Source of the DNA: Paramacrobiotus metropolitanus | Taxonomy: Eukaryota; Tardigrada; Eutardigrada; Parachela; Macrobiotidae | Direction of reading: 5' to 3' | Length of the DNA stretch: 64,000 nt | NCBI RefSeq assembly: GCF_019649055.1 | Contig: NW_026570295.1 | Coordinates: 248,001 to 312,000, forward strand | Shown here: one piece after another, positions 1 to 64,000 of the stretch | Layout: every line of letters starts with the position of its first letter | Numbering within the stretch: position 1 is the first letter of the stretch | Program-made: the position numbers and the translations under genes | The notes under the pieces: model-generated | Database searches by the model: none | What the model was told of the DNA's origin: nothing | What the model saw: the letters and a program-made list of their open reading frames with translations, nothing else

Positions 1-240
1 CAATGGCGACATTTATTCATTGTCAATCATACTCGAAATTTTCGTGGCGTAGAGTGTCGTGATGCGTTCCATAGGTCAAGCTTTAAACTAATAAGTTTCG
101 TTTTTAGGTTTTGTTAGTATATTTTAGTCTTCTTTACAAACTTTACAGCCTTCTTACATTTTTAAGACAAATGATATTACACTACAATCTACAGTCAATA
201 AAGCATCACAATAATTTTTGCCGCGCAAACCCATGTACTG
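1..240. other. left edge, no exon recognised
   Basis: This AT-rich stretch lies downstream of the last visible exon of the MFSD1-like gene. I see no continuation exon with a convincing acceptor. An AATAAA-type hexamer on the minus strand lies near positions 11-16. It could be the poly(A) signal if the gene really ends at the stop codon at 241-243, but the carrier would then be only about half length, so this is more likely intron. Confidence 0.4.
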
Positions 241-1460
241 TTATGCTGTACTGACGGAAATAAAATTCGGTCCATTGCCAATAAATGCCGAAATGGTCCC
301 ATAGTACAAAAAAACTATGAAAACCAAGCACAGGAATACCCCGTCCAAGCTCCCAACAAACTGCACCGTAACATGCCGGATCTCCGCGTCCAGATCAACA
401 TTAACCGGCACCGGCATCGCCGCCGACTGTTCGTTCCAGAACGATAACACCACTGCCGCCCCGGCACACACCACCGTGAGACCGAAGCCCAACCACAGAC
501 AGGCCTGCATGCCGATAATATCCACCAGGGTGCCGATGACGAAGAACACCGTGGCATCCCCGAAGCGGCCGCACATAATGTGGATGGCGAAGGCCAGGGC
601 TAATTCCTTATACAGGAACCACGAGGATTTGATGCGGTGTGTAATGACGTCGGTGGCGCCGTTGCCTAATCCGTAGAGAATACGGCCGAGAATCGCCAGG
701 ACGTAGGTGTAGTACGTGCTGGTTAAATATGTGCTGCAGACGAAAAACAACCTGCAAAAAAATTAAATACTTAGGAAAATTTATTTCCGATTACTGTATT
801 TTTATTATGTTGTAAAATTGGGCCATTTTGTATTAGGAATATATTCGCTAGCGTTGCCTATATTTATACGAGTATTTATACGAGTCATATAATTAGTAAG
901 TAAGTAATATAATTAGTAAGTAAGTAATACAATTAGTAAGTATTTATTTTAATCAGAGATCATGAATTTCAAAATTTGAATTACTTTTTTTACGTTTTAT
1001 CGCATTCTGGATCCGAAGAGAACAACATTTACTGATTTCCAGGTAACTGATTTTTGATAAATCAGGGTCTGGATTAAAAATAAGCATAAATGTTTGTTCG
1101 GCCTCCTAAGTGCCCGCTTACGTTGTCGTACTAGAATAATTAATAAGATTGTAAGAAAATTAGAATCTCTTACGATCCAAGCACGAGACATCCGCCGGTA
1201 ACCCACAGCGCCTCCTTGCAGCCGTACTTGTCGACCACGATGCCGACAACGACCGATGCGCCGGCGGACGCCCAAGAGGATGCCGAAAATAGCATATTGA
1301 ACTGCTGTACATCCAAGTTGACGCAAGTATCGCTCCCGTCGTCACAAGCCTCCGCGGTGCCGGTTAATCGTTGGACCAGCACGCTCGGTTCGTCCCCATA
1401 GAAATCGTTGACATAGCTCATTATCCCGCAACAACACAGCACCCACCAACGTGCATCCAT
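241..1460 (-). CDS. MFSD1-like major facilitator carrier, N-terminal part
   Basis: This is a polytopic membrane carrier of the major facilitator superfamily, closest by eye to MFSD1, a lysosomal protein. Two exons are visible: complement(1174..1460) and complement(about 257..751). The junction is phase 2 and closes cleanly (donor GTAAGA, acceptor TTTTTTGCAG). The start ATG (MDARWWVL) is at 1458-1460. About seven membrane helices can be seen. The helix 2-3 loop carries the family motif as VVVGIVVDKYG, and RILYGLGNGATDV in helix 4 matches RFVFGIGGES of MFSD1. A canonical carrier has twelve helices, so the C-terminal half is missing. The frame reaches a TAA at 241, but a GTCAGT donor just before it (about 256) suggests the coding sequence splices on beyond the window. 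If the TAA is used, the product is 265 residues and probably non-functional. Confidence 0.75.
891..944. repeat. 20-bp tandem repeat in the MFSD1-like intron
   Basis: The unit AATTAGTAAGTAAGTAATAT occurs about two and a half times in a row (891-910, 911-930 and a partial copy from 931). It lies in the intron between the two carrier exons. It is AT-rich minisatellite-type sequence with no function seen. Confidence 0.8.
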
Positions 1461-2555
1461 GATAGGCGGGAAAAAAGCCTTTTAGTGTGGCCTTCCAATC
1501 ACGGCATTCTCTAAGATAGTAATTAACACCAGCTCCTTGCTATACTGAGCTGCAGATGTGTTTCTGAAATAATTTCCCGGCAATCAACTGCAAAGCATTT
1601 ATGTACAGTAGAATATTCGAGCAGTAAACACAACGGCAAGGCTGCTATATCACAATACGGTCTGTGGAAATCTGTTGTAAAAGATTTATGTCGATACCAG
1701 TAAGTATACTTACTGAAGCGGTACGTACCGCTTCAGGCGCCAGAAGTTGTCTGTAGAAAAAATTAATTTTGTCTACCGTAATTTTTTCGAGATATATGCT
1801 GAACAGCTGATGACAAATTTCACTGTACATGTGGCGGCATTTCCGGCACAATGATTCACAGTAGATTTATCAGTTACAGATTGCAGATTTTCTTCCCGTT
1901 TATTATTCTGAACCAACATGCTAAAATAGATTACATTTTGCAAGTAAAATGGTGTCGGCAAAACTGCGAAAATTAATAATAAGCAGTTTATACGAGTAAT
2001 AACAATGCGGAGACATGGGTATTATTGGGTACTGCTTTCCAGCGGACAGAAATTTTAAAATTCATCAGCTACCTATGTTATTATTATTGGTTTTTATGCC
2101 TTTCCCATCCCAGTCAACAAACAAATACAAACTTAACAACGTTCACCACAGCCATTTGCAAGCTATGCCACTTAATTGCAATGGAAATACGCAATTTTGG
2201 TGTAAAGAACCTGGAGATACATTCTCCCTAAAATAAATAACTAAACAAAAGCGATCTCGTTGTAGTATTTTTCAGATAACAATTGAGCATCAAGTTTGCC
2301 GGCAGATCTTGCTGTATAATGCATCCGGCTGCAGCATTTAACTGGAAGTGTTGAACATCCTATAGTTTCGTATCACTCTGCGTCGAATCCTGCGTTCCTC
2401 TCCTCCAACCATTCCGTAAACGTCCATTAAGTACGGAAATGGGTGGTAGCGGAAGTGGCCGTTTGGGCTGATCGTGTTTGCCCAAAAGCAGTAGCACACT
2501 ATCCAGCGATATCTACGGCAAAGAGCATAGCCATTACTTTCTGTATCGTATGCAT
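1461..2555. other. spacer between MFSD1-like gene and iGluR A
   Basis: This holds the 5' flank of the carrier gene and the 3' flank of iGluR gene A. No open frame here resembles a protein. The only distinct structure is a pair of abutting perfect palindromes at 1699-1735. Confidence 0.6.
1699..1735. repeat. two abutting perfect palindromes
   Basis: A 16-bp palindrome (AGTAAGTATACTTACT, 1699-1714) is followed directly by a 22-bp palindrome (1714-1735, half-site TGAAGCGGTAC). They share one base. They could be a dimeric protein binding site, a cruciform or a remnant of a foldback transposon. The sequence does not decide between these. Confidence 0.8.
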
Positions 2556-5500
2556 TTAAAAGACGATCGAAATTTTGCGTACATTGTACGCGCGGAATTT
2601 GGCACGCCCGCGATAGAGGAATTCCCCAATAGCCACTATTAAGGATATCAGCAGTCCACCGGCTAAGATTATAAATAAGCCGGTCAAATCCATCGGGCTC
2701 AGTGAACTCAGATCACTGGAATCCTACATACACGGATAACGCTGGAGTTACTTAACGTATTACACAGGAAGTACCTTTGGTTGAAATCATATTCATACCG
2801 CTTTACTGTCCTTCTCCCTTTGAGCGCGACATTCATCTGCAAGCAAAATAAATTTCCGTTAATTTTGCAATCATTTCAATAGTGCGTACCGGTGCTAGCT
2901 TAATGTTATACAAACTGGCTATCAAATAAAAGGTCACTTTTGGCGGGATTACGGTTGGCGCCCCAAAGCTGTAGTAATGTGGTTTTTGTTCCCTGTCTAA
3001 ACAATTTCAAATCGTACCGTTCATTTCGCGGGAAAACCACCGGGTCTCCAGCATTTTGAGAATCCCATTCTCGTTTAAGCGCAGCAGCGATTCTGAGAAG
3101 ATCTTGCGGTAAATGGAGTCTCGCGCCACGGCAATGGCGTAATTATCGTAGAATAACGGTAGTCCCAGTGTCATGGTATCGCAGGGTTTGCCGCTGTTGA
3201 CAAAATCCACATAGCTGCGCGGCGCAATGTAAGCGTAGCCCCCCTGGCGCACCCGCTCCGTCCCGTTCTTCTGGTCCCCGGTGATCCAGTCGGGATGCGA
3301 CAGCATGTTGCTATACATGGTCTGGTAGACTTTCTGTTTGGACACATTGAAGAAATGCGCCGAGGCCACGTTGAGGATATCGTAGCCATACTCCACTTTG
3401 GTGGGATCCTGATAGGCCAGGTCGTCGATGGTCTGGATGGGCGAGGTCATGCGATTGACCGTGAGGAAAGCCGCTGTATACCAACATTCGGTTAGGCTTT
3501 TAGATGAGCGGTATTAATGTACATACACAGGTATAGAATTCACCTAGATTGGCGGTGTAGGTCGCCACCACGATCATGGACCAGGCAAACCAGGCAGCAA
3601 CCGCGATTTTCGTCGCAACGGCTCTAGACAGCAAACACAGCATTATAGAGACGGTTTCTTCCATGCAGGTGGTGTGCAGTACCTTGGCTCAATGTTGGGT
3701 CCTTGTTGCAGAAGCGTCGCAATTGTAAACCACTACAAATCGTTTCATCTGACATTTCAAATAACACAGCGTTTTTGTATCAAAGTCTCCCTAAACCGTA
3801 AAATTTTATCCAGTAGCAGAGAAATAGAAAATCAAGGCACTTCTTCTTTTATTTATCTGTACATTAGCTAATAGCGTACCGTGGAAGCTTTCACTGGCTC
3901 ACAGAATTGTATTATTTTCAAAGTATAGGTTGTGTGTTTTATTACTTAATAAATTTGAGTATCTGCATTTACTGTACGTACCAGTGATTCTTCGGCTGTG
4001 TACTCGTTGACCAGGCCATTGGTCGCGCGGGGATCGCAGCGATTGGACAGATGCCATTCTGACGGCGCAATGCGCCCAACAATAAAGATGATCAGGAAGG
4101 TGATCATCAGGGCCAGTCCAATGGACAGCCACAGAGTCCAGGAGAACGGATCCAGAAAGCTGAACATGCGCACCTGCCGGCCGGTAACCGTCTTCATCAT
4201 AACCACGTAGGCATCGTTCATAAAGGGAATGGTAAAGTCCACCACGGCTTCCCGCTCGGAGATTATGCTCAGATCGCCAATGGTCATATCGGCTGTCTGT
4301 GATACAAAGACACGGTTTAACGCTCACCAGTGGTACTTGACATTTTTACATACACCGTGTATTATTTCAGCAACACCACCGATCCATGTCCCATTATCCA
4401 GTTTCCTCCCGTACTCATTGTCCTTGGACATGTGGAAGACAAAGTTATAGTCGTAAAATTTCTTGAGATCCTTCTCTAAATAGTCCAGCAGATCCACACT
4501 ATATCCTTCATAGCACAATCCGGTGACATTTCTTCCGATCACCGCCTGCACCGCGTCCGGGTCCTTGATGGGTCTTTGTGTAACGGTCGAGTGGTTGCAG
4601 GGAGCCACGTTGAGGAACTGATCCATCTGTGGTCAAGCAGCGGCTGTATTTAAACCTGTCTGTGTATGCTGGTCAGTTTGAACTGGATTACATAGAATCC
4701 GACAACACGTATGGTACTGTTCTTTTCATCTGCTTTCTTGTTTTTGGTTATGTGCAATCCGAAGGTGTCGTTCCACGTACCAATCTGGATAAATAAACTG
4801 TTATAATAAAGATCCACGAGAAAAAGATATTGCATTTATTACCTGGGACATTTCGCCGCCGTTCAGCATCTCGACAATATTCAGCTCGTATTCCTTGCGG
4901 TAGCCGCCCTCGTCGAACTCCGTCGGACCCGTTAATTTGTCCACCGACGTCTAAGAAATGTTCCGCAGTCAGATATGTACAAAGGCATTTAAGGGAAGTG
5001 GCCCGGTACATGGTACCAAATTTGTGTACATGCACGAAAACTTCCACTTTCGCGCACTCCCAAACACATTTTTGTTTCGGTTTATGCCGTTTTGTAGCCA
5101 GAAGATTTGTAAACACTGGCGTGAAAACCGTTTGTGCGCGCAACATCCGGTTCGGGAATTAAGGCTGCTAGAACATTCCAAAAAGCTTACATGCGTTCAG
5201 GTGTACCAAAAGTCTCATTATGGACCGATCTCCCTCAAATTTTGCACGTAAATGCACATAGCCATGAAGATCGTTTTTATACCGATCCAGACTTCCATGA
5301 TTTTTTTCCAATTTTAAAATGAATTTTAAAATTTTTGAAATTCATTTTAAAATTGGAAAAACATGCTAGAACAGTGGATCGGTGTAAAAACGTTCTTCGT
5401 GGTTATGTGCATTTACGCGCAAAATTTGAGCTATAATGAGACTTTTGGTCACCAGAACGCATTTAAACTTTCTGGAATTTTCTAACAGCCATAACTCCCG

Positions 5501-7759
5501 AACCGGATGTTGCGCGCACAAACGGTTTTCACACCAGTGTATAAAAATCTTCTGGCTACAGAATGTCATAAACCGAAATAAAAAAGTGTTTGGAAGTGCG
5601 CGAAAGTAAAAGTTTTCGTGCATGTACACGAATATGGTAGCATGTACCGGGCCACTCCCCTTAACTACTGATAGCGATGGACGAAAATGTGATAATGCAC
5701 AATTCTGGTGTATTTGTTCCTTCTAAGATTTGCGGATTGCCGTATATGATTTCTAGTGTCTTGCCGTGTATGATTTCTAGTATTTCTAGTGTCTTTCTAG
5801 TGTAAAACCTGTGGCTAATGCCTTCATTACTTCACAAGATAAGTCAGTGGCGTGCAAGTCGCAAGCACCCGACCAGCAACAGTAATTACCGTACCTGACG
5901 CAGTGTTTTGAGCATTTGCTCTCCATCGTACCAGGTGTTGTACGGCAGTGCTGTGCAGTCCAGTGACTGTACGGATGGCGGATCATTAGCGACCTGTTGG
6001 ACTGCCGCATGTGCCAGATCGATGGAATCCATGGCCAATGCCAGGAGAGTCTGTTAAAATTGTCCACGTATTTCTCTTAACGTTATATATTCGTGCTGTA
6101 AAAGTCTCCAATATTTTGCAGCTGGAATGTAACTGGAAGCGTGCCACAGTACCGTCATTGTTTTTCCGTCACCTTGGCTGGTTTTGTTATACTGGATGTC
6201 TTTCTTGTCGATTAAGGTCAAACAGGTCAGACTGTTGGATGTGTACTGCAGGATGCCGAAGTTGCTGTTCTCAAAGTCCTTTATTGCAAAAAACAACAGA
6301 AAACTGGGTAATGCCGATAATCTGTTTGCGTAGCACGCCTAATTGTTTAATCGTCTACTTGGCACTGTTAGCGTTCTTTCTGGAAAGTTTTTTTATAAAA
6401 GTTTTTTTATAACTTGTAATTTTTATAAGATTTGTACAGTACAGTACATACTGTACATAGCTGTATACAGTACATAGTTGGACAAAAATGAGAGAAAAAG
6501 TTGAAAGTGATTCGTACCAGAGCAGCCAGGATAAAGTGGAATTTCCGTTGCCGGACCGTATCACTGCTTAGCAAGCTGCGCATGATCTCACTGGCCTGCG
6601 ACGACGGAGTGTCAAGTATAATGCGCCATTCTTTTATACCTTCCAGCAGAATAGAATTGAGCAGATAATTAACGGTCCATTCGGAGGAGTGCGCTAGGTA
6701 AAAGGACAAATAAAAATTGTCCAGGGCACCGGTCTGGGTGTGCGCATAGTATAGACTCAACGCCTGATCCAGTTCTGCAGAAACAGCGTAAAACACGCTC
6801 AACGACCACAACCAGAATTTAAATATCTCTAGTAATTGTAACAGGGATTACTCTTATTGGAGTCGGTGACATAGAGCGCATATTCCCATTTGTACACCTT
6901 GGTAGCGAGATCGATGACGGCGCGCATCGTGGGCGGGCGCATATTGAGCTGGAAAGAAGGGGCCGGTGCCGGCTTGACTAGGTCGTCGGAATCCAGGAAG
7001 ACGGGCCGGTAGAAGGACGACATCATGACCAGAGGGACATGCATGGCCTGGCTGTACCATTGCAGTTGCGCCGCCACGTCTGGGTTCGTGAGGGCCACCA
7101 TGATCCACGTCCCGTTGCGCAGGGCGCTGCAGACTGTTCACAAACAAATAGTCAATACAGGAAAAAAATTATACAACGCATACACATTTTGTTGGTAAAA
7201 TTGTGTTAATATTTTCATAAATAATTAAAAAAATTTTTATAAAAAAATATTACTAAAGGAAAATTGCACATGCGATGGTTTCGTTCAGGCAACGAACGCC
7301 GAACGGCATCCTGTTTTGTTTTCTTAATAGCTGCAACGACGCGGTTTACAATTAATATGGATGTTAGAATATTGTGGTATAGGGTCTTAAAAGACTATGT
7401 AAAATTTTGCTGAACTGAAAATTAATATGTTGACATACTTTGATTAGCATTGTAGAATTGGTCTTTCTCCGACAGGTTCACAAACGAAATATTCTCATCG
7501 ACAAGTGTCCCGTTGTAAGCCAGCTGACTTAATACCACCGGCGCTTCAATGACATCATCCCCCACGAAGAGAGCTGCAGCAGCCAAATATTTTAAGCAGA
7601 CAGATAGTACATATTGACACCCGAATTTCATACACGAAATGCAAAGGGTTCAACTAAATGTTCGAGAGAGTACGTACCAATACGGGGTACACTCAACGCG
7701 GAAGGAAAAATAATGATAGCGCACAGCCAAAGATAATTAATCCAGGGATTCGGCTTCAT
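2556..7759 (-). CDS. ionotropic glutamate receptor, copy A
   Basis: This is a ligand-gated cation channel subunit of 872 residues in 15 exons: complement(join(2556..2723, 2799..2836, 3018..3473, 3544..3623, 3683..3732, 3982..4296, 4354..4626, 4692..4784, 4843..4950, 5895..6050, 6153..6278, 6518..6774, 6852..7133, 7439..7573, 7678..7759)). All phases close. Order: signal peptide (1-27), ATD (to about 406), S1 (407-540), M1 (about 549-572), pore loop (603-615), M3 with TYTANLAAFLTV (about 638-651), S2 (655-800), M4 (about 828-850). S1 keeps the ligand arginine (R512, SEREAVVDF). The S2 acidic position is proline (P730, APRS before PCDT). The pore reads LLQQGPNIEPR, with glutamine (Q611) at the Q/R/N site. 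Unlike B-E, it has a 59-nt intron (3624-3682) inside the pore coding exon. It may assemble with its neighbours; that is inferred. Confidence 0.92.
3624..3682 (-). other. copy-specific 59-nt intron in the pore exon of iGluR A
   Basis: Copies B-E encode pore loop and M3 in one uninterrupted 130-nt exon. In A the same coding sequence is split into 50 and 80 nt by a segment starting GTACTGCACACC and ending TTTGCTGTCTAG. Reading through it hits a stop; removing it restores an EPR-AVATK junction that aligns with EPRSVATK in the others. Confidence 0.85.
4988..5664. mobile_element. 677-bp palindromic TTAA-flanked MITE
   Basis: The element lies in an intron of iGluR A (between exons 4843-4950 and 5895-6050). 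It is one giant imperfect palindrome: the left arm (4988 to about 5330) reappears in reverse complement to 5664 with high identity. The arms meet at an AT-rich core around 5310-5355. The ends read TTAAGGGAAGTGGCCCGGTA and its near-complement ending CCCCTTAA. The bounding TTAA suggests piggyBac-type target duplication, with TTAA as the site. No transposase is encoded, so it would be non-autonomous. A diverged relative is at 52401-52877. Confidence 0.85.
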
Positions 7760-8420
7760 CGCAGCGAGCGCCAGATCCTTATAATATTATCCAAATTCGG
7801 CTGTGAATCTTGCGATTGCCGACCGTACAATCAGCTCCAGTAATTACCAGCATTTTTCGCAATATGCTTCAAGGGAAGAATATTTGTCAGTAAGCAAATT
7901 ACAGCAGCCGCACATGTGTTGATTCAGCCGAAAGGTATTTCCGTCCTTCGCTAGTTTTTTTCTCTGCTGAACGTAATGAACACTGACAACAGTTTAGATT
8001 ATTAACATCCAAAAGTAGTACCATCCGTTTATCCACATCCCTTTTTCCACCACAGATGAATAATGTCAGGAATCCGAATAAGCAGTAAAAATTTAAATGG
8101 CGGTTGATTGTATGAATATTCTGCAACGTAAATAACCCCGAACAGCAACTAATACCGTCTACTCTAGAGGAAAGCCTACTGGGTAGTCCACGATACAATG
8201 CGAGCAAGAAAGGAAGCTACGGGTTTAGGGTGTGCGTTCTAGCGAAGACAGCGAAAACCGGTTTGTACAGCTCGTACGCGCACAGACGGCCACACTCATA
8301 CGTGTGTAAGTGAATGCGAGCGGATTAACCCACTCACACGCACATGTGCCGATCGATCGATACAGCGAGGCAGCATTCAGCTTGCGCTTTTAGCAGCACT
8401 GGAATCCGCTGTCTTCGGTC

Positions 8421-8429
8421 TATTTATAG
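8421..8429 (-). promoter_or_regulatory. TATA-like element, candidate promoter of iGluR A
   Basis: On the minus strand this reads CTATAAATA, a good TATA box. It sits about 660 bp upstream of the gene A start codon, beside the CG-rich stretch at 8220-8410. A leader exon or long 5' UTR would be needed. Support is sequence match only. Confidence 0.35.
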
Positions 8430-9275
8430 TCACAGCAGAGAGGCTGCATTGATCAATCAGCCTCAGCGGGCAAAAAAGGCTGTTCGCAGGCTTTTTAACA
8501 TAGACCGTAGCCTCCTCATTTAGTCAGATTGTACATGTACACACTACTTAACAGTGCGTTAATTCGTGCAAATCATTTATTTACGCGAACTAAAAGAAAA
8601 GCAGCATGAGCTAGATCGCCGCGAGGTTAAATACCTGGTGCTCGTGTCATCGCCTATCAGTACAGAATATTCTTTAAAATGTGATATAAAGAGTGGATAT
8701 AATATTAATGCCGAATATAATACTGAGTTATTGTTTACTGTACTTGCTGCACTTTAAAGCCCGTAGGCCAGGTAAGAAAACAGTATGGACTCCCATATAC
8801 AAGTATAGGACAAAATGATGCCGCTTGCAGCTTGAACAGTTTGCTTTGGAAGTGAGTATTGGTAGCGAAAAAATAATATAGACGATTAAGCAAATCCACT
8901 TTAGCAATGCTGTCGGTAATGGCTTTGCCGTTGTTTTCAAGTAATTACCTTTCGACAAAACTTATCGACAAACAGGGTGTACTAAACTGTATTTTGTTTG
9001 TTTCAGCCGGTTGAGTTATTCTGTACATTGCGATTTTATACAGAGCTTCATATGGATTGTGCATATTGTGTCTGTACAGTATAATATAAAGAAGTACTTG
9101 TCGTTACACTGCAAAGCTGCACACATGTAGTATACGTATAAAAAATAACCGCCACAGATTGACGTTCTGAATTATGACCCCAACCGGAAAATCTTTACGG
9201 TAATAGCCTGCCTCCTGCTTCGTAATTAGCCGTAAAAGCAGTATCAACATGTCAAACGTACTGTCAAACTGATTA

Positions 9276-9281
9276 TTTATT
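9276..9281 (-). promoter_or_regulatory. possible poly(A) signal of iGluR B
   Basis: A minus-strand AATAAA lies 243 nt past the gene B stop codon. Position and match are the only evidence. Confidence 0.35.
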
Positions 9282-9523
9282 AAATCAGTCTGCATAATTT
9301 AATAACCACAACTTAATCCATTGAAAGACACTTGGAAATGCATGACAGTTCAATGTCAACAGAAACGAAACATATATCTCCACGCTTCTATTGAATGATT
9401 TCTTGACCGCGTGAAGCCGGTGTGGCTTTGGCCGAATGTGTAGAAGTTGCAACATGGCTTTTGGGCCGGCGCTCGGTTAGGAGAAGTTGACCCATAGATA
9501 CCTATATTATTAGGACTTTGTAA

Positions 9524-12500
9524 TCACGTCATATTTACGTAGATGGTGTAGTTATACATAGTGTGATTACGTACACCATGATGACGAAACTCCTGACGTC
9601 CTTTGCACAGGTATTCACAAAAAGCCACAACCAGAGCAAGCCCTAAGCCGGCAGCCAGAACAATAAATAAACCGGTCATTTCGTGCGGATTCAGCTTGCT
9701 CAGCTCATCGGGATTCTAAAAAAACCAGCGTTAACATACAGATGAAGTTCCATTGCTTATACAATAAATACGGAAAATAGCAATCAATATTCATGAGGTT
9801 CTCGGACTACTGGAATAAATCTCTACGGTGTCCCCGATAATTTTGTCTCCAGTTTTACCGCTTGATGATCTTGGTCTTCATCCTCGTCTCGACATTCATC
9901 TGCAAAATACTTTGAATACGTAACCAGTAGGTTTTCACAGGGTATGTCATCGTACTCGTAGTCCGGCCAAACCACGTGCTTTCCAGCTGTTTCATCACGC
10001 CGTGTTCTTTTAGCCGTACAACGGCCTCGGAGAACTCTTTGCGCAACGGCGACCCCGTCGACATTGCCAGGGCGTAGCTGGAGGTGAACAACGGAAGTCC
10101 CAACAATCGGGTATCACATGGTCGTCCGTTGTTGATATATCCGACCATGGTCTTTGGTCCAATGATGGCGAAACTGCCCTGGCGCACCTTTGCCATCACA
10201 GAATCAAAATCTTCGAAAATCGTACCATATTCGACCATGGCGATCTGCATTCGCTGGTAAAGGTTCTCTTGTGTGTGTTGGAAAAAATTGCTGGCTGCGT
10301 AGTCCATCTTCATATATCCATACTGGACGGTGTCGCTGTTAGACAGGTCGTCCGCGGTTTGAATTGAGGATTTCATTCGGTCGATGGTCAGAAAAGCGGC
10401 TACAGTAAGGATAGCAGTTAAGCTTCGCAAATCACACACATATGTTTCAGGAATTGTTATTTCTCGGGTATCTGCGTGAAGATTTTTTGCGTGAACAATA
10501 TCGTCAAAAGTAAAAAAGATTATTGTTTAGAAAAACTGTGGTAGCTAATGTGTTTTCAAGAGAATTTCAGTTTTTTACTCACTAACCCAGCTTTGCCGTG
10601 TAGGTTTGGCTGACGATGAGAACCCAGATAAACCATGATCCGACAGCAATCTTGGTGGCTACGGAGCGCGGTTCGATGTTGGGTCCTTGTTGCAACAAAG
10701 TAGCTATGGTGAACCACTACAACCAAGGCAAAACTGTTACAGTACTCAGAACTGCAGCACGTTGAATTTCGCAAGAAAATAGCAGGCAGCGACGTGCCCA
10801 AGCGTAAATATTATAATTCTGGTTTACCAGTGATTCCTCCACAGTGTAATCATTGAAAATCCCGTCATCGTTTTCGGGATCGCAAGGTTCTGTCAGGTGC
10901 CACTCGGACGGTCCAATGCGTCCCCCAAAAAAGATGACCACGAAAGTTCCCACAATAGCCAGCAGGATTGCTAGCCATAAGGTTAAAGAAAACGGTCGCA
11001 GGAAACTGAATATACCCAGGTCGATCGTTTCTTCTTTTCTAATCAGAATATAATAATCGTCGTTCATGAACGGAAGCGTAAAATCGACGACCTGCTCACG
11101 ATCGGACGTCGTACTCAAATCAGCAACGATCATGTCAGCTTCCTGCAATAAAAAGGTCATTGTTGCAATAAAGTAGCTCAATATAATTGTTCAGCCTTAG
11201 ATTTTCCGGGACTATGAGCTTGAGAATCGCAATATTACATCAGCAGCTGCTATATCTTGTTGATAAAATGCACACCTTACGCAAAACTTCTCCAATTGCT
11301 CCGGTCCACCTGCCGTCCACCTTGTTCCCGTACGGTAGCTTGCCCGAATTATGGTGTAAAGTGAAGGTGTAGTTTGTCAACGCTGTCAGCTGCAGGATTA
11401 AATCCACCACGAAACCGGCGTAACACTCGCTGTCATCTGTGGTAACTTCTTTCCGCACAACATGGCGATATGTTGTGGTGTCGCATGGTACAACCATTAG
11501 AAACCTCTCCGCCTAATGGAAACATCATAAATCGCACATGCTGTTTAATTATCAAAGATTCTTCTACTATTTCACGTAAGATGCTTACAAGTATCCCGAC
11601 AATTCGTAAAGTTCGCTTGAGCGTTGTGTTTGGTAGCGGTAAAAAGTGTAATCTGTCTATATCGCTCCATGTTCCCCTCTAAAATGGCTTGAAGCAGGTA
11701 AACACTTTTTTGTGTCGCATATCCCTATGGGTTTCAAACAGTTAAGCAATCTTTTATGTACATTTATGAAAGGCGCTCCAAATCGCATCTGCAGTATATT
11801 CAGTTTGTAGTTTCTTCTGTTGCCAAGTTTGTCAAATTCCAGCTTCCCAGTCAGTCCAGTGTAGTGTGTCTGCACGAGTATTCGGTGAATTGAAATTGGT
11901 TAAAAGGAAAACGCTAAAGTACCCACATTCAGTAGTAGCTGATGAACACGGCTTCCTTCCGCCCAAACGTTGTACGGCATAGCGCGGCAATCCAGTGATT
12001 TTGTGTTAATGGAACTGTTTCTCAACGCTGACATGACGAAACCAATGGCGTCGTAGGCTAGCGCGTCGGCAGTCTAGAAAATACCACGCTAACTTATTGC
12101 GACGATGGCATTACGGCAAACTTCCACTTACCGTAACTACATGTCTGTGTGCGCTGGAAGTTTGATCTTTTTCCATCATCGACAGTACCGTTAGACTGCT
12201 GACAGAAGAGTGAATAATTCGAAAATCTGCCCCTTCAGTATCCTGACAATGAAAGGTAAAAATGTATACAGTACAAAAAAACTGGTTAGGCGATGTGATC
12301 CTCTTACCAGTGCTGTTAAGACGAAATGGAAATGCCGTTCTCGAACGGCTCCGTTACGTAGTATAGCAGTAATCAAAGCTATTGACATATTAGTCGGTAG
12401 ATCAAGAATCATCCGCCATTCCTTGATCGGTCTCCGAAGGATCGTGGTGGTAATGTATTCTGTCGCACTGACCAGTGACCCGCCTTGGAAGAACATTCCG

Positions 12501-13308
12501 TATAGTTTGTTGGGGATGCTGCGCAGTTGGGCTTGACGGTTGTACGCTTCCCAGGCTTGAACGCTCTCTTATGACAGAAAACATGTCTTCTGTATTTAGG
12601 TTTTGATTCTACTTATTAGGACTGAAAAGCCTTCTACGTGCTTTAGCATTCGGTTTGCGCAGAAGTACAGAATTCAGGCGGAAATGAGTGAGTCACTAAC
12701 TGGTATTGGAATCCGTAATGTAAAATGCCTCTGTCCAACTGTAGCCTTGCGTAATGACATCCAAGACAGCGTGAATCGTTGATGGTCGGACATTGAAATG
12801 GTACGGCCCAATCGGTTCATCGGAGAAGCCCAGCGGATCGTACGACGAGCGAATCACCACGGGAATGTGCAGCGCACGACTGTACCAGCCCAGCTGATTG
12901 GAGCTCTCCGTGTCCGCCAAACCAATCAGCGCCAACGTCCCGTTTCTTAAGGCTCTACACACTGATCAGCACTCGCATTGAGACCATTCCATCTTTTCGA
13001 TTCTTCTACGACGAGGAAGTTAGGATATTTTACGCACCCGTGTTTGCATTATAGAAAGCGTCCTTAGCCGAGAAGAGACTAGTATCCACAGGTAAACCGC
13101 TTTGTAGAACTTTACTGATTTCCTGCACGTCGGCCGCTACACCAGCCAGATCATTCTTTTCGGCGAAAACGTCTGCAAATGATTATTATGAGAATCAAGA
13201 CACAATTTTTACGTATCCATCGGATTACGTACTGATGCGCTGTCCGTAACCGTGATGCCGAAATAAGGACCACCAGAGAGCGCAGATGGTAAACGACCAG
13301 GAAAGCAT
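9524..13308 (-). CDS. ionotropic glutamate receptor, copy B
   Basis: This is the second array member: 848 residues, 14 exons, the most compact copy. Exons: complement(join(9524..9715, 9859..9899, 9956..10399, 10587..10716, 10828..11142, 11276..11512, 11589..11678, 11762..11869, 11927..12073, 12132..12242, 12308..12567, 12701..12961, 13038..13172, 13233..13308)). The start is MLSWSFTICALWWSLF, a signal peptide. The ATD runs to about 396. S1 is 397-510 with the ligand arginine R490 (TTSDREQVVDF). M1 follows IFSFLRPFS. The pore is WFTIATLLQQGPNIEPR (Q589 at the Q/R/N site) and M3 is TYTAKLAAFLTI, where lysine replaces the usual asparagine. S2 carries IIGPKTMVGY before PCDT, so the amino-group acid is replaced by proline. 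M4 is followed by a tail of about 35 residues, longer than in C or D. Nothing is broken. Confidence 0.92.
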
Positions 13309-14097
13309 GACTAGCAGCTTTTCTAGCAGTGTTACCAGGAATGCATTTGTGCTGTTTTGAGTCTTTTGACAGCTAGTGCCGTATAAAGTATTCCTTACAC
13401 ACGTGTACAAAACTACTACTTGAATGAAAATCCTAACAATACGTTGGTGTAGCGTAATCATTAATGCCAAATTTTTAGGCTTTTGATAATTCTGCTCTGT
13501 GCCTAAGGGCGACCGCCATGCAGTACTGTACTTTCAGTATGCGAAATCTTACCACCTTAAAAGTTACACATAGGCTGGTACATTAAGTAAGACTACTTTG
13601 AGAAATTTACGATGGCTTTACTGATTTATTTGCTCTGTAATCGGTTGGATCGCCCTCAGCTACTGTTGTCCACGATAATCGATTCTGTGGTCTGTGCACA
13701 TCCATCGTTATAATTAATGGTAAAAGGATTCTCAATACATTCGACTGCGGTATAAGCGAGTTCGACAACCGACGGATTTATTTGATTTCTTAGTTGCATA
13801 ACCACTGAATTTTGCATGCTTCCAGAGCGTAGCATTTTCAGCACTGCTGAATGAAAAGAAAGCAGCGGAATTACAGGCGAATTTGTTCAATAACACGTTT
13901 ATCACAGTAATGAGCTATGTATGTTGGGGCGTTAATCTGGTCTAAGAACCGGCATCTCCATGGAAGTAGCGTCAGACGGTCGTTGGCGAGTCGTTCGGCG
14001 CAAAATAGTTTTACGTAGTTCTTCACTCGTTCCGGTTCTTCTTTCCGTGAGCAATACAGTCTGCATGGATATCTGCAAACCGGCAAATTACTAAACG
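13309..14097. other. spacer between iGluR C and iGluR B
   Basis: This 789-bp stretch holds the 5' flank of gene B and 3' flank of gene C. No gene, RNA or clear repeat was seen. A frame at 13871-14287 overlaps the last exon of gene C out of frame and is treated as a shadow. Confidence 0.6.
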
Positions 14098-17000
14098 TTA
14101 GGGAGTACCCAACGCTATCATTATTGTACGCACTTTGTAGGCTCTGAATTTCTTGTGGCAGCAGAGGTTTTGACAAATCGCAAAAACTAACGCGATAGCC
14201 AATCCGCCGGCTAGGATGATAAATAATCCCGTTAGCTGGCGCGGTGTTAAACGGTTCAACTCTTTGGCCTCCTAAACATTTGTGCAAAACGTACAGGAAT
14301 TGCTAACAACAACTGAGGCTCCAGATAAACATTACGAAAAAAAACTGTATTGATCTATCATGAGTAGTTATGTCTCCTTACTTTTTCCTCTTCCCTGTTT
14401 ATGGCTTTACAGTCTTCTGCTAAAAGAAAGCAATCAATATTGTTCGAGCATAGTAAGAGGATGGATCCATAGCACGAATTCTAATTACTAACGCTGGCTA
14501 AACCATGTAGCCTCAATTTCTCTCAATATGCCATTTTCATTCAGCTTAAGAATAGCCTCCGAGAACTTTTTCCGAAGCGGGGACCCCGAGCGCACCGCAA
14601 TAGCGTAGTCGGTGGCGAACAGCGGCAGTCCCACAATACGCGTATCGCAGGGCGGTCCACTGTTCGCGTAGTCGATCACCGTCTTTTGTGAGATGAACGC
14701 AAAATTTCCCTCTCGCACTTTGGTCACACCTTCCTGGACGTTTTTCACCGCGGTGTTGTACTGGATCATGAAGATCCGCATGCGTATGTAGGTATCTACA
14801 TCGCTGTTGGCAAAGAAATTAGCGGCCGCATGGTCACCGGTCAGTGTTCCATAGCGGATGTCGGTCTGGATGGCCAGATCGCGGATCGACTGGATGGGAG
14901 AGGTTAGACGATTGATGGTTAGAAACGCGGCTGCAACGATATGGTTTTTTTTGACTTCTATGTGGCGCTGTTTTCTCGATAGCAACACGGCATCCGTTAA
15001 TATTCCACAAGGTTCGGTTTCGTAAAATCAATATTAACGAATAGCTTAAATGCGTAATCGCTCACCATAAGTCCCGTTAATATCCTGGTCTCCTTGAAAC
15101 TTTTTTTTAAAAGGCATGGTTTTTCAGTAAAACCGATTATGGAAACGAATCTTCACGAAAATTAGTATTCACGTTTTCAATTTTAAAACACATTTACAAC
15201 ACGAGTCGCACACATTTTAAAACTCTTTTTTAACTTCAGTAAAAGGCTGTGCAAAATGGTCCTAGTATTATGGTAATAGGCAATTGATACCGATGCTATG
15301 TACCGGACCATTTCACTTAACAAATCCAAATGCGTTGTACATGTATACGGTAATTATCGTCAACCTACCCAGGTTAGCGGTGTATGTTTGGCTGATAATC
15401 AGTACCCAAACAAACCACGCGGCAACGGCAATTTTCGTCGCCATCGACCGGGGTCCGATGTTGGGGCCTTGTTGCAGCAACGTAGCAAGAGTAAACCACT
15501 ACAAAAATAAACATATACGGCGGACGATCATAAAGCAGCTGTTGCACCTATTTTGTACCAAAGACTCCTCGGACGTAAACTCATTGGTGACACCCTCCGC
15601 CTCATCGGGATCGGGATGCTCGGCATGATGCCACTCCGAGGGCCCGATGCGGCCGACGAAGAAAATGACCACATACGTGCCCAGGATCGCCAAGATAATG
15701 GCCAGCCACAAATTCCTCGAGAAAGGCAATAAAAAGCTGAAAATATCCTGCGGCTCCTGTTGTTCTTTCTTCATTAGCACTAAGTAGTCATCGTGTAAGA
15801 AAGGGATGGTGAAATCCACAACGGCCGCCCGATCCGACGTGACACTCAAATCCCCAATGGCCAAATCCGCTTCCTGTGTTACACACTGTCTTTAAGAAAA
15901 CTCCATTTATGCTATTGTAAGGTGCTACAAAATGTGACCTTTCGCAATATTTCCCCAATCGCCCCGGTCCAGGACCCGTTGATCTTGGATCCGTAGTAAC
16001 TTTTCGTCTTGCCAGTATGGAGTTTGAGGGACAGATTCGTTACGGCTCCTAATTCGCGCACAAAATCGGCAATGTATCCCACAAAGCACTCAGCGGGATG
16101 GGAAGGTGTTGGGGTTTTGTTCTCGTACTCGGTCGAGTTACAGGGGACCGTCATAAGAAATCGGGGAGCCTAGTAAAGAAAAAGGCGTTTACTGAATGTC
16201 GCTGCATCTTCAGCAGCGCGAAAAGCATATTAACCGTTATTCCAATAACTCGTAACGGGAGGTTGTCACTTTCGTCTTTGGAGTTTTGAAATTGCGTTCC
16301 ACTAACATCGCTCCAGATTCCTTTCTGTACAGTATAAATTCGATACTTACCCGGTAGTAGTAAAATAATACTAGTGCAGTTCATATAACACTTTATCAGC
16401 TTAACCGTGGGATTTGCGACGATTAAACGTACCTTCACAAATCTCCCGCCCTTGTTCATCTCCATAATGTCGAGTTTGTAATTTTTCCGATTGCCAAATT
16501 TATCGAATTCCAGCTTTCCAGTTAAGCCAGTATACTGATACTGCAATAAACATAAGAACGGAAATTTCGCGAAGTTGTTGACCCATTAGAATTGCCGGTG
16601 TTACATTTTGTAGCAGCTGACGAGTAGCATCTCCATTTTCCCAGACGTCAAACGGTGTGGCAGTGCAGTTGATGGATCGACTCGGCAGAAGGCTGGCATT
16701 GGCTGACAATGCCGTAGCGACAAAGCTGATAGCGTCAAACGCCAGTGCATCTTCTGTCTGCAGAAAGATCCTGTAATTGATCAGGAAACGACGCGGCCAA
16801 AACCGTAAACTTCTACAACACTTCGCTAGAATTATTTTTTTATAACTTTATTATAAAGGCGTTTACCGTGGCGATATTGCTTCCACGGATGGTTTTCTGC
16901 GTCTCCGCGTCTTGTATCATCGACAGTGCTGTCAGATTGTTGTAGGTCGAGTAGAGTGTTTGAAAATTGGCCACTTCGAAGTCCTGATAAACAAAATTAA

Positions 17001-18747
17001 AATTGACAGCATCCTTTGCTTTTTATGGTCATTGGCCCGTGCACTCTTACCAGCGATACAAGAATAAAATGGAAATAGCGTTCGCGCACGGCGATGCTGT
17101 TGAGGAACTCGTTAATTAACCGCACCGACATCTGTGCCGGTAAGTCCAGGATCATATGCCATGGCTGAATGGGCACCCGCAGTACCGTTGATGTTATATA
17201 ATCCACAGCGTGTGCCACGGAATGTATTTGGTAAAATGTGGCATACAACCGACTAGGGTTGCTGTTTGCTTTGGCGTGCTTCACGTATACTTCCCAGGCT
17301 TGATCGCTTTCTGTTGGAAATGCAACGCATCACACCACAGTTGATTACCACCGCTCCTCCTCAAGCTCTGTTTGGCTAAATCTCGAATGAAATTGAGACA
17401 GTTTTAACTGTAATTGCACTCGTGTTCTGGCTACGCGACAAGTCGTCGCGAGACATTTGGTTTTACGGACATTTCGTTTAAGGACAACTCGTTTTCATGG
17501 CAAATAGCCATATGACTATTTGTTGCCATAAACCAGTCGATTATTTTTCCACTCCCCAAAAGTCGCGCTATCAAATGCCGCACAACAAAACGAGTGCAAA
17601 ACGAGTTGTCTCAAAACAAATTAGCGGCTGCGACGAAAAACGTGTGGTTAAATGTCTCACGACGAAATGTCCCGCGACCACTTGGGCTGTCACGCCTGTT
17701 CTACTGCGTAATGAGGGTGCACATGTGAATCCGGAAAAACCGTCCACCGGTTAATAAAAAAAACGTCCGGCGAAAATTTCGCCTTATCTAATGATTTGCA
17801 CTTCTCGATCTTATGAACAGAGCGGAAGTCGATTTCGACCCGGACGGTTTTTCACGAGTTATATTTGTATGGAGACGGTTTTACCGGGCTACATACTGTG
17901 CACACAAATATAAATCCGGCAAAACCGTCCCGGTCGAAATCGACGTTCGTTCAGTTCACAAGATCGTGAAGTGCACAAAATTCAACTGGCAAAATTTACA
18001 CTTGAACGCTTCTTTTTAACTGCCAGACGATTTTTCCCGCATGTAAGCAAAAGCGTCCCAGTGGTTTTGCCGGTTACGTTAAATTACGAACTTGTATTGG
18101 TGTCAGTAATGTAGAACGCTTCCGTCCAGTTGTATCCGTGCGAGATAATATCCAGAACAGCAAAGATTGTCTGCGGGTGAATGTCGAAATGATACGATCC
18201 GTGGGGGGGATCGGCGAGGGTGTCGGCATAACTGATCTGCGTATGCGACGAGCGAATGACAGAGGGGATGTGCAGAGCTCGACTGTACCAGCGCAGCTGA
18301 TTGGAGCTCTCCGCATCAGCCAATCCAATTAGCGCCAATGTCCCGTTTCGAAAGGCTTTACAAACTACGACAGATTCTGTTAAGCTGACTGTCAACCGCG
18401 ATGTGTAACGGTATTTCTCGTGAAATAGCAGAACTTGATATCTAGCTGTAAAACCGTGCAGTCTCACCAGCGTGGGCATTATAAAAGAGATCACTGTCCG
18501 AAAATGGACTGACATCAATTTGTAAGTCGCTCTTTAGGGTTTTCTGGTGAATCTTTGCCGAGACAGATGCGATTTTCGATACCTGATTTTTTTCGGTGAA
18601 AATACCTACAGGAGAGTTTACAATGGTTTTTACAAATATTATTGCAAAGTCAGTTATCATAGTTCGCTTACTGATGCGCTCTCCATGTCCGTGATTCCAG
18701 CACCAGATTAAGCACAAGCTGAGCGTGATAATACACCGGATGAGCAT
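14098..18747 (-). CDS. ionotropic glutamate receptor, copy C
   Basis: This is the third array member: 845 residues, 14 exons: complement(join(14098..14271, 14382..14416, 14493..14930, 15369..15498, 15559..15873, 15939..16169, 16235..16324, 16433..16540, 16605..16757, 16867..16983, 17051..17310, 18092..18364, 18468..18605, 18672..18747)). The signal peptide is MLIRCIITLSLCLIWCW. The ATD runs to about 405. S1 arginine is R497 (VTSDRAAVVDF). The pore is WFTLATLLQQGPNIGPR (Q596) and M3 is intact as TYTANLAAFLTI. The S2 acidic position is glutamine (FISQKTVIDY before PCDT), where the other copies have proline. Donors GTTAGT (exon ending 14493) and GTTAAT (exon ending 16235) are weak but forced by phase. 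The intron 17311-18091 is swollen by two foldback elements. Confidence 0.9.
15298..15320. mobile_element. fragment resembling the end of the TTAA palindromic MITE
   Basis: The segment starting ATGTACCGGACC and ending CACTTAA matches the right terminus of the 677-bp element (ATGTACCGGGCC to CCCTTAA) with about four differences. No convincing second end was found, so it is a solo relic at best. It is in an intron of iGluR C. Confidence 0.4.
17445..17678. mobile_element. imperfect foldback element 1 in iGluR C intron
   Basis: The left part (from GTCGCGAGACATTT) and right part (ending AAATGTCCCGCGAC) are inverted, imperfect copies. An inner pair, GACAACTCGTTTT and AAAACGAGTTGTC, is also inverted. 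Near the middle sits a smaller palindrome built on ATGGCAAATAG (from 17497). No coding potential. It looks like a decayed non-autonomous transposon. Confidence 0.65.
17725..18077. mobile_element. foldback element 2 in iGluR C intron
   Basis: Two arms of about 72 bp (17797-17868 and 17904-17975) are reverse complements with roughly ten mismatches, separated by a 35-nt loop. Weaker inverted similarity extends outward to GTGAATCCGGAAAAACC at 17725 and GGTTTTGCCGGTTAC at 18063-18077, which look like terminal repeats. It ends only 14 bp from the donor of the neighbouring exon (18092). No transposase. Confidence 0.7.
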
Positions 18748-19380
18748 AACGAACCATCACTATACCGTTTAAATGGCTCAAGTGTTCTCCAGAATATGTA
18801 CTATGATGGCCCAACGCACCGCCAGCGCAAACAACAATGTGCGCATGATTTTTGCTACAATATGTGAACCGACGACTTTAGAAGTGTTTTTCTAGCTCGA
18901 GGGCGAAACGTGCCATTTGCTTCCGTGAACATCAAATACCACGTTATTGTCCATAAATCATATAATCCGTATAACCGCCACATTCATTCTTTTCACTGAG
19001 AGTCTTTAATTTCCAACCCAAAACCATATGATGAAAGTGCACAATTACAGGAATAATAGCGTTTAGATACAATACAACTCCAGTAATTAATTTTGTAAAA
19101 TTTGGACTATGCGCAATGAATCACAGATTTTGCCGGTTCGATGCCGGTACGATGCTACCGCTAGTGCTGCCTCTCGTTGTTTATTCTTCTTCCCTGTGGG
19201 GACGATTGTTGGCGGAACCATTTCGCACTTTGGTTGCGGCTCTCCGTGGACCTTTATAAGTTCCAAATATCCTGGGTCGCTTTCGCGTGAGTAGGACACG
19301 ATCCATCGAAATCTGCAAAAAAGGAAGTCATAATCTCATAATAATCATAATATGCATCCCAGTTAGATTTAAGGAACTTA
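18748..19380. other. spacer between iGluR D and iGluR C
   Basis: This is a 633-bp AT-rich spacer holding the 5' flank of gene C and 3' flank of gene D. Apart from a minus-strand AATAAA at 19180-19185 nothing was recognised. Confidence 0.6.
19180..19185 (-). promoter_or_regulatory. possible poly(A) signal of iGluR D
   Basis: A minus-strand AATAAA lies about 200 nt beyond the gene D stop codon. Position and match only. Confidence 0.35.
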
Positions 19381-22300
19381 TCATACTCTGTGTTTTCGAA
19401 ATTTTTCTCGACCCCGGTACAAGAATTCAGCAATGGCCACAATCATGGCAATAGTTAGTCCTGCGGAAAGTATGATGAACAGGCCGAACATTTGGTTGGG
19501 ACTAATTTTGCTTAATTCATTGGGATCCTAACAGCAACACATCGTCAATAAAAGCGCTCAGTCGAAGTAAATATTTTATTAAAACACAACTACTCGTAAA
19601 ATTTAAGTACAAGGATGTGGCAACGTCAAATTAAATTTGACCTTACCGCTTGTTCTTTTTGTTCAATGCGACACTGTTCTGCAGCAAAAAATAAGCATGG
19701 TAAAATTTTGCAAACTGCGAGCGTTAGTAAAACTGAAAAGTGAAAAAATTGACTGACTTTGATTAAACCACATTGCTTCCAGTTCCTTCAGTATGCCGTT
19801 GTCATTCAGAGTGAGAATTGCTTCGGTTAAGGTTTTTCTTAGCGGTGCTCCCGAACGCACGGCAATACCGTACAAGGAATTAAACAACGGCAGTCCGATG
19901 ATGCGTGTATCGCAGGGATAACCGTTATTGGCATACTCCAGTACGGTCCGCGGGCCGATGAAAGCGTAACCACCCTGGCGCACCCGCTGCAAACCCTCCG
20001 CAACGGACTTCACCTTACTGTTGTGCTCCTTCATATTGAGGCTCATCCGCTGGAAGACATCCTGTTTGGCGTGTTTGAAGAAGTATTCGGACGCCTGATC
20101 GGCTTCCAGCACGCCGTAGTCAATGTCGATCTGGTTCGCCAGTTCTTCGATGGCCTGGATGGGCGTCTGCATGCGGTCAATGGTGAAGTATGCAGCTACA
20201 ATGTAAAAATGGCGTAGCAATACTGAACTGTACAGAGTATAGTTTTGCTAACAAATTTAAAAGTCCACAACGTTCATCAGATCCACAAACATTTAGTTAT
20301 GATTTTGCTGCTTATTACTCTTGTACGCTATACGGTGTCACAGTTTATGTACTTTGTACAGTACTTCTTTTCCGTCCAATAGCAACACTTCACAATTTAA
20401 GAATATTCCGTATTCGGCGTTATTCGCCACTTATTATTGCTAAATGAGCAACCAAGTAATTCGGCGTTTAAGCGAGGCGCACGCATGTGCAGCTTTAGCG
20501 CAACAACCGCTTTCCTGAGAAGTTCGAGGAAAACGTTTTATCGTGTGATCGAAATCTTTTACGATACAAGTTTTGGGCACGCGGTCCGGGTCTGGCGGTG
20601 CGACGAAATTACGGGTCATAATGCCCTTATTACGGGTCACGTTGAAGCGTTTGTTAAATCACAGGCCCTTATTACGGGTCACGTTGAAGCGTTTGTTAAA
20701 CCACAGTTAACGCTTTATCGCAGGTAACGCTCTAGTTTTCCTCATTTTTTTACTGGCGGATACAGGTTTTAAAACGCGGGTGATTTCCTTCAACAATATA
20801 CCTACCTAATGCAGCAGTGTAGCTTTGGCTGACGATAAGCGCCCAAATAAACCATGATCCAACGGCAATTTTCGTGGCTATGGAACCGGGCTTGATATTG
20901 GGTCCTTGTTGTAACAGCGTGGATAGAGCCAGCCACTACAAAGTGTGGAAGGTAACGATTGCAGTGCTACCGACTGCGTAATTGGCATATGATGGATGAA
21001 GCACGTAAAGCTTACCAATGCTTCTTCCACAGTAAAATCATTCCTTAGCACTTGCGACTGGTCAGGATCGCAGGCATTGATATGATACCACTCCGACGAG
21101 GTGATACGGCCCACAAACACAATGACCACGAATGTCCCCATCAGCGCCAACAGAATCGATAGCCACAACGTTAAAGAAAAGGCCTCCAAAAAACCGAACA
21201 TTCCCTTCTTTTTCTCGCCTTCCTGTTTCATAAGGATGACGTAGTCATCGCTGATAAAGGGAATCGTGAAGTCTACAACTTCAGCACGCTCGGAGAGGAT
21301 GCTTAGGTCGCCCAGCGCGAAATCAGCTTCCTAATAACCAACAAGATTACAACTTGTGACAATGCATGTACATTCGAGATTGTTATGAAGGTCGCTGGAA
21401 CTAATTTTCCTTGGCTATGAACTGCATAAAAACTAAGAAGGAGTAGTGCTCCGAAAAATACGGTTGCAGGTTATGCAGTGCTGCGCTGACCTTTCGCAGC
21501 ACTTCGCCCACAGCCCCAGTCCAAGTGCCGTCAATTTTATTCCCATAGAAATATTTGTCTGTACTGTGGTGCAGCACCATCGAACGGTTGGTTAGGGTTT
21601 TCAGATACTGCAGGAAATCCACAGTGTAGCCGACGTAACATTCATCGGAGCGGTTTGATACCGAACTTAGCCGTTCTTGGTTCCGATACCGCGTCGAATT
21701 GCAGGGGACGATCATTAGAAATCTGTCCGTCTTGTAAACAAACAGCGTACGTAAATAAAATACAACAATATTTTTTGCATTAAGTTTTTCAAAGGGGGTT
21801 TCCCGCACTGGGTTGATCCTTGCCTAGGTGCAATCTTCGCTACGTACATATAGATGCAGTAAACTAACCCAGTGTTGCCATTTTTAAATAATCTTATTAC
21901 ATAAATAACATAATCACTTACAAGCATGCCAACGACCCGTAGTGACCGGCTGTCACTAGTATCTGAACGGTTGAAGAACTGCAAACCATGCGTATCGTTC
22001 CACGTCCCTCTCTGTAAGCAGGAATACTATGCGTAGGCTTCATAGTACCATATTATTCATAGGCTTTATGATGGCAGAGCCAACACAAATAAAAGTTCAG
22101 TTACGCTAAATAAAAGTAACGTAAAGTAGCAACTGGTGACTATTTAAATAATAAGCAGCTATTTCATATAATAAAATGAAATGAATTTCATACATCTATA
22201 AGGCTAAAAAGAAATCGTTTCACGAGATACTCATCAGCCACATCTGCAATACCTGTGTTAGATTTCCTTGTCCATTTCTCATCTCCATAATGGTGAACTC

Positions 22301-24749
22301 GTAGTTTCTTCGATTTCCAGACCGGTCAAACTCGACATTTCCCGTCAGTCCAGAGTATTTAGTCTGTAATGTTGAATATTTTATGCTGAAAATAATGTAG
22401 GAACAAACGCCATCAAAATCTCGTTACCGTACAAGACAAATCGGCATTAACGTGCTTACGCTTTGCAGCCATTGACGAACTAGCTTCCCGTCCGCCCAAG
22501 CGTCGTACGGTCTAGCCCGGCAATCCACGGATTTGGTTGGCATCACAGTGGACTTTTCGGACAGCGCCGCTGTAACAAAGTTAATGGCGTCGGACGCCAG
22601 TGCATCCGCCGTCTGAAATAAGAAAGGCCAGTCCGCCATAAATACTTTCACTCCATCGGCGCAACTTCCGCTCCCGACGTACCGTTTTAATATGGTTATC
22701 CGACATCTTGTTGTCAAACAACTTCGGGACCATCGACAGTGCCGTGACACTGCTGTACGTTGTGCGTAGAACGAGCAAATCGATGGCTTCGAAATCCTTG
22801 CAAAGACGAAATCCGGTATTTATGAGACGATATATGTATGTACTGTATACGAAGCTTCGAAAGCAGTTATAGTTACCAGTGCTGCGAAAACAAAATGAAA
22901 ATGTCGCTCTCGGACGGCGGCATTATTGAGCAGGGACTTTAGTAAATTCATGGCGGATGCCGCCGGCATATCGAAGATAATATGCCAGTCTTTACTGGCC
23001 TCCTTCTTCAGCGTCCGCAAAATCGTCGATGTCATGTACTTCACGGCTTCCGGTATGGACTTCATTTCGAAAAACGTAGGGGAAAAATTGGCCACCAGTT
23101 TGCGTTGTTTCGCGTGTTCCTGGTAGACTTCCCAGGCTTGATCACTTTCTTTGTATAATTATGAAAAAAAACAATTATAAAACGAACAAAAATGTACACG
23201 AGTTTATCATTCTTTATACCATAATAAGCGAGCCGGCGACTAACTAAACTATACAGTAGCCGCTATTATGCCGAATATTCTGGACGGTTCATACTTCATT
23301 AAGTCATGGTACTGTGTGTTTTATGCCAGTCAACCAGCACACTTCTTAAATTCGATATAATAATTATAAATTTGTTTTATATATAAAAACTATATATAAG
23401 TTCGTCGTCAGCTGTAATATTGTTGGTGCAAAAAATTATACATCAGTTGCTAAATTTTTCCCACTAACTGGAGTTGGAATCGGTGATAAAAAAGACTTCG
23501 GTCCAGTTGTGGCCCTGCGTTATAATATCCATCACCGCGCGGATGGTCGAAGGTTGGACGTTGAAGTGGTAGGCTCCGTCGGGTGTTTGGGCCATCGCGT
23601 AGGAATAATTCAGCTGGTCGTACGAAGAGCGCATCATCACCGGCACGTGCAGCGCCCGACTGAACCATCGCAGCTGGGTGGAGCTCTCCGTGTCGGCTAG
23701 ACCAATCAGGGCTAATCTCCCGCTTTTCACAGCCCTACAAACTGTCCTCGGACGGTTATTCAATTGCAGCTGTCACTCGCGCAAGTACACTGTTTTTATG
23801 AACTTTCTCACAGCTGATTCTTTATTTCCCACTTGAAGAACTATACAGGAAAAAATCCGTTTGTGGTAAAAAAAAGGATTTGTCAAAAATTTTCGCGGGA
23901 TTTAGGTAAAAGGCAAAGCAGATCACACTGCCCTACACCGGCTTCATGCGCCTGAAATCCTTTAAATTTATTATCTTCGTAAGATTTGCAAGTAAGCAGA
24001 TCGATTAGACAGCTTTTTTCTCGGGAATACCAGGGCACCCTGGAGAAAGTCATTCATTGTCAGTACGATTAAGCGATACGCGTGTTAAAAACGACGTTTT
24101 GCGCCTCCCAGGCAGGGGAAATTGTGATACAGTGTTAATGCGGGTATGTCAAATTGATTAATATATTCAGAAAGTTACGACTACTGCCGTTAGTTGGTAG
24201 GCATTTCCGGAAGCATAGTTTGTATGCTTTTGAATTTCATAAAAAGCAAATTACAGGTATATAATAAATTTATGAAAATTAGCTTTCACATGTGTACTTA
24301 AATTAACTTATAAGATTCAAAATTAGCATTTATGTAATTATTGTTAATTCTGCTTTCGAGGGCAAGCCTTTGGTTTCACAGCTTTCGACGGAAATTGTGC
24401 GTAGAAAAACACCGTATTAACATACCAGCATTGGCATTGTAAAAGAGATCATTAGGTGAGAAAGGATTTACATCCACAATTAATGTACTCGTCGACGCAT
24501 TCTTCGGCGTCGTCATATTCTCCGGCAAGTATCTTCGAACTGCAGCCAGTTTATCCCTCTCAGCAAAAATACCTGTAATTCACACAAGAATACCGTCATA
24601 TGAATCTGACAGCCAGTTTCCGGGTAAAACAGTCCATTGATCATAAATTTGGATGTATAAACATGTACGTAACTGATTTGCGCTGCCTGTCCATAACTCC
24701 AGAAACAGATTATCCCCAGCGTATAAAAAGTATAAAATGGGATGTACAT
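19381..24749 (-). CDS. ionotropic glutamate receptor, copy D
   Basis: This is the fourth array member: 845 residues, 14 exons: complement(join(19381..19527, 19647..19678, 19758..20195, 20806..20935, 21016..21330, 21491..21730, 21922..22011, 22253..22363, 22460..22612, 22683..22796, 22877..23148, 23469..23741, 24426..24572, 24674..24749)). The signal peptide starts MYIPFYTFYTLG. The ATD runs to about 412. S1 keeps R507 (ILSERAEVVDF). The pore, WLALSTLLQQGPNIKPG, keeps QQG (Q606) but changes the following EPR to KPG. M3 reads SYTAALAAYFTI, so the near-universal gate motif SYTANLAAF is changed at N and F. This is the most diverged gate of the five. The S2 acidic position is proline (FIGPRTVLEY). 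The protein ends eight residues after the YRGREKF stretch that follows M4 (KHRV stop), the shortest tail. Frames are intact, so it is probably functional, perhaps with altered gating. Confidence 0.9.
20623..20706. repeat. 42-bp tandem duplication in iGluR D intron
   Basis: Two adjacent 42-bp copies (20623-20664 and 20665-20706), each beginning GCCCTTATTACGGGTCACGT, differ at a single base. A partial copy (ATTACGGGTCATAATGCCC) precedes them. They lie in the intron between the S2 exon and the pore exon. The near identity implies recent duplication. Confidence 0.85.
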
Positions 24750-26395
24750 AACGTACGATAGCGCCTACGTAACATGTCAAATTGGAAGAAGACCTACGGA
24801 GCAACTGCGTAACTGCTCACATGCCTACATTATTCCGGAAGTTCTAATTACGAGCCCAAATTGTTGTATGGTATGTGCATATGTACATAACGCACAAGCC
24901 ATTGATTTCTCCTCATATATGCTCAGTTTTTTTGCGCCCCGAAGCAACATGTGCAGCTTGAGACAACAAGCCACAATAGTGTAGTTAACGTTAAATTGCC
25001 ATACAGCCTGTACAATCGTACATCATCTTGGCAAGTCAAATGAAAGTAATTCCATGTATAACGAACGGTACCGGCTGTGTTAGGTACTCCGCAGAGTAAA
25101 ATTAGCTGTCCTTGTGTCAATGTTTTTTTCTGAGTTTTGGATTATCAAGTATTTTTTATTCCAGGTATCATTTCACAAAGGCTCACACGTACGCGATACG
25201 TCAGGCAGTTTTTGCTTAAATCAGAAAACATACGATCGGCGTCTTTTATATACCCACATAAATAAAAATAATATCAAGCACATTCAAGTTCATATGTGAT
25301 ATAAATCTTTGAGTAATTGAGTATATGGATTACATATTTAGTATTTATTAGGCGACGTAAATCGCTACAGAACGAGGGAAAAATAGGTTTCGGATAGCAG
25401 CAAAGCTGCTTTTAGATTCTGCGGGAAAAGCCCTGGTTTTTGCCTTAATCTTTAAGTTTTCATCTTGTAAGCAGATTAGCGATCATTATATTATAAAAAA
25501 TTACAAAGCGGAAAGCGTGATACGCGTTTCCATTCAACGGTACGTCTGCACTGCGTAAAAAAATATAAGCACTGCTGTCACAAAAAAACCGACTTCACAG
25601 AAGCCACGCTGGGAAAACCGGTACACGGACTTTTAGCTAGCGCGTCTGGATGAGGGTAAGCTCGACACTCCACTGTGCGATTCCGACGGGCTGCGGTAGT
25701 TTGTGGGTATATTCATGGGGCGTCGTTTCCGGTGTTGATCCGTAAGAAAAATGGTTTGCGTCAGAACCTATCCAACAGACGAATGAAAATTAACAACTGA
25801 CGTTTTATTCAGAAAACCCTAAGCGACAAAATTACATTATAAGTCCAAAAAATGGAGGGTGTTTTATTATTAAAAACTGTTAAAACCTTAAAACCGGTTT
25901 TCGCAATATCACTCATCTCATATAGTAATAATTTATTTTGTTTAAGTTTTCTATTTTAAGAGTCTTAGAAGTTTTAGTAGTTTTAAAGGTTTTAAGAGTT
26001 TTAATGGTGTTAATGGTTTTAAAGATTTTAAAGGTTTTGTACCTTTGTACCACTTTGTACCTACAGTTACAGTGAACGTCGCATATTTATCCTATTCATG
26101 GAAGCTCAGTAAGGTTTTTTACATAAGTAGACATTGGTGAAAGTGAAACAGAAAATGACGCAGTTCATGTAGTACTTATTAACTTATTAGTACAAGAAAC
26201 CGCCAATTCATATGAGAACAACCTACTGAACTATGTAGTTTAAACCACGGCCTTGGTAGAAACTAGTCAAAATAATTCAATACTTCGGGCTATACTCGTA
26301 CAGGTATTAATAATTATCATTATTGTTATTATATGAATTGCGTGTTTACTGTCGTTACTAGGGTAGTGTATGCAATACAATATCGTATATTTTAT
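24750..26395. other. spacer between iGluR E and iGluR D
   Basis: This 1.65-kb AT-rich spacer contains the 5' flank of gene D and 3' flank of gene E. At about 25920-26045 there is degenerate low-complexity sequence built on GTTTTAA-like units. A minus-strand AATAAA overlaps the stop codon of gene E (26391-26397). No gene recognised. Confidence 0.55.
25925..26045. repeat. degenerate GTTTTAA-type low-complexity repeat
   Basis: Imperfect iterations of units such as GTTTTAAAG, GTTTTAAGA and GTTTTAATG run along this stretch of the D-E spacer. It is simple-sequence DNA. Confidence 0.6.
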
Positions 26396-29300
26396 TTATG
26401 TCGTTTCGAATGTTGACAAAAGTGTATGTAGCCAGACGATATATTCTCTGGGCCAACTGCGTACCCCACGAGCGCGGAACTTCCGGTGCCCTTTGTACAG
26501 ATATTCCGCGATGGCCAGCACCATCGCAATTCCCAGACCGGCCGCCAGAATGATGAACAGACCGGTCAGTTCCAATGGCGTCAGCTTATCCAAATCCTTT
26601 TTTCCCTGTACATAACAGTTTGACACCATTTAAAAATTTTGTGACAGCTACGAATGGCGAAAGTGGAGAGAAGAAGCGTATGAAATCTGTTAAGGTTTGT
26701 AAATTGTACCTGCGAGTCGCCTTCGTCCACAGCCTGGCATGCATCTGAAAATTAATTCTTTAGTATATTAAAAAGTTTCGCTTTTTTTTGATACTGTATC
26801 TTTTGATTTTTTTTTAAACAAGAATGCAGTTGCTGAATTTGCAGTTGCAGTTGCTGAAGGTCTAAAGCGCAAAATAATATCTTACAACAACAGTACAGTA
26901 CTGTATACATAATTTTTGAATTAGAAGCCTTTAGTTTGTAAGGATTGACTGCAGAACGTTAGAAATGTAAACACTGTAAATAAACCGAGCCGAATAGCAA
27001 AACTGAATTAACTGATTATAATTCTTCTATTTAATCACAATTTCTAGTGGCGACAATGGCGACAAGTTTTACCGTTTTGACTACCTCTTGTAAACCACTT
27101 TTTCTCCATGGCATCCAGCGCTCCGTTCTCGTGCAGTCGCGAAATCGCCGCCGACAGTTCCCGGCGCAGCGGTGACCCTCGCCGCACCGCCAGCGCGTAG
27201 TTGGCAAAAAACAACGGCACCCCCACGACCCGCGTATCACAGGGCCTGCCCTGGTTGGCGTAGTCCACCACCGATTTCGGCCCGATGAAGGCAAAGCCGC
27301 CGTTCCGCACTCGCTCCACCCCCTCCGCCACGTCCTCCACGCCGGTGTGATGGTGTTTCATGGCGTTCCACATGCGCTGGTAAATCTCCTGGGTGGAGTG
27401 GGCGAAAAAGGACGCCGACGCCTGATTGGCTTCCAGGACGCCGTAGCGGACGTTGTCCTGGTTGGCCAGATCGCGGACGCTGGTGATGGAGGAGTCCATC
27501 CGGTTCAGGGTCAGGAATGCCGCTGTAAAAATTATTTAAGTATATAATATGATCATTCTTCAAATCATAAAATTATTCGACAAAAAAATAATTGAACATG
27601 GTTCGAAATTCCATTCAGTACAGTATTTTTAAGGCCCGAAACCTTCGCCGGGCAAAATTTTTATCTGTATGCATATACAGAGTGTACATGTAAAACAAAA
27701 ACTGCATAGGTGTACAACATCAAACGATAAAAGTTTTGTTATATTTCCTACATCAAATGCTTGTATATTTAAGCAGAAAAGGAGAAGCACATAGTGGAAC
27801 GATGTTGTACTGATACGGGTATCTTACTTTCGATACAGAAATTAATTTTTGTCTCGGCAACCTCGAATTTTTGGTGAGCAACAAAAAAGTTACTCAAAAT
27901 ACCAGTTGACTACTGTCACGAGTTCTCGAAACGTTTGGTTAACAAGTGTGCATGTACCACTTCCTACTTGTGGCAATCGGAGTGGCAGCCACAACACTAC
28001 AGTCTTATGTGGTAGCATATGCAGATTAATATGTCCATTAGGTAGGTTACGCGTGACACCTCACCCAGTACGATTCGATTCGGCAACTGGTCATGATAAA
28101 TTTATTAACTATCAACTATTCGGTAATCCATCGGGATCGCGCCACACACCCCCGTATACCGTACCCCGGGACTATGTCATTTGGATCACCAATTGTAGGT
28201 AATAATTTTCAATAAAACGTACCGAGGTTGGCCGTGTAGGTCTGGCTGATAATCAACGCCCAGATGAACCACACCCCCACGGCAATTTTGGTAGCTACCG
28301 ACCGGGGCTCAATATTGGGACCTTGCTGGAGCAGTGTCGCCACCGTCAACCACTAAAAATATTGGAACGTTTGATCCACTAATTACACATTAGAGGACAC
28401 CTCTGACGTGACCCTTACCAGGCTTTCTTCCATCGTGTAGTCGTTGGTGATGCCCTCCACCTCATCCGGATCACAGTGCTCCGGACGATGCCATTCCGAC
28501 GGCCCGACCCTCCCCACAAAGAAGATGACGACAAAGGTCCCCAGAATGGCCAGCACAATGGACAGCCACAGGTTGTTGGAGAAGGGCCGGAGGAACCCGA
28601 AGACGTCCACGGCGGTCTCGTTGTCCTTCTTCATCAGGATGATGAACCCGTCGTTCATAAACGGTATCGTGAAGTCCACCACGGCTTCCCGCTCGGCAAT
28701 TACCGTCAGATCACCAAAGACCACATCCGCATCCTACGAACAACTCATGCCATTAGCAATCATTGCTGTACATATTACTGGGTATCGTAGTGAAGTGGCT
28801 ATGAGTGAGCTCGACCATATACATGCCGATATAATCAATACATTTGAGAAACAAACTTGTACATCGTAATAACGAATGTGGTTGTTTTGATTGCTTTTTT
28901 AGGTTTTCATCGAGTAATATCAACCATCGTGACGAGACTGTTGACTGCCATGTCCGCAGTAAACGGTCATCATCAGCAATCAAGGTACGTTCATCATTAC
29001 TATAATCCGCTTATCCCATAAGACCTTGCGTAAAATCTCCCCCACGGCGCCAGTCCACGTCCCGTCCACCTGATTCCCGTAATAAAACTTCCCCGAACTG
29101 TTGTATAATGTGAAGGTGTAGTTCGTTATATTGCTCAGCGCGTCGATAAAATCCACACTGTAGCCGATGTAGCATTCCTCGGTGCCGTTGGCGTTGGGAC
29201 CTTTGGGCATGGTCTTAGCGGACCCCGTCATATTGCATGGCACGATCATCAAAAACCGGTCCGTCTACGCACGACAGGCAGTTCGAGAAGCGCAATTGCT

Positions 29301-31954
29301 ACCAAAACTAATGCAGTTTCGTACCATTATTCCAACTGCCCGCAAAGTGTTGTTGGATTGTATTTCTGGTTCGCTGAACAATTGTAGTGATTCGCTATCA
29401 CTCCAGATGCCTTTCTGTAAAGATTGCAATTATTACTGTTACAGATTCAAATGGGCTCGTGTGTTGCAGTAACCTTCCAGAAAGGTCCACCGTCATTTCT
29501 CTCCCATATGGTTAATTCAAAATTCTTGCGGTTGCCGAGATCGTTAAACTCCAGCATCCCGGTCAGACCCGAATAAACCGTCTAACAGCCACAGTACATC
29601 ATTACATAGAACTGATCGTACGGTTGTTAAAAGGTCAAATCCAACGCACAGTTTTCAGCAGCTGTCGAGCAGCAGATCCATCGCTCCATACATCGTACGG
29701 CACGGCGGTACAGTTCAAGGATCTACTGGGTACGGCGCTGTTATTGCTCCGCTGCAATGCCGCTAGGACAAAGTTGACCGCATCGAAAGCCAGCGCATCC
29801 GACGTCTACTAAAAGGTCACATTGTTCCACTGCTCTCAGATGAAGAGGTTACAGGCGGAATGTGCAGTGGCATATTACGTAATGTACGTAATAATGCGTA
29901 TAATCAAATCGACAAAAACTTAGTATATATACTAAGTTTGCAAATATATGTTCAAAGTAAATATATGTTCAAATAATGTCCATAGTGCAAATATATATTC
30001 AAATAGTGCAAATATATAGTGCAAATATACGTTCATAGTAAATATATATATATATATATATAATATATTTACTATGAACTTATATTTTAGCAAGCTTATT
30101 TAGATTTTATTAGAAAAACCCTACACAAAACACGAACAAGTAGCATTAACAACGATAATACATGTAGTTACCGTCAAATTTTTGCTGGGTTGAGTGACTG
30201 AAATATTCTGTATCATGGACAGTATGGTCAGTCGACTGGTCGTCAGTTGTGGCAGCTCGAAATCAACTCCCTCCGCGTCCTGAAACATTATCTGTACATA
30301 ACGACTGCTGGACACTCGCTTCGCAGTTATACGTGTAATCAGCGAAAAAAGCATTATAAGAACCGCAGCACGGCTTCCTTACCAGCGAGGCTATAATAAA
30401 GTGGAAATGCCGCTCGCGCACCGTCAGATTACTCAGCAGCATCATCATTAAACTGCGGGCTAAATCCGCGGGAATATCCAGGATCATCCGCCAGTCTTTA
30501 ATCCCGGAGCGTAGGACGGTGGCGGTGACGTAATTGACGGCTTCCAGGAGCGAATCCATCTGGAAGAAGAGGGCACGCAGGCGGTGTGGTAAGTATCCAC
30601 CGCCCGGGTTGTCGTCGAACACCAGATGGGCGCCATCGTTTTCTACATTGGGAAAATGCAACAGTTTGACGTTGTAGGGTATAGCGTCGGTGATTTTAAT
30701 CACCCACTGGAGTTGGAATTGGTGATGTAGAAGGCCTCCGTCCAGTTGTAGACGGCCGTGGCAATATCCAGCACCGCATTGATGATCGCCGGTTGTACAT
30801 CAAAGTGGTAGACGGCATCCGACTGTTTCGGAAAGTCCGCTTGCTTATAGGCTGAGCGAAGGACCACCGGGACATGCAGCGCGCTACTGTACCAGCGTAG
30901 TTGATTGGCGCTCTCCGTATCAGCCAGGCCAATCAAAACCCAAGAGCCGTTCTTTAGAGATCTGCAAACTAGCCGACATTCTTAATCTTCTGCTGAATAC
31001 CGTACGTAGTCTAGCGTAGATATTGATTGTGTACAAATATTATTTGAACAATGCACTGTTGTACTACGTACGTACATTCAAAAGAATATTGTTAGTTTAA
31101 TATTCAAAAGAATATTGTTAGCTCAATAATATTATTTTTGAATGTACGTTATGATTATTATTTATTCCGTATATGTATGTATCCACTTCCAGTCAAGCAA
31201 ACGTTAGAAGGAAAGGTATCAAAACATTAAATGCGTAACTCAAAGCACCGTTGTACGAGTAGCATGAAACTACCGATTAATCTAAAAGGATAGGTGATGC
31301 AGTCGCCAAATATCCCCGTGCACTGTATTGATCAATTTTTTAACAGTACATACTGAGCGACGAGTACTTGTTTTACAGTAAGTTGCGTTATGATAGTGAA
31401 CATAGCGGTTTGAATTCTGGCTAGTGCGAGGGAAATTCGTATTAATGTCAAGCTTGCCCGCTAATTCGACTTTTATCAGAATAAGCGCACCGTAATTACA
31501 GTAAAAGCAACTGGCTTTTTGTATTACTTATAATAATTACAATTTAAAAAATTAAAATAATTTAATAACTAAAGTTTAAAATTAATGCTACTTTAAATCT
31601 AAAGGCTTACTGGCATTGGCATTATAGAAGAGATCATTAGCTGCGAACGGACTGGCAGTGATTGTCAGACCATTCCTCCACGTCGCATTATCCGTTCCGG
31701 ATAACAACGACACTACACGGCTCAGGTGATGCTTCTCGTCAAAAATACCTGCAAAGTACGTCGTTCATAAAATACGGTATTACTTATAAACCAAACGAAG
31801 TTGTAGATATGCATGTTATGCACCTTGTATACAATTTTACTTTTTATGGTCCACCGATTTTTTTATACTCACTGATAGCCTGTCCATGGCATCCCCTGTA
31901 CCATAAGTGAACCGTCCATATAAGACAGACGAAATTAAGCGGTGCCAGGATCAT
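26396..31954 (-). CDS. ionotropic glutamate receptor, copy E
   Basis: This is the fifth and most upstream array member: 856 residues, 14 exons: complement(join(26396..26605, 26710..26744, 27085..27522, 28223..28352, 28419..28733, 29025..29264, 29325..29414, 29474..29581, 29650..29805, 30172..30279, 30383..30642, 30708..30968, 31611..31748, 31873..31954)). The signal peptide starts MILAPLNFVCLIWTV. The ATD runs to about 401. S1 has R496 (VIAEREAVVDF). The pore is WLTVATLLQQGPNIEPR (Q595) and M3 is TYTANLAAFLTL. The S2 acidic position is proline (FIGPKSVVDY before PCDT). The tail after M4 is about 35 residues. The 65-nt intron between exons 30383-30642 and 30708-30968 is easy to miss because the ORF runs through it in another frame; phase and alignment to KSDQAW in the other copies require it. 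The S2 exon is unusually GC-rich. Confidence 0.9.
29917..30079. repeat. AT-rich palindromic and tandem repeat in iGluR E intron
   Basis: A perfect 22-bp palindrome (29917-29938, half-site AACTTAGTATA) is followed by irregular iterations of GCAAATATAT/GTTCAAA units. It ends in a hairpin-capable pair, GTTCATAGTAAATATAT (30031-30047) and its reverse complement at 30063-30079, around a TA dinucleotide run. Confidence 0.8.
31070..31149. repeat. short inverted repeat enclosing a tandem duplication
   Basis: ACGTACATTCAAAA (31070-31083) has its exact reverse complement at 31136-31149. Between them AATATTCAAAAGAATATTGTTAG-like sequence is duplicated. It lies in an intron of iGluR E (between exons starting 30968 and ending 31611). 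It may be a minimal transposon-like insertion. Confidence 0.55.
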
Positions 31955-33106
31955 GTTCGACCATTATAAAGCCATTTTCTGATGATGAAGATCGTTCAGG
32001 AGTTATGGAATAAAAAAAGCAGTCGGCACTAGAAATGTGGAGATTACCATTAATAATCGCTCACTCATAAATCGGCGGCTTCCGGCTGCAGCTTTGCTGA
32101 AGAATTATACAGTAGGTAGAAGGCAAACACAGTAGCGACTAGAAACGTTGCCTGCAGGTCGTATGTTCTTAATGCAAGCGGCCTATAATTATGTATTTTG
32201 CTGCCAGCAGCATTGTCCGGTTTCCATAAAGATTATTGCAAAACAATTAACGTTAAGCGGTCCATTCAATCAGCTTCGGTTTATTCCCATACTTTACAGT
32301 TGCAAACAACCAACATGCAAAATAACATCTCATCTCATTTGCTCGTATACATAATGACAATGCACTGAATAAACGCATTTGCCATTTTACCACGGCTTTT
32401 TTTCTATCTCGAAGTATTCGGACGGAAATAAATATAAACCAATTTCCAGCTCATATTCCTTTCCTCCAGAATGCAATTATTTATTTAATGCTCCAAAATA
32501 TTTGACTTAATTTGAGTTTTTACTGATTACTGTTTTTATTTTTATTGCATACAATCTAATTTTTATTATTACTGGCGTAAATTTTATTGTTCATTTTACT
32601 GTGTTAATTTTTATTAAATTAATTTAATATAATTCTAATTTTTAATATTATTACAGTATTCTTGAATTTGTTAATTAGAGTTTACAAGGAAATACCAATA
32701 GCGAATAAAAACCACCGCGTTACCCATAAGTCGAATAACATTCGATTTCAAGTGTTTACCAGCCCCCTTCCACTCACCTTAAAACCACAACGATGGGACT
32801 CTCGCATCGGTGTATTAAACAAGAATAAACGCAACTGGAACTAGTGCAATCTTCGTCGAAAACTAGTATTCATATGAACTAAAACACAACAGCACAATTT
32901 AAACAGCCCGTCTAGAAGCAAGCGGCATATTCACTTCCTTTTTTTATTTAACACTTTCTAACAGCAAAATGAAAACCAATAACATTTATAATGTCGAACT
33001 AACATCGACACACCGATAAAGATTTAACGCACCTGAAAATAGCGCAATGTATGAACTATAACCCAACAACACATTTAGAATAACACAATCTTCAACAACC
33101 ACCCGA
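31955..33106. other. spacer between FTSJ3 and iGluR E
   Basis: This 1.15-kb AT-rich spacer holds the 5' flank of iGluR E and the 3' flank of FTSJ3. A minus-strand AATAAA for FTSJ3 is at 32943-32948. Short frames do not resemble proteins. Confidence 0.55.
32943..32948 (-). promoter_or_regulatory. possible poly(A) signal of FTSJ3
   Basis: A minus-strand AATAAA lies 159 nt past the FTSJ3 stop codon, a normal distance for a 3' UTR. Sequence match only. Confidence 0.45.
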
Positions 33107-36100
33107 CTATTTCCTCCCGCGGCCCTTGGCCCCGACCTTCTTCTTAGCCTTCTCCGCCCGCTTCATCCCGCGAATGTCCTTCTTCATCCGCCGGTCCACC
33201 ACCTTAATGCGACTGCCTTTCTCCCGCTTTTCCGGCCGCGAGGCCCCGCCGCCCTTTTTCGACACGACCAACGTGGGGGCCTTGCGTTTGACCTTGCCGG
33301 CGGCCTTCTTGTAGATGCTCTTCAGCTGCTGGATCTTCTCCTGACTGGACTGGCCCTCCTCGCTCAGCACCTTGCCGGCCTTCTTCCGCGCCTTCTCCAG
33401 CCGTTTCACAGCGCGGCGTTTCTTGCGGGCCTGTGCTTCGGCGATCTTCTTGATGGGGCGGGCGTCGATGGCTTTCAGTTGGTCTTTGTAGGTGGCCACT
33501 TGTTCTTTGGTGATCAGGCCGTGGTCGACGGCGGATTTGCGGCAGTGCTTTTTCTCATCGTCCACGAACCACGAGGGCAGCGCCGAGTCGGGCTCGTTGA
33601 AGGCTTCGCTAAAAAAAACAAAACGACAAAATTACCATACACCCCCATCCAAAACAACCAAATAATAATTTTCTTAAATATTAATTCAATAATTATTATT
33701 TCAATAACTATAAAAAATAATAATAACAATGCAAAGAGCGAATAGTAATTCAATAAAACAGCTACAGTAGAAACAACCTGACAGCTAGAAAAAACCATAC
33801 TGTACACAATCAGCGATAATATTTCATTATTCGCATCTTGACTGCCTATTATTTTATACCCTTTTTAAAAGACGTTTTACGAATATTAAATGCCACTCAA
33901 GCACATATTAAAAAAATCAGATTTTGAACAACGCTCTATAGCATGAAATCAGACAAGATAGCAAACGCAAACGGCCACAAACCCCATACACTACGATTCT
34001 ATGACGCAACCTTCACTGCGGGATGCGCGGCGTCTGGACCGCAACTTAAAAACCTCTCCTTCATCACCATAAATTGTACTTCGAAGCGGATCAAATCTTT
34101 GTCCTATTATCGAACTATTAAACTGATATTCTTATCAGATTGAAATATTAATTTATCATATCAAATTCTAAACTTAAAACAATCAAGAGTAACAATTATC
34201 GAGTTTTGTTATTTCTAAGACCAAAGTACGGTTACGATTTCCGTCAACGTGATTTACCGATGAAACCCGGCCTCGATAATCTCCCGCTTCCTCTTCCGGG
34301 ACTTGATCAGCTCCTCGGCCAGGGCAAACCCCTCGGGATCCAGCTTGACCACCGGTTTCTCCTCCACTTCCTCGTCCTTCTCCTGAATCACCTCAAACTC
34401 CATCTCCTCCTCACTGTCACTCTCCTCCTCCATCCTCTCCGCCTTCTCTTCCTTGGACGCCGTCCGGCCTTCCCAATCCACACCCCGGAAGATCTCCTTA
34501 TCAAACCACTCCTCCATCATGCGCTCCTTCCGGGAGGCCCGTGTCTCCCGCTCCACCAACAGCGGATTCTCCTCACCATCGCTGTTATCGTCGGAGACAT
34601 CATCGGCGAGTTCCTCCGCTTCCGGAACGACCTTCTCCAAACCCTTCTTGGAGTGGATGGTGTCCAGGGCGAAGAGGGACTGTTCCGTGCCGTCCTCCGG
34701 CAGGAGACTGTCACCCGGGATGACCATTTTGAGGTTCATGCGTTCCTGCAGCTGGCGGCGGAGTTTGTTGATCTTCTTGCGTTTACGCCGGGCTTCCAGG
34801 CGTTCCTCCTCGGCCAGCGCGTCAATCTGCTTCTGGATGGCGGTCTCTTCGTCGTCTTCGGGCGGCTGGATGGTTATCGCGGCGGTTTCGGCGGGGGCTG
34901 ACTTGGCGGCCGCTGTACAAGAGGCACAATTCGTCAAGCAATTTCGGCTGAGTTACTCACCAATATTCTGCCATTAAAAAAATTCGTAATACCCAGTAAT
35001 TACCAAAATATTCAATCAGTAAAAAATGCCCGCATATACTCTGTACCAATAATTAACACGAAAGAGCACGTGCGCTTAATCAAAAATCTTTAGACTAAAG
35101 TTAGAATATTGCTGTTACTGAATAAACCAAATACGCACAACCATACTATAACCTGCTGATAATATAATATGTAAAAAATTTTGGGAAAGTCTGTAATACA
35201 ATATATATAACCCTCTGTACTGCTAATTTACGCCCGCGTACAGAATTCAAATTGTAAAAAAATAGCAAAAAAAATAACAAAACAGAAGAGTTTCAATAAG
35301 TTCATAGCTGTTTATAGCTTTTCCTTTTTGATACTCACAGAAAAGAAAGGACTTAAACAGTATTCTCAAAATATTCATGCATAAAAAATTACCGACACAT
35401 CACTCGTACCTTCTTTAGCCGCTTTCTCTTTCTGTCGTCGGAGTTTATTCCGCCAGGCCATGATAATCTTCAGCTCGCGTCGACCGAGCACTTTGATATC
35501 CTGGCAGCCGAGAATGACTTCTTCCGTCGTCGCCGGATTTTTCTTCAGCTCATCGTCGATGACGATCTCGTGGCAGGCTGACAGCAGCTCCTTGCTGCGA
35601 TCGTCATCGGCATCGATGTAATCCTGCGCGCGTAAGCGCTCCAATAGCAGCATCTTCCCGTCGCCGTAGCCTTCCGCGGACTTCTTCTTCCTCTCCGGAT
35701 GCATCAGCAGACTGAGTTTGGCCGCACCGGTCATACGTTTCCCGCTGACCGGGTCGACTTCTCCCTCCTGAAAAAGCAAGAGATCACCGGAAATAAAAAC
35801 ATGCACACAAAAAAGTAGGCGGAATAACAGCAAACCATAATATTAACGTCCAAAGGTTCGAAAGTCGACAACAATCTTAAATTAAGCCCATAAAAAAACA
35901 ATCCTCGCACGAGTACGGGAAACTGTATTCCTTCGTGTGATATTTATCAGCGAAAACGTCATCGCGAATTACTAGATTAAGCTTTTGTGCCGCTGTACTA
36001 CAATTCACTATAACATCAGCCTTCATGATGCGTAAACTATTTTGTCAGCACAAAAATCAAAGAAATTAAAAGAAACAAAATTATTTAACTGATCCAATAC

Positions 36101-38083
36101 TACATAAAAAAATATGCACAGCCGTTAACTATGACGTTCAGACATTGCAGAATTCGCAAAGAAAAACTGTGACATACAGAAAAGCAACAAAATCGCAAAA
36201 ATATTTACAAGCAAAAATAAAGTAATAAATTAAAATAATATATGTATTTGTATAAGACTAAAAGTACACTCAGAGAATTTATTAGAAAATATTACGAACT
36301 GAAAGCCAAAAGCAAAATCTGTAGCGAAAGACATAGTGCGTACGTAAACAGAAATACAAAATACTGGAATAAATTTGAAATAAACTATGAGCAGAAATAT
36401 AAATTATTGTATTTTATACCAGAAATAAACTGTCCTTCCATTATAAAGTCATTTTCAAAACCAAAGTGTAAAAATAAAATAAAGATACTCATTCGCTACA
36501 ATGGATGAGAATCCACGCATACCTCCAGCTGGCCGTCGACATCCTGGAAGACGGATTTGGGATCCAGCAGGCGGGGATCAATCTTATCCGGAGCCAGATA
36601 GCCGCTGCACACCACAAAGATCTCAGCGGATTCGTTGCGGGAGGCCGGCGGTTTGGTGGCGACCACTTTGCGGAAGAACTGCTTGAAGACCCACAGCAGG
36701 GCGTGGTAGTCCTTGGAGCGGAAGACCTTGGTGATGAACCAGCCGCCCTTGGCCAGACAGTCGCTGGCCAGTTTGAAGGCCGACAGCGTCAGGCGGGCCT
36801 GCGCGAAGGCGTCGTGCAGCCAGTTCTTGCCCACGTTGGGGGCGCCGTCGTGCAGCACCACGTCGGCCTTCCACGTCTTCAGCTCGTGGCGAATTTTCTG
36901 CAAAAAAATTACGGCAAAAAATTGATACGCAGTCTATGTGGTGTATTCCATGGTTTATATGAATAGAAAATGGCGAGATCATATAGTTCAGATTTTAGAA
37001 GAAAAGCTGACGTGTGATTTGCTACTTATGTTCATACAGATTATAGGATATACAGTACCAACATAAAAAGTTTCTTGAAATTATTACCTATACTATTAAA
37101 ATTAATGCTGATAAAAATGTAATAAAAAACAACAACAGTAAACAATATTTTTGGGAAGCAATGGTTCATACACATTTAAATCGTTGAGAAAAATTTATTA
37201 ACATCTAGCTCCAGATAAAACGATACTTGTAAGTTGTAACAAACGAACGCGTTCCGCAACGATTACTAACATGTTCTACAGGTACCTATCATCAATGTTA
37301 GTTGACACTTTTTACATTTATTTTTAATCATTTTCATTTTTTTCATTTTCATTGATACTTTTTTCATATCTTTGGCTAAATCGGATTAGGAAACAGAAAA
37401 CTGAAGAAAAACACTCATCTAAAACAGCTCAAAAAGACAAACAACACATACCAGACTCCAAAATATCGTTCATTTACAAAAAAATATAAAATTCAAACAA
37501 ATGAAAGTAGGGCACATTTCCTATGTGTCTCCTGATCTAAAAATATTCAAATTCTTTAAAAACGGAAGGAAAAACTCTTACTTCAGGGAAATTGGGAAAC
37601 ACAATAAAAAGTTATAAAAATCTCTCAAACTGACGCTACACGATCCACCTAGCTCACTACAAAACTCCCAGCGTGCGCCCTACCTGTTTGCAGTGCTCTG
37701 TCGTGATATCATCCGTGAAGGTGATGACATTGGGCAGTGGTTTGATGGGGACCAAGTCGACACCTGCAACACAGCACCGGGGACCTCAGACAGGGTTCTC
37801 CGCACTACAGCGCCACGGCGTCGCTGCGCCGTTCGCCGCCACTGAGCATAAACGCAAGATTACCGACGATTATACTGGACACGGGCATAAACTGGCGGGC
37901 CACTTGCAGCCAGCCACCGGGAGCCGCGCACAGGTCGATGAGAACACGGGATTTCTGCAGGAATTCATAGCTGCGATTCAGCTGGATCAGTTTGAAGGCC
38001 GCACGCGACCGATAGCCTGTCTCCTTGGCCAGATGGTAGAATTTATCCTTACGGGCTTTTCCCACTTTCGTTTTCTTACCCAT
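33107..38083 (-). CDS. FTSJ3: pre-rRNA 2'-O-ribose methyltransferase FTSJ3 (yeast Spb1 orthologue)
   Basis: This nucleolar enzyme methylates ribose 2'-OH of pre-rRNA during large-subunit assembly. It has 729 residues in six exons, all phases closing: complement(join(33107..33608, 34258..34912, 35410..35767, 36523..36897, 37684..37763, 37864..38083)). The start [20 protein letters not shown] (38083) is the conserved family start; an upstream in-frame extension is ignored. The FtsJ domain shows the SAM loop DLCAAPGGW and the K-D-K-E tetrad as K31 (AAFKL), D117 (LHDGAP), K157 (FITKVF) and E192 (NESAEIF). A middle domain (exon 35410-35767, about 226-345) follows with [12 protein letters not shown]. 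Then comes an acidic, coiled segment and the Spb1 C-terminal domain ([18 protein letters not shown]) ending in a basic nucleolar-type tail. Human FTSJ3 is about 850 residues; the acidic linker is shorter here. It is a single-copy housekeeping gene between two receptor arrays. Confidence 0.95.
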
Positions 38084-39024
38084 TTTCGAACGAAATTTAG
38101 ACGTATACTTTTTATACAATACTTTTTCAACAGAAAACGTAAAACTAAATTGCAGGGAAACTGAAATTCCAAAATGAACACTGATGTTAGGCAATCAGCG
38201 ATGAGCGGAAATAGGCATTTCCAGACGACCACTAAACTGCCGCCTGTGAGAGGTCGACTTTGCGGCATACGTACAAGCACTCTGCCCATTGACAGCTGGT
38301 TTCCACCGGACGTAAAATTAATATTCTCAGATTTCGGTAACAAAATGGCAGAAATTACTGGATTTACATTTTTATTGATAAAGAAAATAGTCTTCTGAAT
38401 ATAAATATATGTGGTCGGAATAGATGTATAATCTTCTGCAAACTGCTGTACGACTTGTACAACCTTCAGTTTTGTTCTGTCTCTGCTTCTACATACGTAC
38501 TATATGCTGTTGATAGTTAAAAATAATATTAAACAATCAAAACAAACGCATGTATTTTATTGTGTATTTGGTTTCGTGTATTTTACAGTATATAATGTAC
38601 GTTGTAAGAAAAGTGCCGTTTCGAATTTTGACCGGCAGAATGCAATTTGCGCAGATTATTATAAAAAAATGTAAGCCTTATCAAAAGATATATTGTACAT
38701 AGATTGTTAACTGGGCGTTGTATTGTAGTATATGTACAGTCAGTACAGATACGTGGAAGATGGTTCAAAGTGACGTGCTGTGATTACTACCCGTAGGACT
38801 GGAAAACAGGAAATTACGAGAAACCTCGGTGCGTCTTGCATGCATATTACAATAATTGTTTTGGTAATTCCACGGCTTCTTTTCATTGTAACTTGTGACA
38901 GTTGTCACACTACTACCGTACTTAAAACGTTTTTGGCACTGGAGCTACGATAAGTATTATTCAGACGTTTTTTTGATATAAAGTACTGTATTTTTATCGT
39001 TAGTGAAATTATGAAAGTAAGTAA

Positions 39025-39110
39025 GTATTGTAGAACTGCTGTACAGCAGTTCTACAATACAAAAAAATACAATACGTATTGTATAAAAATACAATACGTG
39101 TTGTATTTTT
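39025..39110. repeat. cluster of three palindromes
   Basis: A perfect 36-bp palindrome (39025-39060, half-site GTATTGTAGAACTGCTGT) is followed by a perfect 18-bp one, ATACAATACGTATTGTAT (39067-39084), and by an imperfect one with arms AAAAATACAA and TTGTATTTTT (39085-39110). All share the TACAATAC/GTATTGTA theme. It could be a foldback relic or a structured transcript. Confidence 0.85.
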
Positions 39111-40331
39111 ATATGCTTTTTACTTCGGTCGGAGGCGCACGACAGGAAGCAGTAACGTACAATTACAGAAATCGCAAAATACGCAGTAATACTGCCACAT
39201 TTTCTTTCAAGCTCTTCCGCCAGGCATAAAATTTATTAGTAGCCATAGGATATTAAGCCACGCGTGCCTGTTTTCGTCGTCGACTTCATGCAATTAAATA
39301 CCGCATATTCCTCTCAGCATAATAACTATACTTGCGCCAAAAGTTGTATTCTACTGCAGAAGTAAAAATTTCGTGGAAATCGCAACTCAGATTAAGTTGG
39401 CTGTACAACTGTTTAACTGAGTATATGGTGTTTACATATTTTGAATAGCAAGTGATTTGATTTGTAAATCGCTATAGTTAGCTATAGAGGATTTATAAAT
39501 CACTATAGTCAGTTAATTTGATTTTCTGAATATTGTCAGCAGCGCTTAAAAATTGAATTGTGAATACCATGGGTCAAATTTATCATACAAATTGAAAATC
39601 TATTGATCACGTCTCAATTTGGGTTGCGAATGTCGTCGCTACTTTCGTCCATCACAAAATGTGTTAAATTTATTTATGCACCTCGATCGTGCATGAAATA
39701 TTTCTCCGGTTTTTCCCGCGCATCCGTTTCCCTTTTATCAGCCGGCTGCTGTTCGGATCGATACATCCGACTGCATAAGTATTTATAATTTTATACCCAT
39801 TTCGTAATTGTAAGCCATTGACGGCGCCGGCAGTTATTGCAGCTAATATTGCACTTAATCCCGCTTTAAGCGCCTGTGCCATGCCGCAGATATAATAATT
39901 GTGTAGTAATCCATTACCTTAGTCGATCAGGGATAATGTATTTCGACAATCGTAGTCATTCCCACTTTGATCGTTTAGTAGTTGTAGCAGGTGTGCTAGT
40001 AAACATTCCGCATATTTACAACATAACATGCGCGCAATAACGCCTTTGCAACCATGGTGCGTACATTTCAGCACCGCTCGTTTATGTGTATTTCTACGCT
40101 TATCCAGAGCAGCAGCATGATTTCGCCAAAAGGCAGAAATCACTTATTCTGCATCACATGTAATGGGAACTTTTTAACGGTGACTTGCATAATTTATGCG
40201 GTTCTCCCGGATATTCTGCCCGTTTGCCGCTTAATCGGTACTTTTCAGGGTCTGTTAAACTACAACAAACACAGCATGCAAGCGTCATTCCGTAAGTGCC
40301 GCTGGGTCTGTTTATTTTGCGTGTACCGTGG

Positions 40332-40338
40332 ATATAAA
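40332..40338 (+). promoter_or_regulatory. TATA-like element, candidate promoter of GC1
   Basis: TATAAAG in the context GTGGATATAAAGCGGG lies about 440 bp upstream of the GC1 start codon. GC1 would need a long or spliced 5' UTR. Sequence match only. Confidence 0.3.
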
Positions 40339-40779
40339 GCGGGTATTAAACGGGAGTATTTCCTGGAAGAGGAGTGCAGTGTCATTTGATTAATATTATG
40401 CTCGGCCTGTGCGGCCTCTCTCCTGGTCGGATTAACAGGATAAAAGTGCACTCGGCGCGTTACAATCGGTCCCCCTTGGCCCGGCCACTTCATTCTCGTT
40501 TTGCCGTACATGTACACCGGTACACGTCGCATGTTGACTCACGCGCAACAGGATCTTACGGCGCACTTAGCCCGCGCCAACAATGCTTGATTATTTGTGT
40601 ACCGAAAAAATTTCCTCCCATTCCCCCGGACACGTTCAGGGCCGCGCGACCGTGGGATCGTATTACCGCGCTGCAGCGCCGGGGAGAGTGTTAAACGCGA
40701 TGTGCCGCCTACGGATCAGCGGCCGCGAGCATTCTCACTTGTGCGGCCGATTTATTGTTGATCATTTAGAATAGGAAAA

Positions 40780-43700
40780 ATGCTCCTGCTCCCGGTGTTC
40801 TTCTTAAGCCAGGTGGGCAGTATGGTGCAGGGCATCCATCTGGAGATGATCAGCCTGCTGCCGCGGTCCATCCCTGTCGGGCCGGCACTGCCCTGGACGG
40901 AGCCGGCACTGCGCCTGGCCGCTGAGATGGTCAATCGCACCTATGCGCCGCATATCACCATGTCACTGAAACTGATTTACAATATGTCGCATAAGATCTG
41001 CGAGGATGCCGATGCCGATAATCCCGGATTACTTGGACAGTATTATTACAGTCAGGCAGAGGCGCTGGAGCAACGCGCTGATGTGTGTTTGGCCGTGGTG
41101 GGATCCAGTAAGTCATAATGCGCTTAATAATCCATCACGGTAGAGGAGTATGTGTCAGTTATGTCCTGGATTCGTGACGTCATAAATCAGTTTAGCAGCG
41201 ATTATAAAGCAGGTGTTAGCAGGTGTTCAAGCGGATGTACTACGTAAACATATTGGTGGTTGGCACTTATCTTTTTTGTATTTGAACAGATTTACACTGC
41301 GCACACTATAATATTATTTTTTCTATGCTGACTTACGCAGGTGCGTTTAAGTGTGCTAAGTATAACATACTGTTTAATACAGGCAACTTGTAAAAGCTGA
41401 CCGATTGTTTTTTGCAGCGTAAGATAATCGGTTAAAAGTATAATATTTTTTGCAGTTTGCGGTGGGCTTAACGAAGCGGCCAATTTAGCCCGAGGTACAT
41501 ACTTAAGATGCACTCGAAATATTTTATTGCTGTAGTATTCAAAATGTCTCTGTTGTAGAATGGAACATACTGGCCTTTTCCGAGTAAGGATCAAACCGGA
41601 AGATTTTGAAACTCGATTACCCATGCGGATAATGCGAGTAGTAATAGGTGTTTTTGCGCATAAAATTTCGTCATAACGCGCTGAAGGGTCCTAACCGTTC
41701 GAGACACGTTTGTAATTACATATTTGACCGCCCCCGTAAAGACAGTCCAAGTATCTAATATGATCCGATCAGTTATATAACCTTTTGTCGCGTTACACAG
41801 TGGTCTGGTCCGCCGCGATGCCTTCAACAATCAGCGCCTGCCCACGGCAGTATCGTTGGGCGGGGCGGTCGACAGCTTCGCCATGGTGCTGATGAATATC
41901 CTGGAGCAGAACGGCTGGCTGCACGTGTCCATCCTGACGGACATCGGTCCCGGACCGGGATTCTTCTACGGTCTGCTCAGCAACGCCATGATGAAGATGT
42001 CCGTGGCGTCCTCCACCATGTACGCCTTTGAGCCGACCAATTTCAATGGGTCTAATCTGGATACGGTTCTGCCCATGCTCTTACATGCCAAAAGCCGCAG
42101 TCGGGGTGTGTACTGTGTACAGGATGTTGCAGAGGTCATTGCGCGGAGTTTAATTTGTGTGTTCGGATGTTTGTTTGTAGTGATATTTCTCCTGACATTC
42201 ACCTACAGAGCACAGAAGATACTGGTGAGTCTATTTTTATACTATGTCAACTGGGCGTCTGAAACTTTTGATTGACATTTCCCTTCATGATAGCTTGGCT
42301 ATCATGAAGGGAAATGCCGCAGCAGTTTTGGGCACTTTGCCAGGAAGGAATAAGATTGTTAATGGAGAGTTCGGTTGTTTTTTTCAATCTTAATACTACA
42401 GTGTGTACGTAGTGTTGTTGACCTACTGTGAATGTATGACGCTGTAAAACAAAATAAAATCACTAAATTTGATTGACATGACGGAAAGCGTTTTCTTGTC
42501 GCGGTATTAAAGGAAAGCGCAAATGTAAGCGGTGGTTCCGCGAATATAAGTTCTCTTATTTCCAGGAAATCGCCCGTAGTGAAAATATGACCAATGCGGA
42601 ATATGTAAGAAACCCGATCAAATTTCTCGTTGTTTTGGGGAAAGAACGCTGTTTTTTACAGGTGTATTTTATCGTTCAACCATTGGAACAAGATTTGTAC
42701 GGGCGAGTTTCGTTGTTCACTAACGCGTCGGACGAGGTCAGTGATACTAACTGGGTATGCATGGCCAATAAAGCGTTTCACGGCATTGTGGATATGGTTA
42801 TCACAGATGACTGGCGCGTATTCCCGGGTTGTTTACGTCACGGTTCACAAAACTGGCGACGATGTGGCGGTACTGAATCGTCAACTGGCGGCACGCACCC
42901 CGCCGGATCGTCGAACTGGAAAACCGCTTTATGATAACGATACTCAGGTAATTTTCGGATCTACGTGAATGTATATGGTACATTCTGGAAAGTCTTACTT
43001 TATTCAGTGTTAAATTTACATAGGCAAGTCCCGTAAAGTGTACAGGTATCGACTGAAAACTTTGTTTTGTGCAGCCCTTAGATAACTTCAGCGTACGGGC
43101 AACATATGACAGCATCGAGCTCTTCGCCAAACTGATGAATGAAACCCAGCATGCAGATCCGCAGGCCAATCGTTGTAACGGTAGCTTGCTGGCCATGAGG
43201 ATGTCGAATCGCAGTTTTAATCTGCAGACCGGCGAATCCTACATTACGACCGATGGTACACGCAATTTGGATTTGGATATCTATGGATACGATTTGATAG
43301 CGAGCGTTATGAAGGTGAGCCTGGAGTTTGTCATTTTGCCGTTTACATGTTCTTGACCGGAGAAATTTATACAGCCGCTGATGTGGTACGACTCCGTGGC
43401 CAATACGCTGGTCAGAAAGCCGATTTTTCGAAAGGACAACGGTGGGCATTTTCAGTCGCCGCTGATCTATCCTCCGCGGGATGAACCAGTTTGTGGGTAC
43501 AATGGTCATCTGGGACCATGCGCTGGAGGTAAGCGTAATTCAGTAGGAGAATGTGTTTTTAAATTTACGAACTTAATACAAGCTTTTACGAACATAATAT
43601 TTGCGAGATAATTTTAACACACATAAAATATGAGGCGAGAAGGGCAAAGCTTCGATTATTTTGTACTTTATGCTTAAGCTGTATGGGACTCTCGAATGAA

Positions 43701-46700
43701 GGTTAAATTATAAGCAAGATATGTCTATCGGCAAAGCAAGTACAGTATCTACAGATTAAAGAAACACTACAGCAATAAAAATCTTGTTATTCGTTTACAG
43801 GTATTCCCATTCTCGTCATTATTCTCCCGGTTGTTGGAGCCGTTGTGCTTTTCGGCTTCTTAAGCATGTTCATTGCACGGTAAATATCGAGATGAAACAG
43901 TATGACAAGAAACGCAAAGAATTCTGGGTGCGCCCGTACAAGAGAAAATTTACAGACGCTTAAAACGCGCCGGCAGCCGTAACGACAAATGGTGGCTGAT
44001 TTCTTCTGACGATCTCCACATCCAAATCAAACACCCATCCAAACAATCAGCCAAAGCGGAATTGAAAGACAAAACCGTATGGATCAAGCCCGTCAGCATC
44101 CCGCTCAACTTCAATATTGACTCAATGTTGGGCTTTCCGGTGCTGCAGCAGGTACGTGACTGCGGCCGCACGCTGTGTGTTTGTTTTTAACACCGACTTT
44201 TCTCTAAACCTCTTCCAGTTACGCGGAATCCATCACCCCAACATCAACACTTTCCTGGGCATCTGCTTCCATCCACAGAAAGCCACAGCGTATCTGGTCA
44301 GTGAGCACTGCCCACGTGGCAGTCTCCTGGAGCTACAGAAACACATGACCCTCGACTGGGATTTCTCTTTCTCCCTCATGCGCAACCTGATCGAGGTATT
44401 TGACAACATCCGTGCTCAGCACTTTCTCTGTTGATCCATCGTCAACACACAAGCACGACATTTTGAACGAGAAACACGAGAAACGGTAACCGTTCTTTTC
44501 CAGGGATTACTGTACATCCACCATTCTACCGTTCGGTATCACGGGAATCTGGACATCCATAAATGCCTAATCGATGGCCGATTCAGCCTAAAGATTGGCG
44601 CTTTGCGATACGATGCCATCGGTAATTCTCTCAACAAGGATCCCAAAGGCAATTCGCTGAAGGAGCGCCAGGCACACACCACGGGCATGAAGAGGAAATC
44701 CGTGGTGGAGAGCGGACAGCGTGACGATATCCACGTGTTCGGTACGATCGCCCTGGAACTGTTAGGGTCAGTGGCGACTGAGGTCATTCGAAAGAACCCG
44801 AAGTACAGCAAACTGGATGTCTTCCTAAAAGAGTGTGTGGGTGATACCGGCAAACAGAAGCCAACCATGCGGATGGTGGATAAAGCGTTTAATGAGTATT
44901 CGCGGTCCAGCGCTCAGGATGTGGTGCAGCTAGTTATGCGCCGGGTGGAGAAATACACGGAGGTGCTGGAAGAAGCCGTGGCCGAGAAAACCAAGGAGCT
45001 TATAAACGAGCAGCATAAAGCGGATTTACTGCTGCGCGAAATGCTTCCTCCGTAAGTCTTTATTTAGACTTTAAGGGTGGTACTGATACTGTAAATAAGA
45101 ATACTTTTGATATTTCTCCACAACCGGCCACATGGCTTCGATATTTCTTTTTGAATATTTGGTCACCTAGCTCCCGTTCGGTTGCGCAACAGTGGAGTGC
45201 TGTAAAACTGGTTTAGACTAAAGGTATTTCACCACCTGGGAGCCGGTGACCAGTTGTTCAAATTGTAGCATTTACAGTAAATGTATCTAAAAGTGACCGG
45301 TTGTTGAGAAATGCCGCAGTTAGAGTGACAGTATGTAGTAGACAGCTTTATCGATTCAAATAGATGCAGACGGTTTTATCGATTATGGATAAAAGAAACA
45401 AACAATGAAGCTGTACTTGGTAACGCATCGCAATGCTGATTTCTTTAATATTTTTTTCAAACATTAACATGAAACCTGTATCGATTATAAAGCGTCTTTA
45501 AAGTTATGCACAATAAACTGGATTATGAATTTCAGCGGAGTGCTGGTATTTGTTCGCATCCATTAAGAAAGCTAAAGGTGGTCTTCTTTCACTCGGTTAA
45601 CGAATATCGTCTTTTACTTTTATTGCAAATTCCTCTTGGAATTAACCTGGTAATTAACTTATAAGAACAGAGGGCTGCAGATTTGCAATTAAAAGCATAC
45701 AATATACCATCCCATTGTAAGGCATTACTAGCAGTGGTGTCCACTGCATTGTGTAGCCTAGCTGCATACGATATTTCAGTTCGTATATTCCCGTATTTAA
45801 TTTGTTCACATATATCCAAAAGGTTTACAATGCAATAACTATTAAGTTTTGCATGGTTAAATAACCTGATTACTTGCTGCCCCTAGGGCTTTTGGGCTTT
45901 CTTAATTTTTTGTACATACTATGGAAAACCATTTGTTCTGTAACATACTGGCACTAATCTGGGGGTGTTTGTGAATTGCAGGTCCGTGGTAGACAAGCTT
46001 CGGAACAAAATTGTCATCGAACCGGAGTACTTCGAAGCGGTCACCATCTCCTTTAGCGATCTTCCAGGCTTCGTGGCCTGGGTGGCCACCGCCACGCCCT
46101 ACGACGTCATTGAACTGCTCAACACTATTTACAGCATTTTCGATGAAGAGATCAGCAGTCATCACATGGTGCAGAAGATCGAGACCATTGGCGACTGCTA
46201 CATGGTAATAATCACTGATTAAGGGACACTGTAATCGTTACGAGACTCGTAAAGGGTCGCGCTTGAAACTTAGTTAATAATAAAAGGTCAACCGCATTTG
46301 ACAACAGTACGACCTCGTAAAGGCGGTGCTAATACGCACAATGTACATATTTTTTCTTTACAGGTAGCCAGCGGTGTACCCATTCGAATTGGCAACCAAC
46401 ACGCCGCAGCAGTTTGCCGTTTGGCGAAATCTTTGCACAAAGCCTTTAACAGCAGTAAACTGGCAGACAAGGGACTAATGCTGCGAGTCGGAGTCCACTC
46501 AGGTAAAGCGGTAGTCATATAATTTAATTAATCGCAATATTTTGTTGTTAATCTGTTCTATTTGGTTGTTTACAGATCACTGCGCCGCTAGCGTGATCGG
46601 CAGTAAAGTTCCACGATACTGTTTGTAAGCAAACCCTCTTCATGTTGCTTTCACGTGTTTCCAGTAAAAAATCCTTTATCGTTTTTTATAGATTTGGTGA

Positions 46701-46933
46701 CGCAGTTAATACTGCCTCGCGAATGGAAAGTCACGGTGAAGGCGGCAAAGTGCACTTAAGCTACAAAACGCGGGCGTTTCTTACTGAGGGTGATGATCTG
46801 GTCTGTGAGAGGCGGGGCTTGATAACGGTCAAGGTGCGCGTGTTCTGTATTCAATTCATTCATATCGGAAGTCTTTATATTGATCGGGTTATAGGGCAAG
46901 GGAGAAATGGAAACTTTCTGGCTGGAGCTGTAG
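40780..46933 (+). CDS. receptor guanylyl cyclase GC1
   Basis: This single-pass receptor makes cGMP from GTP: 993 residues, 19 exons: join(40780..41107, 41456..41494, 41559..41583, 41801..42105, 42181..42224, 42566..42604, 42662..42736, 42807..42947, 43075..43314, 43375..43528, 43801..43879, 43956..44151, 44219..44395, 44504..45051, 45982..46204, 46364..46502, 46576..46624, 46692..46833, 46895..46933). The signal peptide is MLLLPVFFLSQVGSMVQG. The ectodomain is natriuretic-receptor-like (PBP type I) and ends in a YPPRDEPVCGYNGHLGPC hinge. The membrane helix is about 465-489. Next come a kinase-homology domain with HGNLDIHKCLIDGRF, a coupling helix (about 754-797, EEAVAEKTKEL) and the cyclase. 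Metal aspartates are D823 and D868, guanine contacts E864 and C933, transition-state N940 and R944. It ends right after the cyclase. The kinase-homology C-lobe is short and lacks an APE segment. Confidence 0.93.
42276..42316. repeat. perfect 18-bp hairpin in GC1 intron
   Basis: CATTTCCCTTCATGATAG (42276-42293) and its exact reverse complement (42299-42316) are separated by CTTGG. The C and G of the loop can also pair. It sits about 50 nt after the donor of the exon ending 42224. The stem is short for an animal microRNA precursor (usually about 22 bp plus a basal stem); it may be a cruciform or small insertion. Confidence 0.85.
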
Positions 46934-47857
46934 TTTCTAGAATGGATGGCTGGGTCGATGTTAATTTTGGTAGTGCCTCTTCCGTTATGTCAAGAGCAGT
47001 ATTTTTGAACAAATCCTACGAAACAGATCTTTACGTCATTACTGGCTGATAAAGTCCGCACAGTAAAATGACATGTTTTTCTTGTAATTTTGAAGGTAAC
47101 GCGAAAATGTGTATCCTATCAAGAATTTTGTAAAGGTAGTCTGGTGGTTATTTCAATAATTGTGTGATACATATACCCATATGCGTGGTAAAATTTAGCT
47201 GGGAAAGAGAACAAATGTTTCGCAACAGTATCTCATGGATGCGTTGCCGGCCAAGAATAACGTACGGTGCAAAAACTTGACAATTTAAGTCGATATCGAC
47301 ATGATACATTGTTGATGAATTGACGATTGTTTGGTGTGCGTAAATGTACAAGTGACGGCAAACACCAGACACAATAAAATCGATTTCACCTCTTATACCA
47401 GTATATACAGTACATCGTACAAATGCCTTTAATTTAATTGGGAAATGTGTTGTAGATGCATGTTATGCGGCTATTGGCGAGCAGGTGTTCAAACCCGTAA
47501 GAAATTAGGTAATGTTGCGAAACAAACATGTGCCTAGGCAGAAAAATGGGTGCACAGCAATTATTCTTACGTGATTCTTAGGCAGGTTTGGTTATTCGGG
47601 CTTATTATAAACAGTTCTGCGCTGCACAATTTGTTAAAAACTACCGCAGACGTATTTTCGCTTCGCTTGATCTGTATACTGTACGTATCTGTCAAATCAT
47701 TAACAGCCAGCTTCCAGCAAGAGGTATTTCCGCAGTGAGTTTCGTAATGGAATCATCAATCATCGCACCATGTTGATTGAATTTTTACGGATGACTTTTT
47801 ATCGACGTACCACCGTTGCAACAGTCATCTGTGCTTGATCTACCGCTAGTTGCAAAA
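46934..47857. other. spacer between GC1 and GC2
   Basis: This 924-bp spacer contains the GC1 3' UTR (AATAAA at 47373-47378) and the GC2 upstream region. No other gene recognised. Confidence 0.6.
47373..47378 (+). promoter_or_regulatory. possible poly(A) signal of GC1
   Basis: AATAAA lies 440 nt after the GC1 stop codon. Sequence match only. Confidence 0.4.
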
Positions 47858-50800
47858 ATGCCGGTGATAATTTTGGTGTTCTTAAATTTCCTGGACACCG
47901 CGACCGGTATCCATCTGGAGATGATTAGCCTGCTACCGCGTTCCATCCCCGTTGGGCCGGCACTGCCCTGGACGGAACCGGCCTTGTTCTTGGCCGCCGA
48001 GATGGTCAATCGCACCTATGCACCACATATCACCATGTCAGTCAAACTTATCTTCAACATGTCCCATAAAATATGCGAGGATGCTGATGCCGATAATCCC
48101 GGATTACTCGGACAGTATTATTACACTCAAGACCATAAGCAGTACAAGAGAGACGGGTGCTTGGCTGTGATGGGTTTGAGTAAGTTGCCAAATGCGCTGT
48201 TTGTCCAAAAATTATGAGACCGCTTTGTATTGTATTTGCGGCGTATTGCATATCGGCGCTATTCAGCGCATTGTGCGTGGGCATGCTATAAAGCTGCTTT
48301 AATAAGTTTCCTACGTTGGCAATTTAAAGTAAGACATTGTTCTTATTTTACCGGTATATTAAGGCTGTAAAATGTCTACAAGCTCAAAATATCGCGAACC
48401 CTTTACAGAATCCTGGCGATGTCATATGAATTGATCATGAATATGTACGAGTACTTCAACTTCAAAATTTAATGGATGTCTTTGTAGCGTGTATAGATAG
48501 CATCATGTTATATACAATTATCATAATATTAAAATTTAAGAAGGATATGATTCATCTGTAGGCGATGGTTAACGTTGGCTTTTGGTCAGTTTAATTGATT
48601 TGTGGTCACTTTAATTGATTTGAATTGATCTGCAGCTTGCGGAGGTCTTAATGAAGCAGCCAACTTAGCACGAGGTAAATGTCTAATAAGCGACCTAGTC
48701 TTAAAGTATAATATGTGCAATCAGTCTAATCTGTTCGTGCTTCAGAATGGAATATCTTGGCGTTTTCCAAGTAAGTTCCACGCCTAAAGGGAAAGGTTTC
48801 GAGACTTTATAAGTCCAAATTGCATTTTCGAATTGATCTTGAGAAAGACATGCGCAGGTGATAACAAATATGGGTTATTCAGGGATGAAATCGTTGTTGG
48901 TGGCCAGTTTAATTGAACCGCCAAACCAGAAATATCCATTTTTATGTAATTATTGCACCTGCGTTAATATTTTACTTTTTATGAACGAATCATTGATAAT
49001 AGAACGAATCATTGATATTATTAATAATAGTGGACTGGTGCGCCGCGACGCCTTCAACAATCAACGGCAACCAACAGCCGTCTCACTGGGTGGGGTATCG
49101 ACAGCTACGCCTTGGTACTGATGAACATTCTGGAGCAATACGGCTGGCTGCACGCCTCCATACTGGCGGATATCGGACCCGGCCCAGCGTTCTTTTATGG
49201 ACTTCTTAGCGATGCTCTGACGAAAATGTCCAAGGCTTTCCGTAAAAAAATGTATGCAATTGAGCCGACGAACTTTGACGGTTCGGATGTACAGTCTGTC
49301 GGTGCATTGCTCATTCGTGCCAAATCTCGCAGTCGTGGTAAGTTAGCGTGCTGTAGAATATAGATATGTAGTATACAATTTACAGTATACTGTACCTTGA
49401 TGTAGAATAAGATATTGTATTGCAGTTATATTTCTTCTGACCTTTACGGCAAAAGCGCAAAAAATCTTAGTGAGTGATGTGCTTATCAGTTTTAATTTGT
49501 GACGTACTTGCCAAATAGTTTTTCGCAGGAAATCGCCCACAAGGAGAACATGACGACCTCCGACTACGTAAGAGTAATCGCCCACGACCAGGTTTTAAAA
49601 ACCAAGGTGGAAAAATCATTAATACTTCTTTAATTAATCAACAGGTGTACTTCATTGTCCAGCCACTGGAGCAAGACCAATATGGACGTGTTACGCTGTT
49701 CTCTTCAGCTTCAGAAGAGGTGCCGTCTTTCAAGCTTCTCTATCAGCCATCGGGGTAAAAATGGATTATTTTTGGACTGGGCTATGTGAACTGTTTATTT
49801 CAGATGTCCGAAACTTATTCTCGGGTTATTTACGTAACGGCACATAAATCTGGGGAGGCTGTCGCTGCATTAAATTGGCAACTCGCCGCACGAACACCTC
49901 CAGACCGTCGAACCGGAAAGCCTCTTTATAATGCCGAAAGCCAGGTTGGTTTATAAACAAACAATTGTTGATGCAAATATACAACGAGTCTTGTGTCGAA
50001 CAGCCACTGGATAACTTCAGCGTGCGAGCAGCTTACGACAGTATCGAGCTCTTCGCCAAACTCGTCAACGAAATCCAGCATGTGCATCCGCACTCTGACC
50101 TCTGTAGTGGAAGCGTTTTAGCCAGGAGGATGTCGAATCGCAGTTTTCTTTTGCAAACCGGAGAAATGTTTATTACCAGTGATGGCACCCGCAATTTGGA
50201 TTTGGATATTTATGGATATAATTTAACCGCTAAATCTATGAAGGTGACTAGCGTATTCTGCGGCAAGGGTTTATCCTTTCTTATGACCTCTGCCTTTGTT
50301 AGCCTTTAATGTGGTACAACTCAGTAAAGAATACCCTGGAAACGTACTCGGCTTTCGACAAGAGCGATGGAGGATTGTCTAGCTCCCCGCTCCTTCAACC
50401 ACCGCGAGATGAACCGGAGTGTGGTTATAACGGAAAACTTGGGCCTTGTGCTAGAGGTACTTTACGGTAAAATTAATTTAATTAATTAATCGGCGGTATG
50501 ACGAGAATTAATTGTGCAATAAATTCTGATCTGTGAAATCTACATAATCAACTTACCATAATGCCGATTACCAGAGGAGCAGCAACAAAGTTTTATAGCG
50601 TTGATTACAAATTCTTTTGTTAAGCCGGCTCCATCGTTAATAAAATGAGCGTATTGGCTTGGAATGTACAGGTTCATCGCTACCGACTATCATTGCGCCA
50701 GTAATAGGAGCAATCGTACTTTTTGCCGCTGCCAGCATTCTCGTCGTATTGTGAGTCATGATCTTTCTACTAACTGCAATATCTTGTGCAGAAATACAGT

Positions 50801-53800
50801 ACTCGTAGTTATGCTTTCTTCATCATTGTACTTGTAGAGAGATAAAGATCCCCTAAAAATTATTACACAAATTACTGACATACTTGTACTAGCCTCGTAT
50901 CTGCTGCATGAGGCTTAAACAAGTGATGAACGCGAGCGATAAATGGTGGCTCATTCCAGCAGGCGATTTGAGCATTCCAAAACAATCATGTTCGGTGTCG
51001 TCGTGCAAAGCAGAAGTCAAAGAAAAATCCGTTTGGATCATAAAGGTCGGTGTTAGTGCCGATTTCGCTGTTGATTCCTTGTTGGAGCTGGATGTGTTAC
51101 GCCAAGTAAGCAAGATTCGGTACCCCAAAATCAGCGGGCGCGGTGATATTTCGGGCGGTTTGCAGCCAGCAAGGCGATAATCAAAGTTGATGGTGACCGG
51201 TACAAAAAAATAAAATTTATAGAAAGCATAGAATAGAATAACGAAAATGGCAGAGTAATCAGTTATTCTCACTACTCAGTTATCCCCTGCACTATCATGC
51301 ACAGACACCCTTTGCATGCAAGTCATGCAAAGACAAACTTCCAGTCGGTCTCTGGCTGGCCGTACACCAAACAAAAATGTATCGGTAAAGCGGCAAACAT
51401 TTATCAATAATGATCTGATCAAATTATTGTAGTTACGTGGAGTTCATCATCCTCATATCAACACTTTCGTCGGTATCTGCTGGCAGCAGCGGACCAGTAG
51501 CGTTTATTTGGCCAGCGAGCACTGTGCTCGAGGTTCTCTGCCAGACTTACAAAAACACACGACTTTGGATGGCGATTTCGTGCTTTCCCTTCTGCGAAAC
51601 TTAACGGAGGTGAGCCTACTAGCCTTCAGGATGCCATTAAAGGATGCCATTAAATTTTAAAGGATGTTATTCTGAATTGCGATTTCTTGCCATTGAAAGT
51701 GGGCAGTTCTGCGTGCTAACCTGCTGCTAAAAATCAAAATAATGCCAATTAATACAGAGGTACTGTTACGAAATAGATGATAGCATAAAATTAATCTATT
51801 TTTATCAGGGTCTCCTGTATATCCATAATTCGACCTTTCGCTATCACGGTAACCTGGACATCCACAAATGTCTAATCGACGGCCGTTTCAGTCTAAAGAT
51901 TGGTTCGCTGCGGTACGACGCACTTATCAGCTTCATAAAAAGAGACCACAAAGGAAGTCCGCTAAAGCACCGACCAGCATCGAATTCGAAACTCACAACT
52001 GAAATTGGTCAAAAAGATGATGTTAGTGCTTGGGGCGCTATAGCACTCAATTTATCATCACAAGGGCTAACGGAAATAAATGGCTCCGAATTTTCCCGCT
52101 TCCATGAATTTCTAAAGCGATGCTTCGATGAAAGCGTCACACGGCAACCTACCATGCGAAGTATTAACAAAGCGCTTTATGAGTATTGGCCAGCCAGTGC
52201 GCGGGATGTGATGGAGCTGGTAATGCAGCGTGTTGAGAAGTATACGGCCGTACTGGAAGACGCTGTAGCCGAAAAGACCAAGGAGCTGCTGACTGAGCAG
52301 CGGAGAGCCGATACACTGCTACGGGAAATGCTTCCGTCGTAAGTTTCATTATGTTTTTATCGCAATTAACTGATAACGGTATAAACACTACTAGAACGCG
52401 TTAAGGGACGTGACCCTGATACTTCACACCGACCGCGTTTATGTACATGCACGCGAACTTTCATTATGCGCATCCCCAAACAGCTTTTTGCACCGTTTTA
52501 TTGCATTCTGTAGCCAAATGGCTTGTATACACTGGCATGAAAATTGTTTGGGCGCGCAGCATCCGCTTGGGCAGTTATGAACGAAATGAAATCCCAAAAA
52601 GTTTGAACTGTGAAGGTGTATCAAAAGTCTCGTTATATCTGTATATAGGCCGATCTGCCTAAAATTTAGCATGTACATAAATGCACATTAGCATGAAAGA
52701 CCGTTCCTGCACGGAACCACGAATCTAGCAGTTTTTTCTAATTTTAAAATAAATTTCAAAAATTATAAAATTTAATTTAAGTTTTGAAGAAAATAGAGAG
52801 AGACAGCAATTGTTTTCGCCCATGAACCGGTATTTGGTGCTATGCTAGTGTGCACCTATTCTGGTCACTTCCCTTAACCGTAAGAGAGTATCTACAAACT
52901 AACGAAACTGCAATTTATATAGATCTATAGTGGACAAGCTTCGAAACAAGGTTATTATCGAGCCGGAATACTTTGAAGCTGTGACCATTTCGTTCAGCGA
53001 CCTTCCGGGTTTTGTGACCTGGGTTGTCACAGGAACGCCTTATGATGTCATTGCGCTTCTAAACAGCATTTACAGCATCTTTGACGAAGAGATCAGTAGT
53101 CATACCTTGGTCCAGAAAATCGAGACCATCGGTGACTGCTATATGGTACGGGCATTTTGTATGCGTAAAAAACGCTGGACCTAGTCAACTATTTCGGTGT
53201 ATGAAATTGGCATTCCCACTCCTTTTTTTAATTCCAAGAAAAAAAATTAAATTGTTATTTTACTTATTGGATAGTCGTTGGCAACAGCGTAGTTGTCTTA
53301 CAGAAATATCTGGAATCAGTTTTAGCCCTGGGAATTATTATTTAATTCCATTATGCGAATTGTTGCGTTAATTAGGTGGCTAGCGGCGTACCCGTCCCAG
53401 TTGGAACCGAACATGCCGCGGCCGTATGCCGCCTGGCCAAAGCTTTACAGTCAGCGTTCAGTAGAAGCAAATTACCGGAGAAGGGACTTAGTTTGCGAGT
53501 GGGCATTCATTCCGGTAGGATGGCTCCTTTTCACACTGCCTATATTTTATGTATTCTGAGACAAATGAGAAAGTTATCCATTTTTGTAGATCATTGTGCA
53601 GCCAGTGTGATTGGGAGCAAAGTTCCAAGATACTGTTTGTAAGATAAAGTAATGCAGCTTTTCTGTTTGGGTGTCCGATAACCGTTCCTCGGCAGATTCG
53701 GTGATGCGGTAAACACGGCTTCCCGCATGGAAAGTCATGGTGAAGGTGGTAAAGTGCATCTGAGCTACAAAACGCGGGCTTTCTTAGACGGCACTGATTT

Positions 53801-54008
53801 GTCTTGTGAAAGGCGGGGCATGGTGGCGGTAAAGGTAAGCAATTTATTTAGGGCGAATTACCGGCCAAAAGATGACAAACAGGCATACCGTGATCTATTT
53901 TGTCGGTCGTGTCCTGGACAACACAGGCGTTACAGGAACGAATTAATGTTTGCACTGTGTGTGTTGCAGGGAAAGGGCGACATGGAGACATTTTGGTTGA
54001 CGCTTTAG
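47858..54008 (+). pseudogene. receptor guanylyl cyclase GC2, frame break in exon 4
   Basis: It has the same 19-exon plan as GC1: join(47858..48179, 48636..48674, 48746..48770, 49031..49337, 49426..49469, 49529..49567, 49645..49719, 49804..49944, 50004..50243, 50303..50456, 50672..50750, 50913..51105, 51433..51609, 51809..52338, 52923..53145, 53376..53514, 53590..53638, 53696..53834, 53970..54008). The start MPVIILVFLNFLDTATG is a signal peptide. Every exon, splice site and catalytic residue is preserved ([34 protein letters not shown]). Exon 4, however, is one base short near the GGGG run at 49092-49095, next to the codons aligned with GGAVDS of GC1; translation stops at about 49120. Either the gene died very recently or the assembly dropped one G. 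With a continuous frame it would be about 984 residues. Conservation after the break favours an assembly error or a fresh lesion. A palindromic MITE sits in the intron before the cyclase. Confidence 0.8.
52401..52877. mobile_element. 477-bp diverged copy of the TTAA palindromic MITE
   Basis: The ends are TTAAGGGACGTGACC and GGTCACTTCCCTTAA, matching the termini of the 677-bp element at 4988-5664. The left half shares long stretches with that element's arm, such as ATGTACATGCACG and CTGTAGCCA. The right arm is shortened and eroded, so the palindrome is no longer complete. It lies in the GC2 intron between exons 51809-52338 and 52923-53145, 45 bp before the acceptor. Confidence 0.8.
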
Positions 54009-55300
54009 CAAAGGACTGTAAGTTCAGCTTAACCATCTGTATAAGCATTTTCTATAACTGATTGTAAGAAAAGAAAGTTCAGTTTTAAAAAATGTTGGTT
54101 ACAGTATGGGAATAAGTAGCAGATGCTTCCTTTCATTCCAACCGACAAACACCGAAGCTGTGAGCAGTGAAATTGAAAGAAAAAATTCTTATATTCCAAC
54201 TTCAATAATGGACCGTCGGCCGCTGCCACAGGGGAAAAAACAAGAAAAAAGTACAGAAAACGTACGCTCGACTGCACGTCTTGGTTAGCAGTTGTCAGTT
54301 TGTGACGGGAGTTCTTCAATCAGGAAATTCTGTAAGGCGTTATTGCATATTTTTAATCACTGAAGGTTTATGCTGAATCAGTAGGAAGCCTTACGACTAG
54401 TAACGTAATATATTTAAGTTTGATCTTTCGTCATGGCGTCTTACGGCTTTAGTCGGTGCAAATGTGCAGTACTATGGCCTAATGATTACTGTGACTGTTA
54501 CCTGGATTTATGTATCAGTATTCTATCCAGTCTTATTAGTTTTCTTTCCGGGAAACTTTGCACACCTGTCATCCATTTTTACGCGAGCGGGTTTTGAAGA
54601 TTTGCGTAAGATATTATATGAAAGCTGTCTGACCTATAAACTACACACTTTACGTTGCACATGTCTACGAGCCGCCATGGATCAAGAAAATAAAAAATAT
54701 GATCCTAAAATTTGCATCGCCTCGATTTGATTTTATTCATCTGCACTTCGTTAACCAATCTCTTATCAACATAGCAGACGTTTGATGTAGAGATTATTGT
54801 AATTTATAAAATACTGCGCTGCATTTGCCATATATATTTGTATTTTTCTTTACTGCGGAATAAAAATCATTCGAATATTGAAGAGACACAAAAAACGCGA
54901 AATAGCATTGTCAAATGCAACCACACGCTGCAGCTCTAAGCGCCAGGGAGACACCGACACTGAAAGACACCTGTCCGTTAAGACAACGGAAGTGCAGCAG
55001 TTAGTCTGTGTCAGTTCTGCGTTGAAATGTTTGCTAACCAGTCAACAGTGCCAACAGTAGCCGGTAATAATCCTCGAATCGGTGGCAAAAACTATTTGTT
55101 GCATCAGAGTGCAGAGTGATTTGCCTAATCCTATACGAGTTGAATTTAAATTCGGCCAGTTTAAACAAACCAAAAAAAACGGGTTATGCCAGGTGCCGTT
55201 TCCCACGGACTATACCTTCGTATCCTGATTTGGACCCAACAATAAAAGGATTGACCAAATACGTTATGTGCAATTGCAGTTATGTCAGTGAATCTTTGCA
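54009..55300. other. spacer between GC2 and GC3
   Basis: This 1.3-kb spacer holds the 3' flank of GC2 and promoter region of GC3. An 88-codon open frame at 54464-54730 has no recognisable relative and no supporting signals. Otherwise nothing was seen. Confidence 0.55.
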
Positions 55301-58300
55301 ATGTCGGTACGTAAAATATTTTTTGTCAGTCTGGTCAGTGTCACGGTGGGCATCCATCTGGAGATGATCAGCCTGTTGCCGCGTTCCATCCCCGTCGGCC
55401 CGGCACTACCCTGGACGGAGCCGGCTTTGCTTTTAGCCGCCGAGATGGTTAACCGCACCTATGCCCCGCATATCACCATGTCAGTCAAACTGATCTATAA
55501 TATGACCCATAAAACGTGTGAAGACGCCGATGCCGACAATCCTGGATTACTTGGGGAGTATTACTACAGCCAGGATGATACAGATGCGCGGCATTCGCAC
55601 AGTGGTACATGTTGGGCTGTAATCGGGTCAAGTAAGTTTATCCGAATCGCAAGATGCAAATGTAATCATAGACAGTAGATGCAAGCGAAAAAGATTATCC
55701 AGCGTCCATATCGCAGTTTTAGAGTGCAAATGGCATTACTATCGTATGAATCGCATCAAATATCGTCAAGCGTATTGTATTTAGTGTGCGGTTTTACTAA
55801 TATCTGCAAACTTTGGAAAGCTGACTCTTTCTTACTGACTCGTTGACAGCTGCTCATTTTTATCTGTAGAATAATTTGCGCATACCATTTATATCGTAAT
55901 TAACGTGGACTTTTAATTACCGTTAATCAGAACGTGGTTTGTTTACAACTTTTATCAAACGCTTGGCAGGCGAAATCTCTTTTTTTGGCGAACTTCCTTT
56001 GAATTCGTAATGACTGAAGTTTCGTAAACATCTGCAAAAATGTGCAATGTGTCGCGTTTTTCTGATATTTGTGGTCTGTACGGTACATGTAACAGTATAT
56101 AAAATAACAAATTCTGCGTACGTTTTAGTGTGCGGCGGGTTTCTCGAAGCAGCAAATTTAGCAAGAGGTACAGTTATGTACTGGCTTTATCTATATACTA
56201 TGTACAGTGCACGTAAGAGAAAGTTTTGACTTGCATGTAAAAACTTGGATATTTATGCATTCTGCAGAGTGGAATATTGTTGCCTTCTCCAAGTAAGTGG
56301 ATATTGGATAATATGTATTAAAGCACAGCCATAGCGGCCATCTGTTGTTCTGTCAATACTAGTATGCGTTACATACCTGTACCGTCAATTTGGCAGCTAG
56401 TTTCCGGTGCGTCACAGGTCTGTGCAACCTGTAGACTGACAACATAACATCAAATCCATATTTATTAAACTATTCACACGGCATCTGACCTTCAACAACT
56501 GTTTATGGAACAGCGGGCTGCTCCGTGATGACGCCTTCAGTAATGAACACCAACCGACGGCAGTTTCACTGGGCGGGAATATCGACAGCTACGCCATGGT
56601 ACTGATGAAAATTCTGGACCAGAACGGATGGCGGCACGTGTCGTTGTTAACCGATGCAAATACCGGTAACGGAGCTGGGTTCTACGGGCTGCTTAGCAAT
56701 GCATTGATGAGAATGGCTATGGCTTCGTCTACTATGCACGCCTTCGAATCAACGAACTTCGATGGAAAGGATATGCAGTCCGTGCTACCTCTACTTGCAC
56801 GTGCAAAGAGCCGTAGCCGAGGTACCGCGTACATAAAACTTAAATACAATAAAATATATACAGATATAAACAGATAGCCGCATAATTTTGTAGTTGGGCG
56901 GTCGGCAAAAGCTTGTTACGATCAAAAGTTAAAGATGTAGACATAATTTTTTTCCTTTACAGTGATTTTTCTTTTGACATTGACCGGGAGAGCGCTTAAT
57001 GTCCTGGTAAGTTCCGGTTTGTACGCACACAAAAATTTTACGATGTAATAGCAAGCACATCATCGAATTACGGAAACAAAATTAATGAAGTGCATACATT
57101 TGTAATGGTCACCATCGTCCGTATGCACGTTGTACTCTGTACATTTGTTATTGCAGGATATTGCTCGAAATGAAAACATGACAAGCTCGGAATATGTGAG
57201 TTAACTTCCCTGTAAAACATTCAAACAATTCAATAGAAATGATAGTGTTGTGCTCCTTCTAGGTGTACTTCATTGTACAACCACTCGAGCAAGAGCAGTA
57301 TGGAAGGGTGTCCCTTTTTTCCAACAGTCCCCAAAATGTACGACGGTCTATACTTTTACAGTAAATAACAACATTTTAGTAATTACGCGGTAACTGTTTT
57401 CATTGGAACGCGCTGTAACTATACAGTACACTATAGTTATGCGAAACATATACAGTGATATACGAATACAATACATGTAATTTCAAAGGAGAGAACAAGC
57501 GGCGTAGTTTGCTTTTCTACAGTAAACCCTAGATCAGATAGAATATCTGATCTAACGTAATAATCCAGCTGAAAATATCCATAGTAAGTCCTACTGGAAA
57601 TGTAGCCCTTCCGTATTCTAGTATTATGAACTGCCGCTTTGACCCAAAACGTGCTTGTTCTTGAGAATTCTCCCGGAAAACATTTTTCTTAGCAGTATTA
57701 AGTAAGTAACATATTACGATACTATGGCTTAAATATTACAAGGACTTAATTTACAAGCAATTAAAATTGATGGTATTTATAAAATGCAAGGTTTGTTTAT
57801 ATAACCACCCATGCTTTTGGATCAGTTGGTCCAAAGCGAAGCCACGGGGCGATCATTGTACGTATCTGTATTTCTTCTGTTATGCAAAACCCGATCGAGG
57901 TGTGAATGTAAAAAGTACTTCGAATGAATGTGCCGCTAATTCGTTTTGTTAACAGTTTATCTAGATGTTTATCGTGGTAGGAGCATTTTGCTCAAAAGTA
58001 TCTGCACTGCGGGAATTTATTGTCTGCAGATGAATAGCACCTATGCTCGCGTTACATACGTTACGACGCATAAAACTGATGACCTCGTGGCCAACCTGAA
58101 TTACCAGCTGGCAACTCGAACCGACGCGGATCCGAAAACCGGGAAGCCATTATACGACAATGAATCTCAGGCGGGTACCATGATGCCTAAATATTGCTGT
58201 CCAGGGTTTGTCACTTTACCGTTTTTCTACCAAACAGCCACTGGAAAACTTCAGCGTGCGGGCTACATACGATAGCATCGAACTTTTCGCCAAGATTGTC

Positions 58301-61300
58301 AATGAAACCGTACAAGTTTCCCGCAGCATTAATTTCTGCAACGGGAGTCTTCTGGTCAAGATGATGTCCAATCGTAACTTCGATTTACAAACGGGAGAAA
58401 CATTTATAAAGATGGACAGCACTCGCAACCTGGATTTAGATATTTATGGATACGATCAAATTGATGGCATTATGAGGGTATTTCGTTTTTTTCACCTACA
58501 ATATCTTCGCAACGGCCTTTAAATTGTAATATACTGACAGCCGCTAATGTGGTACGATTCTGTGGACGGGATGCTAAAAAATTATTCAAGTTTTCGCAAA
58601 GACAATGAAGGTCGTTTCACGTCACCGTTGATATTCCCTCCGCCAGATGAACCGGAATGTGGATATAGCGGGCTTTCGGGACCGTGTGCTGAAGAAAAAC
58701 GTTAGTATGCACAACGTATATCGCACAACGTTAGTATAACGTATATTTAATAATTTTATAACAACTACTGCAATATTAGCGGCGTTTTACTTATACATCC
58801 GTAAATCTTTAAAAAGACGTTTATGTTCTGCATGATGGACTAATCATGAAATTTGATATTCATAAAATTAAAATTTGCGTTTTACTAGCATTACTCGTCG
58901 CAGAAATATAATTGGTGGACCTTGTACGCCGCGTCCAATACAGTGTAACAGAATAAAAACAACAATAATTTATCGTGAATATATTTTGCAGATACACCAA
59001 TACTCATGATAGTTCTGCCGTTGGCGCTAGCAACGATCATTCTGTTCGGAACTAGTATAATTATCGTACGGTATGTAACGCAATTCATCCCCAAAGTTTT
59101 GCAAAGTAATGCTTTCTAGCTTTTTTGCGCAAACGTAAAATAGAACGCACGTATAATAACTCTAAATAAGATACCGTCATAAAACAGGGTGAAGGGAAAA
59201 GGTGTTTAAAAGTGAAACAGCAAGTTTCAACAAGTGTGCTAAATTATACTGCGTAGGTGAATTCTGTACCATGCACAAGATCATACCCTCTTGGATAGAA
59301 GTATACATGTACAGTAGTAGGCATAACACTTATGTGTTATCTGATACCGTTATACAGTACTTATCTTCAAAAAATTTATGTTTACCGCGATTTTCATTGT
59401 ATAGGAGACTGAAGAAATCTGCCATGAATAACGACAAGTGGTGGCTGATTCCAGCGGAAGCTCTGCACATCCCCACAAAGCAGCCGATAAAGCGAGGCTG
59501 CAAGGCCGAGATAAAGGAGAAGACCGTCTGGATCAAGCCGGTGGATACCCCGCCCGGCTTTGATGTCAACGCTTTGTTAGGTCTTCCCGTATTGCAGCAG
59601 GTTTGCGCAGATACAAATAATCTCATTTTTATTTGCTATGAATTATATTTGCGCTGTTGAGCACAGTTACGTGGAATCCATCATCCCAATGTTAACCCCT
59701 TTGTCGGGATCTGCTATGATCCGCAAAACGCGACGGGATATTTAGTTAGCGACCATTGTCCACGCGGTTGTTTGAGCGGGTTGCATAAGCGCGCAAAGCT
59801 AGACTGGGAGTTTGTATTCTCTTTAATGCGTAATTTTATCCAGGTGAGAAAATTCCATTATACGGAAACTTACAGATTTTGTTCGAATAATGCATGGTTA
59901 AGCCTTTTTTTGCCTTATGGTTAATGTGGCAAAAAGCCCATAACTAATTTGAACATGCTTTCAGAAGTTTCAATTTCAAGTACGAATACAACTTTTACTT
60001 TGGTTTTTAATCTTCAAATGATATTACAAATAATTGGTAATACAGAACTTACCGAAAAACAGAAATTATTCAGATAGCAGACGTTATATCTTAATCGCTA
60101 TACTAACTTACTTGTTTCACTGGGGAGCAAATATGTTACAAAAAAAACTTCACTTGTAGGGCCTTCGGTAAATTGGTCAAAAAATATTCTGTGCATAATA
60201 CTGTACCTGCAGATTGTATTAGTGAAAACATTAGTCGCAACCACAGCATGTTCCTGTAACGTACAAAATCTTCTTTACAGGGATTGTCGTATATTCACCA
60301 TTCAGCCATTCGCTTTCATGGCAGTTTATCCATCGATAAATGCTTGATCGACGGCAGATTCAGCCTAAAGATTGGCGAACTGCGCTACGATGTTATTTCC
60401 GGTCTCTTAAATCAAAACCACCGACCAAGTGCCATCTCCCGTCACTCGGTATCCAAAACACTCGCGTCATTCAAGAATAAATCTACAGTGGAGAATGGTC
60501 AGAGTAACGATATCCATATGTTTGCAACCATCGCTTTGGGACTGTTTTTACACGCGGGAACTGATACAATAAAGAAAGACTCAAAGTTTCGAAAACTGGA
60601 GCGGTTTCTAAAGGACTGCATCGAGGAAGCCAACAAACAACAACCGACAATACGAATGATTGAAAGAACGTTAAGCGAGCATTCCTGGACGACTTCTCAT
60701 GATATTGTGCAATTAATAATGCAACGCGTGGAGGAATATACCATCGTTCTGGAAGATGCCGTAGCGGATAAAACAAAAGAGCTTCTCAATGAACAACATA
60801 AAGCCGACGTACTTTTGCGGGAAATGTTGCCTTCGTAAGTATCATCGATCAATAATTTATAGGGTGCATTTTGGCGTCCTAATGCTTGAAAAGTAAAGCA
60901 GGAACAACGCAGCATTTTAGTGTGCCATACTTCGGTATCGTGTTGTGCTCTCGAACTGCGTAATAAAGCACAGTACTGCAAATTTTGCTTATTATTGTAA
61001 AATACATTACAAAGTTGAAGCTATTTCTTAAAGCTAGTGAAAGCTACGCAATTCCTTCTTCTGACAGCAATATCGTAACCTTGCATTTCAGATCCATTGT
61101 GGAGAAATTGAGAAATAAAGTCACCATCGAACCGGAATACTTCGAAGCAGTGACCATTTCATTCAGCGATCTTCCGGGCTTTGTAACCTGGGTAGCCACC
61201 GCCACGCCTTACGATGTTATTGAACTGCTTAACGCTATTTACAGCATCTTTGATGTGGAGATCAATAGTCACCATTTGGTGCAAAAAATTGAGACCATCG

Positions 61301-62458
61301 GCGATTGCTACATGGTACGTTTCGCTTGTGGTGTTAATCGTAGTATCCATCGGCCTTCGCCATTCATACGCATATCGAAAACATGTACTGTAGAGCCGAG
61401 CGTAATGTAAAATTTATTATTTCTAAATGTGCCACACACAGATACTGTACTATACTGTACATTATCATGTATGTATCTGTACGTGCTAATAACCACATTT
61501 ATGGAGTTTAAGTGCAGTGTTTGAGGTCAAGTCAAACGCCACTATGTGGTAGTATACTCAGTTTTGTGGATTATAAGAGTATCATACTCGCGCCTGTATA
61601 GCATTCCATGGCTGTTTAAAATGTCGCAAAATGCGCACAATGTAGATGAAAGACTTAGCGTGGTTCACACCGCGAATTGTTTGCGCATTATTCTACTAAT
61701 TTTCTGCATTGAAAGGTCGCCAGTGGTGTTCCAGTTCGTGTCGGGAAGGAGCATGCGGCGGCGGTGTGCCGAATGGCTAAAGCACTGCACAAAGCGTTCG
61801 GTGGAAGTCATCTGGCTGAGAAAGGTCTCATGCTGCGAGTAGGCGTCCATTCCGGTGAGTACGATGTCCCAAATATCGTCGAAATGCGTATTTGTATATG
61901 TAATGCAGTAGCTGTTTTTCGTAGACCATTGTGCAGCAAGCGTCATTGGAAGTAAAGTCCCGCGATACTGCTTGTAAGAAAAAATACCAGTGCTATTATT
62001 ACGCCATATTCACATTGCCGGAACTGACACAGATATAAATATCTTTATCGAACTGACCTTTTTTTGAGAAACCAGATATGACGCATTTAATTGTTCACAA
62101 TGGTAGGCTTTTATTTAGGAACTGCGCATGTACTGACTCGTTAACGCTCGTTACATGTACCATAAGCAATTATTGTTATCAAGGTTAACATAATATCCAT
62201 GACAGATTTGGAGATGCTGTCAACACGGCATCGAGAATGGAAAGCCATGGCGAAAGCGGTAAAATTCATCTTAGTTACAAAACGCGGGCGTTCATTGTGG
62301 AGAATAGTGAACTAGTCTGTGAAAGCAGAGGCTTAATAGCCGTTAAGGTATTTTTTTACCGTCGTCATCCTTTTTACGTAACGGTAAATTTATTGTTTAC
62401 ATGCTTTTCTTCTTTTCAGGGAAAAGGGGAAATGGAAACATTTTGGCTGGCTGTTTAA
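55301..62458 (+). CDS. receptor guanylyl cyclase GC3
   Basis: This third array member has 999 residues in 19 exons with the frame fully open: join(55301..55631, 56129..56167, 56268..56292, 56514..56821, 56963..57006, 57157..57195, 57263..57337, 58030..58170, 58238..58477, 58541..58700, 58992..59070, 59405..59600, 59667..59843, 60281..60834, 61092..61314, 61716..61854, 61925..61973, 62206..62347, 62420..62458). The start is MSVRKIFFVSLVSVTVG. The ectodomain ends with the hinge CGYSGLSGPC; the membrane helix lies in exon 58992-59070. The kinase-homology domain has HGSLSIDKCLIDGRF (S for the usual N). Catalytic set: D829, E870, D874, C939, N946, R950. Exon 8 ends CAG followed by GCGGGT, so this intron must use a GC donor; GC1 and GC2 have GT here. 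The gene stops right after the cyclase. Confidence 0.9.
57530..57554. repeat. 11-bp hairpin in GC3 intron
   Basis: TAGATCAGATA and its exact reverse complement TATCTGATCTA are separated by GAA. It lies in the long intron between exons ending 57337 and starting 58030. No function is assigned. Confidence 0.7.
58171..58172 (+). other. GC 5' splice site in GC3
   Basis: The exon ending GAATCTCAG is followed by GCGGGT. The next acceptor (AAACAG before CCACTGGAAAAC) is phase 0, matching GC1 and GC2. The nearest GT (GTACCA, four bases on) would shift the frame. A GC-AG intron is therefore the only solution that keeps the reading frame. Confidence 0.7.
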
Positions 62459-64000
62459 TGTTCCACATATATTTCCGATCACCGTTAAACCCCAGATGTT
62501 TTATGTTTTGTGGAGATTTAACAAAAGCGTGCGAAAAACCTTTTACAACGTATGAACATATTTTGTTCCCAACAGACATGCATCCTATTCTGCTCATAAT
62601 ATTCTGTAAATATTTCATATTTTGTTATAACTGAGTCCATACCGAGAATTGTTTTTACTGTTAGTAAACGCAATAAATTTACAGTCAAGCAAGATATTAT
62701 TCATGAAGATTCTTGTATTTAAACTTCGCCTTAACTCTAATTCCATTAGCTGGAAAAAAAAGGACGCTATTTAGAATTTCTGGAAATCTAGAGTTTCTAT
62801 AAAACGTAGCGTTATTGCAAGGGCTTCAAAGAAGCTTCACGTAACTTTCGCTATCCATTCGGGAAAATTAAGCTCAGAGATTATCAGGCCGACTGCACTT
62901 TACTTGAAAGAAAGAATAATATTTATCAGATACGCAAAATCCTTGGCCATCGGGGAAACGTTTAAGAGAGATATACATACTTGGTAAAGGGATGGCTTAG
63001 AAAATAATTTTGTGTACTGGTATTGTGTAGCGTGGCAAGCATGTTGGCTCGTCGTTTCAATTTGGAAAGACACTGGTCTACAATGCAATAAAACCGGGGG
63101 AAATTTAATCCGTCCAGGTGCGCGTTTAATCAGCGGACAACGATGCAGATTAAAAGGTCGTTGCTGTATGGGTTTGATTGAATAAACCCAGATGACGAAT
63201 CCGGCGCAGCAATCGTGCATCTTCGCGAAGTCACATGACCATGGCACGGCGGGCAGATAAAATATGCACAGGCAGTATTCCGATTCAGCATTGATACAGT
63301 ATGCTACTTAATTATCCTAGGGCGGCTGTTGCAAACCGCGCGCTTTGGCATTTAACTTTGCTCAAAACATCTACAGCTTATTTACTTGGAAGCTGCTACC
63401 TCCTGACCGATTTTTATTTCCGCTAAGCGTAAGACTTCCAGGTAAAGTATCCAGTCCATGCGAAAGCATTGTGTGATTTAAAAACATCCGCTAAATTATT
63501 GGCACAAATGTGGTATGCTTCGCGTGCCCATTTTAATATTTTATCAGCCGACTCGCCCTTTAGAGCATGTCTCCTACGCAAATAATTCACGTATAACATC
63601 AATATTTACGAATGTCGCCGGTATTTGTAATACGCAGTTTCAGATATTATGTATTATAAAATAACCACCATTCCGCAGTTCCAGATACACCGCAGTGCTA
63701 TGCAATTTTAATTGATTATGTTTCTAACTTTAGTTGTTTTCGTGATACCAGTTTGCACGGTTTCTGAATTATGGCTGAATTAAGTTAATTACATACGGTA
63801 CCGTGGTGTTTCGCAAGAGTTAACAAAACATGCAGATAACAGCCTGAATTTGCATAAAATTTTATTTCACTTTTGGATGAAATTAGTCATAACACCTAAA
63901 AACCGTACAAGCAAATATGCGATCGCGATGGTAGAAACAAATACGAATCCTATGGAGATAGCCCACAAAAAAAAATTATGCAACTGCGATGGACAAACAC
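62459..64000. other. right flank after GC3
   Basis: This holds the GC3 3' UTR with an AATAAA at 62672-62677, then 1.3 kb with no recognisable gene. A minus-strand frame at 62900-63247 has no family resemblance. Confidence 0.55.
62672..62677 (+). promoter_or_regulatory. possible poly(A) signal of GC3
   Basis: AATAAA lies 214 nt after the GC3 stop codon. Position and match only. Confidence 0.5.

Follow-up and report, generated by a model that had tools for sequence, protein, structure and literature searches.

Five tandem AMPA/kainate-like receptor genes in Paramacrobiotus metropolitanus keep the S1 arginine but lack the acidic residue at the GluA2 E705 position

AMPA and kainate receptors hold the alpha-carboxylate of their ligand with arginine 485 (GluA2 numbering) and its amine with an acid at position 705. 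Loss of the 705 acid is itself known in other invertebrates. A reported precedent is found in newly described iGluR groups, in 28 of 122 receptors, such changes having been read as preventing amino-acid binding (Ramos-Vicente 2018; PMC6307864). The acid is also missing from placozoan AKDF1 and from some GluE1alpha, which are of the epsilon type. The Drosophila receptor KaiR1D (CG3822, 5dtb), reported to be activated by glutamate (PMC12226733), combines Asp478, a DFT.PFMN motif and R485, all three shared with the receptors described here, with a retained E705 equivalent and Ser-Thr pair. In GluN2A the glutamate amine is described as being held by the hydroxyls of S511, at the 478 position, and T513, and the role of D731, at the E705 position, is disputed (PMC12199545). 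Delta receptors, which have GABA or D-serine as ligands, carry Ala at the 654 position and keep the 705 acid (D742 in GluD), the main amine partner according to reported docking (PMC10861852). The acid-sensing insect IRs (IR31a, 64a, 75a-c, 84a) keep the S1 arginine, as reported for Drosophila, where it is thought to bind the carboxylate (PMC12147327). DmelIR75d is reported by the same source to keep the arginine and yet not to respond to acids, so the arginine alone is no proof of a carboxylate ligand. IRs are described as lacking some glutamate contacts and, except for IR8a and IR25a, a recognisable ATD (PMC2924276).

The window analysed here is a stretch of 64,000 nt from P. metropolitanus. 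Spliced alignment and open models place five intact iGluR genes in it, A to E, in tandem and all on the minus strand (Table 1). The open models contain ATD, S1, pore, M3, S2 and M4, i.e., the full iGluR architecture. Copy E, the one copy of the five that was scanned, matched the Pfam families ANF_receptor, Lig_chan-Glu_bd and Lig_chan above cut-off, and copies A–D have exons in common with it. Its ATD sets copy E apart from most IRs. The NCBIfam scan of copy E gave weak matches to bacterial amino-acid-binding proteins, far under their cut-offs, and nothing matched in Rfam at the gathering threshold. Candidate signal exons for A and D were found at 7759 and 24749, and the models with a signal exon span ∼2574 to 31954. 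An earlier note had given the array as 3018–28733, limits that fall in the S2 exon of A and in an S1 exon of E; the whole models reach further. The tiny exons at the S2-M4 junction of A and E (27004–27011 in E) are uncertain, as is the end of D.

Table 1. Positions in the window of the five receptor genes and of three pocket codons in each copy.
Feature	Position	Strand	Remark
Copy A	2574..7568	-	First ATD exon to M4 exon; spliced alignment, 14 segments
Copy B, incl. signal exon	9566..13314	-	Spliced alignment, 12 segments
Copy C, incl. signal exon	14125..18747	-	Spliced alignment, 12 segments
Copy D	19387..24573	-	Spliced alignment, 13 segments, final one (19146-19154) doubtful
Copy E, incl. 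signal exon	26456..31954	-	Spliced alignment, 13 segments
A, E705 position	3220..3222	-	Pro codon CCG, then Arg at 706
B, E705 position	10155..10157	-	Pro codon CCA, then Lys at 706
C, E705 position	14686..14688	-	Gln codon CAA, then Lys at 706
D, E705 position	19951..19953	-	Pro codon CCG, then Arg at 706
E, E705 position	27278..27280	-	Pro codon CCG, then Lys at 706
A, P478 position	4273..4275	-	Asp codon; counted from motif position and alignment
B, P478 position	11119..11121	-	Asp codon; counted from motif position and alignment
C, P478 position	15850..15852	-	Asp codon; counted from motif position and alignment
D, P478 position	21307..21309	-	Asp codon; counted from motif position and alignment
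E, P478 position	28710..28712	-	Asp codon; counted from motif position and alignment
A, R485 equivalent	4252..4254	-	
B, R485 equivalent	11098..11100	-	
C, R485 equivalent	15829..15831	-	
D, R485 equivalent	21286..21288	-	
E, R485 equivalent	28689..28691	-	

The five genes are best explained as a tandem array coding for one family of subunits of AMPA/kainate-like (AKDF-type) receptors. The copies have in common with AMPA and kainate receptors (GluA, GluK; AKDF) the order ATD, S1, M1-M3, S2 and M4, a QQG pore and a YTANLAAF-type motif, and the best PDB matches of the core of copy E are GluK2 and GluA1. In a small tree of the copies with 7 references and GluN2D as outgroup, without phi, epsilon, invertebrate delta or IR sequences, they group with AMPA/kainate rather than NMDA receptors, as a sister clade to the former (support 91). 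In the LBD the copies are 26–38% identical to the five AMPA/kainate references, and they differ from these receptors in the replacement of residues 653, 654, 705, 728 and 730 and in having Asn at position +4 from the Q/R site. A literature search, with most subscription papers outside its scope, found no description of this tandem family.

The residue at the E705 position, 12 residues before PCDT, is Pro in A, B, D and E and Gln in C, as had been noticed before from the sequence. All seven reference rows have an acid here (Glu in the five AMPA/kainate receptors, Asp in GluD2 and GluN2D). An alignment slip was ruled out, as the stretch to PCDT is free of gaps in three alignments. The idea that the Asp or Glu at 710 is E705 in a shifted place was rejected too: in the five AMPA/kainate references Glu stands at both positions, and copy B has Gly at 710. 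The published partners of E705 are lost as well, 728 being Phe in all five copies and K730 being replaced by D/S/T/S/A (A–E). The S654-T655 pair is Ala-Ser in A, D and E and Ala-Ala in B and C, in line with the earlier observation, and the alignment places a one-residue insertion directly before it. Residues 653, 654, 705, 728 and 730 are altered in every copy and 655 is Ser or Ala.

A fold prediction covered S2 (5 sequences; mean pLDDT 68.8 for the best model and 37.6–55.0 for the other four). The modelled P81, between a strand (76–80) and a helix (82–90), lies where we would presumably expect the E705 position. The 50 Foldseek matches listed for this model had TMq values of 0.54–0.60 and rmsd values of 9.9–11.7. 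The model supports an iGluR S2 fold and nothing beyond it.

The carboxylate side of the pocket is kept. As stated previously, the S1 arginine is present in all five copies; its residue number is 491 in B, 498 in C and 497 in E when counted from their signal exons, one higher than given before. Position 480 is Ser in A–D and Thr in E. The retained R485 argues for a carboxylate ligand. Several charges are fixed in all five copies: Asp at 478 and 498 and a basic residue at 706 (R/K/K/R/K), which follows the lost acid. Since the side chain at the 478 position reportedly touches the glutamate amine in GluN2A (PMC12199545), the presence of Asp478 means that the amino site cannot be taken to lack an acid. 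Whether Asp478 was newly gained as a compensating acid is made less plausible by KaiR1D, which has it together with a 705 acid. R485, D478, A654 and Y732 are invariant across the five copies, and 653 (V/Y/H/Q/Q), 655 (S/A/A/S/S), 704 (A/G/S/G/G) and 708 (Y/M/V/V/V) vary. These variable side-chain-contact positions suggest a different ligand for each paralogue. Position 450 aligns ambiguously in B–E.

Of 84 sites invariant in the five AMPA/kainate references, 29 are kept and 20 are lost by all five copies, as counted over 219 gap-free columns of the copies and these five rows, with GluD2 and GluN2D left out. Loss in all five copies affects 5 of 9 published contact or closure sites vs 15 of the 75 other sites (p 0.03 in a Fisher test, for non-independent sites and a site set assembled after the alignment had been seen). 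The nine are those of 13 listed positions that are invariant in the references, which 478, 655, 704 and 708 are not.

We tentatively favour the following reading, giving it slightly less than an even chance. The five copies would be cation channels gated by a ligand, and R485 would hold a carboxylate of that ligand, with the residue at 480 completing a kept clamp. The clamshell normally closes when E705 in the lower lobe contacts the amine, and another closure contact would have been substituted for this one. Positions 653, 655, 704 and 708 may tune every paralogue to its own ligand. Judged from a pocket comparison made on sequence, glutamate is an unlikely main agonist. The earlier suggestion that glutamate may not be the ligand is reasonable for the main ligand, given the changes at 705, 653, 654, 728 and 730 and the Ser or Ala at 655. 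The further suggestion of a carboxylate ligand without an alpha-amino group is supported by R485 as far as the carboxylate goes; its no-amine step is insecure, as Asp478 could hold an amino group and the role of GluN2A D731 is disputed.

This same uncertainty gives some room to the view, which we consider unlikely but worth keeping, that the ligand of A–E is still an alpha-amino acid, be it glutamate, glycine or a different one, with Asp478 and Ser/Thr480 replacing E705 at the amine. Both residues are found in every copy and would parallel the two GluN2A hydroxyls, and Y732 and R485 are kept. KaiR1D, however, has Asp478 and retains its 705 acid, so Asp478 is no proof of a replacement, and G653, S654 and T655 have changed too. 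The combination of G/S/T at 653, T655 and Y732 reported as the rule for glutamate or glycine (PMC12226733) is present only as far as Y732 in any of the five. A delta-like GABA receptor is a conceivable reading: the S1 segment of copy E has GluD2 as its best PDB match and Ala at 654 is common to both, but the acid that GluD keeps at 705 is missing in A–E.

An outcome absent from the earlier interpretation is ligand-free closure of the LBD, which would make the channels constitutively active and let a ligand block them. Placozoan AKDF1, which lacks the 705 acid, is reported to leak and to be blocked by ligands, chiefly glycine (PMC12226733), and the new fixed charges at 478, 498 and 706 could make an interlobe contact. 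AKDF1 has Tyr at 705 where A–E have Pro or Gln followed by a basic residue, it is likened to them here by its published description, and the charge contact is putative; we regard such a leak as improbable. Equally improbable is a more specific proposal, in which the acid-base network of AMPA receptors (E705-K730-D728) has given way to a new interlobe lock made of Asp478, Asp498 and Arg/Lys706, either bridged by a ligand carboxylate between R485 and 706 or closing without ligand. The bridge, if true, would make the array a series of receptors for dicarboxylates or other non-amino-acids within the AMPA/kainate branch. Still a little more doubtful is an accessory or non-chemical role, in which A–E assemble with other subunits or answer a physical cue while the pocket drifts. 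Copies B and D have an altered gating motif (YTAKLAAF and YTAALAAY, respectively), and 653 and 655 vary, but the four invariant pocket residues speak against this reading. So does dN (0.32–0.48 in the 10 pairs of copies), which is low relative to dS (1.65–2.81 in 5 pairs, with the other 5 saturated) and indicates that coding constraint has been retained.

If the favoured reading of R485-held carboxylate ligands is true, an AMPA/kainate-like family has turned into a varied set of sensors by giving up the amine half of the pocket while the carboxylate half was kept. The array would also provide natural variants, five on a single scaffold, with which the residues responsible for clamshell closure and for ligand class could be tested; a published switch experiment used mutants of a single placozoan receptor (PMC12226733). 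In the same 7-reference tree the five copies form one clade (support 100), so a single inherited event is the simplest account of the missing 705 acid, and five independent losses are rejected as less simple.

We modelled five tandem iGluR genes, named A to E from the lowest to the highest coordinates, by spliced alignment bootstrapped from exons conserved among the copies. All models are open, and every copy encodes ATD, S1, M1–M3, S2 and M4 across 12–14 segments. Signal-peptide exons were found in B, C and E, and as candidates only in A and D. Copy E, the one copy of the five scanned against Pfam, lay above cut-off for ANF_receptor, Lig_chan-Glu_bd and Lig_chan. Among the best 60 of 381 distinct PDB sequences (E ≤0.001), those nearest to its combined LBD and channel are GluK2 and GluA1.

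Features of the window and their positions
Feature	Position (nt)	Strand	Remark
Tandem iGluR genes A–E	~2.5–32 kb	-	
Pore exons, A–E	e.g. 28223–28352 (E)		
M3 gating-motif exons, B and D	10587–10716 and 20806–20935	-	
S1 exons	e.g. 29025–29264 (E)		
Nested inverted repeats, copy A intron	4989–5664		222 nt arms 88%, 98 nt arms 87% complementary; foldback element-like
Likely major facilitator transporter exons	241–1481	-	both Pfam matches below cut-off
Spb1/FTSJ3-type rRNA methyltransferase gene	33107–38194	-	Pfam FtsJ and Spb1_C
Receptor-type guanylate cyclase genes (three)	40762–62000	+	N-termini repeat at ~40762, 47795, 55292
Guanylate_cyc Pfam match	52903–53184		one of four pieces scanned
ARAGORN tRNA-SeC call	41935–42026	-	opposite guanylate cyclase reading frame; probably false

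Residues are numbered by their GluA2 equivalents. The pocket changes described in the earlier note were borne out by alignment. The S1 arginine claimed for each copy (R485) is present in all five. Position 705, said to have lost its acid, reads P/P/Q/P/P in A–E; E or D occupies it in all seven reference rows (GluA1, GluA3, GluK2, GluK4, KaiR1D, GluD2 and GluN2D), and the alignment from 705 to PCDT is gap-free. The S654–T655 pair, given as Ala-Ser or similar, is AS/AA/AA/AS/AS. An AlphaFold2 model of copy E S2 places the proline between strand and helix (block mean pLDDT 85 and 78), and its listed Foldseek matches are iGluR ligand-binding domains; both support the S2 fold, at the level of the fold rather than of residue distances.

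The five AMPA/kainate references share 84 invariant LBD sites. All copies keep 29 of these, and all five have replaced another 20, including 498, 653, 654, 703, 705, 706, 728 and 730. In GluA2 simulations, K730 pairs by turns with E705 and with D728 in a salt bridge; during cleft closure the ligand amine touches E705 (PMC5766834). In A–E, 728 is Phe throughout, 730 is D/S/T/S/A, and new charges are fixed at 706 (R or K) and 498 (D). All copies have lost 5 of the 9 contact and closure sites, compared with 15 of the 75 remaining invariant sites (Fisher p 0.03). This test is descriptive, as its site list (published contact positions plus 728 and 730, limited to those invariant in the references) was assembled after the data were seen. 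Ligand side-chain contacts are reported at 653, 655, 704 and 708 (PMC12226733), which vary among the paralogues; 732 is Tyr in all.

Judged by sequence, the carboxylate clamp is retained and the amine and closure network is gone. We tentatively suggest, as a reading close to evenly balanced, that the ligands may be carboxylate-bearing molecules other than glutamate, differing by paralogue and bound with a new closure contact. The earlier note's proposal that glutamate may not be the ligand is partly supported; its step to a ligand without an alpha-amino group is weakened by a residue it overlooked, an Asp at the P478 position in all five copies. In GluN2A, the S511 and T513 hydroxyls hold the glutamate amine, and ligand contact by D731 is disputed (PMC12199545). 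Since S511 aligns with 478, an acid there could hold an amine, and Asp478 could be another acid at the amine site, the kind of residue the earlier note regarded as contrary to its proposal. Drosophila KaiR1D shares Asp478 but, unlike A–E, keeps the E705 equivalent; Asp478 may therefore be old, and its presence does not prove compensation. We consider amino-acid binding through Asp478 rather unlikely.

A simple carboxylate reading has two points against it: DmelIR75d, an insect ionotropic receptor (IR), keeps the arginine and does not respond to acids (PMC12147327), and Ramos-Vicente 2018 (PMC6307864) takes such changes to prevent amino-acid binding. Placozoan AKDF1, of the AMPA/kainate-type subfamily, and some GluE1alpha receptors resemble A–E in having no 705 acid, and AKDF1 is a leaky channel that ligands block (PMC12226733); LBD closure without ligand, with a comparable leak, seems improbable for A–E, and an accessory or non-chemical role slightly more so.

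This kind of change is already known from other receptors. R485 or 705-acid changes are reported in 28 of 122 iGluRs of newly described groups (PMC6307864); the S1 arginine of A–E is also kept in insect IRs that sense acids (PMC12147327), and IRs generally miss some glutamate contacts (PMC2924276). In delta receptors the 705 acid is retained, and docking makes it the chief partner of the amine (PMC10861852), a solution different from that of A–E. For Pro/Gln705, basic 706, Phe728, Asp498 and Asp478 combined in an AMPA/kainate-like tandem family, we found no match in the excerpts of the literature searched.

A maximum-likelihood tree (222 LBD columns; the copies and the seven references) united A–E in one clade (support 100) joining AMPA plus kainate (91). 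Copy A branches outside B–E (81), and the branching of D, B and C is poorly supported (59, 53). With A outside B–E, the simplest reading is that Pro705 (CCA in B) is ancestral and Gln705 (CAA in C) derived, and the loss at 705 would most simply be one event in the five copies. Low dN (0.32–0.48 across 10 pairs) against high dS (1.65–2.81 in five pairs, saturated in five) indicates that the copies are old and constrained.

Of the M3 gating motif YTANLAAF, copy B has the form YTAKLAAF and copy D the form YTAALAAY. S1 loop 1 carries two cysteines in all copies (PC, and C before xGY/GF) aligned with the GluN2D loop-1 cysteines; the second is missing from the AMPA/kainate rows and the first falls outside them. 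In the A–E models, whose junction exons are uncertain, we saw no cysteine shortly after S2, where the PCDT cysteine usually has its partner. All copies keep Q at the Q/R site, with Asn four residues further in place of an AMPA/kainate acid tied to polyamine block (PMC6307864), which predicts weak polyamine block in A–E. Elsewhere in the window, the three guanylate cyclase genes stand in tandem and have near-identical ectodomain starts.
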